From contig NZ_BCXB01000003.1 in assembly GCF_001894885.1 (NCBI RefSeq), forward strand, positions 186,001-250,000: DNA of 64,000 bases, written 5' to 3'. The stretch comes from Rhodococcus marinonascens NBRC 14363. Its GTDB lineage: Bacteria; Actinomycetota; Actinomycetes; Mycobacteriales; Mycobacteriaceae. The notes under the pieces are model-generated. The model had not been told where the DNA came from. It did no database searches and worked only from the letters and a program-made list of their open reading frames with translations. Shown here piece by piece: positions 1 through 64,000 of the stretch; positions within the stretch are counted from its first letter, which is position 1, and every line of letters starts with the position of its first letter. A program made the position numbers and the translations under genes.

Positions 1-101
1 TCCCTCGAACGCGGCTTCTGACACCAGCCCGGACCAGGTCTCACCGTGTTATAGGTGTTGCGGATGGTCCGGAAGGTGCCGTAGCGACTAACCTGAGGGT
101 C

Positions 102-2726
102 ATGGCAGGAAAGGCGAGCGCCCGCGGTACGAGCACGACGAGGACGGGCGCGCGAGGGGCTTCGACGTCCTCCAAGCCGAAATCACGCACAACTCGCACG
201 GTCAGCACCCCGCGGAAGTCCACGCCGCCCCGCCGCGGCGGCTCTCGTAACAGCACCAGGCGGCCGGTGGGGAAGAAGCCATCTACTTCCGGTCCACTGA
301 AGTCGCTGGGGCGGGGGATCGGTGCCGGTTGGTCGCTGATGGCCAGGGGGGTCGGTGCTACCACCCGGACCGTCGGCAAGGCCACAGAGATCGAGCATGG
401 GCACAGGCGCGACGGCATCGCGCTCGGACTCATCGCGATCAGCGTGGTCGTCGCGGGCAGGATCTGGTTCTCCGCGGGCGGGCCGATCGGCGAGTGGATC
501 GAGACCGGCGTGCGTACCGTCTTCGGTGGGGCGGCGGGAGTGCTTCCCCTGATCGGTGTGGCCGTCGCCCTGATCCTCATGCGGACCGAGCCGAGACCGG
601 AGATTCGGCCCAGGCTCGTCCTCGGCTCGCTCCTGGTGGGTCTGCCGGCGCTCGGACTCTGGCACATCGCCTCCGGGGCACCGACCGACACAGAGGGCCG
701 CGCCCGGGGCGCAGGTTTCGTCGGTTACGCGGCCGGTGGTCCGTTGACCGATGGTCTGACCGTATGGCTCGCCGTCCCACTGTTGCTGATGGCCGGGCTG
801 TTCGGTGTCCTGCTGCTGACCGGGACGACGATCCGCGAGGTGCCGGGCAAGTTGCAGTCGTACTTCGGGACCTCGCTCGGCCGCGAGTACTACGCCGACT
901 ACGACGACGGCTACGACGACGGCGGCGAAGGTGACCCCACACTGTTCGACGCGGACGGTTATCCGGTCGACGACTACCGGACCGGCGTCCGTGGGGCACC
1001 GGCCGACAACTATCCCACCGATGAATACGACGTCAGTGCCACCGCGAAGACGGAGGTGCTCGGGCTGTGGGACACCGAGCCGCCCGCAGAACCCGCCCCG
1101 GCACCTGCTCCGGTTCCGTCTCCGAGACGGGCGCGCACCAAGGCCACACCGATGGTCGCCCCAAAGCAGGAACCCGAATCCGAAACGGCGTCCGAAGTAG
1201 ACAAGTTCGTCACGGATCGAGTCGTCGAGGGCGACTACATCCTGCCGCCCGCGTCGCTGCTCGTCGAGGGTGATCCGCCGAAGAAGCGCAGTCCAGCCAA
1301 TGACAAAATGATCGAGTCGATCACCGAGGTGCTCGAGCAGTTCAAGATCGACGCGGCGGTCACCGGATTCACCCGTGGGCCCACCGTCACCCGCTATGAG
1401 GTCGAACTCGGGCCGGGCGTGAAGGTCGAGAAGATCACGGCTCTCGCCCGCAACATCGCCTACGCCGTCGCGACCGACAACGTGCGCCTGCTCGCGCCGA
1501 TTCCCGGGAAGTCGGCGGTCGGCATCGAGGTGCCCAACTCCGACCGGGAGATGGTTCGCCTCGCAGACGTGCTCACCGCGCCGTCCACTCGCAAGGACCA
1601 CCACCCGCTGGTGATCGGTCTGGGCAAGGGCATCGAGGGCGATTTCGTCAGCGCCAATCTCGCGAAGATGCCACACCTGCTTGTGGCGGGTTCGACCGGC
1701 TCCGGCAAGTCGAGCTTCGTGAACTCGATGCTGGTGTCGCTCCTGTCTCGGGCGACGCCCGAGGAAGTGCGGATGATCCTCATCGACCCCAAGATGGTGG
1801 AACTGACGCCTTACGAGGGCATTCCGCATCTCATCACGCCTATTATCACGCAGCCGAAGAAGGCTGCTGCCGCACTGGCCTGGCTGGTGGAGGAGATGGA
1901 GCAGCGCTACCAGGACATGCAGGTCAACCGGGTGCGCCACATCGACGACTTCAACTCCAAGGTGAAGTCCGGTGAGATCACAGCGCCGCTCGGCAGCGAA
2001 CGCGTGTATCGGCCGTACCCGTATATCCTCGCCATCGTCGACGAGCTTGCCGACCTCATGATGACCGCGCCCCGCGACGTCGAGGACGCGATAGTGCGGA
2101 TCACACAGAAGGCGCGTGCCGCCGGCATCCACCTCGTGCTGGCCACGCAGAGGCCCTCGGTGGACGTGGTGACGGGTCTGATCAAGACCAACGTGCCGTC
2201 GCGGCTGGCGTTCGCGACGTCGTCGCTGACCGACTCGCGGGTCATCCTGGACCAGCCCGGTGCGGAGAAGCTGATCGGCAAGGGTGACGGGCTGTTCCTG
2301 CCGATGGGCGCGGGCAGACCCACCCGCATGCAGGGCGCGTTCATCACCGACGAGGAGATTGCGGCCGTCGTCGACTTCGCGAAGAACCAGGCAGAACCGG
2401 AGTACACCGAGGGTGTCACCGCGGCGAAGGTCGGCGAGAAGAGGGACGTCGACGCCGACATCGGCGACGACATGGACGTGTTGTTGCAAGCGGTGGAACT
2501 CGTCGTCTCCAGTCAGTTCGGTTCGACATCGATGCTGCAACGCAAGCTGCGGGTGGGCTTCGCGAAGGCCGGTCGTTTGATGGACCTGATGGAGACCAGG
2601 GGAGTGGTGGGACCGAGCGAGGGATCCAAGGCGCGTGAGGTGCTCATCAAGCCCGACGAACTCGACGGACTGCTGTGGTCCATTCGTGGCGGCGATCCGA
2701 ATGAGGCGCCGTCCGGCCAGGACTAG
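102..2726 (+). CDS. ftsK: DNA translocase FtsK/SpoIIIE family
   Basis: This is the septal DNA pump that moves chromosome ends through the closing division septum and activates dif recombination. The 874-residue protein has a basic, disordered start (about 1-100), four hydrophobic segments (about 105-242), an acidic/proline linker, and the motor from about residue 390. Walker A (GSTGSGKS) lies near residue 530 and Walker B (IVDELADLM) near 644. A C-terminal gamma winged helix spans about 789-850 and would read KOPS-type sequences. The domain order and length are those of actinobacterial FtsK. The ATG at 102 is the first plausible start. The gene stands alone, upstream of the terC riboswitch. 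Confidence 0.97.
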
Positions 2727-2804
2727 GCTCCCCGTGATTGCCTGAACTGGGTTGTTTGCGGGTTCGTTGCGGTTCGCTCGTTGTGGTTGAATGGTGAGCG
2801 AATT

Positions 2805-2918
2805 GGAGGGGAGTATCCCCACCTCTGTGGCAGCATCGTCAACACGACCGGCACCGTTGCCGCTCCGGCGCTGTCGGTCGTTCGGGCAGTTGGTTCCGAT
2901 TCGGCGGGAGAGACCTCC
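2805..2918 (+). promoter_or_regulatory. yybP-ykoY (manganese) riboswitch aptamer upstream of terC
   Basis: The leader carries hallmarks of the yybP-ykoY family: GGGGAGTA at 2808-2815, a small hairpin CCAC/GTGG at 2819-2830, CGTCAACACG at 2837-2846, an extended arm CGACCG/CGGTCG at 2845-2880, and a closing GAGACCTCC at 2910-2918. The closing helix P1 would pair GGAGG (2805-2809) with CCTCC (2914-2918). Family members bind Mn2+ and often control TerC or Mn exporters, which fits the gene downstream. I recognised it by motif and did not run a covariance search. Confidence 0.72.
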
Positions 2919-2943
2919 GGTACCGACCAGGTTCGCCGGAGGT
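2913..2943 (+). promoter_or_regulatory. RBS-sequestering hairpin of the terC riboswitch
   Basis: A perfect 8-bp inverted repeat, ACCTCCGG (2913-2920) and CCGGAGGT (2936-2943), buries the only Shine-Dalgarno sequence (GGAGG, 2938-2942), eight bases before the terC ATG. Its left arm is the same CCTCC that closes aptamer helix P1. The two structures are therefore mutually exclusive, and ligand binding should free the RBS (a translational ON switch). The pairing is seen; the switching is inferred. Confidence 0.7.
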
Positions 2944-2950
2944 CCGCTTT

Positions 2951-3937
2951 ATGCACGTGTCACCGCTCGTCTGGGTCATCACCTGTGTGGTGATTCTCGG
3001 ACTGTTCGTGTTCGATTTCTTTGCGCACGTGCGCACGCCGCACGCACCTACGTTCCGCGAGTCGGCCTTCTGGTCGACGGTGTATATCACGATCGCCATC
3101 CTCTTCGGCCTGGTCGTGATGTGGCACTGGGGGGGGGGCCAGTACGGCGGCGAGTACTTCGCCGGTTATGTCACGGAGAAGGCGCTGTCGGTCGACAACT
3201 TGTTCGTGTTCGTCATCATCATGGGGACGTTCGCCGTGCCCCGGGAATATCAGCAGAAGGTGCTGCTGATCGGCATCGTGATGGCACTGGTGATGCGCGG
3301 AATCTTCATTGCGGTCGGTGCCGCGGCGATCAACGCCTACAGCTGGGTGTTCTACCTGTTCGGCGCCTTCCTCATCTACACCGCCTACACGCTGGTACGC
3401 GATCACGGACACGAGAAGGAGGCGGAGGAGGAACGCGATTCCAGGATTGTCGCCATCGCGAGGAAGATTCTCCCTACCACTGACTCCTACGACGGCGACA
3501 AACTCGTCACGCGGGTAGACGGCAAGCGTGTGGTGACCCCGTTGTTGCTCGCTCTCCTCGTCATCGGATTCACCGACCTTCTGTTCGCGCTCGACTCGAT
3601 TCCCGCGATCTACGGACTCACACAGGAGCCGTACATGGTCTTCACAGCCAATGCGTTCGCACTGATGGGTCTGCGGCAGCTGTATTTCCTGATCGGCGGA
3701 TTGCTCGACCGCCTGGTGTACCTTGCGTACGGCCTGTCGATCATCCTTGCGTTCATCGGCGTCAAGCTCGTCCTGCACGCTTTGCACGAGAACACGCTGG
3801 GCTTCGTGAATGGCGGTGAGCACGTCGCCGTGCCGGAGTTGTCGACGGCCGTGTCGCTCGGCGTCATCATCGGCGTGCTGGCGGTGACGACTGTCGCCAG
3901 CCTCTTGAAGACGCGGAACACCACGCCCGCGCGGTAA
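2951..3937 (+). CDS. TerC family integral membrane protein, likely manganese exporter
   Basis: A 328-residue multi-pass membrane protein with the TerC signature (EKALSVDNLFVF near residue 77, later FALDSIPAIYGL), which places paired acidic residues inside membrane helices. TerC proteins such as Alx and MeeF/MeeY export metal ions, chiefly Mn2+. The Mn-type riboswitch in front of the gene supports that role. The ATG at 2951 sits eight bases after GGAGG. A run of ten G residues (about 3129-3138) lies inside the gene around residues 60-63, a likely slippage or sequencing-error site, although the frame is intact. The older name tellurium resistance protein is probably misleading. Confidence 0.93.
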   Translation: MHVSPLVWVITCVVILGLFVFDFFAHVRTPHAPTFRESAFWSTVYITIAILFGLVVMWHWGGGQYGGEYFAGYVTEKALSVDNLFVFVIIMGTFAVPREYQQKVLLIGIVMALVMRGIFIAVGAAAINAYSWVFYLFGAFLIYTAYTLVRDHGHEKEAEEERDSRIVAIARKILPTTDSYDGDKLVTRVDGKRVVTPLLLALLVIGFTDLLFALDSIPAIYGLTQEPYMVFTANAFALMGLRQLYFLIGGLLDRLVYLAYGLSIILAFIGVKLVLHALHENTLGFVNGGEHVAVPELSTAVSLGVIIGVLAVTTVASLLKTRNTTPAR

Positions 3938-3977
3938 GTTGCCGTGTGCCATGCCCGAGGACGGCTACCCGGGTGGA

Positions 3978-4262
3978 TCAGGAGCTGAATTCGCCGACTA
4001 CCGGAATCCACTCGACGATCCGCGTGGCCGCGATGAGATCGTTGCGGGCGAACGGGTCGTGAGTGAAGAGCAATTCCACGGTCGTCGCGTCGGCGGCATC
4101 GACGACGATGAACGCTCCGCTGCCGTCGGCGAACGGGCCGGACGACACGACGGTCTTCCGCTCGGCCAGCCCACCGAGCCATTCCCGGTGGGCGGGGCGG
4201 TGCTCGTCGCGTCCGGCAACCGTCTCGGCCGAATACGTGTACTCCACTACGAACAGGGGCAT
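3978..4262 (-). CDS. YCII-related domain protein
   Basis: A 94-residue single-domain protein of the YciI-like alpha+beta-barrel family (dimeric, ferredoxin-like). Visible features are an N-terminal beta strand (FVVEYTYS), the RPAHREWL helix with its His, and SGPFADGSGAFIVVDA, the usual YCII core. The biochemical role of most members is unknown; a few act as small dehydrochlorinase-like or accessory enzymes. It lies convergent with terC, and an equivalent small gene sits beside ftsK in M. tuberculosis (Rv2749, from memory). No signal peptide or membrane segment is seen. Confidence 0.85.
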   Translation of the reverse strand: MPLFVVEYTYSAETVAGRDEHRPAHREWLGGLAERKTVVSSGPFADGSGAFIVVDAADATTVELLFTHDPFARNDLIAATRIVEWIPVVGEFSS

Positions 4263-4320
4263 GGTCTCGCTCTCTGGTGAGGTGTTTCCTCGAACACTAG
4301 AACTCGAACACTAGAAGAGG

Positions 4321-4845
4321 TCAGAGGGTGAGAAGCATTCGGGTGTTGCCGAGCGTGTTCGGTTTGACGTAGCTCAGGTCGAGGAACTCGGCGACACCGG
4401 TGTCGTACGAACGGCACATTTCGGCGTACACCTCCGCCGTCACGGGGGTGCCGTCGACTTCGACGAATCCGTGCTTGCCGAAGAAGTCGACTTCGAACGT
4501 CAGGACGAACAGTCGCTCGAGGTCGAGTTGCTTCGCGACCTCGATCAGCTTTGCGACCAGATCGTGGCCCACCCCCCGGCCCTTGACAGCGGGATCGACC
4601 GCGATCGTGCGTACTTCGCCGAGATCGGCCCAGAGCACATGCATTGCGCCACAACCGATCAGGTTGCCGTCGTGTTCGGCAACCCAGAACTCCTGCACGG
4701 ACTCGTAGAGGGTGACGAGGTTCTTCTGGAGCAGGATCCTTCCGGCGTAGATGTCTATCAGACGCTTGATCTCGGGGACGTCGGAGGTTCGTGCTCGCCG
4801 CACGATCAACTGAGTGTCGGCAGCATCCGACGTCCGAGAAGTCAT
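4321..4845 (-). CDS. argA: GNAT N-acetyltransferase, ArgA-like glutamate acetyltransferase
   Basis: A 174-residue GNAT protein matching the stand-alone acetyltransferase annotated argA (Rv2747) in mycobacteria. It would acetylate L-glutamate (or glutamine) with acetyl-CoA as the first step of arginine synthesis, without the amino-acid-kinase domain of E. coli ArgA. The acetyl-CoA loop is KGRGVG (residues 88-93), preceded by the EVRTIAVDP strand. The ATG at 4845 is chosen because homologous sequence begins just after it, although the frame stays open much further upstream across pgsA. It is divergent from pgsA, as in M. tuberculosis. The substrate is inferred from family and synteny. Confidence 0.86.
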   Translation of the reverse strand: MTSRTSDAADTQLIVRRARTSDVPEIKRLIDIYAGRILLQKNLVTLYESVQEFWVAEHDGNLIGCGAMHVLWADLGEVRTIAVDPAVKGRGVGHDLVAKLIEVAKQLDLERLFVLTFEVDFFGKHGFVEVDGTPVTAEVYAEMCRSYDTGVAEFLDLSYVKPNTLGNTRMLLTL

Positions 4846-4962
4846 GTCGTGCACATTAGCGAACGGCCTTACCGATATTCTGGGGCACGTGCCGGTACGA
4901 CCTACGAATCCACCCGACTCCCCGTTGCTCCCAGGGGTGCAGTTCGACGCTGGGGTGTGCCG

Positions 4963-5625
4963 ATGAGTACGCAACGCGAGGATTGGGCGGCCGCCGACGA
5001 CGCAGCGGCTTCTGATCAGGCCGCCGAGCCGGTAGGTGAGGCGACGGTACCGCTTCTGAACATTGCGAACATTCTCACGATCCTCCGGATCTTCCTGGTC
5101 CCGGTCTTCCTGGTGGTGCTGTTCGTCGACGACGGTCATACGACGACCTGGCGCCTGGTGGCCACCGGTGTGTTCGTAGTCGCCGCCATTACCGATCGGA
5201 TCGACGGGCAACTCGCCCGCAAGTACGGCCTGGTCACCGATTTCGGCAAGCTCGCCGATCCCATCGCGGACAAGGCGCTGATCGGCGCGGCATTGGTGGG
5301 CCTGTCGATCCTCGGTGATCTGCCCTGGTGGGTGACGGCGGTGATCGCGGTGCGCGAACTGGGCATCACGCTGCTCCGGTTCGCGGTCTTGCGGCACGCC
5401 GTCATCCCCGCCGGTCACGGCGGCAAACTCAAGACGCTCGTACAGTCGGTCGCGATCGGCTTCTATCTGCTGCCGCTGCCGGACGGGTTCGAGATCGTGG
5501 GCTGGATTCTGATGGGTGCCGCCGTGCTGCTCACTGTGGTGACCGGGCTGGACTACGTGGTGCAGGCGGTGCGTCTGCGGGCCGGGGTGCACAAGGTCGA
5601 GGCGAACGCGAGTACGGGGGCGTGA
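4963..5625 (+). CDS. pgsA: CDP-diacylglycerol-glycerol-3-phosphate 3-phosphatidyltransferase
   Basis: A membrane enzyme that makes phosphatidylglycerolphosphate from CDP-diacylglycerol and glycerol-3-phosphate. The 220-residue protein carries the full CDP-alcohol phosphatidyltransferase motif (DG-x2-AR-x8-G-x3-D-x3-D) around residues 78-100, in DRIDGQLARKYG followed by FGKLADPIADK. About five hydrophobic helices follow an acidic N-terminus. The ATG at 4963 is used; the open frame runs further upstream but overlaps the divergent acetyltransferase. Its stop overlaps the cinA start by four bases (GTGA), so the two are translationally coupled. Synteny matches pgsA3 (Rv2746c), though substrate specificity within this family is hard to read. 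Confidence 0.92.
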   Translation: MSTQREDWAAADDAAASDQAAEPVGEATVPLLNIANILTILRIFLVPVFLVVLFVDDGHTTTWRLVATGVFVVAAITDRIDGQLARKYGLVTDFGKLADPIADKALIGAALVGLSILGDLPWWVTAVIAVRELGITLLRFAVLRHAVIPAGHGGKLKTLVQSVAIGFYLLPLPDGFEIVGWILMGAAVLLTVVTGLDYVVQAVRLRAGVHKVEANASTGA

Positions 5626-6122
5626 CCGACCCGCTGGTGGAGGGGACGCGGGTCGCCGAGTTGGTTGCCGTGCTCACCGAGCGCGGGGAGACAGTCGCCA
5701 CCGCGGAATCGCTGACCGCGGGATTGCTTGCCGCGACCATCGCCTGTGTTCCGGGCGCCAGCGCTGTGCTCCGCGGTGGGCTGGTCGTCTACGCTACCGA
5801 TCTCAAGTCGACGCTCGGTGGGGTCGACCGCAGGCAGTTGGCTCAGGACGGCCCCGTATCAGCCTCTACGGCACACGCACTCGCTGAGGGTGCTCGGGAG
5901 CGATGCGGTGCCGACTGGGGTATCGGGCTGACGGGTGTCGCGGGTCCGGACACGCAGGACGGACATCCGGTGGGGACAGTGTTCCTGAGCATTTCCGGGG
6001 CCTCCGGAACCTCGGTCCGGCACCTCGGATTGGCCGGCGACAGGTGGTCGATTCGCAAATCTACGGTTTCCGTTGCCGTGTCGGGCCTCCTCGATCGTGT
6101 GCAGGGAACATCCGCAGGCTAA
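5622..6122 (+). CDS. pncC: CinA C-terminal domain protein, nicotinamide-nucleotide amidase
   Basis: A 166-residue stand-alone CinA C-terminal (PncC) domain, which deamidates NMN to nicotinate mononucleotide in NAD salvage. The family signature AESLTAGLLAATI (about residues 28-40) followed by PGASAVLRGG is present, as is GIGLTGVAGPD near residue 105. The N-terminal molybdopterin-like domain of long CinA proteins is absent. The GTG start at 5622 overlaps the pgsA stop, giving a two-gene operon. The stop is followed immediately by the clgR promoter region. Confidence 0.9.
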   Translation: MTDPLVEGTRVAELVAVLTERGETVATAESLTAGLLAATIACVPGASAVLRGGLVVYATDLKSTLGGVDRRQLAQDGPVSASTAHALAEGARERCGADWGIGLTGVAGPDTQDGHPVGTVFLSISGASGTSVRHLGLAGDRWSIRKSTVSVAVSGLLDRVQGTSAG

Positions 6123-6126
6123 GGTC

Positions 6127-6154
6127 GGGAACCAATCGGTCCTGTTCGCGCGTT
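6127..6154 (+). promoter_or_regulatory. ECF sigma (SigE-type) promoter for clgR-psp
   Basis: GGGAAC at 6127-6132 and CGTT at 6151-6154 are separated by 18 bases, matching the mycobacterial SigE/SigH consensus (GGAAC, then about 16-19 bases, then GTT). Transcription would start near 6160, about 35 bases before the clgR ATG. In M. tuberculosis the clgR-psp operon is known to be SigE-dependent. The match is seen; the choice of sigma factor is inferred. Confidence 0.65.
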
Positions 6155-6194
6155 GAGATAGGGCGAGACAGGTGACGGATGAAGGAGGAGCGAG

Positions 6195-6572
6195 ATGGCG
6201 TTGCTATTGCGTCAGGCGATAGGTGACAGCCTTCGGCGCACGCGCGTTTCACAGAGCCGGACCCTGCGTGAGGTCTCCAACAGTGCGCGTGTGAGCCTCG
6301 GATATCTGTCCGAGGTCGAGCGGGGACGCAAGGAGGCTTCGAGCGAACTCCTGGCGGCGATTTGCGAGGCACTGGACGTTCCATTGTCCGATGTGCTGGT
6401 CGACGTCAGCGAATCGTTGACCGACAGGTCTTCGGCCAAGCGTGGGGACACCGAGCGGACCCTGCCCGCCGAGGCTCCTGCTGGGAGCGCACGAGCGGGT
6501 TCGACGAGCATTGCCCGCGACACGCGGGTGGTCATCCCCGCACGTCCGGCGCAGGCATTGGCTGCCGCGTAG
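6195..6572 (+). CDS. clgR: Clp gene regulator ClgR (XRE-family transcription factor)
   Basis: A 125-residue activator of Clp protease and, in mycobacteria, psp genes. The helix-turn-helix occupies about residues 8-68, with the recognition region [20 protein letters not shown] typical of ClgR. The rest is short and disordered. The protein ends in ALAAA, resembling an ssrA-type tag; ClgR proteins of Streptomyces are known Clp substrates through C-terminal alanines. AAGGAGGAG at 6182-6190 precedes the ATG at 6195. It is first in a clgR-pspA-pspM cluster behind an ECF-type promoter. Confidence 0.93.
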
Positions 6573-6728
6573 CACCAACCGCGTTGAACCGATACATTTC
6601 TTGTTAACTGCCGATCTCTTCTCTCGGTGGATAGACGGTGGGGGCACGCAGCCCTTGTTCCGGTGCGTGACGGTCGCGCATCGGGTCGCGCAACGCGCGG
6701 CGCAACAGATGGAGGCAGGATCAAACCA

Positions 6729-7559
6729 ATGGCTAATCCTTTCGTCAAGGGATGGAAGTACCTGATGGCCCTCTTCAATTCCAAGATCGATGAGAAGGCT
6801 GACCCCAAGGTTCAGATTCAGCAGGCGATTGAGGATGCGCAGCGTCAGCACCAGGCCCTGTCTCAACAGGCCGCATCTGTCATCGGTAACCAACGCCAGC
6901 TCGAGATGAAGCTCAGCCGCCAGCTCGACCAGGTGGAGAAGCTCAACGCCAACGCACGGCAGGCCGTCAACCTGGCCGATCAGGCGCAGGGTGCAGGCGA
7001 TGCCGACAAAGCCGTCCAGTACACCAACGCTGCCGAGGCGTTTGCCGCGCAACTCGTCACCGCCGAGCAGGGCGTCGAAGACCTCAAGGCGCTGCATGAC
7101 CAGTCACTTCAGGCCGCCGCACAGGCAAAGAAGGCAGTCGAGCAGAATGCGATGGCACTGCAGTCGAAAGTCGCCGAGCGCACTAAGCTGCTCAGCCAGC
7201 TCGAGCAGGCCAAGATGCAGGAACGCGTCAGCGAGTCTCTCCGCACAATGGACAGCACGCTATCCGCGCCGGGCAACACACCCAGCCTCGACGCCGTACG
7301 CGACAAGATCGAGCGCCGTTACGCTGACGCACTCGGCTCGGCCGAACTCGCGCAGAACTCGGTGTCGGGTCGCATGATGGAGGTTCAGCAGGCGAGTGTC
7401 CAGATGGCTGGTCACAGTCGGCTCGAACAGATCCGCGCCTCGATGAAGGGCGATGCGCTGCCGTCCGGCGGCGCCACCAGTGCGCCGGCCAAGCCGGCCA
7501 AGCCCTCACTCGACAAGCAGCCGCCCACCGCGGGCCAGACTGGCACCTCGGGTCAGTAG
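6729..7559 (+). CDS. pspA: Phage shock protein A homologue (35-kDa antigen family)
   Basis: PspA/IM30 family membrane-stress effector, a coiled-coil protein that polymerises on damaged inner membrane. The 276-residue protein is almost wholly helical from residue 3 to about 220 ([20 protein letters not shown] and heptad-rich stretches follow), then ends in a low-complexity Ala/Pro/Ser tail. It matches Rv2744c. The ATG at 6729 follows GGAGG at 6711-6715. The 156-bp gap after clgR holds CGC-N5-GCG at 6689-6699, a weak ClgR-like match in GC-rich sequence. A strong hairpin follows directly downstream. Confidence 0.94.
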
Positions 7560-7574
7560 CCGAACAGCAATCGC

Positions 7575-8405
7575 ATGAGTATCACCCGAGGTGGCCGACC
7601 CGGACGCGCAGTCCGGTCGGCCACTTTCGTGTCCGGCCTACTCGGCATCCAGGACACTCTCCGTGAGGCCGGGGAATCCGTCGCGGATGCGGTGCAACGA
7701 TGGCGTGATCCGCGAGAACGTCTGCTGCGGAAGAAGAGACAGGCGAGGCGCCGCGCCAAGCGCTACGGCATCCTGTCGGGATCTTCGGCCGCCGGTGCCG
7801 CAGGTCTTGCCCTGATGTCCGCACCGGAGTGGTCGATGCTCATGGCAGGCGGGGGCGCAGTGGTATTCGCGGTTCCCGCGGTGATGGCCGTCCGCAGTTT
7901 CCGCAGGCTCGGTGCCGTTACGTTGCCACCGGGTCTTCCCGCACGTCGTGTGCTTCCGGATCCGGCCTCGGTTGCCAGGGAGCCGATGGAGCGACTCGCG
8001 CGCAGCGAGCGGGCTCTTCACGGCATCCTCGGTGTGCTGTCCCGCTCGGGAACGGTCAGTGCCGAGGACATCGAAGACACCGATTCGACGGCGCGCTCCG
8101 CCGCAACCGCACTCCAGGCGGTGTCCATCGACATCACATCCATGGAGGACGCCACCCGCGGCGGCAGGGCAGCGGCGGCAGCCCTGCATCGTGCAATCGC
8201 CTCCGCAGCGACGCAACTCGACGACGGCGTCGAACAGTTCGAGAAGTTCGTGGCTGCTGCCGCCGAAGTAGCTGTCCCGGGAACGGCGGGCGGCGTCGGT
8301 GGGCTCGCCCTTGTGCGTGCCGAACTGGTGTCGGCCACTGAGAAGCTCTCCGGACTGGCCGCGGCGCTCGACGAGATCGACGACATCGTCCGCCGGTACC
8401 GCTGA
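7575..8405 (+). CDS. pspM: PspM-like membrane partner of the psp system
   Basis: A 276-residue protein matching Rv2743c (PspM), the membrane protein that works with PspA in mycobacterial envelope-stress control. It has a basic N-terminus, two adjacent hydrophobic segments (about residues 70-105, GILSGSSAAGAAGLALM and WSMLMAGGGAVVFAVPAV), and an alpha-helical, acidic C-terminal half. No Shine-Dalgarno precedes the ATG at 7575 and a strong hairpin covers its first codons, so the GTG at 7629 is a possible alternative start. A pspN homologue does not follow, because the next gene is convergent. Confidence 0.8.
   Translation: MSITRGGRPGRAVRSATFVSGLLGIQDTLREAGESVADAVQRWRDPRERLLRKKRQARRRAKRYGILSGSSAAGAAGLALMSAPEWSMLMAGGGAVVFAVPAVMAVRSFRRLGAVTLPPGLPARRVLPDPASVAREPMERLARSERALHGILGVLSRSGTVSAEDIEDTDSTARSAATALQAVSIDITSMEDATRGGRAAAAALHRAIASAATQLDDGVEQFEKFVAAAAEVAVPGTAGGVGGLALVRAELVSATEKLSGLAAALDEIDDIVRRYR
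7591..7624 (+). terminator. Strong hairpin just after pspA, inside the 5' end of pspM
   Basis: GTGGCCGACCCGGAC (7591-7605), loop GCGCA, and GTCCGGTCGGCCAC (7611-7624) form a 14-bp stem with one bulged C, followed by TTTCG. It looks like an intrinsic terminator or attenuator. It begins 31 bases after the pspA stop and lies within the first 17 codons of pspM if that gene starts at 7575. It would make PspA much more abundant than PspM. Confidence 0.7.
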
Positions 8406-8407
8406 GG

Positions 8408-9013
8408 TCAGTCGTCGGCGCCGCGGGCGGCGAGTGCCTCACCCATTGCATCGGCTGTCATCAGCGTGCTCACGACCACGGGTGCTGCCAGGGCTCGCAG
8501 AGAGAAGCCCAACCCCCGCGACTTTCGGGCGTCTTCGACGCGCCGGACGATCCCGGACATCAGCGGAATGCAGCGGATCGTCATGGCAAGCACCAGCGCC
8601 ACTCGGTCCGGGTTGACGCCGATCCGGCGCAGTGGCCGCATGGCCGCGGTGATTGCGTCCAGCATGTCGGTGACCCGCGTCGTCAGGCTCAGCAAGGCGG
8701 CGGCCGCCACCGACAGCAGGAGTGTCCCGCACACGATGAGGGCCCGCTCCCATCCGGTGAACACGACCTGGAATGCCCCGATGACGACGAGCATCCAGAG
8801 CAGAGGTCGGGGTTGTGACGCCGCCGCACGGACGGGGATCCGCGCGACCGCATATGCGCCCACCACGATCAGGGCTGCGGGCAGGAGATCCCATGGCTGG
8901 CGGACGAAGACGGTGATGGCAACGATGCCCCCGACGAGGGCGAGGACTTTCGGGCCGGCGGGAAGTCGGTGCACGACCGTATCGTCGGGGTGATACAGCC
9001 CGAGGGTGCTCAT
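8408..9013 (-). CDS. bioN: ECF transporter transmembrane protein EcfT (BioN)
   Basis: A 201-residue CbiQ/EcfT-type membrane protein, the energy-coupling subunit that links the ATPase to the substrate-binding BioY. About five hydrophobic helices are visible. The cytoplasmic coupling helices end in DARKSRGLGF (residues about 160-170) and AALAARG, the Ala-Arg-Gly motifs that dock in the ATPase groove. Its GTG/ATG region overlaps the end of ecfA by four bases. Order bioY-ecfA-ecfT matches bioYMN of C. glutamicum, so the substrate is probably biotin. Confidence 0.9.
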   Translation of the reverse strand: MSTLGLYHPDDTVVHRLPAGPKVLALVGGIVAITVFVRQPWDLLPAALIVVGAYAVARIPVRAAASQPRPLLWMLVVIGAFQVVFTGWERALIVCGTLLLSVAAAALLSLTTRVTDMLDAITAAMRPLRRIGVNPDRVALVLAMTIRCIPLMSGIVRRVEDARKSRGLGFSLRALAAPVVVSTLMTADAMGEALAARGADD

Positions 9014-9690
9014 CGAACCAGGTTGCGGTAGAAGTCGATCGATGCGCTCGGCGCACCGTCAGCAGCGACCCGACCCTCGTCGACCACGAGAACCCGGTCG
9101 AACGAGTCGAGCAATTCGAGCTGGTGGGTCACGACGATCATTTGCTGAGGGAGTTGTTCGAACCTTTCTGCGACGATACGGGTATTGCGCAGGTCGAGCA
9201 GGGTGGTCGGTTCGTCGGCGACGAGTACCTCGGGTTCGGTGACGATCACCGCGGCCAGGGCGAGGAGTTGCTTCTGCCCACCCGACAGCAGGTGGGTGGG
9301 GTGGTCAGCGTGGTCGGCGAGCCCGAACTCTTCGAGAACCCGGGCGACACGGTCGGCGCGTCCGGTCTTGTCCAGGGAGGTCCGGCGCAGCGAAAATCCG
9401 ATGTCCTCGGCCACCGTCGGCATGATGATCTGGTGGTTGGGGTCGGTGAAGACGAAGCCCACCTTCTTCCGCACCTGCCGGCCCCGTCGGGCGGTGTCGA
9501 GGTCGTCGACGGTCACCGTGCCGGCGGACGGCACGATGAGCCCGTTGATCATGCGGGCGAGCGTCGACTTGCCTCCACCGTTCGCCCCGACGATGCCGAT
9601 GCGGTGCTCGCTCAGGGTCAGGTCGACATCCTCGAGGACGGGTCGCTCGCCGTAGGCGTGTCGGACGCCGCGGAACCGGATGTCGCTCAT
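9010..9690 (-). CDS. bioM: ECF transporter ATPase (BioM)
   Basis: A 226-residue ABC ATPase that powers the biotin ECF transporter. Walker A is GANGGGKST (about residues 34-42), the Q-loop region is VFTDPNHQIIM, the signature is LLSGGQKQLLALA (about residue 133), and Walker B is VLVADEPTTLLD with a switch His in VVTHQ. The PNHQI sequence is typical of EcfA. It lies between bioY (39-bp gap) and bioN (4-bp overlap) in one operon. Confidence 0.93.
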   Translation of the reverse strand: MSDIRFRGVRHAYGERPVLEDVDLTLSEHRIGIVGANGGGKSTLARMINGLIVPSAGTVTVDDLDTARRGRQVRKKVGFVFTDPNHQIIMPTVAEDIGFSLRRTSLDKTGRADRVARVLEEFGLADHADHPTHLLSGGQKQLLALAAVIVTEPEVLVADEPTTLLDLRNTRIVAERFEQLPQQMIVVTHQLELLDSFDRVLVVDEGRVAADGAPSASIDFYRNLVR

Positions 9691-9729
9691 CGTCGCCGAC
9701 CACTCATCGCCGCTGACCGATCACCGAGA

Positions 9730-10323
9730 TCAGTGAACCTTTGCCTTGCCGAACGCCGTGGCGGAGTCTCTCGACAATGCAGGGTAGGCCCGATGCACCT
9801 GAGAGGCCACGAGTGCCGTGATGACCGCCTTGATCAAATCGCCGGGAAGGTACGTGGTGTTGGCTGTGACGGCCTGCCACAGCGTGAGGTCCGCACGCAT
9901 CATCATCCCGGCCAGCCCGAAGGCGTACAGGACGATGATTCCGCCGAAAATGTTGATCACGATCCCGGGGGCGATCCGGTAACGGGGAAGGAGTCGGACT
10001 GTCAGCCAGCCGATGACGGCGACTGCGGGTATCCACCCGATGAGAAATCCCGCCGTGGGTCCGGCCAGCGACGTGAACGTGGTGCGCCCGCCTGCGAGCA
10101 CCGGGAGCACGAGGCCCAGCGCTATCACGGTCAGTACCGAAAGCACCCCCTTGCGCGGGCCCAGTAGTGCACCGGCCAGCATGACGCCCAGCGTCTGCAG
10201 GGTGATCGGCACGCCGGAGCTACCGACGTTGATGGTGCCGGGCAAGCCCAGCGCCACGATCAGCGCGGCGAACACCGCGACGTGGGCAAGGCCACGTGCG
10301 GATAGTGGGGGTGTCGACGACAC
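9730..10323 (-). CDS. bioY: Biotin transporter substrate-binding subunit BioY
   Basis: The S-component that binds biotin in the membrane. The 197-residue, six-helix protein has the BioY signature in GGRTTFTSLAGPTAGFLIGW (residues about 78-97) and PITLQTLGVMLAGALLGP upstream. It is first in the bioY-bioM-bioN operon. A dyad lies about 30 bp upstream of the start and may be a biotin-regulator site. Confidence 0.95.
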   Translation of the reverse strand: MSSTPPLSARGLAHVAVFAALIVALGLPGTINVGSSGVPITLQTLGVMLAGALLGPRKGVLSVLTVIALGLVLPVLAGGRTTFTSLAGPTAGFLIGWIPAVAVIGWLTVRLLPRYRIAPGIVINIFGGIIVLYAFGLAGMMMRADLTLWQAVTANTTYLPGDLIKAVITALVASQVHRAYPALSRDSATAFGKAKVH

Positions 10324-10351
10324 GGCCTGCGTGCTCCTCTCCGTGCTGGAC

Positions 10352-10369
10352 TGAACTCGCCGAGTTTAC
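10352..10369 (-). promoter_or_regulatory. Candidate operator upstream of bioY (BioQ-like dyad)
   Basis: TGAAC-N7-GTTTAC spans 10352-10369, with an inner perfect dyad AACTCG-C-CGAGTT at 10354-10366, starting 29 bases upstream of the bioY start. Actinobacterial biotin genes are commonly repressed by BioQ at TGAAC...GTT(T)AC-type sites. The spacing here differs from the published C. glutamicum form as I recall it, so the assignment is tentative. Confidence 0.4.
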
Positions 10370-10598
10370 GTCAGGGTGCCGGCGACATTTCGCGCGCGCG
10401 TCGCCAAGAGCCGTAAGGTGTGGGGGAGAACCCTGATCTTTTCCTGATTTTTCGGTGACCTGGCGATTTGCTCCAGTCGGTGTGCGAGGCTGGTGTGAGT
10501 ACCCGACAACTGGAGCCGACGATGTGTCGGGCACAGCATTCGAAGGCGCAGCATTCGATCGCACAGGAATCGATCGGGGAGATGTCGAGGAGGCAGTC

Positions 10599-10775
10599 GT
10601 GTTCTGGAAGATTGTACTGGCGGTCGCGGTGATCTGGATCGCGCTTGCCGTGGTCGGTGCGCTCACCAAGGCCCTGTTTTCGATCCTTGTGATCAGCGCC
10701 GTGGTGTTCGGTCTGTATTTGCTGTTCAAGGCGATGTCCGGATCCGGCGACAAGTCGGACGTCACGCGTCGCTGA
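10599..10775 (+). CDS. Small hydrophobic membrane protein
   Basis: A 58-residue protein that is one long or two short membrane helices (residues about 3-50, rich in Ile, Val, Leu and Phe), ending in a charged tail GSGDKSDVTRR. I do not recognise the family. The GTG at 10599 follows GAGGAGG (10587-10593) at ideal spacing, and a hairpin follows the stop, both of which support a real gene. It stands alone between bioY and the TetR gene. Confidence 0.6.
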   Translation: MFWKIVLAVAVIWIALAVVGALTKALFSILVISAVVFGLYLLFKAMSGSGDKSDVTRR

Positions 10776-10787
10776 CGGACATCCGAT

Positions 10788-10808
10788 CCGCACTCGTGAC
10801 CAGTGCGG
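10788..10808 (+). terminator. Terminator-like hairpin after the small membrane protein
   Basis: CCGCACT (10788-10794) and AGTGCGG (10802-10808) form a perfect 7-bp stem with a 7-base loop, 13 bases after the stop codon at 10775. There is no U-tract, as is common in actinobacteria. Confidence 0.5.
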
Positions 10809-11003
10809 GCTGGTAGCGCGGGTTTGCCCCTCGTTCACCGATTGGCGCGGTCGGCCATTGCGCCATCTTGCCTAGCAACCGCATCATTTCCCCTTGTCGC
10901 CAGACTCGGTGCGGGCCGCCCGTGAACGGGCATGAGACGAGCCGAAGGGGTGCGGTGTGATTCGCCCGCCGGTTCGGTACTTCGGGTTTGGGTATGCGTT
11001 ACG

Positions 11004-11020
11004 GTGTTACACATAGTGTC
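11004..11020 (+). promoter_or_regulatory. Operator at the TetR-glpD operon start
   Basis: GTGTTACACATAGTG (11004-11018) contains the overlapping dyads GTGT-T-ACAC and ACAC-ATA-GTGT. Fourteen of fifteen bases recur at 56475-56489, in front of the AGPS-like oxidase operon. The site overlaps the proposed TetR start codon (GTG 11016), consistent with autorepression of a leaderless or short-leader transcript. The likely ligand-responsive regulator is the TetR protein encoded here. Confidence 0.65.
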
Positions 11021-11654
11021 TATTCGTAATCCTTTGTCGCGCGATCCTTTGCCGCGCGAAGGCAGCCCACCGAGCGTCGAAGACGTCATTCTCGATGCCG
11101 CACGTTCGTGCATCCTAGATTTCGGGCTTCGCCGAACCACGCTGGCCGAGGTTGCTCGTCGCGCGGGCGTCAGCAGGCCGACCGTATACCGGCGGTGGGC
11201 AGACACCAGGGCGGTGGTCGCCGACCTCATGACGCGCGAGATCACAGCCGTGATCCCCACTTTTTCGGCGGAGGAATCGATTCATCGCCAACTGGTGGAT
11301 GCGGTGATCCACGTGTCCACCAACGTGCGCGAGCACTCGCTGTTCGTGAAGATTCTGCATTCGGATCGGGAACTGTTCACCCCCTACATCCTCGAGCGGC
11401 TGGGTACCAGCCAGAAGGCGATCATCGACCAGGTCGCGCTCGCGGTGTCGGCGGGTCAGCAGCAGGGATCGATACGCTCCGGCGACAGTCGCCATATCGC
11501 CGTCATGGTGCTGCTCATGGCACAGTCCGCGGTGCAGTCCGCGGCGATGGTGGCGAAGGAACTTCCCGGCCAATCGCTGACGCAGCAAGTCCGCAATGCC
11601 ATCGGGGCCTACCTGGCACCCGACAACCACACGCCAACTCGAGGAGACCGGTGA
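11016..11654 (+). CDS. TetR family transcriptional regulator of the glpD operon
   Basis: A regulator of about 212 residues, with a TetR DNA-binding domain at about residues 20-70 (ILDAARSCILDFG, then TTLAEVARRAGVSRPTVYRR) and a helical ligand domain after it. The frame is open to 10932, but GTG 11016 gives a normal-length N-terminus. The stop overlaps the glpD start by four bases (GTGA). It corresponds to Rv2250c, which in M. tuberculosis sits between glpD1 and a divergent flavoprotein gene. The ligand is unknown; an acyl-CoA or glycerolipid intermediate is plausible from context. Confidence 0.85.
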   Translation: MSIRNPLSRDPLPREGSPPSVEDVILDAARSCILDFGLRRTTLAEVARRAGVSRPTVYRRWADTRAVVADLMTREITAVIPTFSAEESIHRQLVDAVIHVSTNVREHSLFVKILHSDRELFTPYILERLGTSQKAIIDQVALAVSAGQQQGSIRSGDSRHIAVMVLLMAQSAVQSAAMVAKELPGQSLTQQVRNAIGAYLAPDNHTPTRGDR

Positions 11655-13195
11655 ACAACTCGAACACTCCATCCGTCAAAAGCTCGTCGGCGCTCAACGC
11701 CGCCCGCAGAGCGCGCGAACTCGACCAGTTGTCCAACGGCGAAACAGTGGATCTGCTGGTGATCGGTGGAGGAATCACCGGCGTCGGCGTTGCACTCGAC
11801 GCGGCGTCCCGCGGGCTGACTGTCGTACTCGCCGAAAAGAGAGACCTCGCCTTCGGAACCAGCCGGTGGAGTTCGAAACTTGCCCACGGCGGACTGCGTT
11901 ACCTGGCGACGGGCAACGTCGGCATCGCCCGGGAGAGCGCGGTCGAACGCGGAATCCTGATGACCCGCACGGCCCCGCACCTCGTCCGCGCGCTGCCGCA
12001 ACTCGTCCCGGTCCTCGATTCCACCACTGCATTCAGCAAGTACCTCGTCCGCGCGGGCTTTTTGGCCGGTGACGTCCTCCGTGCGAGCGCCCGCACGTCG
12101 TCCTCGGTACTGCCGAGGTCTCGAACCGTCCGGTCCGACCGGGTGATCGAACTCGCGCCCGCGGTCCGGCGTGACGGGCTGCGCGGTGGATTGGTGGCGT
12201 TCGACGGTCAATTGATCGACGATGCGAGGCTCGTCGTGGCCATCGCTCGTACTGCCGCTTTGCACGGTGCGAAGGTTCTCACCCGCACCGGTGCCTATGA
12301 TGTCACCGGGACGTCGGCAACGCTTCGCGACGAACTGACCGGCTCGGAGATGCGGATCAAGGCGCGTGCGGTGGTCAATGCGGCGGGTGTGTGGGCGGGC
12401 GAGGTCGATCCCGAGATCGCGCTCCGACCGAGCCGTGGAACTCATTTGGTACTCCCTGCCGAGAGGCTCGGCAACCCCACCGCAGCCCTTACGGTCCCCA
12501 TCCCTGGTGAGACCAATCGTTTCGTCTTCGCGCTGCCCGCGCAGTTGGGCCGCGTGTATCTGGGACTTACCGACGAGGCGGCTCCGGGGCCCGTTCCGGA
12601 CGTCCCGACCGCCTCGGACGAGGAGATCGACTTTCTTCTCGCCACAGTCAACACCGCGCTCGAGGTGCCGCTCGAGCGCTCGGACATTCTCGGCACCTTC
12701 GCGGGGTTGCGCCCGTTGCTCGATACCGGCGACGGGTCCACCGCGGACCTGTCCCGCAACCATGCGATTCTGCGTTCCGGCACTGGTCTCGTCAGCGTGG
12801 TCGGTGGCAAGCTGACCACCTACCGCAAGATGGCGGAGGACGCCGTCGACGCGGCTGTCGAGGGGTCGGGACTGGAAGCAGGCCCGTGCCGGACCCGGAC
12901 ACTCCCGCTGGTCGGCGCCGCGGCACCCGAGGCGCTGCGGAATGTGGCTGCGCCGCCGACGCTGCTGGCTCGCTACGGAACGGAAGCGGCGTTGCTGGCC
13001 GCCGCCGCCCCAGACCTTCTGGCGCCGATCGCAGAGGGACTGGATGTGAGCCGTGCCGAGTTCGAGTTCGCGGTGACGCACGAAGGTGCGCTCGACGTCG
13101 ACGACGTGCTCGACCGGCGCACGCGGATCGGGCTCGTCCCCCCCGACCGTGAGCGCGCCTCGAGCGCTGCCGCATCGGTGTTCGAGATGGGGTGA
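11651..13195 (+). CDS. glpD: FAD-dependent glycerol-3-phosphate dehydrogenase
   Basis: A 514-residue membrane-associated flavoenzyme that oxidises sn-glycerol-3-phosphate to dihydroxyacetone phosphate and feeds electrons to quinone. The FAD-binding motif VIGGGITGVGVALDA is near residues 37-51. The GlpD signatures GTSRWSSKLAHGGLRYL (about 75-91) and VVGGKLTTYRKMAEDAV (about 382) are intact, and a C-terminal helical domain follows. It is translationally coupled to the TetR gene (4-bp overlap). It corresponds to glpD1 (Rv2249c) by context. Confidence 0.93.
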   Translation: MNNSNTPSVKSSSALNAARRARELDQLSNGETVDLLVIGGGITGVGVALDAASRGLTVVLAEKRDLAFGTSRWSSKLAHGGLRYLATGNVGIARESAVERGILMTRTAPHLVRALPQLVPVLDSTTAFSKYLVRAGFLAGDVLRASARTSSSVLPRSRTVRSDRVIELAPAVRRDGLRGGLVAFDGQLIDDARLVVAIARTAALHGAKVLTRTGAYDVTGTSATLRDELTGSEMRIKARAVVNAAGVWAGEVDPEIALRPSRGTHLVLPAERLGNPTAALTVPIPGETNRFVFALPAQLGRVYLGLTDEAAPGPVPDVPTASDEEIDFLLATVNTALEVPLERSDILGTFAGLRPLLDTGDGSTADLSRNHAILRSGTGLVSVVGGKLTTYRKMAEDAVDAAVEGSGLEAGPCRTRTLPLVGAAAPEALRNVAAPPTLLARYGTEAALLAAAAPDLLAPIAEGLDVSRAEFEFAVTHEGALDVDDVLDRRTRIGLVPPDRERASSAAASVFEMG

Positions 13196-13215
13196 CGCCG
13201 ACCGTGTGACACCCT

Positions 13216-14370
13216 GTGGTCGTGCGAGTCGCCGTCGTTGCCGGGCCTGATCCCGGACATGCCTTTCCTGCCATTGCGTTGTGCCTTGCGTTCAGCAAGG
13301 CCGGAGATGATTCGGTCCTGTTCACAGGTGCGCGCTGGGTCGAGGCGGCCCGGGCAGCCGGGGTTCCCGCCGAGTTGTTGAGGGGTCTGGCGCCCCGCCC
13401 GACGGACGACGACCTCGATGCCGGTGCCCGTATTCATGCACGGGCCGCGCACATCTCCACCGAGATGCTGCCCGACCTCCGTGCGATAGGACCGGACCTC
13501 GTGGTCTCCGACATCCTCACCGCGGGCGGAGGGATGGCTGCTGAACGGCTCAGGATTCCATGGGTCGAATTGTCCCCGCACCCGTTGTATTCGGCGTCGA
13601 AGGGATTGCCGCCCATCGGAAGTGGATTGGCTCCAGGGGAAGGTGTTCGCGGCCGACTCCGGGATACGCTGATGCGGGCGGCGACGGCACGGTCGATCCG
13701 GATGGGCGTGCGGCAACGCTCCGAGGCGCGCGTCGGTGTCGGACTGCCGGCGAATGACCCCGGGCCGGTGTGCCGGTTGATCGCGACACTTCCGGCGCTC
13801 GAGGTGCCGAGGCCTGACTGGCCTGCCGAAGCGCATGTGGTGGGGCCCTTGCTATGGGAGCCCACGAATGAGGTACTCGCGCCCCCGGACGGCGTCGATC
13901 CGCTGGTCATGGTCGCGCCCTCGACGGCGTTCACAGGCGCGGAGGGGATGCTCGAGACGACTTTGTCCGGGCTCGACGGGGCAGGTGTCCGGGTGATCGC
14001 GTCCGTTCTCGACGGAGCGTCGACGCCTGTTCCGCCGTGGGCGCGAGCAGGTCTCGGGCGTCAGGACGTGATGCTGCGCGAAGCCTCTGTAGTTGTCTGC
14101 GGCGGTGGGCACGGCATGTTGGCCAAGGCGTTGCTGGCAGGCGTTCCGGCCGTGGTGATTCCCGGCGGCGGCGACCAGTGGGAACTCGCGAACCGGGCCG
14201 CACGGCAGGGGAGCGCCGTGGTGGTGCGTCCCCCGAGCGCGGAGGCGCTCCGCACGGCGGTCGAACAGGTGCTTGCCGACGGCGCATATGCCGAGGCGGC
14301 GCAGCGGGCCGCGCGGACCGTCGAGAACGTCACAGATCCGGTGGACGTGTGCCGCGGTGCGCTGCGGTGA
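13216..14370 (+). CDS. UGT-like glycosyltransferase (GT-B fold)
   Basis: A 384-residue two-Rossmann-domain glycosyltransferase of the MGT/UGT type. It opens with the nucleotide-fold strand VAVVAGPDPGHAFPAIAL. A C-terminal donor-binding signature GGGHGMLAKALLAGVPAVVIP followed by GGDQWELANR spans about residues 297-327. This is the homologue, by position, of Rv2739c. The sugar and acceptor are unknown. The GTG at 13216 is used, and GTG 13222 is an equally good start. It sits 20 bp after glpD and just before the DUF3046 gene, possibly in the same transcript. Confidence 0.85.
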   Translation: MVVRVAVVAGPDPGHAFPAIALCLAFSKAGDDSVLFTGARWVEAARAAGVPAELLRGLAPRPTDDDLDAGARIHARAAHISTEMLPDLRAIGPDLVVSDILTAGGGMAAERLRIPWVELSPHPLYSASKGLPPIGSGLAPGEGVRGRLRDTLMRAATARSIRMGVRQRSEARVGVGLPANDPGPVCRLIATLPALEVPRPDWPAEAHVVGPLLWEPTNEVLAPPDGVDPLVMVAPSTAFTGAEGMLETTLSGLDGAGVRVIASVLDGASTPVPPWARAGLGRQDVMLREASVVVCGGGHGMLAKALLAGVPAVVIPGGGDQWELANRAARQGSAVVVRPPSAEALRTAVEQVLADGAYAEAAQRAARTVENVTDPVDVCRGALR

Positions 14371-14403
14371 GAGTGCAGTTCGCGGTTCGGCTACCGTGGG
14401 CGT

Positions 14404-14598
14404 GTGCGACTGACCGAATTTCATCAACTCATCCGCGAGGAGTTCGGGCAGATGCGTGGTGATGCACTCCTCATCGACCACGTGCTGCTCAATCTGGGTG
14501 GGAAAACCGCAGCCCAAGCCATCGAGGACGGCCGGGAGCCTCGTGAGGTCTGGCGAGAACTCTGCATCGAGTTCGATGTCCCGCCGCTGCGCAGGTAG
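14404..14598 (+). CDS. DUF3046 family small protein
   Basis: A 64-residue soluble protein conserved upstream of recA in actinobacteria (Rv2738c). The DUF3046 pattern RLTEFHQLIREEFG followed by LGGKTAAQAIEDG and PREVWRELC is clear. The function is unknown. The GTG at 14404 is the start. Its last codons and stop lie inside the first copy of a 17-bp tandem repeat that runs on into the recA leader. Confidence 0.88.
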   Translation: MRLTEFHQLIREEFGQMRGDALLIDHVLLNLGGKTAAQAIEDGREPREVWRELCIEFDVPPLRR

Positions 14599-14649
14599 CA
14601 ACACCGCGCAGGTAGCAACACCGCGCAGGGAGCAACACCGCGCAGGGAG
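14589..14649 (+). repeat. 17-bp tandem repeat between DUF3046 and recA
   Basis: Units GCGCAGGTAGCAACACC begin at 14589, 14606 and 14623, with a partial fourth at 14640. Units 1 and 2 are identical; from unit 3 GGTAG becomes GGGAG. The DUF3046 stop codon TAG lies in unit 1. This looks like a replication-slippage expansion. Confidence 0.9.
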
Positions 14650-14681
14650 AATTCGGCGTGTCGAACGGCCCGATACACAAA

Positions 14682-14697
14682 TCGAACACATGTTCCC
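14682..14697 (+). promoter_or_regulatory. SOS box (LexA site) of recA
   Basis: GAAC-ACAT-GTTC at 14684-14695 is a perfect match to the actinobacterial LexA consensus GAAC-N4-GTTC, extended to TCGAACACATGTTCCC. It lies about 95 bp upstream of recA. Confidence 0.9.
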
Positions 14698-14728
14698 CTA
14701 TGCTGGTGATGTTCGGTGGTCACGGTTC

Positions 14729-14751
14729 TTGTCGGTACCCGGATCTAACCT
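14729..14751 (+). promoter_or_regulatory. PafBC-type (RecA-NDp) promoter of recA
   Basis: TTGTCGGTA (14729-14737), eight bases, then TAACCT (14746-14751) matches the RecA-independent DNA-damage promoter motif TTGTCRGTG-N8-TAN3T bound by PafBC in mycobacteria, with one mismatch. Transcription would begin about 35 bases before the recA ATG at 14793. Confidence 0.75.
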
Positions 14752-14792
14752 GACTGCAAGATCGCTGATGAGACTCGAGAATGGGGACGACG

Positions 14793-15836
14793 ATGGCACC
14801 ACAGGCACACGATCGTGACAAGGCGCTCGACCTCGCGCTGGCGCAGATCGACAAGAACTTCGGCAAGGGTTCGGTGATGCGCTTGGGCGAAGGTGTGCGT
14901 CAGCCGATCGCTGTCATCCCCACCGGTTCCATCGCGTTGGACGTGGCTCTCGGCATCGGAGGTCTGCCCCGCGGACGCGTCGTTGAGATCTACGGCCCGG
15001 AATCGTCGGGTAAGACCACCGTGGCTCTGCACGCGGTCGCCAACGCTCAGGCGAACGGCGGCATCGCAGCCTTCATCGATGCCGAACACGCCCTCGATCC
15101 CGACTACGCCCAGAAACTCGGCGTCGACACCGATGCCCTGCTGGTGTCGCAGCCTGACACGGGTGAGCAGGCGCTCGAGATCGCCGACATGCTGATCCGG
15201 TCCGGCGCCCTCGATATCCTCGTGATCGACTCGGTAGCCGCTCTCGTCCCGCGCGCCGAGATCGAGGGCGAGATGGGTGACAGCCACGTGGGCCTGCAGG
15301 CGCGGCTGATGAGTCAGGCGCTGCGCAAGATGACCGGTGCCCTCAGTAACACCGGAACCACTGCGATCTTCATCAACCAGTTGCGCGAGAAGATCGGTGT
15401 CATGTTCGGTTCCCCCGAAACCACCACAGGTGGTAAGGCGCTGAAGTTTTATTCGTCTGTGCGCCTGGATGTTCGGCGTATCGAGACCTTGAAGGACGGC
15501 ACCGACGCAGTGGGTAACCGAACGCGTGTCAAGGTGGTCAAGAACAAGGTCGCCCCGCCGTTCAAGCAGGCGGAGTTCGACATTCTCTACGGTCACGGAA
15601 TCAGCAAGGAAGGCTCGCTGATCGACATGGGGGTCGAGCACGGATTCATTCGTAAGTCCGGTTCCTGGTACACCTACGAAGGCGACCAGTTGGGGCAGGG
15701 CAAGGAGAACTCCCGTAAGTTCCTGTTGGAGAACACCGACATCCGGGACGAGATCGAGAAGAAGATCAAGGAAAAGCTCGGAATCGGTGCCGACGTCAGT
15801 GTTGCCACGGATGACGCAGCCCCGGCCGAATTCTAG
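14793..15836 (+). CDS. recA: Recombinase A
   Basis: The strand-exchange ATPase of homologous recombination and co-protease for LexA. The 347-residue protein has Walker [10 protein letters not shown] (residues 68-76), Walker [13 protein letters not shown], the L1 loop [20 protein letters not shown], the L2 region [20 protein letters not shown], and an acidic tail. No intein is present, unlike M. tuberculosis RecA. ATG 14793 is preferred over 14781 because [12 protein letters not shown] aligns with the usual start and GGGGA lies upstream. It is followed ten bases later by recX. Confidence 0.98.
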
Positions 15837-15845
15837 GGTGCAGCC

Positions 15846-16361
15846 GTGCGTCCTACGGGCGGCGGTGGATCGGAGGCGCAGGCGAAGGACTTATGCCTGC
15901 GCCTGCTGACTGATCGCGCTCGAAGTAGAGCGGAACTAGCCGAGCGTTTGGTCCAGAAGGACTACTCGGCAGACGTCATCGACCGCGTCCTTGATCGTCT
16001 GACCGAGGTTGGACTGGTCAACGATGCGGACTTCGCCCTGCAGTGGGTGCATTCGCGGCACACATACTCCGGCAAGGGGAAACGTGCGCTTGCAATGGAA
16101 TTGCGTCGCAAGGGCATCGGCCAAGAAGATGCCGCCGAGGCGCTCGCTCAGATCGACGGCGAAGATGAACGGCAACGTGCCTCGGAATTGGTTGCGAAGA
16201 AGTTGCGCACGATGTCGGTGGACGATCGCGATCGGGCGGTGCGCAGACTGATCTCCATGTTGGCGCGCCGCGGGTTTCCCCAAGGTGTGGCCTTCGAGGT
16301 GGTGAAGGAACAACTCGACCGCGCCGGTGCGGATACCGACGACATGTTCGAGGAGTTGTGA
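15846..16361 (+). CDS. recX: Regulatory protein RecX
   Basis: A 171-residue all-helical protein that caps RecA filaments and modulates RecA activity. It is built of three-helix repeats, with the RecX features RSRAELAERLVQKDY near residue 30, LVNDADFALQWVHSR near 60, and RRKGIGQEDAAEAL. The GTG at 15846 starts ten bases after the recA stop, so it shares the recA transcript and damage control. A strong hairpin terminator follows. Confidence 0.95.
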   Translation: MRPTGGGGSEAQAKDLCLRLLTDRARSRAELAERLVQKDYSADVIDRVLDRLTEVGLVNDADFALQWVHSRHTYSGKGKRALAMELRRKGIGQEDAAEALAQIDGEDERQRASELVAKKLRTMSVDDRDRAVRRLISMLARRGFPQGVAFEVVKEQLDRAGADTDDMFEEL

Positions 16362-16367
16362 CAACGC

Positions 16368-16396
16368 CCGGGCGGTGCTCTACGAGTACCGCCCGG
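16368..16396. terminator. Bidirectional hairpin terminator between recX and gluD
   Basis: CCGGGCGGTGCTC (16368-16380), loop TAC, and GAGTACCGCCCGG (16384-16396) give a 13-bp stem with one G-U pair. It sits between the convergent recX and gluD genes and could stop both transcripts. Confidence 0.82.
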
Positions 16397-16412
16397 ACAC
16401 TTCGTCTGGTTG

Positions 16413-17309
16413 CTATCGCTTGTCGGTGATGTCCATGCCCGGAACCGACACGTCGGCAAGGTCGGGACGATCTCCTCCCGCTGCTCCGGCCTTCTTGCCT
16501 GCTCGTAGTCGCTTCTCCACCCGGGTGGCCACCACGGTGAGTGTCGAGTTGATGATGATCATGATGATCGCCACGACGATCAGGGACGGCAGGTAGTTGC
16601 CGTAGAACGCGCCGAGTTGCTGACCCGACCGCACCACCTCGACGTAACCGATCAGGTAGCCGAGGGCGGAGTCCTTCAACGCCACCACCATCTGCGAGAT
16701 GATCGCGGGAAGCATGGCCGTGACTGCCTGCGGCAGCAAGATGGTCCGCATGACCTGGCTCTTGCGCATGCCCAGCGCCATCGCGGCCTCACTCTGCCCC
16801 TTCGGGAGCGAGTTGATGCCGGCCCGCACGATCTCTGCGATTACCGCGCCGTTGTAGAGCGTGAGGCTCACGATGACTGCGGCGAGCGCAAGGTACGTCG
16901 ACTTGAAGACTTCGTACTCTGCGAACAGTTGGTACGAAAAGATCATGAGAATCAGCACTGGGATGGCGCGGAATACTTCGACGAACGTCCCGGCGATCCA
17001 CCGTACCGGTCGGTGATCCGACAACCTGCCGACGCCGAGGATCGCGCCCAAGATCAGCGCGAGCAGAATCGACGCGGCCGCCGCGATGAGGGTGCCGCGG
17101 ATACCGGGGAGGAGATAGGTGGTCCACGAGGTGGACTCGACGAACGGACTCCACTTCTCCGACGTCAACTGGCCCTTGTCGTCGAGTGCCGCGTAGACGA
17201 GGTAGCCGACGCCCACCATGAGGGCGACGACGGCGACGGAAGCCAAGCGGTAGAGCCTCTTGGCCTTGGGTCCAGGCACGTCATAGAGGACGGTGGCCGA
17301 ATTGCTCAT
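16413..17309 (-). CDS. gluD: Glutamate ABC transporter permease GluD
   Basis: A 298-residue inner-membrane permease of the polar-amino-acid (HisMQ) family. The EAA loop lies in [23 protein letters not shown] (near residues 160-182), where the ATPase docks. An extra N-terminal helix and a charged C-terminal tail of about 35 residues are present, as in C. glutamicum GluD. It overlaps gluC by four bases in the operon gluA-gluB-gluC-gluD. Confidence 0.92.
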
Positions 17310-17986
17310 CGTGCAACCTCGAATCGCTTGCTCAGGTACCCGAACAGAAGCCCCAACGGCATGGTGAGGACCACGAACCCGAGTGCGAAGATTCCACCGA
17401 CGACGAAGATGGCGGCCTCGTTCTCGATCATTTCCTTCATCAGGAGGGAGGCCTCCGCGACGCCGATCACCGAGGCGATCGTCGTGTTCTTGGTCAGGGC
17501 GATGAGAACACTACCGAGGGGGGCGGTGACCGCACGGAAGGCCTGCGGCAGCACGATCAGCCGCAGATTCTGGGAGAACGTGAGCCCCAATGACCGGCCC
17601 GCCTCCGCCTGACCGACGTGCACGGTGTTGATACCGGCCCGGAGCGACTCGCACACGAACGCCGCGGTGTAGATGCTGAGTGCGAGCACGGCGAGCCGGA
17701 AGTTGTTCTGCTCGAAGAAGGTCGGCGACTGTCCGGGGGCGAGTTTGACGCCCAACGTCTGGAAGAGCCCGAACGAGCAGAAGATGACGATCAGCGTCAG
17801 CGGAGTGTTGCGGACGATGGTCACGTACCCGGCTCCGATCCCACGTGCGATAGGGATCGGCGACACTTGCATGGCAGCCAGGATGGTGCCGAGAACCAGG
17901 GCACCGACAGCGGAGAATGCGGTGAGTTGCACCGTCGTCCAGAACGCGTCGATCAACTGATCGCCGTACTTGCTCAGTAGGTCCAC
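17306..17986 (-). CDS. gluC: Glutamate ABC transporter permease GluC
   Basis: A 226-residue HisMQ-type permease with about five membrane helices and the EAA-type motif [18 protein letters not shown] (near residues 111-128) followed by GRSLGLTF. It pairs with GluD to form the membrane channel of the glutamate importer. It is preceded by a 90-bp gap after gluB that holds a stem-loop, and overlaps gluD downstream. Confidence 0.92.
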
Positions 17987-18025
17987 TTACCGTCTCCCCA
18001 GATCACTGGTGGTTCGTCTCGAGCC

Positions 18026-18064
18026 GGGCCGGGCGGCGCCCGCAGGGGAACCGTCCGACCCGGA
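18026..18064 (-). terminator. Intercistronic stem-loop between gluB and gluC
   Basis: An inner hairpin CGGGC-GGC-GCCCG at 18030-18042 lies within weaker outer CCGGG/CCCGG pairing in the 90-bp gap. Such structures often protect or partly terminate the message after the binding-protein gene, giving more GluB than permease. Confidence 0.5.
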
Positions 18065-18076
18065 TGCGTGAGTTGC

Positions 18077-18910
18077 TCAGTACCGATCGACGGTCGGCGG
18101 CGCAGGGATCGGGTATCCCGATGCGCCGACGGTGTCGTTGAACGCGCGCTCCCACGAGCCGTCCGCGATCATCTCGTCGATGGCGTCGTTGATCTTGGCA
18201 CGGGCCTCGTCGTCGCCCTTGGCGAGGCCGATTCCGTAGCGTTCCTCGGTGAAGGGCTGGCCGACAACCTTCAGTTCACCTGGGTATTGCGCGGCGAATC
18301 CGGCGAGGATGATGTCGTCGGTTGTCACGGCATCGACTGCGCCGTTACGCAGTGCCTCGACACATGCCGAGTACGTGTCGAACTCCTGGAGTTGGACGTC
18401 CTGCGCGTACCTGTCCTTGACCGTCTGCGCCGGTGTGGAACCGGTGACCGAGCACAGCTTCGTGCCGTCGTTGAGCGACTCGGGGCCGGTGATCTCTGTG
18501 TTGTCGGACTGCACCAGGAGTGACTGTCCTGCGATGAAATACGGCCCCGCGAAGTCGACCTTTTCCTTGCGCGCATCGGTGATCGAGTAGGTCGCGGCCA
18601 CGAAGTCGACCTCGCCGTTCTCGATCAGCGTCTCGCGCTGAGCCGAGGGGGACTCCTTGAACGTGATGTTCTCGGGCGTGACTCCCAGTTTGCCGGCGAC
18701 ATACTCGGCAACCTCGACGTCGAAGCCGGTGAAGGATCCATCAGGGTTGCGCAACCCGAGGCCGGGCTGGTCGTACTTGATGCCGACGGTGAGCGTGCCC
18801 TCGGACGCGCTCTGTAGAGCACTCCTCTGCTCACCTCCGCCGCATGCGGATGCGACGACGGCGATCGCCATGACGCCGATTCCCATACGAATCGAGCGAT
18901 TGATCTTCAT
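18077..18910 (-). CDS. gluB: Glutamate-binding lipoprotein GluB
   Basis: A solute-binding lipoprotein of 277 residues that captures glutamate outside the membrane. The signal peptide ends in the lipobox VVASAC with the acylated Cys at residue 23, followed by GGG. The SBP_bac_3 fold is clear in GIKYDQPGLGLRNPDGSFTG and DFVAATYSITDARKEKVDFAGPY. Start 18910 gives a normal signal peptide; the frame is open a little further upstream. It is the second gene of gluABCD. Confidence 0.93.
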   Translation of the reverse strand: MKINRSIRMGIGVMAIAVVASACGGGEQRSALQSASEGTLTVGIKYDQPGLGLRNPDGSFTGFDVEVAEYVAGKLGVTPENITFKESPSAQRETLIENGEVDFVAATYSITDARKEKVDFAGPYFIAGQSLLVQSDNTEITGPESLNDGTKLCSVTGSTPAQTVKDRYAQDVQLQEFDTYSACVEALRNGAVDAVTTDDIILAGFAAQYPGELKVVGQPFTEERYGIGLAKGDDEARAKINDAIDEMIADGSWERAFNDTVGASGYPIPAPPTVDRY

Positions 18911-19010
18911 ACAGATCCTCCAATTGAAATACGGGTGTGGAGTGTCTAGCACAGTCGACCGCAGAGCACACGGCCGTCGACCGACAGGACACAGGATGGC
19001 GCTCTAACGG

Positions 19011-19793
19011 TCAGTGGCTGAGAATCTTGCCGAGGAAGTCTTTTGCCCGCTCGGAGGTGGGGGCGGTGAAGAAGGTGCTGGGATCGGAGTCCTCGACGAT
19101 CTGGCCGTCGGCCATGAAAAGGACGCGGTCGCCGGCCTTACGGGCGAAGCCCATCTCGTGGGTGACCACGAGCATGGTCATGCCGTCCTTGGCGAGTGAG
19201 GTCATGACGTCGAGAACCTCGTTGACCATCTCCGGGTCGAGTGCGGATGTGGGCTCGTCGAACAGCATGACCTTGGGGTTCATTGCGAGCGCGCGTGCGA
19301 TCGCGACTCGCTGCTGTTGTCCACCCGACAACTGGGCCGGGTACTTGTCCGCCTGGTTGGCGATGCCGACTCGTTCGAGCAGTCCGAGAGCCGCTGTCTT
19401 GGCGTCTTTGCTGCTCTTCTTCCGCACTTTGACGGGTGCGAGCATCACGTTCTCGAGGATTGTCTTGTGTGCGAAGAGGTTGAACGACTGGAATACCATT
19501 CCCACATCAGCGCGCAGTGCCGCCAGTGCTCTGCCCTCAGCGGGCAACACGTTCCCGTCCACCGCGATAACCCCGGAATCGATGGGCTCGAGACGGTTGA
19601 TGGTTCGGCACAGCGTCGACTTTCCCGATCCCGAGGGTCCGAGGACGATCACGACCTGTCCGCGGGGAACTTCGAGGTCGATCTCCTGGAGCACGTGGAG
19701 GTCGCCGAAGTGTTTGTTCACCGATTTCATCGATATCATGGAGGGCACCTCGCCCGTGGACGGGGTCGGCGTCGCATCGTCGGCTTGCGTCAT
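19011..19793 (-). CDS. gluA: Glutamate ABC transporter ATP-binding protein GluA
   Basis: A 260-residue ATPase of the polar-amino-acid importer class. Walker A is GPSGSGKST (residues 52-60), the signature [15 protein letters not shown] falls near 158, Walker B is [12 protein letters not shown] and the switch His is in VVTHEMG. ATG 19793 has AAGGT upstream; ATG 19739 (MISMKSV) would match the shorter C. glutamicum protein and is a real alternative. The operon runs gluA-gluB-gluC-gluD. It is divergent from miaB. Confidence 0.93.
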
Positions 19794-19891
19794 AATCGAT
19801 GACCTTAGGTGTTGACGGCGGAGATGATCTACCTCGGCACCCAAAATTTCTTCATCAGCACCGAGAATTCGTGCCGATGCAGTGAAAATTG

Positions 19892-21499
19892 ATGGACCCG
19901 GCCGCGATCATGTCTCCCGCGACGAGGCGATTTGGTGCGAGCCGTACCCTGGCACAGGTGGACACGATCGACCAGAACCTCATTCCGCGCGGCGGCCGGG
20001 ACACCCAGCGCAGCTACGAAGTGCGTACGTACGGCTGCCAGATGAACGTGCATGACTCCGAGCGGCTGTCGGGTCTGCTCGAAGATGCCGGTTACACGAA
20101 GGCCGCTGCGGGACGGGATCCCGACCTCGTGGTCTTCAACACCTGCGCGGTGCGGGAGAACGCCGATAACAAGCTGTACGGCAACCTGAGTCATCTCGCA
20201 CCGGCAAAGGAGCGCAATCCCGGCATGCAGATCGCGGTCGGTGGCTGCCTGGCGCAGAAGGATCGCGACGTCGTCGTCAAGAAGGCGCCGTGGGTCGACG
20301 TGGTGTTCGGTACCCACAACATCGGTTCGCTGCCCGCACTGCTCGATCGGGCTCGCCACAACCAGCGGGCCGAGGTCGAAATCCTCGACGCGCTCGAGGC
20401 ATTTCCGTCGACGTTGCCCGCCAAGCGTGAGTCCGCGTACGCCGGGTGGGTGTCCATCTCGGTGGGATGCAACAACACATGCACGTTCTGCATCGTGCCT
20501 GCACTGCGCGGTAAGGAAATCGACCGGCGCCCCGGCGACATCCTGGCCGAGGTCCAGGCACTGGTGAACGAGGGTGTCCTCGAGGTCACGCTCCTCGGGC
20601 AGAACGTCAACGCGTACGGGGTGTCCTTCGCCGACCCCGAGCAACCCCGCGACCGCGGCGCGTTCGCCGCTCTCCTGCGCTCATGCGGGGACATCGACGG
20701 GCTCGAGCGCGTTCGGTTCACATCACCGCACCCGGCCGAGTTCACCGACGACGTCATCGAGGCGATGGCCGAGACACCCAACGTGTGCCCCCAGTTGCAC
20801 ATGCCCCTGCAGTCCGGTTCGGATCGAGTATTGAAAGCGATGCGCCGCTCATACCGGAAGTCGCGATTCCTCGCGATCATCGACAAGGTTCGCACCGCGA
20901 TGCCACACGCGGCGATTACCACCGACATCATCGTGGGCTTCCCGGGTGAGACCGAGGAGGACTTCCAGGACACGCTCGACGTCGTCCGCCAGGCGCGTTT
21001 CACCAGTGCATTCACGTTCCAGTACTCCAAGCGGCCCGGCACCCCGGCGGCGGAGATGGACGACCAGGTGCCGAAGGCCGTCGTCCAGGAACGGTACGAC
21101 CGTCTCATTGCGCTGCAGGAAGAGATCACGCTCGAGGAGAACCAGAAGTTCGTCGGTGCGGAGGTGGAACTACTCGTCGCCGCGGGAGAGGGGCGCAAGA
21201 ACGCGGCGACCGCCCGCATGAGCGGACGTGCACGTGACGGCAGGCTCGTCCACTTCCGGCCGGAGGGAAACCTCGACGGAAACGTCCGGCCCGGCGATGT
21301 CGTCACCATTGTTGTCAGTGCCGCAGCCCCACACCACCTCGTCGCCGATACTCCCGTCCTGAGCCATCGACGCACCCGGGCGGGTGACTCCTTCGAGCTG
21401 GGCGTCACCCCGAAGACCCCGCCGATCGGTGTGGGTCTCGGACTTCCGCAGATCGGTGCGCCGGCGCCACTACCCGATCAGATGGGATGCAACGCATGA
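19892..21499 (+). CDS. miaB: tRNA-2-methylthio-N6-dimethylallyladenosine synthase
   Basis: A radical-SAM methylthiotransferase that converts i6A37 of tRNA to ms2i6A37, downstream of MiaA. The N-terminal MTTase domain opens with [20 protein letters not shown]. The radical-SAM cluster is CNNTCTFC (about residue 195), and a C-terminal TRAM domain covers about residues 405-470. The start is uncertain: TTG 19889, ATG 19892 and ATG 19910 are all in frame with no clear Shine-Dalgarno, and family similarity begins near residue 40. An unusually Pro/Gly-rich tail follows the TRAM domain. Confidence 0.94.
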
Positions 21500-22101
21500 C
21501 CTCCTCGCACAATTCCGATCGGGTCGGAAACAAAAATCCGAGTGGCGAGGGCGACCCGATCGACGGCTACCGGAAGGATTTCGACGCCGCCGAGAAGAAG
21601 GTGGCCGGCGAGATCGACCCCGGTGCGCGCGCGCTGGTCGTCGCGGTCGCGGTCGTCGTCCTGCTCGGCTCGTTGACGCTGCCACATTCCGGCATAGCCA
21701 ACGGGTGGGAGGTACTGGTGAACAGCAACGAGGCCCGCGACGAGGCGATCGCACTTCCGTCGCGACTGTTCGTAGGGTTCGCGGTTGCGTTCGGTGTCGT
21801 CGCGTCGATGCTGGCGCTGATCACGCGCCGCTGGGTTCTGGCTTGGATCGCTCTCGCGGGAACTGCCTTGTCCGCCGTGCTCGGGATGCTCGCCATCTGG
21901 TCGCGGCAGACACCGCCACCGGGGGTCGTGGCCTCGGGCCCCGGCATCGGGCTGATCATCGGTTGGCTCACCGTTATCGTGCTCACGTTCCACTGGTTGA
22001 AGGTGGTCTGGGGCCGGACCGCGCTGCAGTTGGCGGCCGAAGAAGAACGCCGCGCCGCTGCCGCCGAAGCGGAGCAGCGCGGCGATTGGAACGTCGGCTG
22101 A
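21496..22101 (+). CDS. Conserved membrane protein after miaB
   Basis: A 201-residue protein with about four hydrophobic segments ([65 protein letters not shown]) and a charged Ala/Glu-rich C-terminus. It matches Rv2732c by position and layout. The function is unknown. ATG 21496 overlaps the miaB stop as ATGA, so it is translationally coupled to miaB. Confidence 0.8.
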
Positions 22102-22114
22102 CGCCGAGCCCGAT

Positions 22115-22133
22115 CGTAGGTCCGGGCCCTACG
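22115..22133. terminator. Hairpin between convergent membrane protein and DUF349 genes
   Basis: CGTAGG (22115-22120) and CCTACG (22128-22133) form a 6-bp stem with a 7-base loop. It overlaps the stop codon of the convergent DUF349 gene and may terminate both transcripts. Confidence 0.45.
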
Positions 22134-23508
22134 GGCCGCTGACCGCACCCTCCGCAGCCTCCGCCCATTCGCGCCACTGCTTGGCCTGCGCGAGGGCGCT
22201 CTCGGCATCTTTCGTCTTGCCTGCCGCGGTGGCCTTGGCGGCCTGTTCTTCGAACTGCGCGACGCGCTCGCGGAATTGTGCGGCCCGGGCAAGGGCCTCC
22301 GGATCGGTGCGCCGCCACTGTTCGTCGGCCGCGTCGTGGACTCGCTTCTCGATGGCCCGAAGCTTGCCCTCGAGTTCGTGGATCCGCTCGCGGGGCACCT
22401 TGCCGACGGCGTCCCACTTCTCCTGGACATCGCGCAGTGCGGCCCTTGCGGCGCCGATGTCCTTGGATGGATCGATGTTTTCGGCGCTCTTCAGCAGCGC
22501 CTCCTTGGCTACAGCATTTTCCTCGAACTCGGCGTCGCGCTCGGACGACGCCGAGTTACGGGCGGCGAAGAACACGTCCTGGGCGGTCTTGAATCGTTTC
22601 CACAGGGCGTCGTCGGCCTCGCGCGGAGCGCGCCCGGCCGCCTTCCACTCGGCGAGAAGGTCGCGGAACGCTCCGGCGGTGGGACCCCAGTCGGTGGAGT
22701 CGGACAGCGCCTCGGCCTGTGCGACGAGTTCTTCCTTCTTGGTCTTGGCCGCCGCACGCTCACGATCGAGTTCGGCGAAATGCGCTCCGCGGCGCCGATT
22801 GAACGCTTCCCGAGCCTTCGAATATCGCTTCCACAGCGTGTCGTCGACTTTGCGGTCGATCCCCCGAATCGTCTTCCACTCGTCCAGGATTTCTCGCAGC
22901 CGGTCGCCGGCGGCCTTCCACTGCGTCGACTCGGCACCGATCTGCTCGGCCTCGGCGGCCAGCTCTTCCTTGCGTTCGGTTTGCGCCTTCCGCGACAATT
23001 CCTTCTCATGTTTGGCGTGGGCGGCCGCCTCGTCCGATTCGGCGATGATGACATCGAGACGCGCTGCAAGTGAATCGATGTCGCCGATCACTGCGGCGGT
23101 CGGAAGGGATTCGGAGATTCCGACCGCCGCCGCCTTCGTCTTCTTCGCGTCGCCGGTGCCCGAACTCAACCGCGCCTCGAGAAGAGCTACCTCGGTCGCG
23201 ATGTCCTCGAAGCGTCGGCCGAAGTGCGCGAGTCCCTCGGCTGCGTCGCCAGCCTGCCACGAGCCGATCTGCCGCTCGCCGTCCGCGGTTTTCACCCAGG
23301 CTGTGCCGTCGTCGTCGACGCGACCGAACTTGCTCGGGTCGCTACCGGTGGTGACAGGGGGAGCGGAGAGAGCGTGTGTCGGGGTGGGGTGGGGCTTGGG
23401 AACACCGGGCTTTGCCAGCCCTCCCGGTTTCGGGACGCTGGGCTTCGGCGTGTCGTGCTGACGAGAGGCAGGCTCAACACTGGGCTGCACGTCGCTGCTG
23501 TCGGTCAT
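22129..23508 (-). CDS. DUF349 domain protein
   Basis: A 459-residue, highly charged helical protein with several DUF349 repeats, each centred on a W-K-x-A-G or DDTLWKRY pattern (for example [19 protein letters not shown] and [19 protein letters not shown]), then a coiled-coil C-terminus. An N-terminal Pro-rich disordered segment covers about 1-60. It matches Rv2731. The molecular role is not established. ATG 23508 follows GAGGA; the frame is open upstream of it. The following 205 bp (23509-23713) shows no feature I can name. Confidence 0.85.
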
Positions 23509-23713
23509 CGGTTCCTCATCTCTGCCGCGCGTCACGGCTGCCTGAACGCAATACTGGCTCCATACGACCCGGGGGCGGGTGCTGGTTTCCATTCAACCCG
23601 GTACGGGCCTTGTGAGCTATTGAATCAGGTAGGAGGGTCGACGTTGCTGCCGATCGGCGCCGACGCCCTATTCGGATGTCGGCTACACGAACCTGGTCGA
23701 CTAGCGTGGCGGT

Positions 23714-24430
23714 GTGTTCAACGCCGCAATTCTCGTGCCGTCGCCACCTCTTCTGGTTCCCGAACTGGCCGGGTCGGCAGCGGGGGAGATGACTCCTCTG
23801 CGGGATGCGGTTGCCGCGGCCGCGAAGGCGCTGTATGCGCTCACGACCGATTGGATCGCAATCGGAGCGGCGTCCGACTCGGTCGACGTCAGGCCCGGCG
23901 CGCAGGGCACCTACCTCGGCTACGGCGTCGATGTGCAGGTCGCGCTGCGCCCCGCCCCGGCCGGCGAGCCCGACCCGGACCTGCCGCTTGCCGCGCTCAC
24001 GGCCGGATGGATCCGGGGCACGTGGGCGCCGGCTGCCGTCGTCGACGCGCGGATACTTGCGTCCGACCTGTCCCCTGAGCAGTGCGCCGAGTACGGCGCG
24101 GAGCTGCGCTCCTTCCTCGACCGCGATCGCGAACCCCGCGGCCTCGTGATCGTCGCGGACGGGGCCAACACGCTCGACGCGAAGGCACCCGGAGCGTTCG
24201 ATCCGCGCGCGAAGGGGGTGCAGGCGGGGATCGACGCTGCACTCGACGCCGGCGACCGCGACGCACTGCTCGCCCTCGACCCCTCGGAGTGCGCGTCACT
24301 CGGTATCGGAGGGCGCGTTCCGTGGCAAGTGCTGGCCGGCGTGTTCGACACGCCACCGATCTTCTGCCGGACGCTTTATGGCGCAGCACCCTATGGGGTG
24401 GGCTACCACGTGGGGGAGTGGCGTCCGTGA
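23714..24430 (+). CDS. LigB-like (class III extradiol dioxygenase fold) conserved protein
   Basis: A 238-residue protein matching Rv2728c by position, next to miaA. It begins with [17 protein letters not shown], the strand and Pro-rich loop typical of the class III extradiol dioxygenase subunit B-like family (also AmmeMemoRadiSam B). The usual metal-binding histidines after that strand are not obvious, so catalytic activity is doubtful. GTG 23714 is the start, and its stop overlaps the miaA start (GTGA), making it first gene of an operon with miaA and the SpoU methyltransferase. Confidence 0.75.
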
Positions 24431-25356
24431 CTCCGCCTGTGCCGATCGCCGTGGTCGGTCCGACCGGCACCGGCAAATCCGATCTCGCCCTGGACCTGGC
24501 CGTGCGACTCGGCGGCGAGATCGTCAACATCGACGCGATGCAGTTGTACCGGGGAATGGACATCGGTACCGCCAAACTCGCTCCCGACGAGTGGCGCGGA
24601 ATACGATACCATCAACTCGACGTACTCGACGTGACACAGACGGCCTCCGTCGCGAATTACCAGCAGGCAGCGGTCCGTGACGTCGAGGCGATCGCAGTGC
24701 GTGGCGCCGTGCCGGTCATCGTCGGCGGATCAATGATGTACGTCCAGTCGCTGCTCGACGAGTGGAGTTTTCCCGCCACCGATGCGGCGGTGCGCGCGCG
24801 ATGGGAGGCGGTCCTCGCCGCGAGGGGAGTCGCGGCGGTGCACGAAGAACTGAGCCGTGTCGACCCTGAGGCCGCGGCATCGATCCTCCCGACCGACGGC
24901 AGGCGCCTGGTCCGGGCACTCGAAGTGGTGGAGATCACTGGTCGGCCGTTTGCGGCGTCCGCGCCGCGCATAGGCGAGCCACGATGGGGAACCCGCATCG
25001 TCGGTGTCGACCGCGAGAGCGCCGAACTCGACGAGAGGATCCGGCTCCGCACTCGACTGATGTTCGAGCGAGGTCTCGTCGACGAGGTGCGGGGGCTGAT
25101 CGAACTGGGTTTGCGCGAAGGTGTGACCGCACCACGTGCGATCGGCTACGCGCAGGTCCTCGCCTGGCTCGATGGCGAATACGATCTCGACGAGGCGCAG
25201 GAGCGCACGTTCATCGGCACTCGCCGGTACGTGCGCCGGCAGCGATCGTGGTTCCGACGGGATACCCGCATTCGGTGGGTGGACGGAAACGATCCGGACC
25301 TCGCGGACACCACGATCCGAATCCTCGACGACAGACGAATACTGGGAGAACCATGA
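24427..25356 (+). CDS. miaA: tRNA dimethylallyltransferase
   Basis: Transfers a dimethylallyl group to A37 of tRNAs reading U-starting codons, making the substrate for MiaB. The 309-residue enzyme has the P-loop GPTGTGKS (residues 11-18), the [15 protein letters not shown] motif (about 38-52), [14 protein letters not shown], and the C-terminal [14 protein letters not shown] motif. GTG 24427 overlaps the preceding stop by four bases, and its own stop overlaps the next gene (ATGA at 25353-25356). Confidence 0.96.
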
Positions 25357-26201
25357 GTCGCACGCCGCCTGGACGCAACCGTCCGGCACCGACCTTGCTC
25401 GTGACCGCCCGCAACGCCCGTTTCCAGCAATGGCAGTCGTATCTCACGAACCGCGCAAAACGAACGAAGGCGGGACGGTTCCTCATTCAGGGCGTACGTC
25501 CCCTCAACCTAGCGTTGGAGTACAACTGGCCCATCGAATCGCTTCTGCACCGCATCGACGGCCCGCCGCTGTCCGTATGGGCCCGTGAGGTTCTGGCGTC
25601 CCGCTCGCTCGAACAGATCGGTGTCAGCGCCGAACTGATGACGGAGTTGGGGGAGAAGACCTCCGCGGTGCCCGAGTTGATGGCCGTCGCGAAGACCCGC
25701 ACACCGCGACTGAAGGACCTGCGGCAACAGTCCGCGCCGCTGATCGTTGTATTCGACCGTCCGAGTTCACCAGGCAATCTGGGCACACTCGTCCGTTCGG
25801 CCGACGCGTTCGGCGCCGACGCTGTCGTGGTGGTCGGGCACGGCGCCGACCCGTTCGACCCCCAGAGTGTTCGCGCCTCAACCGGATCCTTGTTCGCGAT
25901 GCCGGTCGTCACCGTGTCGGCCGTGGAGGAGATCCTCGCCTTCCGGGAATCCCGGCGTGAGTCCGGAACCGATCTGCAAATCGTTGGGACGGACGAGAGC
26001 GGGTCCGTCACCGTCGACGCCCACGACTTCACCGGCGGAACAGTGCTGGTGATCGGCAACGAGACTCGCGGAATGAGCGCCGCGTGGCGCCAGGCCTGCG
26101 ACACCGTGGTCACGATCCCCATCGGGGGAGCCGCGAGTTCTCTCGGCGCCCCCTCCGCGGGTGCGGTTGTGCTCTACGAAATAGCCCGGCAGCGTAGATG
26201 A
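25353..26201 (+). CDS. SpoU/TrmH family RNA 2'-O-methyltransferase
   Basis: A 282-residue SPOUT-class RNA ribose methyltransferase, probably acting on rRNA or tRNA. An N-terminal substrate-binding region (about 1-125) precedes the trefoil-knot domain: motif 1 [15 protein letters not shown], motif 2 [11 protein letters not shown], motif 3 [16 protein letters not shown] followed by VVLYE. Motif 3 has Gly where most family members have Asn (SLNVS). It is translationally coupled to miaA. As I recall, M. tuberculosis has dapF directly after miaA, so this gene is an insertion in this lineage. Confidence 0.87.
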
Positions 26202-26237
26202 GCGATTCGTTCGCGGCCGTTGGATAGAGTGGTGCGC

Positions 26238-27107
26238 ATGGACTTCAGTAAGGGACACGGCACCGAGAACGACTTCGTGGTGCTCCCCGATCTCGACGTC
26301 CGCATCGACTTGTCCGCCCCGCGGGTGACGGCACTGTGTGATCGCCGACGAGGCATCGGAGCCGACGGAATCTTGCGCGTGGCCAAGGCCGGTGCGTTGG
26401 CGACGGCCGGTGTGCTGGCCGCACTGCCTGAAGGTGTGTCCGAAGACGACTGGTTCATGGACTACCGCAACGCGGACGGTTCGATCGCCGAGATGTGCGG
26501 CAACGGTGTCCGCGTCTTCGCGCACTACCTGCGGTCGGCGGGCCTCGAAGCGCGTGAGGAGTTCGTGGTTGGTAGTCGGGCGGGCGGCAAACCGGTGATC
26601 GTGCATTCAGCAGACCGCGCTCGCGGCGACGTGACTGTGGACATGGGCGCCGTCCGGGATCTGGGCACCAGCACGGCGACCATCGACGGCAAGGTGTTCA
26701 ACGGCATCGGTATCGATGTCGGTAACCCGCATCTGGCCTGTGTGGATCCGCATCTCACGGCTGCCTCACTCTCGGCCCTCGACCTGTCGGCCGCTCCGGG
26801 GTTCGATCCAGGCTTCTTCCCTCACGGCGTAAACGTGGAGATCCTCACCCGTATCGATTCCGGCGCCGTCGACATGCGCGTGCACGAGCGTGGGGTCGGC
26901 GAGACCCGATCGTGCGGAACCGGCACGGTTGCCGCGGCAACCGCCGCGCTGCGCTTCGACGGATCCGACTCCGGTGAGGTGGACGTTCGCATTCCCGGTG
27001 GCCAGGTCACTGTGTTGCTGTCCGGTGGCCGGGCGACCCTACGCGGCCCGTCCATCCTGGTGGCGTCGGGGGATCTCGACGATGGCTGGTGGAACGGTGT
27101 CACCTGA
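26238..27107 (+). CDS. dapF: Diaminopimelate epimerase
   Basis: Converts LL- to meso-diaminopimelate for lysine and peptidoglycan. The 289-residue enzyme has both catalytic cysteines in their standard settings: Cys87 in EMCGNGVR and Cys226 in RSCGTGT. The opening KGHGTENDF and the NPH motif (GNPHLACVD) are also intact. ATG 26238 is chosen because homology begins there. Its stop codon lies inside the first copy of a 22-bp direct repeat. Confidence 0.96.
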
Positions 27108-27146
27108 TCGCCCTCGGCGAAGCCTCACCTGATCGCCCTCGGCGAA
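27100..27146 (+). repeat. 22-bp direct repeat at the dapF 3' end
   Basis: An identical 22-base unit (beginning TCACCTGATCGCC, ending GGCGAA) occurs at 27100-27121 and 27125-27146 with a 3-bp spacer. The first copy contains the dapF stop codon, so the second duplicates the gene end. Confidence 0.9.
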
Positions 27147-27190
27147 ATGCGTGTGCGCGCCCCGGGCATTCCGTGGGATCATGAGGGTGT

Positions 27191-28654
27191 ATGAAGAAAA
27201 CACATCGCACAGAAGAATCGCCGCTCCCCGACTCCGCTGAGTTCGCTGACTCCGCCTACGGCGACGCGCACCTTTCGGTCGGCGAAATGCAACTCGAGGA
27301 CCGCAGTGCGCTGCGCCGGGTTGCCGGGCTGTCCACCGAGCTCACCGACGTCACCGAGGTCGAATACCGACAGTTGCGCCTCGAACGCGTGGTGCTGGTC
27401 GGTGTCTGGACGCAGGGCACCGCGGCGCAGGCAGAATCCAGCATGGCCGAACTTGCTGCGCTGGCCGAGACCGCCGGGTCCGAGGTCCTCGAAGGTCTCG
27501 TGCAGCGGCGGGACAAACCTGACGCGGCCACCTACATCGGTTCCGGTAAAGCCGAGGAACTCCGCGAGGTCGTCCTGTCGACCGGCGCCGACACCGTGGT
27601 CTGCGATGGTGAACTCACACCCGCGCAGTTGACCGCCCTCGAGAGGGTCGTCAAGGTCAAGGTCATCGACCGGACCGCGCTGATCCTCGACATCTTCGCC
27701 CAGCACGCGACGTCCAGGGAGGGCAAGGCCCAGGTCGCGCTCGCTCAGATGGAGTACATGCTGCCGCGACTGCGCGGCTGGGGTGAGTCGATGTCCAGGC
27801 AGGCGGGCGGTCGCGCAGGTAGCAATGGTGGCGTGGGTCTGCGTGGTCCCGGTGAGACCAAGATCGAAACGGACCGGCGCCGTATTCGTGAGCGAATGGC
27901 GAAACTGCGCCGCGAGATCAAGGGCATGAAGGCCGCCCGCGACACCAAGCGCACCCGTCGACTCCGCAGCGAGGCACCATCCATCGCGATCGTCGGTTAT
28001 ACGAACGCCGGCAAGTCGAGCCTCCTCAACGCGTTGACCGGATCCGGCGTGCTGGTGCAGAATGCGCTATTCGCCACCCTCGATCCGACTACCCGCCGGG
28101 CCGCGCTGGACGACGGCCGCGAGTACATCCTCACCGACACCGTCGGTTTCGTGCGGCATCTGCCCACGCAACTGATCGAGGCATTCCGGTCGACGCTCGA
28201 AGAAGTCACTGACGCGGACCTGTTGCTTCACATCGTCGACGGTTCCGATCCTCTGCCCACGGATCAGATCAAGGCCGTGCACGAGGTGATCACCGAGGTG
28301 ATCAGGGAAAACGACGCGCCCGCGCCGCCCGAACTCATCGTGGTGAACAAGATCGATGCGGCCGACCCGATCACGTTGACCCAGTTGCGCGGACTGCTGC
28401 CCGGTGCGTCGTTCGTCTCCGCTCGGACCGGCGAAGGCATCGCCGAGTTGCGACAGCACCTGTCCGAAGTCCTGATCCGGCCGGAGATAGAGATCAATGT
28501 TTTGCTCCCGTACACGCGGGGAGACCTGATGGCACGGATTCATTCGGACGGCCAGATCCTCGACTCCTCGCACGGTGAGGACGGCACACGCGTTCATGCG
28601 CGGGTACCCGTGGCGTTGGCATCGGCGCTGGTTCAGTACGGCGGCAGTGCCTGA
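27191..28654 (+). CDS. hflX: Ribosome-associated GTPase HflX
   Basis: A GTPase that binds the 50S subunit and splits or rescues stalled ribosomes under stress. The 487-residue protein has an N-terminal HflX domain with DAATYIGSGKAEEL (about 112-125), the glycine-rich linker GLRGPGETKIETDRRRIRER (about 217-236), then the G domain with G1 GYTNAGKSS (about 270), G3 DTVGF and G4 NKID. ATG 27191 is used. The stop overlaps the following lipoprotein start. Confidence 0.96.
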   Translation: MKKTHRTEESPLPDSAEFADSAYGDAHLSVGEMQLEDRSALRRVAGLSTELTDVTEVEYRQLRLERVVLVGVWTQGTAAQAESSMAELAALAETAGSEVLEGLVQRRDKPDAATYIGSGKAEELREVVLSTGADTVVCDGELTPAQLTALERVVKVKVIDRTALILDIFAQHATSREGKAQVALAQMEYMLPRLRGWGESMSRQAGGRAGSNGGVGLRGPGETKIETDRRRIRERMAKLRREIKGMKAARDTKRTRRLRSEAPSIAIVGYTNAGKSSLLNALTGSGVLVQNALFATLDPTTRRAALDDGREYILTDTVGFVRHLPTQLIEAFRSTLEEVTDADLLLHIVDGSDPLPTDQIKAVHEVITEVIRENDAPAPPELIVVNKIDAADPITLTQLRGLLPGASFVSARTGEGIAELRQHLSEVLIRPEIEINVLLPYTRGDLMARIHSDGQILDSSHGEDGTRVHARVPVALASALVQYGGSA

Positions 28655-29783
28655 CTGCCCACGGTGGTCCGCCGCAGCCACGGTTGTCGTGCTCGCGGGC
28701 TGCGCACCACTCGCGACGGTCACTGTCGGGTCCGCGCAATCGGTCTTTCTTGACCGGGCTTTCGTCGACGCGTCGGAATTCACCCCGGATTGCACCCCCG
28801 ACGACTCCGGTGTCGGGGCACCGGAGGGGGCGTCTCTGGACGAATTGTCCGGGCTCGCCTCGACGGGAGGACTGCTCTACGCGGTCGGTGACAGCGGTTC
28901 CGATCGTGCCGTCGCCGTGATGGGCGCGGACTGCGTGGTGCATCGCTGGCTTCCCCTGCCCGTCGATCCCTACGATGTCGAGGACATGGCGGTCGGTCCG
29001 GACGGTCGCCTGTGGTTGGCCGACGTCGGGGACAACGGGCGTAGACGCGACACCGTGGCTCTGATTGCGATGGACCGGGACACCGGGGCGGGGGAGTTGC
29101 ACCGTCTGACATATCCGGACGGCCCGCATGACGCCGAGACGATCCTGATCCAACGTGACGGCACCCCGCTGATCGTCACGAAGGAGTTGTTCGGGGCGGG
29201 CAGTGTGTACCGGCCCGTCGGCGGTGCGGAAGTGGGCGGCCTCGCCACTCCCGGGCCCACCCCGCTCGAGAAGGTGGGCGTGCTGGACGTCTCGGAGGCG
29301 AGCGGCGCGGACGCCGAAGGGGGCGGCACCACCGCGCAGGCGCTGCACTCGACGATGTTCACCGGCGGAGCGGTGTCCGCCGACGGGACCGTTGCCGCCG
29401 TGCGCAATTATTCCGACGTGTTCCTCTTTTCTGCACCGGACGGTGACCTGCTCGCGGCCTTCGCATCGGGTCCCGCCGTGCGTGCGCGCGTGCCGCAGCA
29501 ACCCCAAGGAGAGGCGGTCGCGTTCACCGAGAACGGGGATTTGCTGATCGCCTCCGAAGCCCGTGGGGGACCGATTCCGCCGGTTCAGATGCTGCCCGGT
29601 GCGGTGTCGCTGGTGCAGGATCAGGCCCGCGCCCATACTGCTGCGGAGGAAGAATCGGCCGAGTCCGCCGGATCGCGGTGGGGGATCGGGATCGGCATCG
29701 GCATCGCCGCCGTTTCTGTGGTCGCGCTGACAACAGCCCTCGGCTACGTCGTCCGTCGCCGTGCCCGCTCAGAAATCCCCTAG
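28647..29783 (+). CDS. Predicted lipoprotein with C-terminal membrane anchor
   Basis: A protein of about 378 residues of unknown function. From GTG 28647 it has a signal peptide ending in the lipobox VLAGC (Cys near residue 19). A beta-rich, propeller-like ectodomain (repeated DG and GD turns, as in AVGPDGRLWLADVGDNG) follows, then a C-terminal helix of about 22 residues (GIGIGIAAVSVVALTTALGY) ending in RRRARS. Having both a lipid anchor and a membrane helix is unusual. GTG 28647 overlaps the hflX stop by eight bases; the frame is open upstream, but those residues would ruin the signal peptide. The 3' end overlaps the convergent cyclase gene by 15 bp. Confidence 0.7.
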   Translation: MPDCPRWSAAATVVVLAGCAPLATVTVGSAQSVFLDRAFVDASEFTPDCTPDDSGVGAPEGASLDELSGLASTGGLLYAVGDSGSDRAVAVMGADCVVHRWLPLPVDPYDVEDMAVGPDGRLWLADVGDNGRRRDTVALIAMDRDTGAGELHRLTYPDGPHDAETILIQRDGTPLIVTKELFGAGSVYRPVGGAEVGGLATPGPTPLEKVGVLDVSEASGADAEGGGTTAQALHSTMFTGGAVSADGTVAAVRNYSDVFLFSAPDGDLLAAFASGPAVRARVPQQPQGEAVAFTENGDLLIASEARGGPIPPVQMLPGAVSLVQDQARAHTAAEEESAESAGSRWGIGIGIGIAAVSVVALTTALGYVVRRRARSEIP

Positions 29784-30434
29784 GGCGACCGCACGCACAG
29801 GGGCACCGTCGAGGCCCACCAGGCGAATCGGGAATGCCGAGAAGAGGGGGTTTCGGGTCGTCACTGCGGCGAGGTTCGTCAGGTTCTCGAAGATCACGCC
29901 GCCGGCACCGAGGAAGATTTCGTGGAAGGGAAGGTTAGCGGCCTCAGTTTTGGCTTCGATGGGCGAGAAGTCCGGGCTCAGTAGATCGACACCGACCGTC
30001 CGAACCTGCTGGGAAACAAGGCAATCGGCAATCTTGGCATCAAGGAAGGGGTGTTCGAAGTACGTCGAGGTGTTGAAGTGCTCGGACCAGTCGGTCTGGA
30101 AGATCACGATCTCTCCCGGCGCGAGGCCCTCGAGTTGTGCGCTCACTTGATCGAACTCGATGCGCTGCTGCTTTTCGACGTCCTCGACCCGGACGATACG
30201 CGCCCTGCCGTGGAAGAAGGTCAAATCGACATCGTCGATCGCGGCGGCACCTTCGATGCTGTGCGACGGTGCGTCCACGTGGGTGCCGCTGTGAGTCCCC
30301 ATGTGCAGTGCCGACACCCGGAACCCATCGGCCGGCACCGTCGCCACCGTCTCGAAGGCAACGGTCGGATCTCCGGGGAAGACTGACATCCCCGGCGTCA
30401 GAGGTTGGCTGAGGTCGGTAATGCGAACAGGCAT
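29769..30434 (-). CDS. Cyclase family protein (kynurenine formamidase-like metal hydrolase)
   Basis: A 221-residue member of the cyclase/kynurenine formamidase family of metal-dependent hydrolases. The family motif HTHxDAPxH is present as HSGTHVDAPSH (about residues 50-60), preceded by the strand VSALHMGTHSG; the protein opens with RITDLSQPLTPGMSVFPGDP. The substrate cannot be read from sequence. ATG 30434 is used; further upstream the frame is low-complexity. Its leader carries a tandemly duplicated Shine-Dalgarno-like segment. Confidence 0.88.
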   Translation of the reverse strand: MPVRITDLSQPLTPGMSVFPGDPTVAFETVATVPADGFRVSALHMGTHSGTHVDAPSHSIEGAAAIDDVDLTFFHGRARIVRVEDVEKQQRIEFDQVSAQLEGLAPGEIVIFQTDWSEHFNTSTYFEHPFLDAKIADCLVSQQVRTVGVDLLSPDFSPIEAKTEAANLPFHEIFLGAGGVIFENLTNLAAVTTRNPLFSAFPIRLVGLDGAPVRAVALGDF

Positions 30435-30441
30435 AGTCGTT

Positions 30442-30481
30442 GCTCCTGTCAGTATGGACGAGCTCCTGTCAGTGCGGACGA
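30442..30481 (-). repeat. 20-bp tandem duplication in the cyclase gene leader
   Basis: Two 20-base copies (30442-30461 and 30462-30481), differing at two positions, each contain GACAGGAGC on the coding strand, so the presumed Shine-Dalgarno segment of the cyclase gene is duplicated. Confidence 0.8.
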
Positions 30482-30522
30482 TGCTCCGAGTTCCGTGGAA
30501 CTTCGGCGGCATCCCGGTAAGA

Positions 30523-30543
30523 ATCAGGTGACGCTCACCTGAT
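30523..30543 (-). terminator. Hairpin after the fru-pts operon
   Basis: ATCAGGTGA (30523-30531), three bases, and TCACCTGAT (30535-30543) form a perfect 9-bp stem. On the minus strand it is followed by TCTT and lies 50 bases after the last fru-pts gene. It could instead be an operator for the cyclase gene 90 bp further on. Confidence 0.6.
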
Positions 30544-30592
30544 CATTGTGCGTGTCCAAACGATCGAACACCTCCCGACCACTTGGTGATGC

Positions 30593-30883
30593 CTACTTGT
30601 GCTGCGGGACGTCGGCGAGACGTCTGCCCGGTGTGGAAGCCGAGAGTTGGTTGCGCCGCGGCAGTGCCCATGTCAGGTAGAGCACGAAGCTGACGGCGAA
30701 TGTCGGAATAGTGGCGCCGATCGGACTCGGATATACGAAAGTGAGAACGATCGAGGTGGATGCCCCGACCAACCAGGTGAACACGGCGAAAGTGTTGACA
30801 CCGCCCGAGTACCAGAACTTCCCCCCCACGATCGCGCAGAATGGCCCGGTCGTAGTTGGCCCTGTGGAGGAAGTAGTAGTCAT
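30593..30883 (-). pseudogene. Possible truncated NCS1-type permease tail coupled to ptsH
   Basis: A 96-residue reading frame whose central part (GGKFWYSGGVNTFAVFTWLV, then PIGATIPTFAVSFVLYLTW) resembles the last two membrane helices of NCS1 nucleobase/allantoin permeases, which are normally over 450 residues. The preceding 15 residues are Thr/Ser low-complexity. Its ATG overlaps the ptsH stop (ATGA, 30880-30883), so it could be translated as a small membrane protein. Either a decayed permease captured by the pts operon or an unrelated small protein; I favour a remnant, weakly. Confidence 0.45.
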
Positions 30884-31137
30884 GCGTCGAGGTCTGCTGC
30901 CACCAGTTGCGCGACCCTCTCGACGGTGTCGGCGTCCTCGCTGGTAACCGTGACATCGGTGCCTTGAGTGGCGCCGAGCGTCATGATGAGCAGGGCGGAC
31001 CCGGCGTCCACCGGTTCGCCGTCCGCCACGGCGAGCGTGACCGGCACTCCGGCGGTGGCGACCGCCTCGGCGATGACGGCGGCGGGGCGGGCGTGCAGGC
31101 CGATGGACGAACCGACGGCGACTGTGGTGCTGGGCAT
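30880..31137 (-). CDS. ptsH: Phosphocarrier protein HPr
   Basis: The 85-residue phosphocarrier of the sugar phosphotransferase system. The phosphorylated His15 lies in the canonical SSIGLHARPAA. A serine at residue 47 (GSALLIMTLGA) occupies roughly the place of the regulatory Ser46 of Firmicutes HPr, but the surrounding sequence differs. ATG 31137 follows a GAAAGGAG-like site. It is the last recognised gene of fruR-fruK-fruA-ptsH. Confidence 0.95.
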   Translation of the reverse strand: MPSTTVAVGSSIGLHARPAAVIAEAVATAGVPVTLAVADGEPVDAGSALLIMTLGATQGTDVTVTSEDADTVERVAQLVAADLDA

Positions 31138-31194
31138 GTACTTTCTCCTCTTTCAGGGTGGGGATATTCGGTCGAGCGGATGGATCGGCTTTTC

Positions 31195-33270
31195 TTACGC
31201 GGCGACCGCCGCGACGTCGGGGTCGAGTTCGGCGTCCGACGTGCCGGGCCTGATGAATTCCTTGGCACCGATGACGCACAGCGTCGCCACAACCGCGCCG
31301 ACCGCCAGTGACACGAGGAACCACAACAGATTCCCGACCGCGAAGAACACAAATATTCCGCCGTGCGGCGCGCTGAGGCTGACGTCGAACGCCATGATCA
31401 GGGCTCCGGTGACGGCACCGCCGGCCATCATCGAGGGAATGACGCGCAACGGATCGGCGGCGGCGAACGGAATGGCACCTTCCGAGATGAACGCCGAGCC
31501 CAGTAACCAGGCCGCCTTACCGTTCTCTCGTTCCGCCTCGCTGAACAGGCTGGGGCGCAGGAGGGTCGAGGCCAGTGCCATCGCCAGCGGTGGAACCATG
31601 CCGGCCGCCATCACGGCGGCCATGATGCGGAGCGTCGCGGGATCGTTGACATTCAGTCCGGCAACCGCGAACGCATACGCCGCCTTGTTCACCGGGCCTC
31701 CGAGATCGAAGCACATCATCAGTCCGAGGATGATGCCGAGGAAGACGGCGGAACTGCCCGACAGACCGTTGAGCCAGTCCGTCAGGCCCGAGGTGATCGC
31801 GGCGAGGGGACGACCGAGGACCAGGAACATCAGCGCGCCGACGATCAGGGTTGCCAACAACGGGATGACGACCACCGGCATCAGGCCGCGCAGCCACCGG
31901 GGAACCGCGATCCGGCTGATCCACAGTGCCACCACGCCGGCGATCAGGCCACCGACCAGACCTCCGATGAAGCCCGCGCCCACGAACACTGCCACGGCGC
32001 CCGCGGTGAATCCGGGTGCGAGACCGGGTCTGTCGGCGATCGCGAACGCGATGTAGCCGGCGAGAGCCGGAACCAGGAAGTCGAAGGCCAGTGACCCCAG
32101 TTGGAACAGCACCGCGCCCAGATATGTCGTCAGGCCACCGTCCGGCAGGTTGCCCAGGGAGTTGTTGAGGACGATGTCCGATGCGGGACCGTCGATCTCG
32201 TATCCGCCGAGCAGGAAGCCGAGTGCGATCAGAAGACCACCGGCGGCGACGAACGGAATCATGTAGCTGACACCGGTGAGCAGCACCTGCCGTAGGTGGG
32301 TGCCCCAGCCGATCGAACCGACCGGTTCTTCGGCGTCCGCGGCCCCGCTGCCTGTGCGCACGGTGGCGAGTGACTCGTTCGAGCCGGCGCGGAGGGCTTC
32401 GGCGATCATGGTGTCGGGTTCGTTGATCGCACGTTTCACGCCGGATGTGACCATCGGTTTGCCGGCGAAACGGTCCTTGCCCTTGACCCCGACGTCGGTG
32501 GCGAAGATGACGGCGGACGCCTCCGCGATCACCCTGGGCGCCAGCGGTGTGCTGCCGCTCGAACCCTGGGTCTCCACGTGGACGGTGATGCCCGCACGCT
32601 TGCCTGCGGCAACGAGTGAGTCGGCGGCCATGTAGGTGTGAGCGATGCCTGTGGGGCATGCCGTGACGGCAACGATGTGCCTCTGTGGCGTTTCGGTTTC
32701 GGCCTCCGGTTCGGTTTCGGCAGCGCCGGTTTCGGCGGCCCCGATCTCGGCAGTGACTGCCGCGGCCGACTGGGTCGATGGGGGTGCTGCGGGTGCGAGG
32801 ACGCCCTCGACCAGGGTGACGATGTCGGCCGGTGTGTTCGCCTCACGTAGTGCACCGACGAAGTCGGGGCGTACCAGCGCCCGTGCGAGTGAGGACAGCA
32901 ACTTCATGTGCTGGGCACCGGCACCCTCGGGTGCGGCGATGAGGAACACCAGGTCGGCGGGGCCGTCGGGTGCGCCGAAGTCGACCCTCGGGTCGAGTCG
33001 GGCGAATCCGAGGGAGGCAGCCCGGACGGTGGCTGCGCGGCAGTGAGGGATGGCAATTCCGCCGGGAAGACCTGTCGCCGACTGAGATTCGCGTTCCATC
33101 GCGGCTTCGCGGAGCGCACCCGCATCGGTGGCGCGTCCTGCGTCCGTCAGACGATTGGCGAGCGCGAAGATCACGTCGTCTCTGGAAGCCCCGAGGTCGG
33201 AATCCAGGGAGACCAGATCTTCGCTGATGATCGGTGAACCCGCTTCGCGGTCGGGTGGCGAGTCAGACAT
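31195..33270 (-). CDS. fruA: PTS fructose transporter subunit IIABC
   Basis: A 691-residue fused fructose permease: EIIA with phospho-His76 in IPHCR (residues 1-155), an Ala/Glu-rich linker, EIIB with Cys205 in TACPTGIAHTYMA (about 197-295), and a membrane EIIC of about eight helices (about 320-680). It imports fructose as fructose-1-phosphate for FruK. The end of fruK overlaps its start by eight bases. This A-B-C order in one chain is typical of actinobacteria. Confidence 0.96.
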   Translation of the reverse strand: MSDSPPDREAGSPIISEDLVSLDSDLGASRDDVIFALANRLTDAGRATDAGALREAAMERESQSATGLPGGIAIPHCRAATVRAASLGFARLDPRVDFGAPDGPADLVFLIAAPEGAGAQHMKLLSSLARALVRPDFVGALREANTPADIVTLVEGVLAPAAPPSTQSAAAVTAEIGAAETGAAETEPEAETETPQRHIVAVTACPTGIAHTYMAADSLVAAGKRAGITVHVETQGSSGSTPLAPRVIAEASAVIFATDVGVKGKDRFAGKPMVTSGVKRAINEPDTMIAEALRAGSNESLATVRTGSGAADAEEPVGSIGWGTHLRQVLLTGVSYMIPFVAAGGLLIALGFLLGGYEIDGPASDIVLNNSLGNLPDGGLTTYLGAVLFQLGSLAFDFLVPALAGYIAFAIADRPGLAPGFTAGAVAVFVGAGFIGGLVGGLIAGVVALWISRIAVPRWLRGLMPVVVIPLLATLIVGALMFLVLGRPLAAITSGLTDWLNGLSGSSAVFLGIILGLMMCFDLGGPVNKAAYAFAVAGLNVNDPATLRIMAAVMAAGMVPPLAMALASTLLRPSLFSEAERENGKAAWLLGSAFISEGAIPFAAADPLRVIPSMMAGGAVTGALIMAFDVSLSAPHGGIFVFFAVGNLLWFLVSLAVGAVVATLCVIGAKEFIRPGTSDAELDPDVAAVAA

Positions 33271-34267
33271 GGCGGTTCCTTCTGCTTTGGGCCGGATCAG
33301 GGGCTGGGGAGTTGAGAACTGTGACGGTGACGGCGCCGATGTCGACGTGTTCGGGAGTCGGCAATGCGGTGCCGGGGAGGGCCGCTGCCGCGCTGCCGTA
33401 GGCGACGGCGGAACGGAGACAGTCAGCGGGCGGTGCGCCGCCTATGTGTGCTGCCAGATATCCCGCCAGGGACGAGTCGCCCGCGCCCACGGTGCTGCGG
33501 GCAACGATCGGCGGTGGGGTCGCCCACCAGGCGCCGGCGTCCGTTACGAGAACGGCACCGGCGGCGCCGAGAGTGGCGAGGACCGCTCCGACTCCGCTGT
33601 CCACGAGTTGCCGGGCTGCGTGCGCGGTGACCGTCGGATCTCCGCGTAGCGCAGACTCTTCGAGTAGCGCGTCGTCGGCGCCAGTCAACTGAGCGAGTTC
33701 CTCGCTGTTGGGTTTGACGAGGTCGGGGCCGGCGGCGGGAAATCGTCTCGCTAGGGCGAGGAGTGGGGCGTCAGACGTGTCGATGGCGACTCGGCACGCG
33801 GACGGGCGCAACGCCTCCACGAGTGTCGCGTACCAGTCGGTGGGAATGCCCGGGGGGAGCGAACCGGACAGCACGACCCATTCCGCGTGGGACCCGCGTT
33901 CAATGATCTCGGTCTGTAGGTCCGCGAGGGATTGCTCGGACATCGTGACGCCCGGTTCGTTGATCTTGGTGGTGGTGCCGTCGGGTTCGGTGATCGTGAT
34001 GTTCGTGCGGGCCGCGCCGGGCATCGCCACGCCGATGTGCTCGACTCTGCGCTCGGACAGGGCGGCCAGCAGCGGATCCCCGTCGTTGCCAGGCAGGACC
34101 GCCAGCGTGGCGACACCGGCCGACGTGAGTGCCCGCGCAACATTGACGCCTTTGCCGCCGGGATCGATGTGGGCTGCGGTTGCGCGCAGCACTCTTCCCC
34201 GTTCGAGGCGTCCCAGAAGGTCGACCGTGCGGTCGATGCTCGGATTGGCGGTCAACGTCACGATCAT
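33263..34267 (-). CDS. fruK: 1-phosphofructokinase
   Basis: A 334-residue PfkB-family sugar kinase that phosphorylates fructose-1-phosphate to fructose-1,6-bisphosphate. The N-terminal TLTANPSIDRTV and HIDPGGKGVNVARAL motifs and the C-terminal GAGDSSLAGYLAAHIGG with the catalytic Asp are those of FruK. It overlaps fruR by four bases upstream and fruA by eight downstream, so all three are translationally coupled. Confidence 0.95.
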   Translation of the reverse strand: MIVTLTANPSIDRTVDLLGRLERGRVLRATAAHIDPGGKGVNVARALTSAGVATLAVLPGNDGDPLLAALSERRVEHIGVAMPGAARTNITITEPDGTTTKINEPGVTMSEQSLADLQTEIIERGSHAEWVVLSGSLPPGIPTDWYATLVEALRPSACRVAIDTSDAPLLALARRFPAAGPDLVKPNSEELAQLTGADDALLEESALRGDPTVTAHAARQLVDSGVGAVLATLGAAGAVLVTDAGAWWATPPPIVARSTVGAGDSSLAGYLAAHIGGAPPADCLRSAVAYGSAAAALPGTALPTPEHVDIGAVTVTVLNSPAPDPAQSRRNRHV

Positions 34268-35031
34268 GCGATCACCACCTCGATTCCCTGGTCGCGGAAC
34301 TTGGCCCGGTCCGTCGAACTGATCTCGTCGTCGGTCACGAGAATGTCGACACTGTGGACGGGCGCAAAGCTCACGAGGTGTTCGCGGCCCACCTTCGACG
34401 AGTCGGCGACGACCACCACGCAGTTGGCGCAGCAGACCATCGCGCGCTTTACCGCCGCCTCGTCAGTGTCCGGAGTGGACAGACCGTGTTCGACGCTGAG
34501 CGCGTTGGTGCCGATGAACGCGACGTCGACGCGGAGGACGTCGAGGACACGCAGGGCCTCCTCCCCGACAGTGGCCTGCGTGATTCCGCGGACGCGGCCG
34601 CCCAGCATGTGGAGTCTGACCGAGTTGATCCCGGCGAGGCGGGCCGCGATCGGAACGGAGTTGGTGATCACCGAGAGGTCGAGATCGGAGGGGAGTTCGG
34701 GGATGATGCGTCCCGTAGTGGTTCCCGCGTCGAACAGGACACTGCCTCCGGTTGGCGGGAGGTAGGAGCCCGCCTGCTTGGCAATCCGGTCCTTGTGCTC
34801 GGCGCGAGTGTGGTCGCGCTCCGCCAACCCCGGTTCCGTGACGGTGAGTGACGTGGCCGGCACGGCGCCGCCGTGTACTCGGCGGACGTGCCCGAGACGC
34901 TCGAGCAGAGCGAGGTCGCGGCGCACGGTTTCGGTGGTGACGCCGAATGTGGCGGACAAATCCGCAACCGACATACGCCCCCGCTGGGAGATCAGTGTGG
35001 CGACCGCTTGTCGGCGTTCTTCCGGATACAC
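34264..35031 (-). CDS. fruR: DeoR family regulator of the fructose PTS
   Basis: A 255-residue DeoR-type repressor: HTH at residues 1-60 (ERRQAVATLISQRGRMSV and the recognition stretch FGVTTETVRRDLALLE) and a sugar-phosphate-binding DeoRC domain with LFDAGTTTGRI and GTNALSVEHGLSTPD. Fructose-1-phosphate is the likely inducer. It is first in the fru operon and divergent from ptsI, across a 168-bp region that holds a palindrome over the ptsI -35 box. Confidence 0.92.
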   Translation of the reverse strand: MYPEERRQAVATLISQRGRMSVADLSATFGVTTETVRRDLALLERLGHVRRVHGGAVPATSLTVTEPGLAERDHTRAEHKDRIAKQAGSYLPPTGGSVLFDAGTTTGRIIPELPSDLDLSVITNSVPIAARLAGINSVRLHMLGGRVRGITQATVGEEALRVLDVLRVDVAFIGTNALSVEHGLSTPDTDEAAVKRAMVCCANCVVVVADSSKVGREHLVSFAPVHSVDILVTDDEISSTDRAKFRDQGIEVVIA

Positions 35032-35133
35032 CGCTTCCTGTCCTCTTCTCGTCGATCAACGTTTTGGTGATGGCAGGGCTGAGGCCTACCCACCACATGG
35101 ATGTTGTGTCATGTTGGTTTACGCCCGAAGATG

Positions 35134-35161
35134 TTGACATGTCAAGAGTGCTGAGTAATCT
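35134..35161 (+). promoter_or_regulatory. ptsI promoter with overlapping palindromic operator
   Basis: TTGACA (35134-35139), a 16-bp spacer and TAATCT (35156-35161) form a good vegetative promoter. The -35 hexamer is the left half of a perfect palindrome TTGACATGTCAA (35134-35145), and ATGTTG recurs at 35101, 35111 and 35131. FruR binding here would block ptsI and could also reach the divergent fru promoter. Confidence 0.6.
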
Positions 35162-35199
35162 CCGGCACGTAGACAGAAGCGAGCCTGCCAGGAGGACCG

Positions 35200-36867
35200 A
35201 TGACCGAAGATCGTGAAATCGTGCGAGGTACGCCGGTAGTTCCGGGTATCGCCTTTGCGCCCGTGATCTGGACGGCTCCGAGGCCTGAGGTCGTGCCCGG
35301 GATGCCCCGCATCGACGCATCGACGCGAGACGGTGAAAAGGTCCGCTTCGAGGAGGCAGCCGCTTTGGTCTCGCAGCGACTGCGTGATCGTGCGACGACG
35401 GTCTCCGGTGCCGCAGCCCAGGTATTGTTGGCCAATGCCACCATGGCGGTGGACCGCGGTTGGCTGGGGGCGGCGCAAAAACTGATTGCCGATGGAACCC
35501 CGGCGGAGGAAGCGGCGGTCGAGGCCACCGAACAGTTCGTCGCTCTGTTCACCAATATGGGTGGGCTGATGGCAGAGCGCGTGACCGATCTTCGCGACAT
35601 CCGGGATCGAGTCGTCTCCGAACTCCTGGGCCTTCCGGAACCTGGAATCCTGGTGCCAGCGACGCCGTCGATCCTCTGTGCCCAGGACCTGGCGCCTGCC
35701 GACACGGCGGGTCTCGATCCCGAAATGATCATCGGTCTCGTCACCGTCCTCGGTGGACCGACCAGTCACACCGCGATCATCGCGCGGCAACTGGGAATCC
35801 CGTGCGTCGTAGCGGTGCACGGCCTCGAGTCCGTGACTTCCGGTACGTCTGCCTTGCTCAACGGTGAGGCGGGCGAACTGGTGGTGGAACCGGACCCCGG
35901 CGAGGCCCGCGCAGCGGTGGAGCAGGGCCGCGCCGACCGGATGCGCATCCAGGCGTGGAACGGTCCGGGTCGCACGAGTGACGGCGTGTCGGTCTCCATC
36001 TTGGCCAACGTTCAGGATGGCGCAGGCGCGCGGTCGGCCGGTACCACCGCTGCCGAAGGTGTCGGACTGTTCCGCACCGAATTGTGCTTTCTGGACCGCG
36101 ATTCCGAGCCAAGCGTTGACGAGCAGGCCGAGATCTACAGTGAGGTGCTCGAGGCGTTCGCTGGGCGCAAGGTCGTGATTCGGACACTTGATGCAGGTTC
36201 GGACAAGCCACTTCTCTTTGCCCATCACGCCGACGAGGCGAACCCGGCACTCGGTGTTCGCGGCATCCGGATCGCGGCAGAGAACCCGGGCATCCTCAGC
36301 CGGCAGCTCGACGCCATCGCCATCGCGGCCAGGCAGACGAAGTCACAGCCCTGGGTGATGGCACCCATGATCGCGACCCCCTCTGAGGCGGAGTCCTTCG
36401 CAGCGCAGGTACGTGCTCGTGGCCTCGTGCCCGGCGTGATGGTGGAGGTCCCCTCCGCCGCACTCCTCGCGGACCGTCTCCTCGGGCACGTGGACTTCCT
36501 GTCCATCGGGACGAACGACCTCGCGCAATACACGATGGCCGCCGACCGGATGTCTTCCGATCTGGCGTCGTTCACCGACCCGTGGCAGCCTGCCGTGCTG
36601 GCGCTCGTGGCACGGACGGCGGGGGCAGGGATCGCCGTCGAAAAGCCTGTAGGCGTGTGCGGAGAGGCAGCAGCTGATCCATTGCTCGCCTGCGTGCTGA
36701 TCGGACTTGGTATCACTTCGCTGTCCTGTGCAGGTGCTGCCGTGTCGGCGGTCGGAGCGAAGATCGGGACGGTGTCGCTCGCCGACTGCCGTCGAGCGGC
36801 CGAAGACGTGCTCACGGCCGACGATCCGGCGCACGCGCGCGCCGCGGCCGCGCGCGTGTTGGAGTGA
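35200..36867 (+). CDS. ptsI: PTS enzyme I (phosphoenolpyruvate-protein phosphotransferase)
   Basis: The 555-residue general PTS component that takes phosphate from PEP and passes it to HPr. The active His190 lies in GGPTSHTAIIARQLGIPCVV. The PEP-binding barrel follows with GVGLFRTELCFLDR (about 286-299), FLSIGTNDLAQYTMAADR (about 430) and the Cys motif PVGVCGEAAADP (about 485). ATG 35200 follows AGGAGG. It is divergent from fruR. Confidence 0.96.
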   Translation: MTEDREIVRGTPVVPGIAFAPVIWTAPRPEVVPGMPRIDASTRDGEKVRFEEAAALVSQRLRDRATTVSGAAAQVLLANATMAVDRGWLGAAQKLIADGTPAEEAAVEATEQFVALFTNMGGLMAERVTDLRDIRDRVVSELLGLPEPGILVPATPSILCAQDLAPADTAGLDPEMIIGLVTVLGGPTSHTAIIARQLGIPCVVAVHGLESVTSGTSALLNGEAGELVVEPDPGEARAAVEQGRADRMRIQAWNGPGRTSDGVSVSILANVQDGAGARSAGTTAAEGVGLFRTELCFLDRDSEPSVDEQAEIYSEVLEAFAGRKVVIRTLDAGSDKPLLFAHHADEANPALGVRGIRIAAENPGILSRQLDAIAIAARQTKSQPWVMAPMIATPSEAESFAAQVRARGLVPGVMVEVPSAALLADRLLGHVDFLSIGTNDLAQYTMAADRMSSDLASFTDPWQPAVLALVARTAGAGIAVEKPVGVCGEAAADPLLACVLIGLGITSLSCAGAAVSAVGAKIGTVSLADCRRAAEDVLTADDPAHARAAAARVLE

Positions 36868-36937
36868 TCCACCCCCGCTGACCGGGTCCGGTCCGGATTC
36901 ACCGAACTCCGAACCTTCCCCCTAGTATTGGCGAACT

Positions 36938-38278
36938 GTGACGATAGAAAACGACGCTTCCCGCCGCAAGGGCGACTCGCAGAGCACCGATGGAACCACT
37001 GACCAGACCACCCCCACCAAGGCTTTCGGATGGACGGTGCACGGCGACGGCCGACGGATCACCGAGGGCGAGGTGGTTGCCCCCGGAGAGCGTCTGACCT
37101 GGCCGCGCACCATCGGAATCGGCATGCAGCACGTCATTGCGATGTTCGGGGCGACCCTGCTCGTACCGACCATCACCGGGTTCCCGGTCACGACCACGCT
37201 GCTGTTCTCCGGCATCGGCACCGCGCTGTTCCTGCTGATTACCCGTGGCCGAATCCCCAGCTACCTCGGATCCTCGTTCGCCTTTATCGCGCCGCTCACG
37301 GCTTCGCAAGGGTCGGGTGCCGCAGCGCAACTCGGTGGCGTGGTCGCGGCGGGCGTGCTGCTGCTTCTGGTGGGTGTGGCGGTGAAGCTTACCGGCTCGC
37401 GGGTCATCGATGCCTGCATGCCGCCCGTCGTGACAGGTGCCGTAGTCGCGCTGATCGGTCTCAATCTCGCGCCCACGGCGGTGGATTCGTTTCAATCGCA
37501 GCCGCTGATCGCGGGTGTGACGCTCCTGTCGATCCTGCTCGTGACGGTCCTCGGCCCGGGACTACTGGGGCGCCTCGGCATTCTGGTTGGTGTTGCGGTC
37601 GGGTGGGTGTTCGCTGCTGTGATCGGCGGACTCGCCGACGAACGCGTGACGGCACTGCGGGACGCGGCCTGGTTCGGAGTGCCCGAACTGCGGGGGCCGA
37701 CGTTCGAATGGTCGGTGATCGCCCTGACTCTGCCGGTGGTGATCGTGCTGGTCGCGGAGAACGTCGGCCACGTCAAGGCGGTGTCCGCGCTGACCGGGCG
37801 TTCGCTCGACGACGTCGCCGGTAACGCGCTCGTTGCGGACGGCCTGGCTACCACCCTCGCAGGTTTCGGCGGCGGATCCGGAACCACCACGTACGCGGAG
37901 AACATCGGAGTCATGGCCGCGACGCGCGTCTACTCCACTGCCGCATACTGGGTCGCGGCCGCGACCGCAGTGGTTCTGGCGTTCTCGCCGAAATTCGGTG
38001 CCCTCGTGTTCACGGTGCCGAGCGGTGTGATCGGCGGCGCCACCCTCGTGCTGTACGGACTGATCGGTGTGCTCGGCGTGCGGATCTGGATGGATGCGGG
38101 GGTGGACTTCACCGACCCGGTGAACTTGACCGTGGGCGCTGCGGCGCTGGTCGCGGGCATCGGGGACCTCACACTGGCCATCGGGTCCGTGGAACTGGGT
38201 GGGATCGCGTGGGGATCGGTGGGTATTCTCGTCGCGTACCCGGTCATGCGCTCGCTCGCGAGGTTCCGCAAGGCCTGA
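36938..38278 (+). CDS. uraA: NCS2 family uracil/xanthine permease
   Basis: A 446-residue proton-coupled nucleobase transporter with about 12-14 helices. The NCS2 signature region is clear: MQHVIAMFGATLLVP (residues about 65-80), SYLGSSFAFIAPL, and VAENVGHVKAVSAL followed by GGGSGTTTYAENIGVMAATRVYS (about 310-335). Uracil is the likely substrate (QH and NIG motifs), but specificity within the family is not certain. GTG 36938 is the start; TAGTAT about 14 bases upstream of it may be a -10 box of a near-leaderless message. The N-terminal 45 residues are hydrophilic. Confidence 0.9.
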   Translation: MTIENDASRRKGDSQSTDGTTDQTTPTKAFGWTVHGDGRRITEGEVVAPGERLTWPRTIGIGMQHVIAMFGATLLVPTITGFPVTTTLLFSGIGTALFLLITRGRIPSYLGSSFAFIAPLTASQGSGAAAQLGGVVAAGVLLLLVGVAVKLTGSRVIDACMPPVVTGAVVALIGLNLAPTAVDSFQSQPLIAGVTLLSILLVTVLGPGLLGRLGILVGVAVGWVFAAVIGGLADERVTALRDAAWFGVPELRGPTFEWSVIALTLPVVIVLVAENVGHVKAVSALTGRSLDDVAGNALVADGLATTLAGFGGGSGTTTYAENIGVMAATRVYSTAAYWVAAATAVVLAFSPKFGALVFTVPSGVIGGATLVLYGLIGVLGVRIWMDAGVDFTDPVNLTVGAAALVAGIGDLTLAIGSVELGGIAWGSVGILVAYPVMRSLARFRKA

Positions 38279-38388
38279 CACCGTGTCCGGGAGTCACGAA
38301 TCCAGATCGTCTGAGTCATTCACCACACCGTTCCGCACCTCTAACGTTGAAGGTGACGGACCGAGATAGTTGACATGAGGAGCCCGGC

Positions 38389-39531
38389 GTGGAGCGCACC
38401 CTGTTCGAACCGGAACACGAACTGTTCCGTGAGTCGTACCGAAAGTTTCTCGCACAGTACGCCGAGCCGAACCACGCCAAGTGGGAAGAACAAAACATCG
38501 TCGACCGCAGCCTGTGGATCGAGGCCGGCAAGCAGGGCTTCCTCGGTACGGCGGTGCCGGAGGAATTCGGTGGCGGCGGAGTACGTGACTTCCGGTACAA
38601 CGCAATCGTCACCGAGGAGAACACCCGCGGCGGATACAGTGGCATCGGGTTCACGCTGCACAACGACGTCGTGGCGCCCTACCTGCTCGACCTGTGCAAC
38701 GACGAGCAGAAGCAGCGCTGGTTGCCGGGCTTCTCCTCAGGTGAGTTGATCACCGCGATCGCGATGACCGAACCGGGCACCGGCAGCGACCTGCAGGGCA
38801 TCAAGACGCGCGCGGTGCGCGACGGTGACGACTGGGTTCTCAACGGCTCCAAGACCTTCATCACGAACGGCATCAATGCAGACCTCGTGATCGTCGTCGC
38901 GTGTACCGATCCGGACAAGGGTGCGCAGGGATTCAGTCTCCTCGTCGTCGAACGGGGCATGCTGGGCTTCGAACGTGGCCGCAATCTCGACAAGATCGGG
39001 ATGAAGGCGCAGGACACGGCCGAACTGAGCTTCACCGATGTCCGTGTCCCGGGCGCCAACCTCCTCGGCGAGGAAGGAAGGGGCTTCCTCTATCTGATGA
39101 AGAACCTCCCGCAGGAGCGGCTGTCGATCGCCGTCGTGGCCGCGGCAGCGATGGAGTCGGCGCTGGATATGACCATCCAGTACTGCCGTGACCGGAAGGC
39201 TTTCGGCAAGTCGATCGGCAGCTTTCAGAACACCCGGTTCGTGCTCGCCGAACTTGCCACCGAGACGACGGCGGTCCGTGTCCTCGTCGACAAGTTCATC
39301 GAGATGCTCAATGACGAAAAATTGTCGGTGCAGGAAGCCGCCATGGCGAAGTGGTGGACCACCGAGGCGCAGGTCCGGTTGATCGACCGGTGCCTGCAAC
39401 TCCACGGTGGCTACGGCTACATGAAGGAATACCCGATCGCCAAGGCATACATGGACTCTCGTGTACAGACCATTTACGGCGGTACAACGGAGATCATGAA
39501 GGAGATTATCGGTCGCGGCCTCAATCTCTGA
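38389..39531 (+). CDS. fadE20: Acyl-CoA dehydrogenase, long-chain type
   Basis: An FAD-dependent dehydrogenase for the first step of fatty acyl-CoA beta-oxidation, 380 residues. The substrate and FAD region AIAMTEPGTGSDLQGIKT and the C-terminal LHGGYGYMKEYPIAKAYMD are typical. The C-terminal motif is YGGTTEIMKEIIGR, with Gly at the place of the MCAD catalytic Glu. By analogy with LCAD and isovaleryl-CoA dehydrogenase, the base is probably Glu243 in LPQERLSIA. It is the positional match of fadE20 (Rv2724c). GTG 38389 is the start. Confidence 0.93.
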   Translation: MERTLFEPEHELFRESYRKFLAQYAEPNHAKWEEQNIVDRSLWIEAGKQGFLGTAVPEEFGGGGVRDFRYNAIVTEENTRGGYSGIGFTLHNDVVAPYLLDLCNDEQKQRWLPGFSSGELITAIAMTEPGTGSDLQGIKTRAVRDGDDWVLNGSKTFITNGINADLVIVVACTDPDKGAQGFSLLVVERGMLGFERGRNLDKIGMKAQDTAELSFTDVRVPGANLLGEEGRGFLYLMKNLPQERLSIAVVAAAAMESALDMTIQYCRDRKAFGKSIGSFQNTRFVLAELATETTAVRVLVDKFIEMLNDEKLSVQEAAMAKWWTTEAQVRLIDRCLQLHGGYGYMKEYPIAKAYMDSRVQTIYGGTTEIMKEIIGRGLNL

Positions 39532-39564
39532 GGTGAGACATGCCGGATTTGCCGAGGCGAATCG

Positions 39565-40296
39565 CTAGATTTTGCGCATGACCGTTACGACCTTGCCGAG
39601 AATGGCGGCATTGTTACCGGAGATCGGCTCGAACAGTGGATTGTGCGGCGTCAGCCAGACTTCGTTCTTCGTGCGCTTGAATGTCTTGACCGTGGCCTCG
39701 CCGTCGATCATCGCGGCGACGATGTCGCCGTTCTCCGCCACGTTCTGCTGACGGACCACCACCCAATCGCCGTCGCAGATCGCAGCGTCGATCATGGACT
39801 CGCCCACCACCTTCAGGAGGAACAGCGAACCCTGACCTACGAGCTCACGCGGAAGAGGGAAGACGTCCTCGATGGCCTCCTCAGCCAGGATCGGACCGCC
39901 GGCGGCGATGCGGCCGAGGACGGGGACGAATGTGGGTTCTGGATGCGAGACGTCCTCCGTGCCGGATGCGACGGTGGCAGGACCGACCCTGACGGCCGAG
40001 CTGGCCGCGACGCCCGCTGCTGCCTCGTCGAGGCTGCGTATATCTACCGCGCGCGGACGATTGGGGTCTCGTCGGAGGACGCCCTTCCTCTCGAGCGTGC
40101 GGAGTTGGTGGGCGACAGAGGACGTGGACGTCAGACCGACGGCGTCGCCGATCTCCCGGATACTCGGCGGGTAGCCACGCTCGTTCACCGACATGCGGAT
40201 CACCTCGAGGACGCGGCGCTGCCGGTCGGTCAACCCGACGGCGGAGCCACCGCTCACGCGTGGAGCGGAACCGTCGGTCGAGCTGTCGTCCGTCAT
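39565..40296 (-). CDS. lexA: SOS response repressor LexA
   Basis: A 243-residue repressor of DNA-damage genes. The winged helix covers about 20-85 ([11 protein letters not shown] and the recognition stretch [16 protein letters not shown]). The self-cleavage site is Ala132-Gly133 in RIAAGGPI, and the catalytic dyad is Ser167 (GESM) and Lys204 (ATVKTFKR). A 20-residue hydrophilic N-terminal extension is typical of mycolata. It is divergent from chiZ, and the shared intergenic region carries a perfect LexA box. Confidence 0.97.
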
Positions 40297-40475
40297 GGCG
40301 AGGTGCCTCCGTCTGTATGTGAATGTTTTCCGTGTGTGTCGATTTTCCCGGTGTGGGTCTCGTGTGACTGCTGTGCCGGGTGACTCGAATCTATCCCGCT
40401 TTCGTCAGAGTTTCAAACGTTTGTTCGACACGGGTCGCGAGAAGTGGAGACATTGTCGGGGTGTCATGGTAAGAA

Positions 40476-40491
40476 TCGAACATGTGTTCTT
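40476..40491. promoter_or_regulatory. SOS box (LexA site) between lexA and chiZ
   Basis: GAAC-ATGT-GTTC at 40478-40489 is a perfect LexA consensus site. It is 180 bp from the lexA start and 128 bp from chiZ, and could serve LexA autoregulation and SOS induction of chiZ, as described for Rv2719c. Confidence 0.88.
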
Positions 40492-40501
40492 TCGAACGCA
40501 T

Positions 40502-40584
40502 GATCGAATGCCTGGCATGATCGAACACTGGGCGGGATCGAACACCGGGCGGGATCGGAAGCCTGGTGGATCGGAAGCCTGGTG
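40502..40584 (+). repeat. 16-17-bp tandem repeat upstream of chiZ
   Basis: Five units begin GATCG(A/G)A: 40502, 40519 and 40536 (17 bp each), then 40553 and 40569 (16 bp, identical to each other). A truncated sixth GATCG follows at 40585. The block lies between the LexA box and the chiZ Shine-Dalgarno, so copy number would alter the 5' leader length. Confidence 0.88.
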
Positions 40585-40616
40585 GATCGTGACGGAAACG
40601 AGCAGCGGAGGTACGG

Positions 40617-41132
40617 ATGGGCAACGCAGTTCTCGACCGACAGTCAGTTCTCGACCGGCAGTCAGTTCCCCGCCGGCTCGCGCTCGTCCGAGGTGTCGTG
40701 CGGCCGCGAGCCGCAAGGACGTACCGGACCGAGCCTCGCCGCCACGCCGGCGATGGTGACCTCCGGCGTCCGGATTCTGGCGCCGTCTCGTATCGGTCTA
40801 CTCGGGCCCGCGTCTCCCGCGCTGATCATGCGTGCGAAGAGGCTGAGGTCGGCTGGCGGATGGTGCTGGCGAGCGTCGTCATTACGGCGGGAGTGCTGTG
40901 CGGCCTCGTCGGCGTGGCTCAACTCGCTACGACGGGCAGCATCGGCGGAGCAGTCGTCACGCAGGTAGTTCAGGTGCAGACGGGAGAGAGCCTGGCTGCT
41001 ATCGCGAAGCGCGTTTCGCCGGGATTTCCGGTGGCTGTGGTCATCGATCGCATCATGGAACTCAATGCGATGTCGAATTCGGTGTTGCGTCCAGGCCAGA
41101 GCCTGATCGTCCCGTCGTCGATCACCCTGTGA
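40617..41132 (+). CDS. chiZ: SOS-induced LysM cell-division inhibitor / wall hydrolase, ChiZ-like
   Basis: A 171-residue protein matching Rv2719c (ChiZ), which M. tuberculosis makes under DNA damage to delay division. A long Arg-rich cytoplasmic N-terminus (about 1-78) is followed by one membrane helix (MVLASVVITAGVLCGLVGVA, about 82-101) and an extracellular LysM domain (QVQTGESLAAIAKRV to LRPGQSLIVPSS, about 120-167). GGAGGT at 40607-40612 precedes ATG 40617. The repeated VLDRQSV near the start mirrors a short DNA duplication. Confidence 0.87.
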   Translation: MGNAVLDRQSVLDRQSVPRRLALVRGVVRPRAARTYRTEPRRHAGDGDLRRPDSGAVSYRSTRARVSRADHACEEAEVGWRMVLASVVITAGVLCGLVGVAQLATTGSIGGAVVTQVVQVQTGESLAAIAKRVSPGFPVAVVIDRIMELNAMSNSVLRPGQSLIVPSSITL

Positions 41133-41312
41133 CGGGCGCCGCTCTGCATGACTGTCACATCGAGCGGACGGGTAGTCTCGGATGCTGTCAGTTCCACCAC
41201 TTCGTGTGGTCGCTTCGAGATCGTGCATCCGTTGAGTGAACCGGTGTTTGTCGGTTTGCAACCGGGGGAGGCGAATTGTTGCGGCCACGACGGCTACGAC
41301 GAAGGAATCGCC

Positions 41313-41777
41313 ATGCACTGCCCGTTCTGCCGGCACCCGGATTCACGTGTAGTCGATTCACGAGAAGCAGACGAGGGACAGGCCATTCGCCGTCGCCGGT
41401 CGTGTCCTGAGTGTGGTCGCCGATTTACCACCGTCGAGACCGCAGTCCTGTCGGTCGTGAAACGCAGTGGTGTCACCGAACCGTTCAGTCGGGAGAAGGT
41501 GGTGAGGGGTGTGCGCCGCGCCTGCCAGGGGCGTCAGGTCGACAACGATGCCCTGAATCTCCTTGCCCAGCAGGTCGAAGATGCCGTGCGGGCGTCGGGG
41601 TCAGCAGAGATCCCGAGCAATGAGGTCGGTCTGGCAATTCTGGGTCCGCTCAGGGATCTGGACGAAGTGGCGTACCTGCGGTTCGCTTCGGTGTACCGGT
41701 CGTTCAGCTCCGCAGAGGACTTCGCTCGTGAGATCAAAGAGCTACGTGCACAAAGGGAATCCAGCGACGACGCCTGA
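41313..41777 (+). CDS. nrdR: Transcriptional repressor NrdR
   Basis: A 154-residue zinc-ribbon/ATP-cone repressor of ribonucleotide reductase genes that senses dNTP/ATP. The zinc ribbon is CPFC with CPEC (residues 3-34), followed by RRFTTVET and the ATP-cone [24 protein letters not shown] (about 47-70). ATG 41313 follows GAAGGA. It is downstream of chiZ across 180 bp without an obvious element. Confidence 0.96.
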
Positions 41778-41787
41778 ATCCGGTACG

Positions 41788-41834
41788 GCGCGTCAGCGCA
41801 CCTTCCCCATAGTCCTGCGCGTCAGCGCACCTTC
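41788..41834. repeat. 18-bp direct repeat at the hrpA 3' end
   Basis: GCGCGTCAGCGCACCTTC occurs at 41788-41805 and 41817-41834 (29-bp period). The second copy is the last codons and stop of hrpA, and each contains the hairpin GCGC-GTCA-GCGC. It looks like a duplicated gene end between the convergent nrdR and hrpA, possibly a double terminator. Confidence 0.85.
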
Positions 41835-44800
41835 TCTATGGAATTGAGGACTCGCTTCTCTGAGACTGCGATCGGAGTTCCGAGACTCTGAGCGAACAGG
41901 CTTACCCGCAGTTCCTCTATCATCCAGTGAATCGCGTCGACCTCGGCCGAGTAGTGTCGCTCTTCCGGCAATGCCGAAAGTAGACGTTCGTACCCGGCGT
42001 ACACACGATCGAGGACGTTCATTCCCTTCTGGTCACGGGGTGCGCTCCCAGGCAGGGCTTCGAGGCGTGCGGTCGCGGCGGCGAGATAGCGGGGTAGTTC
42101 ACGGAGTCGGGCCGCGCCGAGGTCGGCAACGAAGCCGGGGAAGAGCAAGGACTGTCGCTGTTCGCCTACGTCGTCGGCAGCTTCGCCGCCGGTGCTCTCC
42201 AGGACCACTGCGAGACGGTGATCCGCTTCCAGAATCGGCGATACCAGTCGGAGCAGCACCGCCACGCTGCGTGCCATCTCCGCTCGTGCCGCGGTCACCA
42301 GGGTGTCGAACTCCTGCGGTGTGCGCACCGCCGCACCGCGTGCGGAGATCAACTGGTTTGCCACTGCGTTGCGGCAGTCGTCGATCAGTGCGTCGAGGCT
42401 TCCGTCGGGGTTTTGCCCCAGTGCGAGTCTCTGTGCGTTGCTTAGACCGGACGTGACGGTTTTTGGCTGCGTGGGCACAGCAGCGAGGAGCAGTTGTCGC
42501 GTGCCCGCGCGCATGGCTGCGCGTTGAGCAGCGGGCGTGCTGAGGACGCGCACGGCGACGCCGTCGCCCTCCGGGACCAGCGCGGGGTAGCCGGTGACCC
42601 TCTGCCCGCCGAGTTCTCGGGTCACGGTGGATTCGAGTGAGCCGAGGGTGGTGGGGGTCCAGGTGAGTGCGGGCGGCCGCTCCGAATTCGATGCCGCCCG
42701 CGCGACTTCCACCTGCACTCGGGGAGCGAGGGACTTCCGTAGCGAGGTGAGGTCTTTGCCCCGGCCCAGGACGGCACCCTTCTCGTCCACAACGACGAAC
42801 GTCATCCGGAGGTGGTCGGGCAGTGCGGTGGAATCGAAGTTCTGGGGGTCTATGCGGCAGCCCCCGAGTCGCGACAACTCGCGTGCAATCGCCGTGACGA
42901 GTGGTTCGGATCGCGGTGTGACGGCTGCCAACGCGGCGGCCGCGAAGTCGGGAGCCGGAACCACCTGTCGTCGAAGGGTCTTCGGTAGCGTCTTGATGAG
43001 CGCGGTGACCAACTCGACCCTCATACCGGGGACGAGCCAGTCGAAGCCCACCGGACGCAGACTCGACAGCAGGGCGATCGGGATGTGTGCTGTGACGCCA
43101 TCCTCCTCGTTGCCGGGTTCGAACTGGTAGGTGAGCGGGAACTGCATGCCGCCCTGACGCCACGCGTCGGGGTATTCGCCGCCGAGGACCGCAGCGGACT
43201 CGGCGTTGACGACGGTCGACTGGGTGAACGTGAGCAGGTCGGGTGTGGCGCGCCGCGCGACCTTCCACCAGGAGTCGAAATGGCGCGCCGACACGGCTTC
43301 CGGGCCGACGCGTTGATCGTAGAAGTCGTAGAGGGTGTCGTCGTCGACGAGGATGTCGCGCCTGCGGGCGCGGTGCTCGAGTTCTTCGACGTCCTCGAGA
43401 AGGGCCCGGTTGGCGTGGAAGAACTTGTGCTGAGTCTGCCATTCACCCTGGACCAGTGCGTGGCGGATGAACAGTTCCCGGGACATCTCGGGGTCGATGG
43501 TGCTGTAGTTGACGGCGCGCCGAGCGACGAGTGGGATCCCATACAGCGTCACCCGTTCCCAGGCGGCTGCGGAACCTCGCTTGGACGACCAGTGTGGTTC
43601 GGAGTACGTGCGTTTCACAAGATGTGGGGCAAGTTTCTCGGCCCACTCGGGTTCGATCCGGGCGGACATCCGCGCCCACAGTCGTGACGTCTCGACCAGT
43701 TCCGCAGCCATCACCCATCGTGGTGGGTTCTTGAACAGGCCTGACCCCGGAAAGATCGCGAACCGACTTCCGCGGGCGCCGAGGAAGTCGCGCTTGTCGC
43801 CCTCGCGAAGCCCGATGTGCGACAACAGTCCTGCCAGCACGGACTGATGGATTGCGCCCGTCGCAACGGTGGCGCCGTTGGTCTCCCAGCCGAGTCCGCG
43901 GGTGATCTGACGGAGTTGTCCGTGCAGGTCCTGCCATTCGCGGATGCGTAGCCAGTGCAGAAACTCGCTTCGGCACATCTTGCGGAACTGGTTGGACGAC
44001 AGCTCGTTCCGCTGCTCGCGAAGGTACTTCCACAGCTGGAGATAGGCGAGGAAATCGGAGTTCTCCACGTTGAACCGGGCGTGTTTCTCGTCGGCAGCCT
44101 GCGCGAACTCGGCCGGACGTTCCCGCACGTCCTGAATGGAGAGGGCGGACACGATCACGAGCATCTCGGACAGGCACCCGTTCCGGTGTGCCTCGACGAG
44201 CATCCGGGCCATTCGTGGATCGACCGGTATCTGAGCCAGTTCGCGACCGACCGGGGTGAGGACGGGCAGTTCGCTCTTGGTGTTGTGCTCGATCGCTCCG
44301 AGTTCCTCGAGCAGACCGATACCGTCGCGGACGGCCCGCGGGTCGGGTGGCGCGACGAAGGGGAAGGCGGCAATGTCGCCAAGGCCGAGCGCCGTCATCT
44401 GAAGAATGACGGACGCGAGGTTGGTGCGCAGGATCTCCGGTTCGGTGAACGCGGGCCGGGCCTCGAAGTCTTCTTCCGAGTACAGCCGTATGCAGATGCC
44501 GTCGGCGACACGGCCGCAACGGCCGGAGCGCTGGCGGGCGGAAGCCTGGGAGATCGGTTCGATCGGCAGGCGCTGCACCTTCGTGCGCACCGAGTATCGG
44601 GAGATTCGTGCAGTACCGGGGTCGACGACATATCTGATGCCGGGCACGGTGAGGGACGTCTCGGCGACGTTCGTCGACAGCACCACCCGGCGCCCGGTGT
44701 GGGGCGTGAAGACTTTGTGCTGCTCCGCCGCCGATAGACGCGCGTACAGGGGGACGATCTCGGTTCCCCGCAGCCTCCGGTCGCGCAAGGCGTCGGCGGT

Positions 44801-45718
44801 GTCGCGGATCTCCCGTTCACCGGACAGGAAGACGAGGATATCGCCGTCGCCCTCGCCGGACAGTTCTTCCACCGCCTCGCACACGGCGTCGACCGGGTCG
44901 CGGTCGAACGTCTGCTCACCCACTTCGACCGTGAGTGGGCGGTACCGCATCTCGACGGGGAACGTTCTCCCCGATACCTCCACGATCGGTGCCGGTACTC
45001 CGTCGCGGGCGAAATGCCGCGCAAATCGCTCCGGATCGATGGTGGCCGATGTGATGATCACCTTGAGATCAGGTCTGCGGGGCAACAGTTGCCGCAGGTA
45101 TCCGATGATGAAGTCGATGTTGAGGCTGCGTTCGTGAGCCTCGTCGATGATGAGTGTGTCGTACCGGCGCAGCATCTTGTCGCGTTGGATCTCGGCGAGC
45201 AAGATGCCGTCGGTCATCAGTTTGACCATGGTCCCGTCCGACACCTGGTCGGTAAATCGCACCGTGTATCCGACGGTCTCGCCCAGTTCACCGTGAAGCT
45301 CCTCGGCGATCCGCTCAGCGACGGTGCGGGCGGCGAGGCGCCGAGGCTGAGTGTGGCCGATGAGGCCGCGCACACCACGGCCCAGTTCGAGGCAGATCTT
45401 CGGGATCTGTGTCGTCTTGCCGGACCCTGTCTCGCCCGCCACGATGACCACCTGGTGCTCGGAGATCGCCTTCGCGATGTCGTCGCGCCGCCGGCTCACC
45501 GGCAGGGCATCGGGGTATTCGATGAGTGGCACGCCGGCAAGCCTTCGTGCCAGGCGTCCACGTGCCGCGGTGATCTCGTCCGACAGCGAGGCGAGCGCTT
45601 CGGGCGTGCGTGCACGATCCAGTCGGCGGCGAAGTCGGTGCTCGTCTCGCAAGGTAAGTTCGCCGAGGGTCTTCTTCAGTTCCGATCGGCTCGGTGATGT
45701 GGTGGACATGCTGGACAC
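41822..45718 (-). CDS. hrpA: ATP-dependent RNA helicase HrpA
   Basis: A 1298-residue DEAH-box RNA helicase. Walker A is GETGSGKTT (residues 95-103), the DEAH box is at 192-195 (IIDEAHERS), SAT follows at about 220, then the helicase C core with QRSGRCGRV, the HA2/OB region, and a long DUF3418 C-terminus. In E. coli HrpA resolves stalled ribosomes. The start is GTG 45718 or ATG 45709; neither has a clear Shine-Dalgarno. Confidence 0.95.
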   Translation of the reverse strand: MSSMSTTSPSRSELKKTLGELTLRDEHRLRRRLDRARTPEALASLSDEITAARGRLARRLAGVPLIEYPDALPVSRRRDDIAKAISEHQVVIVAGETGSGKTTQIPKICLELGRGVRGLIGHTQPRRLAARTVAERIAEELHGELGETVGYTVRFTDQVSDGTMVKLMTDGILLAEIQRDKMLRRYDTLIIDEAHERSLNIDFIIGYLRQLLPRRPDLKVIITSATIDPERFARHFARDGVPAPIVEVSGRTFPVEMRYRPLTVEVGEQTFDRDPVDAVCEAVEELSGEGDGDILVFLSGEREIRDTADALRDRRLRGTEIVPLYARLSAAEQHKVFTPHTGRRVVLSTNVAETSLTVPGIRYVVDPGTARISRYSVRTKVQRLPIEPISQASARQRSGRCGRVADGICIRLYSEEDFEARPAFTEPEILRTNLASVILQMTALGLGDIAAFPFVAPPDPRAVRDGIGLLEELGAIEHNTKSELPVLTPVGRELAQIPVDPRMARMLVEAHRNGCLSEMLVIVSALSIQDVRERPAEFAQAADEKHARFNVENSDFLAYLQLWKYLREQRNELSSNQFRKMCRSEFLHWLRIREWQDLHGQLRQITRGLGWETNGATVATGAIHQSVLAGLLSHIGLREGDKRDFLGARGSRFAIFPGSGLFKNPPRWVMAAELVETSRLWARMSARIEPEWAEKLAPHLVKRTYSEPHWSSKRGSAAAWERVTLYGIPLVARRAVNYSTIDPEMSRELFIRHALVQGEWQTQHKFFHANRALLEDVEELEHRARRRDILVDDDTLYDFYDQRVGPEAVSARHFDSWWKVARRATPDLLTFTQSTVVNAESAAVLGGEYPDAWRQGGMQFPLTYQFEPGNEEDGVTAHIPIALLSSLRPVGFDWLVPGMRVELVTALIKTLPKTLRRQVVPAPDFAAAALAAVTPRSEPLVTAIARELSRLGGCRIDPQNFDSTALPDHLRMTFVVVDEKGAVLGRGKDLTSLRKSLAPRVQVEVARAASNSERPPALTWTPTTLGSLESTVTRELGGQRVTGYPALVPEGDGVAVRVLSTPAAQRAAMRAGTRQLLLAAVPTQPKTVTSGLSNAQRLALGQNPDGSLDALIDDCRNAVANQLISARGAAVRTPQEFDTLVTAARAEMARSVAVLLRLVSPILEADHRLAVVLESTGGEAADDVGEQRQSLLFPGFVADLGAARLRELPRYLAAATARLEALPGSAPRDQKGMNVLDRVYAGYERLLSALPEERHYSAEVDAIHWMIEELRVSLFAQSLGTPIAVSEKRVLNSIEKVR

Positions 45719-45780
45719 AGACTAACCAACCTTGTAGATCGGCCTCTGCGTCGCCCATCCCTGTGCCAGAATCGACCGTC

Positions 45781-45810
45781 CGTGACTGAGCAATGCGTGA
45801 CTGAGCAATG
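45781..45810 (+). repeat. 15-bp tandem duplication before the alpha/beta hydrolase
   Basis: CGTGACTGAGCAATG is present twice in tandem (45781-45795 and 45796-45810), ending 11 bases upstream of the hydrolase ATG at 45822 and just before its GGGAGAG ribosome-binding site. Confidence 0.88.
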
Positions 45811-45821
45811 GCTGGGAGAGT

Positions 45822-46916
45822 ATGACCGACGAGTTTGCAGGCGAGACGTTCGACTTGCTCAGCCGCGACCGAGGTAGTGTCGTCGTCGCCGACGACGGCG
45901 TCCCACTCGCAGTGCGCGAGGTAGGGCCCGAATGTGCTCCTTTGACGACGGTGTTCGTCCACGGCTTCTGTAACCGGATGACCGGTTGGCATTTCCAGCG
46001 CTCCCATCTCGAGGGGATGTGGGGTCGTACGATCCGTATGGTGTTCTTCGATCTGCGAGGGCACGGGAACTCCGGCGTGCCGCGCCGCGACACGTGCACC
46101 ATCCCTCATCTTGCGAGGGACCTGGACGCCGTGATCCGTGCCCTGGTGCCGGACGGCCCGATAGTGCTGGTCGGTCACTCAATGGGCGGCATGGCCATCC
46201 TCTCGTACGTCGGGCAGCATCCCGACCTGATCGGTTCGCGTGTGGTCGGGGTGGGGTTGATCGCGACCGCGGCGCAACCGTTGGGGGACGTCGGTCTGGC
46301 GAGGACCCTCAACACGCCCGTCGTCGCAGGCTTCAGCACGGCGGCACGCCGCCTTCCACGGGTTGTGCAGGGCGGTCGGGGAGCCGGTAAGAAGGTCCTG
46401 GCGCCGATTCTGAGATCGGCGTCGTTCGGTGACCGGAGGATCAGCCCGGCAATCATGTGGCACTCCGAACAGATGATCCACGACACGCCACTGAAGACAC
46501 TCGTCGACTTCCTGCCGTCGTTCAAGAAGCACGACGAGGCGGCGGCTGTGCCGTTGCTCGCGGAGATCGAGACGCTGGTGGTGTGCGGTGATCGCGACGT
46601 CCTGACCCCGTTTCGGTATTCGAAGGCGATCGCGGAAGGATTGCCGGACACGGAGTTGGTGAAGGTTCCCGGCGCAGGTCACATGGTGCAATTGGAACGT
46701 GCCCAACTGGTCTCCGAGGCGATCGACCGGCTGGTGACTCGTACGGTCGAATCGCTCCCCGCGCCGAGTCAGTGGAGCGAGTGGGTCCGCGTTGCCACCG
46801 ACTCCGTCGACCGTCGGCCGCGGCGGGCCGACCGCGCACGACGGCGGGTCCACGCTTGGGTGACCCGCGGCTTCCGTAGGAGCTTTCCCTTCTCTCCGGG
46901 CTCGTCATCGCACTGA
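45822..46916 (+). CDS. Alpha/beta hydrolase
   Basis: A 364-residue alpha/beta-hydrolase-fold enzyme. The oxyanion region VFVHGFCNRMTGW lies near residue 44, the nucleophile elbow GHSMGGMA near 117, the acid in CGDRDVLTP near 250 and the catalytic His in GAGHMVQLE near 285. The last 50 residues are Arg/Ser-rich and look disordered. The substrate is unknown. It starts close to the divergent hrpA gene. Downstream begins an insertion-element scar. Confidence 0.88.
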   Translation: MTDEFAGETFDLLSRDRGSVVVADDGVPLAVREVGPECAPLTTVFVHGFCNRMTGWHFQRSHLEGMWGRTIRMVFFDLRGHGNSGVPRRDTCTIPHLARDLDAVIRALVPDGPIVLVGHSMGGMAILSYVGQHPDLIGSRVVGVGLIATAAQPLGDVGLARTLNTPVVAGFSTAARRLPRVVQGGRGAGKKVLAPILRSASFGDRRISPAIMWHSEQMIHDTPLKTLVDFLPSFKKHDEAAAVPLLAEIETLVVCGDRDVLTPFRYSKAIAEGLPDTELVKVPGAGHMVQLERAQLVSEAIDRLVTRTVESLPAPSQWSEWVRVATDSVDRRPRRADRARRRVHAWVTRGFRRSFPFSPGSSSH

Positions 46917-47250
46917 CCGTCGCGAACCAGACCCTGATCGGCTACCGCCTTCGTGAATCACCGCCCTTCGAGGCGGAGATGATTCGCCAGCCCTCACCGG
47001 CCGGTCGGTTCTGGCGCGCACCCGGCTGGCGAAGTCGGTGCAGGACCGCGGCCAGGACTACCCTCGCGACAGGACGTGCCGAGAGTCGAACTGCCCGTGG
47101 AGCCGACAGAAGTCCGGAATTCATTCCGGCAGACTGCGGTGAAGCAGGAACCGATCGATGTGCCGCATGATCGGCACGGCAGAAATCCCCACCCTTCAGG
47201 CCGGGGACGTCAAATGGCATAGTCGGTATGGGTGGGTTTCATGAAGGGAA
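46917..47250 (+). mobile_element. Degenerate insertion-element scar (TnpB-type, IS200/IS605-like)
   Basis: The 334 bp between the hydrolase and the aminotransferase has no intact gene. It starts with a short reading stretch (VANQTLIGYRLRES) resembling the start of some other protein and ends with a TnpB C-terminal tail plus a right-end-like hairpin region (about 47186-47213, CCCC/GGGG arms around TTCA, then GACGTCAA). That layout matches the 3' end of TnpB elements, where the guide-RNA scaffold overlaps the gene end. No left end or transposase core is present. Confidence 0.6.
47076..47222 (+). pseudogene. TnpB C-terminal fragment
   Basis: The frame from 47076 to the TAG at 47220-47222 reads LPVEPTEVRNSFRQTAVKQE and ends NPHPSGRGRQMA. 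That is the characteristic disordered tail of actinobacterial TnpB/OrfB proteins; the zinc finger and RuvC parts are missing. It is recognised by pattern only. Confidence 0.62.
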
Positions 47251-47256
47251 ATGAGT

Positions 47257-48483
47257 ATGACGTCGGCACTGTGGCACGGATTCGCAGATATGGGCGCGGT
47301 GGAGCAGAAGGGTCCGTTCGTGGTGTCCCGCGGCGAGGGCGCGTACATCTGGGACGACCACGGTAACCGCTACCTCGACGCGACCGCGGGTCTGTGGTTC
47401 ACCAATGTGGGGCACGGACGTTCGGAGATCGCGGACGCCGTCGCGCAGCAACTTCGGACCGTGGCGCACTTCTCGAACTTCGGTGACTTCGTGCCCGAGA
47501 CCACAGCGAGGCTTGCCGAACGTCTCGCGGCCCTCGCGCCGGTGCCGGGCAGCAAGATCTTCTTCACTTCTGGGGGATCGGACTCCGTGGATACGGCGGC
47601 CAAGCTTGCACGTCGCTATTGGCACGAGATGGGCAAGCCCGGTAAGACGATCGTGGTCGGCCGGCAGAAGGCATATCACGGCATGCACGTGGCGGGCACT
47701 GCCCTGGCCGGTATCTCGGTCAACCGGGAGGGCTACGGCGAATTGATGGCCGATGCGGCAACGGTCGCCTGGAACGACGCCAAGAGTCTGCTCGAACTGA
47801 TCGAGCGGATAGGCGCCGACAAGATCGCGGCGTTCTTCTGCGAACCCGTAATCGGTGCGGGCGGCGTGTACCTGCCGCCGGACGGGTATCTTGCCGAGGT
47901 GCGCGACATCTGCCGCGAGCACGACATCCTGTTCGTCGTCGACGAGGTCGTGACTGGATTCGGGCGTATCGGCGGTGAATGGTTCGCATCGACACGGTTT
48001 GACCTTCAACCCGACCTGATGACGACGGCGAAGGGCCTGACGTCCGGTTACGTCCCGATGGGTGCGGTGTTCATCGCCCCACGCGTCGCGGAACCCTTCT
48101 TCGCCGGCGGGGTCTGGTGGCGGCACGGGTACACGTACGGCGGACACGCGGGCGCCGCGGCGGCCGCTCTGGCCAACCTCGACATCATCGAACGTGAGAA
48201 TCTGCTGGCGGAGTCGAAGCGGCTCGAATCCTCACTGCACGAGCACCTCGCGCCCCTCGCCGACCATCCGCGGGTCGAAGAGGTACGCAGCGGTCTCGGC
48301 GCCGTCGCAGCGGTGCAACTGGCCGATCCGGCCGAAGCCCTGCCATTCGTGAACACGCTGCGGGAGCACGGAGTCTCCGGTCGCGCCGCCGGCCAGGGGG
48401 CCATGCAGATCTCGCCGTCGTTCGTGATGACGGACGACCAGGTAGCTCAACTCTCCGACGGGTTCCGTCGAGCGCTGGGCTGA
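47257..48483 (+). CDS. Class III omega-aminotransferase
   Basis: A 408-residue PLP-dependent fold-type I aminotransferase of the omega-amino acid/diamine class. The N-terminal YIWDDHGNRYLDATAGLWF, the DEVVTGFGRIG motif with the PLP-pyridine Asp, and the Schiff-base Lys259 in TTAKGLTSGYVPMGA are all intact. Substrates of close relatives include beta-alanine, GABA, putrescine and aromatic omega-amines, and the sequence does not decide. ATG 47257 has AAGGGA at good spacing; ATG 47251 is in frame. Its 3' end overlaps an opposing small gene by 37 bp. Confidence 0.92.
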   Translation: MTSALWHGFADMGAVEQKGPFVVSRGEGAYIWDDHGNRYLDATAGLWFTNVGHGRSEIADAVAQQLRTVAHFSNFGDFVPETTARLAERLAALAPVPGSKIFFTSGGSDSVDTAAKLARRYWHEMGKPGKTIVVGRQKAYHGMHVAGTALAGISVNREGYGELMADAATVAWNDAKSLLELIERIGADKIAAFFCEPVIGAGGVYLPPDGYLAEVRDICREHDILFVVDEVVTGFGRIGGEWFASTRFDLQPDLMTTAKGLTSGYVPMGAVFIAPRVAEPFFAGGVWWRHGYTYGGHAGAAAAALANLDIIERENLLAESKRLESSLHEHLAPLADHPRVEEVRSGLGAVAAVQLADPAEALPFVNTLREHGVSGRAAGQGAMQISPSFVMTDDQVAQLSDGFRRALG

Positions 48484-48749
48484 TTCGTCCTGGCATCGCG
48501 CCTACGGAGGCGGCGCAGGGCGCCTGTGAGCCTGTCCCGCCAGGTCGGCGGGGCAGGCTCGATCCCTCTCCTCCCGTCGTCCGACGCGTAAACGCGGGTG
48601 TAGCGCTCATGGAGCCGCGCCCGGACCTCGTCAGGTGTGTACGCCTTGCGCTGCCGGTCCGCGCGTACGGCGACGACTCCGGTCGCGGCCACACCCACCG
48701 CCCCGGCGAGTCCGACGAGTTTCCACCATTGCCTGCCGCGGGGTCGCAT
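48447..48749 (-). CDS. Small basic membrane-anchored protein
   Basis: A 100-residue hypothetical protein with one N-terminal membrane helix (LVGLAGAVGVAATGVVAV, about 11-28) and a strongly basic remainder (about 25 Arg). I do not recognise the family. Its stop lies inside the 3' end of the convergent aminotransferase gene (37-bp overlap), and it is divergent from the NlpC/P60-like gene by 17 bp. The helix and gene packing support it moderately. Confidence 0.55.
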   Translation of the reverse strand: MRPRGRQWWKLVGLAGAVGVAATGVVAVRADRQRKAYTPDEVRARLHERYTRVYASDDGRRGIEPAPPTWRDRLTGALRRLRRRDARTNQPSARRNPSES

Positions 48750-48766
48750 CCTTCTAGGCTAGGGGT

Positions 48767-49483
48767 ATGGACGCCCCGCGAGACATGGACGCACGACACA
48801 GCGGTTCGAGTATCGACCTCGACACCGCCGTCGAAGTCACCAGAACCGGTGATATCTGGATCTTCCGCGGACTATCTCCGGCCGACAGGGCCATTCAGAC
48901 GCTGACCAACAGTCCGGTCAATCACGTAGGAATGTCGGTGGTGCTCGAGGATCTGCCGCCGCTGATGTGGCATGCAGAACTTGGACATTCGTTGCAGGAC
49001 ATGTGGACCGGTCGATTCCAGCGAGGTGTGCAACTCCACGATCTCCGCGCCGCGGTCCAGGTGTGGGGCGCGCGCTACGGGCAACGGGGATGGCTTCGGC
49101 AACTCGCCGACCCGGCCACCCCGCAGCAGGAAGACGCGCTACTGCGCATCATCGCACGACTCGACGGCACGCCCTTCCCGTCTACCGCGAAGCTTGCGTC
49201 ACGCTGGTTCAGAGGCCGTCTGCCCCGTATCGGTCGTCGGCAGGGGGATGCTGTGGGTCTCGAAAGCGCCTACTGCGCCGAGGTGGCCGCGCAGACGTAC
49301 GAGGCGATGGGGCTGATCACCGGGCGACACCGCGCCAGCTGGTTCGACCCTGGAAAGTTCTGGAGCGGGGACAAGCTCCCACTGGCGCCCGGCGTGACAC
49401 TCGGCCGCGAGATCGAAGTGACCCTGGGCGAAGCCGACTTTGCCGCGGGGCGGAAGCAGCGTCCATCCTCAGAGGTTGTGTGA
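48767..49483 (+). CDS. NlpC/P60-superfamily-like conserved protein (permuted papain fold)
   Basis: A 238-residue protein that looks like a permuted NlpC/P60 (YiiX/LRAT-type) cysteine-peptidase-fold domain. GDIWIFRGLSP opens the domain, NSPVNHVGMSVVLED supplies the His, and AYCAEVAAQTYEAMGL supplies the Cys helix (Cys near residue 168). The role is unknown, and activity could be hydrolase or acyltransferase. ATG 48767 follows AGGGG. Its 3' end overlaps the convergent phzF-like gene by 15 bp. Confidence 0.72.
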   Translation: MDAPRDMDARHSGSSIDLDTAVEVTRTGDIWIFRGLSPADRAIQTLTNSPVNHVGMSVVLEDLPPLMWHAELGHSLQDMWTGRFQRGVQLHDLRAAVQVWGARYGQRGWLRQLADPATPQQEDALLRIIARLDGTPFPSTAKLASRWFRGRLPRIGRRQGDAVGLESAYCAEVAAQTYEAMGLITGRHRASWFDPGKFWSGDKLPLAPGVTLGREIEVTLGEADFAAGRKQRPSSEVV

Positions 49484-50149
49484 CTTCTCGGGGCGGACGA
49501 GGCCGCCGACCTCGATCCACCCGGCCGAATCGTAGGTGGTGTGCAGCTGGGATCCGCGCCCCTGCGTGATGAGGAGGGCGTGGCGTAGGTGGTCGGTGAT
49601 GTGGACAGCAGCCGCCCCGGTCGCCTCGTCCTCCTTGATTCCTATGTCCGGAGCAAACATTCGTGATCGGATGGAATGCTCGACCTTGTCCGTCCATGCC
49701 CACAGATAGTGATGGCCCGGACCGAACTTCTTCGGATCGGCAGTCTCCACGTCGCGCACGCTGTTCATCGGGTACAGCGAGAACTCGGGCGCCCATTCGG
49801 CCTTTGCGCGCACCCAAGTGATGGCTCCGGATCGTCGGGTCGCGACGGAACCTGCAGGAACCTCCAGCGTCCGGACAGGGGTGCCGCGCTCGTGCAACCA
49901 CCAGGACAGCCCGACGGTGGGATGGCCGGCGAAGGGTAACTCGGTGGTGGGAGTGAAGATCTGGGCGCCTGCGTGCTCGGAGCCGGAGGCGGGAAGTTCG
50001 ACGAAGATCGTCTCGCTGTACCCCAGTTTCGCGGCGACCGCCTGCCGGTTCTTCGCAGGAACGGTGGAGGAGTCGACGATCCCGAGCGGATTGCCGTGGT
50101 GTCCCTTTTCGTCGGTGAACACCCGGACGACGTCTACGTGGATGGGCAT
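49469..50149 (-). CDS. PhzF family isomerase-like protein
   Basis: A 226-residue PhzF/diaminopimelate-epimerase-fold protein, the positional match of Rv2716. The N-terminal VDVVRVFTDEKGHHGNPLGIV and SETIFVELP carry the PhzF pattern with the catalytic-type Glu. A second half-barrel has DEATGAAAVHITDHL. It is shorter than typical PhzF (about 260-300 residues). The substrate is unknown. It is downstream of ahpCD on the same strand but separated from it by a strong terminator. Confidence 0.85.
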   Translation of the reverse strand: MPIHVDVVRVFTDEKGHHGNPLGIVDSSTVPAKNRQAVAAKLGYSETIFVELPASGSEHAGAQIFTPTTELPFAGHPTVGLSWWLHERGTPVRTLEVPAGSVATRRSGAITWVRAKAEWAPEFSLYPMNSVRDVETADPKKFGPGHHYLWAWTDKVEHSIRSRMFAPDIGIKEDEATGAAAVHITDHLRHALLITQGRGSQLHTTYDSAGWIEVGGLVRPEKSHNL

Positions 50150-50175
50150 TACCGCACCTTATCGCCTCCGTCGCC

Positions 50176-50219
50176 GAACGGCCCCAGCGTGCGGTGAATG
50201 CCGCACTCTGGGGCCGTTC
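50176..50219 (-). terminator. Strong terminator after ahpCD
   Basis: GAACGGCCCCAG (50176-50187) pairs with CTGGGGCCGTTC (50208-50219), and after one C/T mismatch GTGCGG pairs with CCGCAC around the loop TGAATG. The stem totals 18 bp with one mismatch, between the ahpD stop and the phzF-like start. Confidence 0.85.
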
Positions 50220-50238
50220 CGGTGACACTGGTTCCGTG

Positions 50239-50778
50239 TCAGACGCCCGCGGTGGCCAGAGTCTCGCTGGCTTCCACAGCCTGCGCGACGCCGGCGACGA
50301 TGGAGCCGGCACGGATCGCTTCGAAGATCACTTCACGGTCGATACCCTCCTGGCGGAGGGTGTTCTCGTGGGCCTCGAGGCAGTGGTTGCAGCCGTTGAT
50401 CGCGGACACCGCGAGCGACCACAACTCGAAGTCGGCCTTGTCCACGCCCGGGTTGCCGATGATGTTCATCCGCAGTCCCGCGCGCAGGTCGTCGTACTTA
50501 CCGCCCAGGTAGCCCTTGGTGCGGTAGAAGACGTTGTTCATGCCCATGATGGATGCGGCACCGAGTGCGGCGTCGTAGGCCTCGGCCGATAGGGTGTCGG
50601 CGGCCTCTTCGGCGATCTGCTTCAACGTGGTCGCCGACTTGGTGGCGGCGGCGGTTGCGAGCAGCGTGCCCCACAACTGTTGCTCGTTCAGGACGGTGCT
50701 GCGCGCAATGGAACTCAGGTTGAGCTTGAGGTCCTTGGCGTACTCGGGCAGGGAATTCTTGAGATTCTCGACAGTCAC
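50239..50778 (-). CDS. ahpD: Alkyl hydroperoxide reductase AhpD
   Basis: A 179-residue helical peroxidase-system protein that reduces AhpC and has weak peroxidase activity. The redox pair is Cys130 and Cys133 in GCNHCLEAH, with the proton-relay residues ELW and His137 as in M. tuberculosis AhpD. It is separated from ahpC by three bases, forming an ahpCD operon with a strong terminator, divergent from oxyR. Confidence 0.96.
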
Positions 50779-50781
50779 AGC

Positions 50782-51369
50782 TCAGACGCTCGCATTCAGG
50801 AGTTCGCCTGCGTTGATCGTCGGGTCACCCTTCTTCCAGTTGCAGGCGCACAACTCGTCGGACTGCAGGGCGTCGAGGACACGCAACACCTCGTCGACGT
50901 TGCGGCCCACCGAACCGGCCGTGACGGAGACGAACTGGACCTCGTTGTTGGGGTCGACGATGAACGTCGCGCGGTCGGCGACACCGTCGGCGTTGAGGAC
51001 TCCAGTGGCCTCGGCCAGCTCACGCTTGAGGTCCGAGAGGATCGGGAAGGGGAGGGTCTTCAGTTCCTCGTGCTGTGCACGCCACTGGAAGTGGACGAAC
51101 TCGTTGTCGACCGAGGCTCCGAGCACCTGGGCGTCGCGGTCGGCGAACTCGTCGTTCAGCTTGCCGAACGCGGCGATCTCAGTGGGGCACACGAACGTGA
51201 AGTCCTTGGGCCAGAAGAACACTATGCGCCACTTGCCTGCGTGATCGTCGCTGGTGATCGTGGTGAAGTAGTCGTCGGGCTGCTGGGCGTCGACCTTGGA
51301 GAGGTCGCCACCGATGACGGCCTTCAGGTTGTATGCGGGAAACTGGTCGCCGATGGTGAGCAGAGCCAT
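50782..51369 (-). CDS. ahpC: Alkyl hydroperoxide reductase AhpC (peroxiredoxin)
   Basis: A 195-residue 2-Cys peroxiredoxin that reduces organic peroxides and peroxynitrite. The peroxidatic Cys61 lies in DFTFVCPTEI. Cys174 and Cys176 (ELCACNW) are the pair seen in actinobacterial AhpC, which uses AhpD as reductant. ATG 51369 follows AGGAG; the frame is open upstream to 51399. It is divergent from oxyR. Confidence 0.97.
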   Translation of the reverse strand: MALLTIGDQFPAYNLKAVIGGDLSKVDAQQPDDYFTTITSDDHAGKWRIVFFWPKDFTFVCPTEIAAFGKLNDEFADRDAQVLGASVDNEFVHFQWRAQHEELKTLPFPILSDLKRELAEATGVLNADGVADRATFIVDPNNEVQFVSVTAGSVGRNVDEVLRVLDALQSDELCACNWKKGDPTINAGELLNASV

Positions 51370-51477
51370 ATCTCGTTCTCCTACTTGTCTTGTGAACATA
51401 GCGAGCGCCGTGCAACCACACCCGAGGTGTCGGTTGAGGGTTTAGACACCGAAAGCGGGTCATGGCACTTCGTCGAG

Positions 51478-51523
51478 CCAAGCTGTCGACCCAAGCTGCC
51501 GACCCAAGCTGCCGACCCAAGCG
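51478..51523 (+). repeat. 13-bp tandem repeat in the ahpC-oxyR gap
   Basis: CCAAGCTG(T/C)CGAC is repeated at 51478, 51491 and 51504, with a partial copy at 51517. It lies between the ahpC start and the oxyR promoter region, so copy number would change spacing between the divergent promoters. Confidence 0.88.
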
Positions 51524-51577
51524 TTCTGGTGTGGCCTCATTCTGCACAAGCGTTGCCAAAAGGCAAAGTCGATAGAT

Positions 51578-51597
51578 ATGCCTACACTGATAGGTAT
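51578..51597. promoter_or_regulatory. Candidate OxyR-binding dyad at the oxyR start
   Basis: ATGCCTA (51578-51584), six bases, and TAGGTAT (51591-51597) form an inverted repeat with one mismatch, overlapping the oxyR ATG at 51596. A LysR-type regulator binding here would control itself and the divergent ahpC. Confidence 0.5.
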
Positions 51598-52528
51598 GGC
51601 TGATCGGAGTTATCAACCCACGCTGTCACAGCTGCGTGCGTTCGTCGCGGTGGCCGAATACCGCCATTTCGGTACGGCAGCAGTACAATTGAGTGTGAGC
51701 CAACCCACACTGTCGCAGTCGCTCGCGACGCTGGAGAACGGGCTCGGCGTGCAACTCATCGAGCGCAGCACCAGGCGCGTCCTCGTCACGACGGCTGGAG
51801 AACGGCTCCTCGGTCAGGCCAAGTTCATCCTCGACGCCGCGGTCTGTTTCGTCGCAACCGCGGCGGGTGCGGGAGACCAACTGGCCGGACTCCTGCGGAT
51901 CGGCCTGATCCCCACCGTGGCTCCGTACGTCCTGCCGGCCTTGCTGTCGGAGCTACGCAAGGAGATGCCCGCCCTGGAGCCTCAGATCATAGAGGACCAG
52001 ACGGTCCGCCTGCTGGAGTCCTTGCGAGCCGGTGCGATCGACGTCGCGGTGCTGGCCCTGCCGTCGGAGGCCCCCGGCCTCATCGAGGTTTCCGTGTACA
52101 AGGAGGATTTCGTGGTCGTTCTGCCGAGGCATCATGCGCTCGCGGGCCGGGACGACCTAGCGCTCGACGTGCTCGGCGAACTGCCCTTACTGCTCCTCGA
52201 CGAGGGGCACTGTCTGCGTGATCAAACGTTGGATCTGTGCCGTTCGGGCGAGGCGCACCCGCTGTCCGGGGACACCCGCGCGACGTCGCTGGCGACCGTC
52301 GTGCAGTGTGTGGCAGGGGGGCTGGGTGTGACGTTGGTCCCGGACTCGGCCGTCGGGGTCGAGACTCGCCGCGGTGATCTCTCCACTGCACGGTTCGCCG
52401 AGCCCGCACCGGGGCGGACGATCGGCTTGGTCTTCCGGGCGTCGAGCGGTCGTGCCGAAGGGTACCGGCAGTTGGCCTCGCTGCTGCGGAGTGCGGCGCC
52501 GGCAGGTGTTGTGGCTGTCGAGGGCTGA
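51596..52528 (+). CDS. oxyR: Hydrogen peroxide sensor OxyR (LysR family)
   Basis: A LysR-type activator of about 310 residues. The winged HTH covers 1-60 (TLSQLRAFVAVAEYRHFGTAA, then SVSQPTLSQSLATLE). The redox cysteines Cys206 (DEGHCLRDQ) and Cys215 (LDLC) match the E. coli OxyR disulfide pair. ATG 51596 (MADRSYQPTL) matches the usual mycobacterial start; ATG 51578 is also in frame. It is divergent from ahpCD, the classical OxyR target, and oxyR is intact, unlike in M. tuberculosis. Confidence 0.95.
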   Translation: MADRSYQPTLSQLRAFVAVAEYRHFGTAAVQLSVSQPTLSQSLATLENGLGVQLIERSTRRVLVTTAGERLLGQAKFILDAAVCFVATAAGAGDQLAGLLRIGLIPTVAPYVLPALLSELRKEMPALEPQIIEDQTVRLLESLRAGAIDVAVLALPSEAPGLIEVSVYKEDFVVVLPRHHALAGRDDLALDVLGELPLLLLDEGHCLRDQTLDLCRSGEAHPLSGDTRATSLATVVQCVAGGLGVTLVPDSAVGVETRRGDLSTARFAEPAPGRTIGLVFRASSGRAEGYRQLASLLRSAAPAGVVAVEG

Positions 52529-52550
52529 CCGACCGAGCACCGCCTCGAGA

Positions 52551-53309
52551 TCAGCGGCGTTTGCGTCTGCCAGGTTTAGACCCGGACCCGGACCCGGACC
52601 TGCCGCCGCTGCGGCGCGGATCCTGCTTTCGCGGCGCGGATCTCGCCTCTGTCTGCTTGCGGGGCTTGGGCGTCTTGGTCTTCGGTGTCTCATGCGGGCT
52701 GCGGCCGCGTGAACTGTTCGCGGTCCGCCCGCGAACGATTCCGATGAACTCGTCGATGAGATCGGTGGTGCGGTCCTCCACCCACGCCAGAGCGATACGG
52801 GACTCGGGTGCGCCGTCGACGGGGCGATAGGTGAGGTCCTTGCGGTGATTCAGGCGAGCAAGGGACATCGGTACCACGACGACGCCGACGCCGGCGGCGA
52901 CGAGTTCGATCGCGTCACTGGTCGAGGCGGGGCGGTCCAAAGTGCGACGGCCCGGGAGGTGGTCCCACACGAGTGGGGTGTCCACCGGGTCGAGGACGAG
53001 TTCGTCGGCAAGATCAGCGAGGGCGATTCCCTCAGCAGCGGTGAACACGTGGTCACTGGGAACGACGACGACGGGTACCTCCGCGTACAGCGGGATGACG
53101 CTCAGTCCGTCGCGGTCGACCGGCAGGCGTAGGAGCGCCGCGTCGGCGCGGTCCTGACGAAGCGCCGCCGTAGCGTCGGCGGCATTGCCTGCCAGCAGTT
53201 CGAGCGGGGTGTCTGTGACGCGCTCGCCCCAGATCCGGACCCACTTCGCGGGTGTGACACCGGGGACGTACGTGAGCCGGAACGGTCGGGAGTCAGTCGC
53301 CTCGGTCAC
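52551..53309 (-). CDS. LysR-type substrate-binding domain protein lacking the HTH
   Basis: A 252-residue protein with a LysR effector-binding domain (about residues 8-195: FRLTYVPGVTPAKWVRIWGER, LELLAGNAADATAALRQDRAD, VAAGVGVVVVPMSLARL) but no N-terminal winged helix. The last 55 residues are Lys/Arg/Pro/Ser-rich (ending RSGSGSGSKPGRRKRR) and may bind nucleic acid instead. It is convergent with oxyR and divergent (73 bp) from the DUF5997 gene. The function is unknown. Confidence 0.8.
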   Translation of the reverse strand: MTEATDSRPFRLTYVPGVTPAKWVRIWGERVTDTPLELLAGNAADATAALRQDRADAALLRLPVDRDGLSVIPLYAEVPVVVVPSDHVFTAAEGIALADLADELVLDPVDTPLVWDHLPGRRTLDRPASTSDAIELVAAGVGVVVVPMSLARLNHRKDLTYRPVDGAPESRIALAWVEDRTTDLIDEFIGIVRGRTANSSRGRSPHETPKTKTPKPRKQTEARSAPRKQDPRRSGGRSGSGSGSKPGRRKRR

Positions 53310-53382
53310 CCGATCAGGCTACTCGCCGGGTCTCGAGAGCCGCCGGTGCGGCCGACCGTCGCCTGCTCGTTACCCTTAACGC

Positions 53383-53814
53383 ATGACGTCGCAGAAGACC
53401 CCCCAGACAATGAAGCCGGCTACCGCCGCCAAGAAGCTGGGCGTGTACCTCCAGGGCACCCCCGCGGAGTTCCAGTCCGGTGTGGTCTCGCGCGACGAAC
53501 TGAACGAATGGCAGACGGATCCGCCGGAGTGGCTCGCTACTCTGCGCCGTGAGGGCCCACACCCGCGTTCCGTCGTCGCCACCAAGCTCGGTGTCTCCAT
53601 CGCCGGTCTCGCCCGCGGTGGTGTGGCCGAGGCCCTCACCACCGCGCAGATCGACGCACTCCTCGCCGACCAGCCTGACTGGCTCGTCGGCGAGCGCGCC
53701 AACCTCCTCGAGGTCCACAAGGAGGAGAAACGGATTCGCGAGCAGCAGGCACTCAAGAGTGAGCAGTCCAACCGCACGCCGCGTAACGCGGGGCCGTTCA
53801 AGCCGTCGACCTAG
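53383..53814 (+). CDS. DUF5997 family protein
   Basis: A 143-residue soluble protein. It opens with KPATAAKKLGVYLQGTPAEF, then DELNEWQTDPPEWLATLRREGPHPR, VVATKLGVSIAGLARGGV and a charged C-terminus. I place it in DUF5997 from memory; the function is unknown. The helix-turn-helix-like stretch (ATKLGVSIAGLARGG) is suggestive only. It is divergent from the HTH-less LysR gene, and the two may be co-regulated. Confidence 0.7.
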   Translation: MTSQKTPQTMKPATAAKKLGVYLQGTPAEFQSGVVSRDELNEWQTDPPEWLATLRREGPHPRSVVATKLGVSIAGLARGGVAEALTTAQIDALLADQPDWLVGERANLLEVHKEEKRIREQQALKSEQSNRTPRNAGPFKPST

Positions 53815-53926
53815 TGTGCCCTCCTGCTCGTGACCCGACCGAGGCGTGGGGCGGACCTTGCGCACTTGGTTCGTCAAGGGTTGGCCGGGGTGCTCGCCAC
53901 GCGCTGGCCGCCCCGCGGCCGGTGAC

Positions 53927-54841
53927 TCAGGTCGGCCCGCGACTGAGGATGTGCAGCGCTGATGGGACCGCCTCGATCGTCACCGGTAGGGGCCCGACCC
54001 TGTCGCCGTCCGCGTAGGCGGGGATGTCGTCGCACTGCAACCGCACACTGCGCGAACGGTAGGTCTGCACGTCGGGCAGCTCCACATGCGTGCCCTTGTA
54101 GACCCGCGGGAACAGCCGAATCAGCCTCGATCGACGACCGTACTCGACGACGGTGACATCGAGCAGACCGTCGGTTCTGTCCGCGTTCGGGCAGATCTGC
54201 ATCCCGCCACCGTACGAGCGGCCGTTGCCGACGGCGACGAGCGTGGCGTCGACCTTCACCGTCTCCTCGTCCAGTTCGATGCGGTGGCGAAGGGGTTTGA
54301 CCCGCGAGAGTTCCACGAGCATCGCCAGGTTGTACCGCATCGGCCCCTTCGGCCACGACATCCGGTTGGCCCGATCCGCAACCAGCGAATCGAAACCGCT
54401 GGCAATGATGGTGCCCGCCCACACGACCGAACCATCGGTGAGCGTGATCCGGGCGAGGTCGGATTCCTGCACCTCACCGTCGGCGATCACATCCGCCGCA
54501 GCGGCGGGGTCATCGACGGGGATACCGAACTCACGCGCATGGTCGTTGCCCGTCCCTGCCGGGATCAGCCCGATCGGCACCCCGGACTGTGCGGCCGCCT
54601 GCAACCCGATGCTGATCGCACCGTCACCGCCCACCACGACGAGCGCGTCGGTGCCCTCATCGATGGCCCGCCGGGCCAGTGTGCGGGCATGATCGGCGTC
54701 CGTCCCGATGATTTCGGTGACCGCGACTCCCCGCTCACGCAGGCGCGCGACCGCCTTGCGACCGGCGGTCGGTCCGTTGCCGTGCCCGGCCAGCGGGTTG
54801 ATCAGGACGGTGACCTTCTCGATCGCCTTCTGTTCGCTCAT
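53927..54841 (-). CDS. dagK: Diacylglycerol kinase family lipid kinase
   Basis: A 304-residue kinase of the DagK/sphingosine-kinase fold that phosphorylates diacylglycerol or a related lipid. VTVLINPLAGHG opens the catalytic domain, GGDG at residues 71-74 binds ATP, and PAGTGNDHARE follows at about 92. It matches Rv2252, implicated in phosphatidylinositol mannoside synthesis. ATG 54841 overlaps the stop of the FAD oxidase gene (ATGA), so the two are co-translated. Confidence 0.92.
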   Translation of the reverse strand: MSEQKAIEKVTVLINPLAGHGNGPTAGRKAVARLRERGVAVTEIIGTDADHARTLARRAIDEGTDALVVVGGDGAISIGLQAAAQSGVPIGLIPAGTGNDHAREFGIPVDDPAAAADVIADGEVQESDLARITLTDGSVVWAGTIIASGFDSLVADRANRMSWPKGPMRYNLAMLVELSRVKPLRHRIELDEETVKVDATLVAVGNGRSYGGGMQICPNADRTDGLLDVTVVEYGRRSRLIRLFPRVYKGTHVELPDVQTYRSRSVRLQCDDIPAYADGDRVGPLPVTIEAVPSALHILSRGPT

Positions 54842-56466
54842 GGAATCAACTTGCCCGGGTTGAGGATTCCCGCAGGATCGACGGCGTTCTTGACCGCACG
54901 CAGGACCGTGACGCCCAGGTCGCCGATCTCGTCCCGCATCCACGGGCGGTGATCGACGCCGACCGCATGGTGGTGGGTGATCGTTCCGCCGGCGGCGATG
55001 ATCGCGTCACCGGCGGCGGTCTTGGCCTTGCTCCACTGGGCGATCGGGTCGTCGTTCTGCGCGCACACGATGGTGAAGTACAGCGACGCACCCGTCGCGT
55101 ACGTGTGCGAGATGTGGCACAACACCAGCGGCGGGGTCCCCTGCCCGGACAACGACTCGGTCAACGCCGTCGTGACCGCGGCACGCAACGTCGCGAGGTT
55201 GCCCCAGCGAGTTGCCGTTTCGAGGGTCTCGCACAGCACACCCGCATCGAGCAGGGCGTCGCGCAGGTAGGGGGCGTCGTAACGGCCGTGTTCCCAACCG
55301 TTCCCGGGTTCCTCGCCGAGCGAGGTCGCACCGTTGGCCTGCAGGACGGTGCGGGCCTCGGCCACCCGCTCCGCGGTGTGCTCAGCGGTGCCCTCGAACG
55401 TGGTGATCGCCAGGCAGCCGCCGGTGACAGCCTCCTCGCCGATCTTGTCGTGGGTGGCGAGGTTGACGCCCGTCTCGGCCTCGTCGGACAGTCGCAGCAC
55501 GGTCGGCACCGCGCCTTCCTGTCGCAGCGCGCGCAGTGCTGCCGCGCCGGTCTCGAAATCGGGGAAGCGCCACCCCTCGCGGACAACGGACTCCGGGACC
55601 GGGTGCACCTGCACGCGGACCTGGGTGATGACGCCGAGGGTTCCCTCCGATCCGACGAACAACTCGCCGAGGTCCGGACCCGCGGCGGACGCCGGTGCAC
55701 GCCCGGTGTCGAGAATGCCTGCGGGGGTCACCACCCGCAGACCCTGCACCATGTCTTCGAACCGGCCGTAACCTGCGGAAGCCTGGCCCGAGGAGCGGGT
55801 TGATGCGAATCCGCCGATGGTCGCGAACATGAAACTCTGCGGGAAATGCCCCAGCGAGAAGCCGCGTGCGCCGAGTAGTTCCTCGACTCTGGGACCGCGC
55901 AGGCCCGCGCCCAGGGTCGCGATCCCGGAGTCGATGTCGAGGTCGATCAGCGAATCGAACCGCCGTAGGTCCAGCGAGAGGACCGCGTCGAACTTCTCAC
56001 GCACCGGGTCGAGTCCGCCCACGGCGCTGGTACCGCCGCCGAACGGCACGACGGCGATCGAGTTGTCGGCGCAGTATCCGAGGATCTCGGCGACTTCGTC
56101 CTCGGTACCCGGGGTGACCACGACGTCGGGGGCGTTCTGCGTTTCGGTGCTGCGACGACGCAGCATGTCGAGCGTGCTCTTACCGCCGGCCCTCAGTAGT
56201 CGATCGTCGTGTTCGGTGCTGCAGAATTGCTCGCCGACAATCCCGGCGAGCGCCGCAAGTTGCCCTTCGGATACCGCGCTCGGAGCCAGGACCACGTTTG
56301 CTGCTACGCGGTCGGGAGTCTCCCGAATCGTGACCCCGAGGGCTTGCCGTAGCAGGCCCTTGATGCCGTCCGAGAGAACCTTGCGCTTCTCCGGTGCGCC
56401 CCAGGCATCCCACTTCATCGGGGGTGCGGTCAGGACGGCTTGATCTTCGGATCGCTCATTGCTCAT
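54838..56466 (-). CDS. FAD-binding oxidase, alkyldihydroxyacetonephosphate synthase-like
   Basis: A 542-residue VAO/PCMH-family flavoprotein resembling eukaryotic AGPS, which makes the ether bond of ether lipids. The FAD domain shows VVTPGTEDEVAEILGYCADN and VPFGGGTSAVGG (about 115-150). The C-terminus has the AGPS-type His cluster THHHAVGVDHRPW (about 495) and ends DPAGILNPGKL. It matches Rv2251. It is first gene of an operon with dagK and is preceded by the same operator as the TetR-glpD operon. Lactate- or glycolate-oxidase-type activity is the main alternative. Confidence 0.85.
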   Translation of the reverse strand: MSNERSEDQAVLTAPPMKWDAWGAPEKRKVLSDGIKGLLRQALGVTIRETPDRVAANVVLAPSAVSEGQLAALAGIVGEQFCSTEHDDRLLRAGGKSTLDMLRRRSTETQNAPDVVVTPGTEDEVAEILGYCADNSIAVVPFGGGTSAVGGLDPVREKFDAVLSLDLRRFDSLIDLDIDSGIATLGAGLRGPRVEELLGARGFSLGHFPQSFMFATIGGFASTRSSGQASAGYGRFEDMVQGLRVVTPAGILDTGRAPASAAGPDLGELFVGSEGTLGVITQVRVQVHPVPESVVREGWRFPDFETGAAALRALRQEGAVPTVLRLSDEAETGVNLATHDKIGEEAVTGGCLAITTFEGTAEHTAERVAEARTVLQANGATSLGEEPGNGWEHGRYDAPYLRDALLDAGVLCETLETATRWGNLATLRAAVTTALTESLSGQGTPPLVLCHISHTYATGASLYFTIVCAQNDDPIAQWSKAKTAAGDAIIAAGGTITHHHAVGVDHRPWMRDEIGDLGVTVLRAVKNAVDPAGILNPGKLIP

Positions 56467-56474
56467 GCGTTGTA

Positions 56475-56501
56475 GTGTTACACATCGTGCAAGAGTGTAA
56501 C
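56475..56501 (-). promoter_or_regulatory. Operator before the AGPS-like/dagK operon
   Basis: GTTACAC (56477-56483), 11 bases, and GTGTAAC (56495-56501) form a perfect 7-bp inverted repeat, 10-35 bases upstream of the start at 56466. GTGTTACACATCGTG (56475-56489) repeats 14 of 15 bases of the site before the TetR-glpD operon (11004-11018). The TetR protein encoded there is the likely binder. Confidence 0.68.
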
Positions 56502-56826
56502 TAGGCCCTCCAGCGACCGCTGCGTTCTCGCCACACCTGACGAATGGGCCGCAACACCACTCCCATCTGCTTGCGCACCTTCCTTCGCGTCACGAGCACC
56601 CCCTGAACGGCCGCTAGGTGCAGGGCGAATCGATGAACGCACTCGATCTCGGCCGGACGACTGGGGTGAATCGGAGTACGCGCGTGCGCCTTACGAGGTT
56701 CCAGCAACTGACCTAGCTTCTACGGATCCGCAACGAGATTGCCCATTCTCAACCGCTCGACGGCGAGCTGGACGGAAGAGCCGCCGCCCTTCCGCCGGTG
56801 GAAATCCGCCAGGCATCGCTGACGGG
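56502..56826. other. Gap between the AGPS-like operon and the helicase gene
   Basis: About 325 bp without a convincing gene. A reading frame of about 30 codons on the minus strand (GTG 56593 to 56501, very Arg-rich) has a purine-rich stretch before it but no recognisable similarity. I see no repeat, RNA gene or other element apart from the operator on its left and the hairpin on its right. Confidence 0.5.
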
Positions 56827-56866
56827 GTTCGAGGTGGCCAGGACTCAGCCCTCGGCCACCTCGAAC
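56827..56866 (-). terminator. Inverted repeat at the helicase 3' end
   Basis: GTTCGAGGTGGCC (56827-56839) is the exact reverse complement of GGCCACCTCGAAC (56854-56866), giving a 13-bp stem with a 14-base loop. The right arm is coding sequence near the end of the helicase gene and the loop holds its stop codon, so it probably acts as its terminator. Confidence 0.7.
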
Positions 56867-59349
56867 TCGTCGAAGACCACCTCGCCGGCCGCGTCCGACT
56901 CGGCGAGATTGACCTCGCCCAGCAAGGCCCAGCCGTGGTCGCCCTGGGGGTCGTCGAGGACCTGCCGCACGCGCCACAACGTCGGCTCCGCGGTTACCTG
57001 GAAGAGCAGTGGTCCGCGGGCCGATGGGCCAGTGCGGATCTCGTTGTATTCGTCGAAGTACAGCTCCATGAGGTCGGCCCAGTCGTCGCCGTCGAGGCCG
57101 TCCCCGAGCTTGGCGAGTTCGTCCCAACGTTGGCGGGCGGCAAGTTCGACGCGGCGGAACATCGCGTTGCGGACCATCACCTTGAACGCGCGGGTGTTCG
57201 CGGTGATCGGTCGCGGCGCGTCGGCGCCGAACGCTATCTGCTGGTCGTCGGACTCGGCGCCCGGGTTGGTCAGTTGTTCCCACTCGTCGAGGAGACTCGA
57301 GTCGACCTGGCGGATCAGCTCACCGAGCCACTCGATGAGGTCATCGAGTTCCTCCGTGCGGAACTCCGTCGGAACTGTCTGCCGGAGAGCGCGATACGCG
57401 TCGGCGAGATACCTCAACACCAGGCCCTCGGAGCGTGCCAGCCCGTAGTGGCTGACGAGTTCGGCGAATGTCATCGCCCGCTCGACCATGTCGCGCACCA
57501 CGGACTTGGGCGACAGCGCGAACTCCGAGATCCAAGGATGGCCACCGCGATACATCTCGAACGCAGGAAACAGCAGGTCGACCAACGGCTTCGGCCACGT
57601 GACCTCTTCGAGTAGCTCCATCCGCTCCTCGTACTCGATTCCGTCGGCCTTCATCTGCGCGACCGCCTCGCCGCGGGCGAAGTGTTGCTGCGCCATGAGG
57701 ACCTGGCGCGGGTCGTCGAGGGTTGATTCGATCACCGACACCACATCCAGAACATACGAGTCGGATTCGGCATCGAGGAGTTCGAGTGCGGCCAGGGCGA
57801 AGGGGGATAGTGGCTGGTTCAGTGCGAAATCCCGCTGGAGATCCACGGTGAGCCGGGCCATCCGGCCGTACTGGTCGGGTTCGTCGAGACGTTGCACGAT
57901 GTCGGCATCGATCAGCCCCCGATACAGCGAGAGCGCCTTGAGGATGTGCTTGCGCTGCGCGGGACGGGGTTCGTGGCTGTCCTCGAGCAGATGACGCATC
58001 GCCTCGAAGCAGTTGCCCGGACGCGCGATCACGTTGAGTAACATGGAGTTCGACACGGAGAAGCGTGAGACGAGCGGCTCCGGCGGCGCCCCTACCAGCC
58101 GATCGAACGTGGCCTCGCCCCAGGAGACGAAACCTTCCGGTGCCTTCTTTCGCTGCACCTTACGGCGTTTCTTCGGGTCGTCGCCGGCCTTGGCCAGCGC
58201 GCGAAGGTTCTCGACCTCGTGCTCGGGGGCCTGCACGACGACAGTGCCCAGAGTGTCGTAGCCTGCGCGTCCGGCCCGGCCTGCGATCTGATGGAACTCC
58301 CGGGCCCGGAGATGTCGTGTGCGGGTGCCGTCGTATTTGGTCAGTCCGGTGAGGAGCACCGTGCGGATCGGGACGTTGATCCCCACGCCGAGAGTGTCTG
58401 TTCCGCAGATCACCTTCAGGAGGCCGTCCTGCGCCAGCTTCTCGATGAGTCGGCGGTACTTCGGCAGCATGCCCGCGTGGTGGACACCGATGCCGTGCCG
58501 GACCAATCGCGACAGTGTCTTGCCGAACCCCGTAGAGAACCGGAATCCGCCGAGAGCGTCGGCGATGGCGTCCTTCTCGCCGCGGGAGCAAAAGTTTACG
58601 CTGGTCAGGGCCTGGGCTCGTTCCAGCGCGGCGGCCTGAGTGAAGTGCACGACATAGACGGGTGCCTGATTGGTCGTCACCAACTCCTCGATGGTCTCGC
58701 CCACCGGCGTCGTCGCGTACGAGAACATCAACGGCACTGGGCGTTCGGTGCCGGCCACCACGGTCGTCGCCCGGCCGGTGCGCCGGGTGAGGTCCTTCGA
58801 GAAGAAGTCGACTTCGCCGAGAGTGGCGGACATGAGAAGGAACTGCGCACGGGGGAGTTCGATCAGGGGGACCTGCCAGGCCCAACCGCGGTCGGGCTCG
58901 GAGTAGAAGTGGAATTCGTCCATGACGACCTGATCGATGTCGGAATCGGCGCCCTCACGCAGTGCCAGGTTCGCGACGATCTCAGCGGTCGCGCAGATGA
59001 TGGGTGCCCGCGAATTGACCGCCGCGTCGCCCGTCATCATGCCGACGTTTTCCGCCCCGAATACCTCGCACAGTGCGAAGAACTTCTCGCTGACCAGGGC
59101 TTTGATCGGGGCCGTGTAGAACGTGCGCTTTCCGGTGGCCATCGCGTAGAAGTGCGCACCGACCGCCACCATCGACTTACCGGAGCCGGTGGGGGTGGCC
59201 AGGATTACGTTGGCCCCGGATACCAACTCCATGACGGACTCTTCCTGGGCAGGATAGAGCGTCAGGCCCCGATCTTCGGTCCACGAGGTGAAAGCGTCGA
59301 AGACGGAATCGGAATCCGCGTTGTCGGGGAGCAGGTCGGAGAGAAGCAC
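56845..59349 (-). CDS. DUF3516 DEAD/DEAH-box RNA helicase
   Basis: An 834-residue Ski2/HelY-like helicase of the actinobacterial DUF3516 type. Walker A is TPTGSGKS (about 52-59), the DExH box is DEFH (144-147), motif III is LMSATLG, and motif VI lies in HQIAGRAGRAGYD (about 343). A C-terminal DUF3516 region covers about 430-834. RNA processing or surveillance is the likely role. It stands alone, with a 13-bp inverted repeat at its 3' end. Confidence 0.93.
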   Translation of the reverse strand: MLLSDLLPDNADSDSVFDAFTSWTEDRGLTLYPAQEESVMELVSGANVILATPTGSGKSMVAVGAHFYAMATGKRTFYTAPIKALVSEKFFALCEVFGAENVGMMTGDAAVNSRAPIICATAEIVANLALREGADSDIDQVVMDEFHFYSEPDRGWAWQVPLIELPRAQFLLMSATLGEVDFFSKDLTRRTGRATTVVAGTERPVPLMFSYATTPVGETIEELVTTNQAPVYVVHFTQAAALERAQALTSVNFCSRGEKDAIADALGGFRFSTGFGKTLSRLVRHGIGVHHAGMLPKYRRLIEKLAQDGLLKVICGTDTLGVGINVPIRTVLLTGLTKYDGTRTRHLRAREFHQIAGRAGRAGYDTLGTVVVQAPEHEVENLRALAKAGDDPKKRRKVQRKKAPEGFVSWGEATFDRLVGAPPEPLVSRFSVSNSMLLNVIARPGNCFEAMRHLLEDSHEPRPAQRKHILKALSLYRGLIDADIVQRLDEPDQYGRMARLTVDLQRDFALNQPLSPFALAALELLDAESDSYVLDVVSVIESTLDDPRQVLMAQQHFARGEAVAQMKADGIEYEERMELLEEVTWPKPLVDLLFPAFEMYRGGHPWISEFALSPKSVVRDMVERAMTFAELVSHYGLARSEGLVLRYLADAYRALRQTVPTEFRTEELDDLIEWLGELIRQVDSSLLDEWEQLTNPGAESDDQQIAFGADAPRPITANTRAFKVMVRNAMFRRVELAARQRWDELAKLGDGLDGDDWADLMELYFDEYNEIRTGPSARGPLLFQVTAEPTLWRVRQVLDDPQGDHGWALLGEVNLAESDAAGEVVFDEFEVAEG

Positions 59350-59403
59350 CGCTACAGGCTAGCCGGACGGCTGCAAGTCGCCGCCGGGCCGGGCGGGGAC
59401 CGG

Positions 59404-60486
59404 CTAGGTCATGCTTCGCTTGTCCGTTCCCATCGCGTCAACACCCACCGCGTCAATACCCATCGCATCCGTCCCCATCGCATCACGGGTCGCTGTGCCG
59501 ATGTGTACACCGCCGGTGACGGTGCTCTCGTCGCCACGACTGTCGAGCATTTGTCGCCACCAGGCTTCGTCGAAATACGAGGGATGGGTTCCCGAGAGGA
59601 AATCTTCGAGGGTACGCAAAAAGCGCATCGGATCGTCTCGGAAGGGAAAGTGGCCTGCGCCGCGGAAGACTTCCAAATGAGAGCCCGAAATCGCAGCGTG
59701 GGCGAGGTGAGCATGACTGACCGGGATGACGGTATCCCGGTCGCCCCAAATGATTTGTACGGGGATATTTTCGACCAGATAGGACCGGTCGAGCATGGTG
59801 ACGACCTGGCCACGCCAATCGACGACCGCGCGCAGAGTGCGCAGGAACGCCGCATGGGCGGCGGGGTCGTACAGTTCCGAGAGCACCCGCACGAGATCGG
59901 GTGTGTCGTGAAGGATTTTGCCGGAATGCAGTCGAATTCCGTTCAGTCGGCTCAACGCGTTCCCCATAAATCGCACGGTGGGAATGGCTCCGGGGATGCG
60001 CAACAACTTCAGCGCCTCGTTGAGTACCGGGATCGACGCGAGGCGAAGGAGCGGATGAACGTCTGTGGTGACCCCACCCGCTGCTACCAGGACCAGTCGG
60101 TCCACCATTTGCGGGAACTGGTAGGCGAATTGCATGGCAACGCCGCCGCCGAGTGAGTGGCCGACGACGGTAACCCTGTCGATGCCGACTGCGGACAGGA
60201 GGTCGCGCATGGCGTTGGCGTAGGCCGCGATGGAGTAATCAGCCCGCGGTTTGTCGGAGCACCCGTGGCCCAGAAGATCAGGCGCAATGACGGTGTAGTT
60301 CTCGGCAAGGTGCGGGATGATTTCGGTCCAGGTGGAGGAGTTGTCGCCGATTCCGTGGATCAGCAACAGTGCCGGGCCCTCACCTGCCATTCGGAACGCA
60401 CGCCGGTGGCCGTGGATCGTGCGGAACATCAGGCGGGTTTCGGCGTCCGGAACAGGCCTGAGCGAGCGAATGCTGGTGTCGCTCAT
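59404..60486 (-). CDS. Alpha/beta hydrolase (Rv2715-like)
   Basis: A 360-residue alpha/beta hydrolase matching Rv2715. LLLIHGIGDNSSTW gives the oxyanion loop, VTVVGHSLGGGVAMQFA the nucleophile (about residue 111), IWGDRDTVIPV the acid and GAGHFPFRDD the His (about 281). The last 35 residues carry four five-residue repeats (DAMGT, DAMGI, DAVGV, DAMGT) encoded by 15-bp DNA repeats. It is last in an operon after the PAC2 gene and a 36-codon frame whose stop overlaps its ATG. Confidence 0.9.
   Translation of the reverse strand: MSDTSIRSLRPVPDAETRLMFRTIHGHRRAFRMAGEGPALLLIHGIGDNSSTWTEIIPHLAENYTVIAPDLLGHGCSDKPRADYSIAAYANAMRDLLSAVGIDRVTVVGHSLGGGVAMQFAYQFPQMVDRLVLVAAGGVTTDVHPLLRLASIPVLNEALKLLRIPGAIPTVRFMGNALSRLNGIRLHSGKILHDTPDLVRVLSELYDPAAHAAFLRTLRAVVDWRGQVVTMLDRSYLVENIPVQIIWGDRDTVIPVSHAHLAHAAISGSHLEVFRGAGHFPFRDDPMRFLRTLEDFLSGTHPSYFDEAWWRQMLDSRGDESTVTGGVHIGTATRDAMGTDAMGIDAVGVDAMGTDKRSMT
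59422..59481 (-). repeat. 15-bp tandem repeat inside the hydrolase gene
   Basis: Four imperfect 15-bp units (59422, 59437, 59452, 59467) encode a five-residue D-A-x-G-x repeat at the C-terminus of the hydrolase. The unit keeps the reading frame, so copy number can change without disrupting the protein. Confidence 0.88.
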
Positions 60487-60593
60487 GTCGCGATCGGACC
60501 CACGGGCACCGTCGGAATGTTGATCCGGTTGACCGCTGCGGCCGCGGCGTCGGCGATGCGCGCCCGCACAGTCTGTTCCGGGTCAGGCTTCAC
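60483..60593 (-). CDS. Possible 36-residue coupled small protein
   Basis: GTG 60593 starts 11 bases inside the end of the PAC2 gene, and the frame ends in an ATGA overlap with the hydrolase start (stop 60483-60485). The peptide is VKPDPEQTVRARIADAAAAA followed by VNRINIPTVPVGPIAT: an amphipathic helix, then a Pro-rich tail. The tight packing on both sides suggests translation, but I know no homologue; it could be only a coupling leader. Confidence 0.4.
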   Translation of the reverse strand: MKPDPEQTVRARIADAAAAAVNRINIPTVPVGPIAT

Positions 60594-61542
60594 CGGGTGA
60601 TCCGCCCCGTTCCTCGGAGTCACCGTCCTGCATGGCCTGTTCGGCGAGGAAACGCTCGAATTCCGCGCCGAGTTCCTCGCCACTCGGAAGGTCCGCGTCG
60701 CTGGCCAGGAGAGTGGACTGCTGTTCTTGAGCGGTGACGTAGGCGTCGTATTGGCGTTCGAGTGCGTGGACGACGGTTTGCACTTCATCGTTGCCTGCGA
60801 TGTGCTCGTCCACCTGCTCCCGTGTCCGTGCGGCCGCCTCGCCGAGAGCAGCTAGTGGCAGATCGAGTTTGGTGACATCGCTCACATTCTCGAGCAGGGT
60901 TTCGGCTGCTCCGGGGTAGTCCGTCTGAGCCAAGTAGTGGGGGACATGGACCGAGAATCCGATCGACTCGTGCCCATGCTGAGCCATCCGCAACTCGATC
61001 AGCGAGGAGGCGCTGCCGGGTACCTGCAACTCGCCCGACCAGCGCTGGTGGTCCTTGATCAGTTCCTTGTCGGTGGAATGCGCGGTTACGCCCAGCGGGC
61101 GGGTATGGGGGATGGCCATGGGAATGGCGTTGATCCCCACGGTCCGGCGCACACCGAGTTGTTCTGCCAGCAGGCGCACCGCGGTGGTGAAGCGCTCCCA
61201 CCGGAAATCGGGTTCCATGCCGGCGAGCAAGAGGAACGGGGTGCCGGCGACATCTTTCAGCGCGTACAGATTCAATTCGGGCTGGTCGTAGTCCGAGAAG
61301 TGATCGGCCTTGAACGTCATTGTGGGCCGGCGTGAGCGGTAGTCGACGAGTTCGTCCACCGCGAACGAGGCAACCAACTCGCTCTCGAGGCTCTCGAGAA
61401 GGTGTTTGGTGGCAAGTTTCACGGCGTGGCCTGCGTCGGAGAAGCCCTCGAGCCCGTGGACCAGCACGGGTCCCAGCCCGTCCGCGGAGGACAACTGCGG
61501 TGCCGGGAATTCCAGTTCGTACATCTTCGACTGTTCGTCCAT
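60583..61542 (-). CDS. PAC2 family protein (proteasome assembly chaperone-like, Rv2714-like)
   Basis: A 319-residue PAC2-fold protein matching Rv2714. GLGPVLVHGLEGFSDAGHAV (about 22-41), DYRSRRPTMTF, LLLAGMEPDFRWERF and RTVGINAIPMAIPHTRP mark the domain; the C-terminus is a charged helix. Actinobacterial members are suspected proteasome or cell-envelope accessory proteins, with no proven role. It is first in an operon with the hydrolase. The start at 61542 opens MDEQSKMYELEFPAP. Confidence 0.88.
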   Translation of the reverse strand: MDEQSKMYELEFPAPQLSSADGLGPVLVHGLEGFSDAGHAVKLATKHLLESLESELVASFAVDELVDYRSRRPTMTFKADHFSDYDQPELNLYALKDVAGTPFLLLAGMEPDFRWERFTTAVRLLAEQLGVRRTVGINAIPMAIPHTRPLGVTAHSTDKELIKDHQRWSGELQVPGSASSLIELRMAQHGHESIGFSVHVPHYLAQTDYPGAAETLLENVSDVTKLDLPLAALGEAAARTREQVDEHIAGNDEVQTVVHALERQYDAYVTAQEQQSTLLASDADLPSGEELGAEFERFLAEQAMQDGDSEERGGSPGEA

Positions 61543-61830
61543 TGCAGACCTCTTCTCTTTCGTGCCTAGCCTCCAGTGTCCCCTATCGTCTTCGGCACCG
61601 GTACGTCGGACGTTCGTCTAGGAGGTTCTGCTCGGGGCAACACGATGGGGTGACCGATAATTCCCGAATGAGAGCCTTATCGTGCGGGTGGAGGATAACC
61701 AATCCCTGCGTTTCGAGAGGCAGATCGCCCGGGATTCCGAACCGCAGCGTCCTCGCTGACGGCGTGTCGGCGTGGCAGAGTGGCCGACAGGCTCCCGGCG
61801 GGAGCATCATGATTCCGACAGGGGAGGTCG

Positions 61831-62559
61831 ATGGTGAGGTCTGGGCGCACATCGGTATGGACTGTCCTCGGCGTTCCAGTGGCCTTGATCGTCGCGGCGT
61901 CATCAATCCTCGCGGGGTGTTCCTCGGCGGTGCCGGGTACTGCAAAGCCGAGTGCAACGTCCGCGTCTGGTTCCGGGGCAGGGTCGCCGTCCGGCAAGGA
62001 ACTCTCGACACTTCTTGTCGACCCGGCCGACTTCCCAGCCCGGTACGAGGCGATCGTACTGCCCGCGCGGGCCGTGGCGATGGCGGCACCCGACCTGACA
62101 GGAGTGTCACAGAGTGCGGTGGTCGACCCGGCCGATTGTGCGCCGCCGGAACAAGATTACGGCCCTATGGGCACAGTCATGGCTGTGGGGACGGACAATG
62201 CGAGCCGGTCGACGATCTCGGTCGAACTCACCAGGACCGACGCGCCCCTCGCTGAACTCGCGAAGCAGGTGGAGGAGTGCGGCGAGGTCACCGTAACCGA
62301 CAACGGAGCCGAGTCGGCGGTCACCACTGAGACCACCCCTGCGCCTCCGATCCGAGCCGACGACACACTTGCGCTTCGTCGGACCGTCAAGTCCGGCAAT
62401 GAGGGAGCGACGGTCACTCAGTCGATGGTCACCTTGATGGCCCAGGTGGGCGATGTACGTATCTCGGCCACCTTCATGTCCTTCGGCGACACGAAGGCCG
62501 ATACTGTGGCGCTCGACGAGGTGTTTACCGCGGCAGTTCAGAAGGTGCACAACAGCTGA
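61831..62559 (+). CDS. Predicted secreted lipoprotein
   Basis: A 242-residue lipoprotein: signal peptide with hydrophobic core VLGVPVALIVAASS and lipobox ILAGC (Cys30), followed by the SSAVPGTAKPS linker typical of mycolata lipoproteins and a soluble alpha/beta domain of the mycobacterial sensor-like/DUF5642 kind (identification tentative). ATG 61831 follows GGGGAGG at 61821-61827. The 288 bp upstream (61543-61830), divergent from PAC2, shows no clear element. Confidence 0.78.
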   Translation: MVRSGRTSVWTVLGVPVALIVAASSILAGCSSAVPGTAKPSATSASGSGAGSPSGKELSTLLVDPADFPARYEAIVLPARAVAMAAPDLTGVSQSAVVDPADCAPPEQDYGPMGTVMAVGTDNASRSTISVELTRTDAPLAELAKQVEECGEVTVTDNGAESAVTTETTPAPPIRADDTLALRRTVKSGNEGATVTQSMVTLMAQVGDVRISATFMSFGDTKADTVALDEVFTAAVQKVHNS

Positions 62560-62628
62560 ATGTGGACGCTAGCATTCGTCCTCGACGAATCTTGGATCGA
62601 CGGCCGCGTCTGCTGAGCATGTCGGGGA

Positions 62629-62656
62629 GTTGTGCACAACCGACCGTTCATCCACA
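62629..62656. promoter_or_regulatory. Palindrome and DnaA-box-like sequences before DUF4192
   Basis: GTTGTGCACAAC (62629-62640) is a perfect 12-bp palindrome that includes TTGTGCACA, and TCATCCACA follows at 62648-62656. Each differs by one base from actinobacterial DnaA boxes (TTGTCCACA or TTATCCACA). Two near-matches are suggestive only; an unknown regulator site is as likely. Confidence 0.3.
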
Positions 62657-62719
62657 GTTGTCCCTGTCGTCCCCGGTCGCAATCCGTGCGCGGTGGTGAC
62701 GACCGTCAGAGTCTGGAGC

Positions 62720-63871
62720 ATGACGACGCCCGCATTTCCCTCCAGTTCCAACTTCTCCGACAATCCTGTGGGTGGACGGTCCCCGGACCAGTTCGCCGTA
62801 CGGTTGTCCCACCCGGGCGAGCTCTTCGCTGCGGTTCCCGCTCTGCTGGGCTTCCGGCCCGAGCACTCGATCGTCGCCGTGTGCCTGTCAGGGAGGCCTA
62901 CCTCGACGGTGGGAGCCGTCATGAGGCACGATCTGATCCTCGGTGGTGGCGCCGTACCGACCGAGCCGATGTCTGCAGTGTTGAAGCAATTCGGTGCGGT
63001 GTGCGAGCGGGAGAAGGCCACCGGCGTGCTCCTGCTGCTGGTCGACGACCGCTTTGACGATCAGCGCGCGACGTCGCGTGCCGAACTTGCCGCCATCGTC
63101 GAGGAATTCGAAGAGCTCCTCGAATCCGGGCCGACCGAACTAATCGACGTGCTCATCACCGCAGAGATCGCCAGTGGTTGCGAGTGGTTGAGCCTCCTCG
63201 CGGGCGGCGCTCACGGCGCGCAGACCGACCCCTCCTCCTCCCACGTCGCGGTCGCGCAGGTCCTGGGAGGTCGAGCGATCCGCTCCTCGCGCGGCGACCT
63301 CGAAGCGACCATCGAGTCGGGACCGGCGCTCGAGCGGATGCAGATCGCTGCCCTCATCGACGGCGCTCGCGAAACAACTGCTCTGAAAGGGGAACTCGCT
63401 GAGCGGGCGGCTGATCCGGGCCGCAGCCACCGGCGCGAACTCGAATCGGTTCTGTCGGCCATTGCGCGGCTGTCCTCGGGGGAGCGCCTCCTCGCCCCGG
63501 ATTGCGCAGAATTGGCGCGCGCGTTGGACAACGTCAAGGTCCGGGACAGCGCTCTCGCACTCGCCGTCGGCGCCTGCGCCGACGAGGCCGAACAATTGTG
63601 GATTCTCCTCGCCCGCAATCTCCCAGACCCGGAACGTGCGAACGCCGCTGTGCTGCTCGGATACAGTGCCTACGTTCGAGGAGACGGACCGTTGGCCGGC
63701 ATCGCACTCGGTGCCGCACTGGATTCGGATCCCGGCCACGTTCTGGCCACGTTGCTTGACGGCGCGCTGCAATCCGGACTCCGGCCGACCGCTGTGCGCG
63801 ACCTGGCCGTAACCGGCTATGAATGCGCGAAGAAGATCGGTGTCGGGCTACCCCCGCCGATTGAGGTCTGA
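62720..63871 (+). CDS. DUF4192 family protein
   Basis: A 383-residue actinobacterial protein of unknown function, matching Rv2712c by context. SHPGELFAAVPALLGFRPEHS (about 30-50) and SIVAVCL mark the DUF4192 start; the C-terminal part has ALDNVKVRDSALALAVGA and RANAAVLLGYSAYVRGDGPLAGIALGAAL, an alpha-helical, TPR-like region. ATG 62720 follows GGAG; the frame is open upstream to 62630. It is convergent with the galE-like gene. Confidence 0.88.
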   Translation: MTTPAFPSSSNFSDNPVGGRSPDQFAVRLSHPGELFAAVPALLGFRPEHSIVAVCLSGRPTSTVGAVMRHDLILGGGAVPTEPMSAVLKQFGAVCEREKATGVLLLLVDDRFDDQRATSRAELAAIVEEFEELLESGPTELIDVLITAEIASGCEWLSLLAGGAHGAQTDPSSSHVAVAQVLGGRAIRSSRGDLEATIESGPALERMQIAALIDGARETTALKGELAERAADPGRSHRRELESVLSAIARLSSGERLLAPDCAELARALDNVKVRDSALALAVGACADEAEQLWILLARNLPDPERANAAVLLGYSAYVRGDGPLAGIALGAALDSDPGHVLATLLDGALQSGLRPTAVRDLAVTGYECAKKIGVGLPPPIEV

Positions 63872-63878
63872 ACGAGGG

Positions 63879-64000
63879 TCACCGCTGAGCCGCGTGTGAC
63901 CTATCGCCGAGTTCCTGCAGGTACGACCATGCATCCGCGACGATCTCGTCGAGATCGGTGTGCTCGGGGCGCCACCCAAGTTCCGCGATCGCGCGATCGC
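63879..64000 (-). CDS. galE: UDP-glucose 4-epimerase-like protein, 3' end only
   Basis: The minus strand at the window edge reads DRAIAELGWRPEHTDLDEIV then ADAWSYLQELGDRSHAAQR and a stop at 63879-63881. A-x-x-x-LGW-x-P followed by D-x-x-I-V-x-D-A-W is the C-terminal signature of GalE-type short-chain epimerases. The rest of the gene lies outside the window. Confidence 0.75.
   Translation of the reverse strand, partial: DRAIAELGWRPEHTDLDEIVADAWSYLQELGDRSHAAQR

Follow-up and report, generated by a model that had tools for sequence, protein, structure and literature searches.

Gene content of the two operons

We analyzed a window of 64,000 nucleotides from Rhodococcus marinonascens NBRC 14363 that carries a tetR-glpD pair and, on the other strand, genes for an AGPS-like FAD enzyme and a DagK lipid kinase (Table 1). 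The tetR stop region overlaps the glpD start by GTGA and the AGPS stop overlaps the dagK start by ATGA, and each pair is therefore read as an operon. The likely dagK start, ATG 54841, lies in this second overlap; the open reading frame list has an upstream GTG, 54943. For tetR the likely start is GTG 11016, inside the operator described below, and the nearest relatives have an ATG at the same place. At the loci compared, glpD adjoins tetR in 30 of 30.

Table 1. Genes, operators and duplicated sequence in the window
Feature	Position	Strand	Supporting match
tetR, TetR-family regulator, 212 aa	11016..11654	+	Pfam TetR_N 1e-12
glpD, glycerol-3-phosphate dehydrogenase (FAD)	11651..13195	+	Pfam DAO, DAO_C
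AGPS-like FAD enzyme (Rv2251-type), 542 aa	54838..56466	-	Pfam FAD_binding_4, FAD-oxidase_C
dagK, lipid kinase, YegS/Rv2252/BmrU family	53927..54841	-	Pfam DAGK_cat, YegS_C
tetR operator, TTACA (11007-11011)-N14-GTAA (11026-11029)	11007..11029	+	R1 match E 1.9e-8 at C3:196994-197032
AGPS operator, perfect dyad GTTACAC-N11-GTGTAAC	56477..56501		R1 model match E 6.6e-5
Block duplicated from contig C12, operator included	53916..56604	-	2691-column alignment, 97.1% identity
Remnant 3' end of C12-type MFS gene	56501..56611	-	36-aa tblastn piece, 94%

The helix-turn-helix of TetR scores 48.1 bits against TetR_N, above the curated Pfam cut-off of 24, which places the protein in the TetR family; 36 of 61 genomes have a match to it at E 1e-20. 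Its AlphaFold model (pLDDT 87.4) has the TetR-type helical fold, with nine helices and no strand, and its best PDB fold matches are TetR-type regulators such as MexL, RutR, SmeT and FadR. Over the 50 fold matches listed, TM-scores to the query were 0.46-0.64 at 13-22% identity, and structure and fold search together describe a generic TetR fold with no safe ligand assignment. The best NCBIfam equivalog was FasR, an activator of fatty acid synthesis, which we rejected at 27.6 bits against a cut-off of 330; the NCBIfam equivalog and fold searches returned no characterised orthologue.

The solved structures closest to the AGPS-like protein are the alkyl-DHAP synthases 2uuu (E 2.9e-91) and 4bby (1.1e-72), which match over both domains; the next structure class follows at 1.6e-36. 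Active-site residues of AGPS are His-His-His, Tyr and Arg, and the window protein aligns with 4bby at the HHH, TY, RD and RL.D positions. Judged by sequence, the enzyme is a putative alkyl-DHAP synthase, for which an ether lipid would be a candidate product. Its only homologues in this genome at E 1e-12 are its own duplicate and two distant proteins (28% and 34% identity). DagK exceeds two family cut-offs, TIGR00147 (137.4 vs 118.65) and PRK11914 (516.1 vs 302).

A shared operator with few genomic occurrences

The initial annotation of this DNA reported two similar 15-mers, at the tetR-glpD start and before the AGPS-dagK operon, the second extended to a perfect GTTACAC-N11-GTGTAAC dyad. Both 15-mers lie where it placed them, GTGTTACACATAGTG at 11004-11018 and GTGTTACACATCGTG at 56475-56489, and the dyad was likewise recovered (Table 1). 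Because GTG 11016 is the likeliest tetR start, this start codon falls inside the first 15-mer; the AGPS start codon lies 10 bp from the perfect dyad. We distinguish three arms across related operators: an outer arm A (GTTAC), arm B (GTGTTACA in most Rhodococcus, TTGACAT in Nocardia) and arm C (GTAAC). The tetR site, too, has a second, imperfect arm that the annotation overlooked, with its GTAA lying within tetR codons, and a further outer arm, GTTAC, at 10998-11002. The two window operators are identical at 25 of 44 aligned positions, and their 8-bp B/C symmetry is 5/8 at the tetR site, where the dyad is imperfect, and 7/8 at the AGPS site.

With up to two mismatches, the 15-mer matches the window only at these two positions, against an expectation of 0.15. 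That the two might be alike by chance draws on the one shuffled window in 100 that held two or more matches; conservation across genera and a held-out motif scan, both described below, rule this out, and its probability is negligible.

We built a sequence-only motif model, R1, from 30 operators exclusive of this genome (G000) and G007; E-values of models of this type are rough. In the genome of the window, held out from the model, R1 found three sites, the tetR operator and two AGPS operators (1.9e-8, 6.6e-5 and 6.6e-5), with the next match at 0.73. The genome-wide scan that the annotation had proposed as a check thus returned no other convincing site, and the shared sequence is confined to three places, as a regulon would have it. 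A fourth TTACA-N14-GTAA occurrence (C12:29764) was set aside; it reads as lying inside coding sequence, in a frame that is not among the closed open reading frames listed.

Ten other genomes, eight of them represented in R1 exactly or near-identically and two held out (G007 and G002, in addition to G000), yielded the expected sites together with weaker extras. The extra matches were one before an amidase gene in G003 (0.011) and one in G011 (0.145); a further line in G003, at 0.113, is the AGPS site of that genome on the opposite strand. G007's AGPS sites are weak matches, at 8.0e-4 and 0.036, and the extra match in G003 outscores the second of them. At that amidase gene (C1:19000; L174, ~1502-2963), a dyad GTTACAT-N11-ATGTAAC overlaps an in-frame ATG, and the gene is a possible extra member of the regulon. 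Another weak R1 match lies at C14:276755 in G021.

We extended the scan to 201 genomes of the family under stricter filters, by which one of the three G007 sites was lost. A site at E <= 0.01 was present in 94 genomes, 15 in the genus and 79 outside it. Within the genus there was one site in each of three genomes in which the two operons are adjacent, two in each of ten in which they are split, and three in G000 and G021. The 79 genomes of other genera have one site each, which is upstream of AGPS in 71, within 134 nt of a tetR match in 75 (a count over 109 of the 146 tetR-matching genomes) and beside tetR, AGPS or both in 78. In an incomplete genome, G065, without a tetR or AGPS match, the site is at the start of a 235-aa membrane-protein-like frame with no Pfam match (L184, near 5011). 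In seven g9 genomes AGPS is elsewhere, and in two of these (L182 and L183) the site lies between tetR-glpD and dagK; AGPS is absent from the operon in these two loci, and one 52-53% identical is encoded elsewhere.

These distributions bear on whether control of both operons, by way of the operator, belongs to a regulator other than the adjacent TetR. Four of the 79 genomes have the site and no tetR match at E 1e-35, as such a regulator would allow, and one of the four (G127) shows tetR by tblastn. Conversely, R1 finds no site in 56 of the 146 genomes in which tetR has a match at 1e-35 (for example in g44 and g6), which also counts toward such a regulator. Some of these genomes may carry the Nocardia form of the operator, on which R1 was not trained, or tetR-like paralogues; two g6 genomes hold a second tetR match. 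Against a different regulator stand the close association of site and tetR in 75 of 79 genomes and the retention of the site by tetR when AGPS leaves, and we regard this alternative as very unlikely.

Conservation of the operator across genera

An operator of the form T(T/G)AC-N15-GTAA, at fixed spacing, precedes tetR in 73 of 80 named loci: 42 have TTAC and 31, in Nocardia and Antrihabitans, have TGAC. All 70 loci showing glpD are included, and three of those counted (L101, L118 and L131) did not show it; the seven loci lacking the operator are tetR-like genes without glpD. In background sequence the TTAC form occurred zero times in 1.23 Mb and the TGAC form once in 0.45 Mb. Within the genus, a script located the operator before tetR at 29 of 30 loci, and at the thirtieth (L033, missed through a position filter) it was found by eye. 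The operator also precedes AGPS in all 30 genus loci, 26 of which belong to split genomes and have a site not shared with tetR. The motif, on whose presence in relatives the initial annotation had made its proposal depend, is therefore conserved well beyond this species.

One ancestral divergent locus, split once

The four gene types are adjacent in most related bacteria that we compared, and they are separated in one Rhodococcus branch. AGPS is divergent to tetR in five of the 30 genus loci (L021 and L034-L037) and in 63 of the 80 named loci. Some divergent genomes, L021 among them, pack the operator and both start sites, the AGPS start codon and the start of tetR, into ~20-35 bp; in others tetR starts further from the operator. 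In a glpD tree of 68 rows, which omits L033, L094 (contig cut), loci without glpD and all but five of L115-L151, the split requires a single change, uniting 32 rows (SH-aLRT 96, quick method). Some rows from the named and other sets look like the same species, and counts over related genomes are non-independent. The tree alone gives no direction; we take the change to run from adjacent to separated because the adjacent order is found in other genera and families. The comparison of gene order thus points to a divergent dagK-AGPS/tetR-glpD ancestor and one split branch in Rhodococcus. Split species include R. jostii, R. opacus, R. koreensis, R. tibetensis, R. qingshengii and R. globerulus, and a split particular to this genome is ruled out by the single branch.

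The neighborhood of tetR retains traces of the earlier arrangement. In the 13 adjacent named loci in which a PIG-L gene was found, dagK-AGPS separates it from tetR, placing it a few kb upstream of that gene; in split loci the PIG-L gene is next to tetR in eight of eight named and 21 of 24 other cases, G000, G007 and G019 being the exceptions. AGPS has moved to several places: beside an MFS gene in the opacus clade (11 of 11 loci, L040-L050), beside a mycothiol-S-transferase/DinB-like gene in one erythropolis-clade locus (L054) and elsewhere in G027 (L051). In the separated genomes compared, the same operator is on both halves, at 26 AGPS loci and 32 tetR loci. A full operator on both sides, overlapping in ancestral sequence, would indicate copying followed by loss, not a plain break. 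Together, these comparisons support one ancestral divergent locus that is separated here, with the operator kept on both halves.

The AGPS-dagK operon in the window is an extra copy

The perfect 25-mer dyad has a second genomic occurrence, overlooked in the initial annotation, at C12:133614-133638, before a near-identical AGPS-dagK operon; the copied block there is ~2.7 kb long (6053-8741 in locus L005). In C12 an intact MFS transporter gene adjoins the operator, and in the window just its last codons are left, with the stop codon of this remnant abutting the AGPS operator. Because the MFS gene is intact in C12 and truncated in the window, we take C12 as the parental place. Short tandem units of the CGGTGCGGTCGGTGACACTGGACAG type end right beside the duplicated block in C12 (L005, ~5939-6062). 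The window operon is not a broken-off half; it is a 97% copy of the C12 operon with the tail of its MFS neighbor. Since it is an extra copy, the 45 kb between the window operons, which the annotation had treated as the distance of a split, does not measure one. Its broader claim, a locus broken in two with the regulatory link kept, is borne out by the comparative evidence for the branch as a whole and fails as a description of an event specific to this genome.

Among 28 genus genomes, two AGPS copies at E 1e-100 occur only in this one and in G007, whose second copy adjoins the same helicase as the window copy, ~44 kb from the G007 tetR. This diverged G007 copy keeps the operator arms and has a changed spacer. 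Over 117 differing columns, which extend slightly beyond the block ends, the window copy agrees with the G007 helicase copy and C12 with the G007 MFS copy at 18 sites, and the opposite holds at five. This pattern fits an older duplication followed by gene conversion in G000, which the patchwork of differences between the two copies suggests.

Two further species, R. xishaensis (G163) and R. spongiicola (G151), retain the native AGPS next to tetR and carry a second one beside the helicase (L177 and L178). The helicase-locus proteins are 87-89% identical to the window protein and fall inside the G000/G007 clade of an AGPS tree (quick method; six-row clade 99, inner fork 81), and this lineage probably acquired its second AGPS-dagK copy by horizontal transfer. 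The operator there reads TCAC...GCAA or TCAC...GAAA, with both arms lost.

Divergence of the operator copies

We compared distinct sites of the TTAC form at glpD loci, a set without L033 and the 31 Nocardia-type sites. Column 10, counted without the cut-contig class (L094), has an A wherever the site fronts AGPS (34 of 34 divergent sites, 17 of 17 AGPS-only sites) but in just one of 17 TetR-only sites. At 7 bp from the AGPS start codon, it is a candidate for the last T of a -10 element serving a leaderless message. The last arm of TetR-only sites, which lies within tetR codons, is CGTAA in 17 of 17. In divergent loci it is CGTAA in 21, TGTAA in five and AGTAA in four of 30 when inside the tetR frame, and TGTAA in all three when outside it; five further loci were left unclassified. 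Mean 8-bp B/C symmetry is 6.88 in AGPS-only, 5.35 in TetR-only and 5.47 in divergent sites; mean 6-bp A/C symmetry is 3.12, 4.47 and 4.71, respectively.

Such divergence is what one would expect from the conversion of one bidirectional control region into a pair of sites that each act in one direction. We give an even chance to the following account: a single bidirectional operator was duplicated when the operons separated and the copies specialized, the tetR copy losing the AGPS promoter base (16 of 17) and the AGPS copy losing the tetR codons and the outer arm and gaining a more perfect 25-bp dyad, so that the symmetry axis passed from A-C to B-C; the operator would then have decayed after the probable transfer to R. 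xishaensis and R. spongiicola. The operator would thereby offer a before-and-after series for a cis-regulatory site: shared, duplicated, specialized and, after probable transfer, decayed.

In place of a repressor site, the same columns could reflect an element that both genes need for promoter function or translation start and have kept since the ancestral divergent promoter. Such an element would fit two features: the distance from AGT (columns 10-12) to the AGPS start codon is 7 bp without exception among the distinct sites, 34 divergent and 17 AGPS-only, and the last arm codes for protein at tetR. It would not explain why the motif has opposite orientations relative to tetR and to AGPS, why AGPS-only sites, in which the last arm no longer codes for TetR, keep both arms and are the more symmetrical, or why the G007 helicase-site copy diverged in its spacer and not in its arms. 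We consider this alternative unlikely. It is highly improbable that the site before AGPS has no function and simply survives from the ancestral intergenic region: its outer arm is degraded (GTTAC in 0 of 17 distinct AGPS-only sequences) and the R. xishaensis and R. spongiicola copies lost arms B and C, yet those arms (TTACA and TGTAA) are invariant in 17 of 17 distinct AGPS-only sites around a much freer spacer.

A model for coordinated regulation

Comparison of genomes establishes a conserved operator in a consistent place and nearly exclusive to these genes, a single split and a duplication. From this we infer copying followed by loss, as well as TetR binding, repression, an effector and the enzyme chemistry. 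Each gene group has its own copy of what looks like the same switch, so one regulator probably still controls both. Taken as a whole, it is highly probable that the TetR encoded at 11016 binds the conserved operator at tetR-glpD and AGPS-dagK and controls both, and that an ancestral single operator underwent one split and later re-copying.

At each operon TetR dimers would occupy the dyad, masking the start and promoter region, and keep expression repressed until an effector binds. We favor repression over activation because of the TetR family assignment and the overlap of the sites with start codons; the protein probably represses its own gene as well and releases the DNA on binding a metabolite of the glycerol-phosphate/lipid branch, our best guess being a compound made or used in the glycerol-3-phosphate/DHAP/acyl-lipid branch. 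With its 25 to 33 bp, the repeat has room for two dimers, as in QacR, for which the accessible text of one source gives a 28 bp site and a tetramer (PMC4482099).

Both operons would have shared the ancestral operator, between divergent start codons that are ~20 bp apart in relatives such as L021. A single ancestor of the opacus and erythropolis clades would have gained a copy of dagK-AGPS elsewhere, together with the operator; loss of the original dagK-AGPS, which stood between the PIG-L gene and tetR, would have left each half with an operator. In the line leading to this genome, AGPS-dagK was copied once more, giving the window copy.

Relation to known systems

In M. tuberculosis we take Rv2249c-Rv2250c and Rv2251-Rv2252 to be divergent, a reading that also follows the gene suffixes. 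The same four gene types occur there and in BCG in the same order as here, according to gene names in the accessible portion of PMC4564863. By gene names, as distinct from sequence, the four are adjacent in M. tuberculosis and separated in R. marinonascens. In the part of the BCG inbR study available, orthologues of all four genes have like table values, 2.11 to 2.28, of a value type that the table portion does not identify (PMC4564863). For the intergenic region of Rv2250c, PMC4482099 gives a MEME motif (E 2.4e-11) that fell below that paper's cut-off and whose logo is absent from the text. In the available portions of other reports, Rv2250c is a late hypoxia responder (PMC12269550) and appears in a table of changed genes (PMC9430723), and glpD1 is discussed in persisters (PMC4866775).

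Within the partly accessible literature on the Rv2249c-Rv2252 genes, glpD/TetR, AGPS, ether lipids and split operons, we found no description of this operator: the kind of system is known, and this operator is not described in the sources searched. The mycobacterial orthologue of the regulator, which adjoins glpD1, is mentioned only in passing in the portions of the literature found, and our analysis supplies it with a concrete, testable operator and target list. It also places the oxidation of glycerol-3-phosphate, an AGPS-like enzyme and a lipid kinase under one putative switch.

TetR-family local repressors of the KstR and EthR type have an autoregulatory operator between divergent genes. 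The TetR described here resembles them in its TetR_N domain, its all-helical fold and an operator that overlaps start regions. Operon fission with co-regulation kept is likewise a general evolutionary pattern, in which separated genes retain a common regulator. What distinguishes the present case is that its halves carry derived copies of one bidirectional operator, which can be compared base by base.
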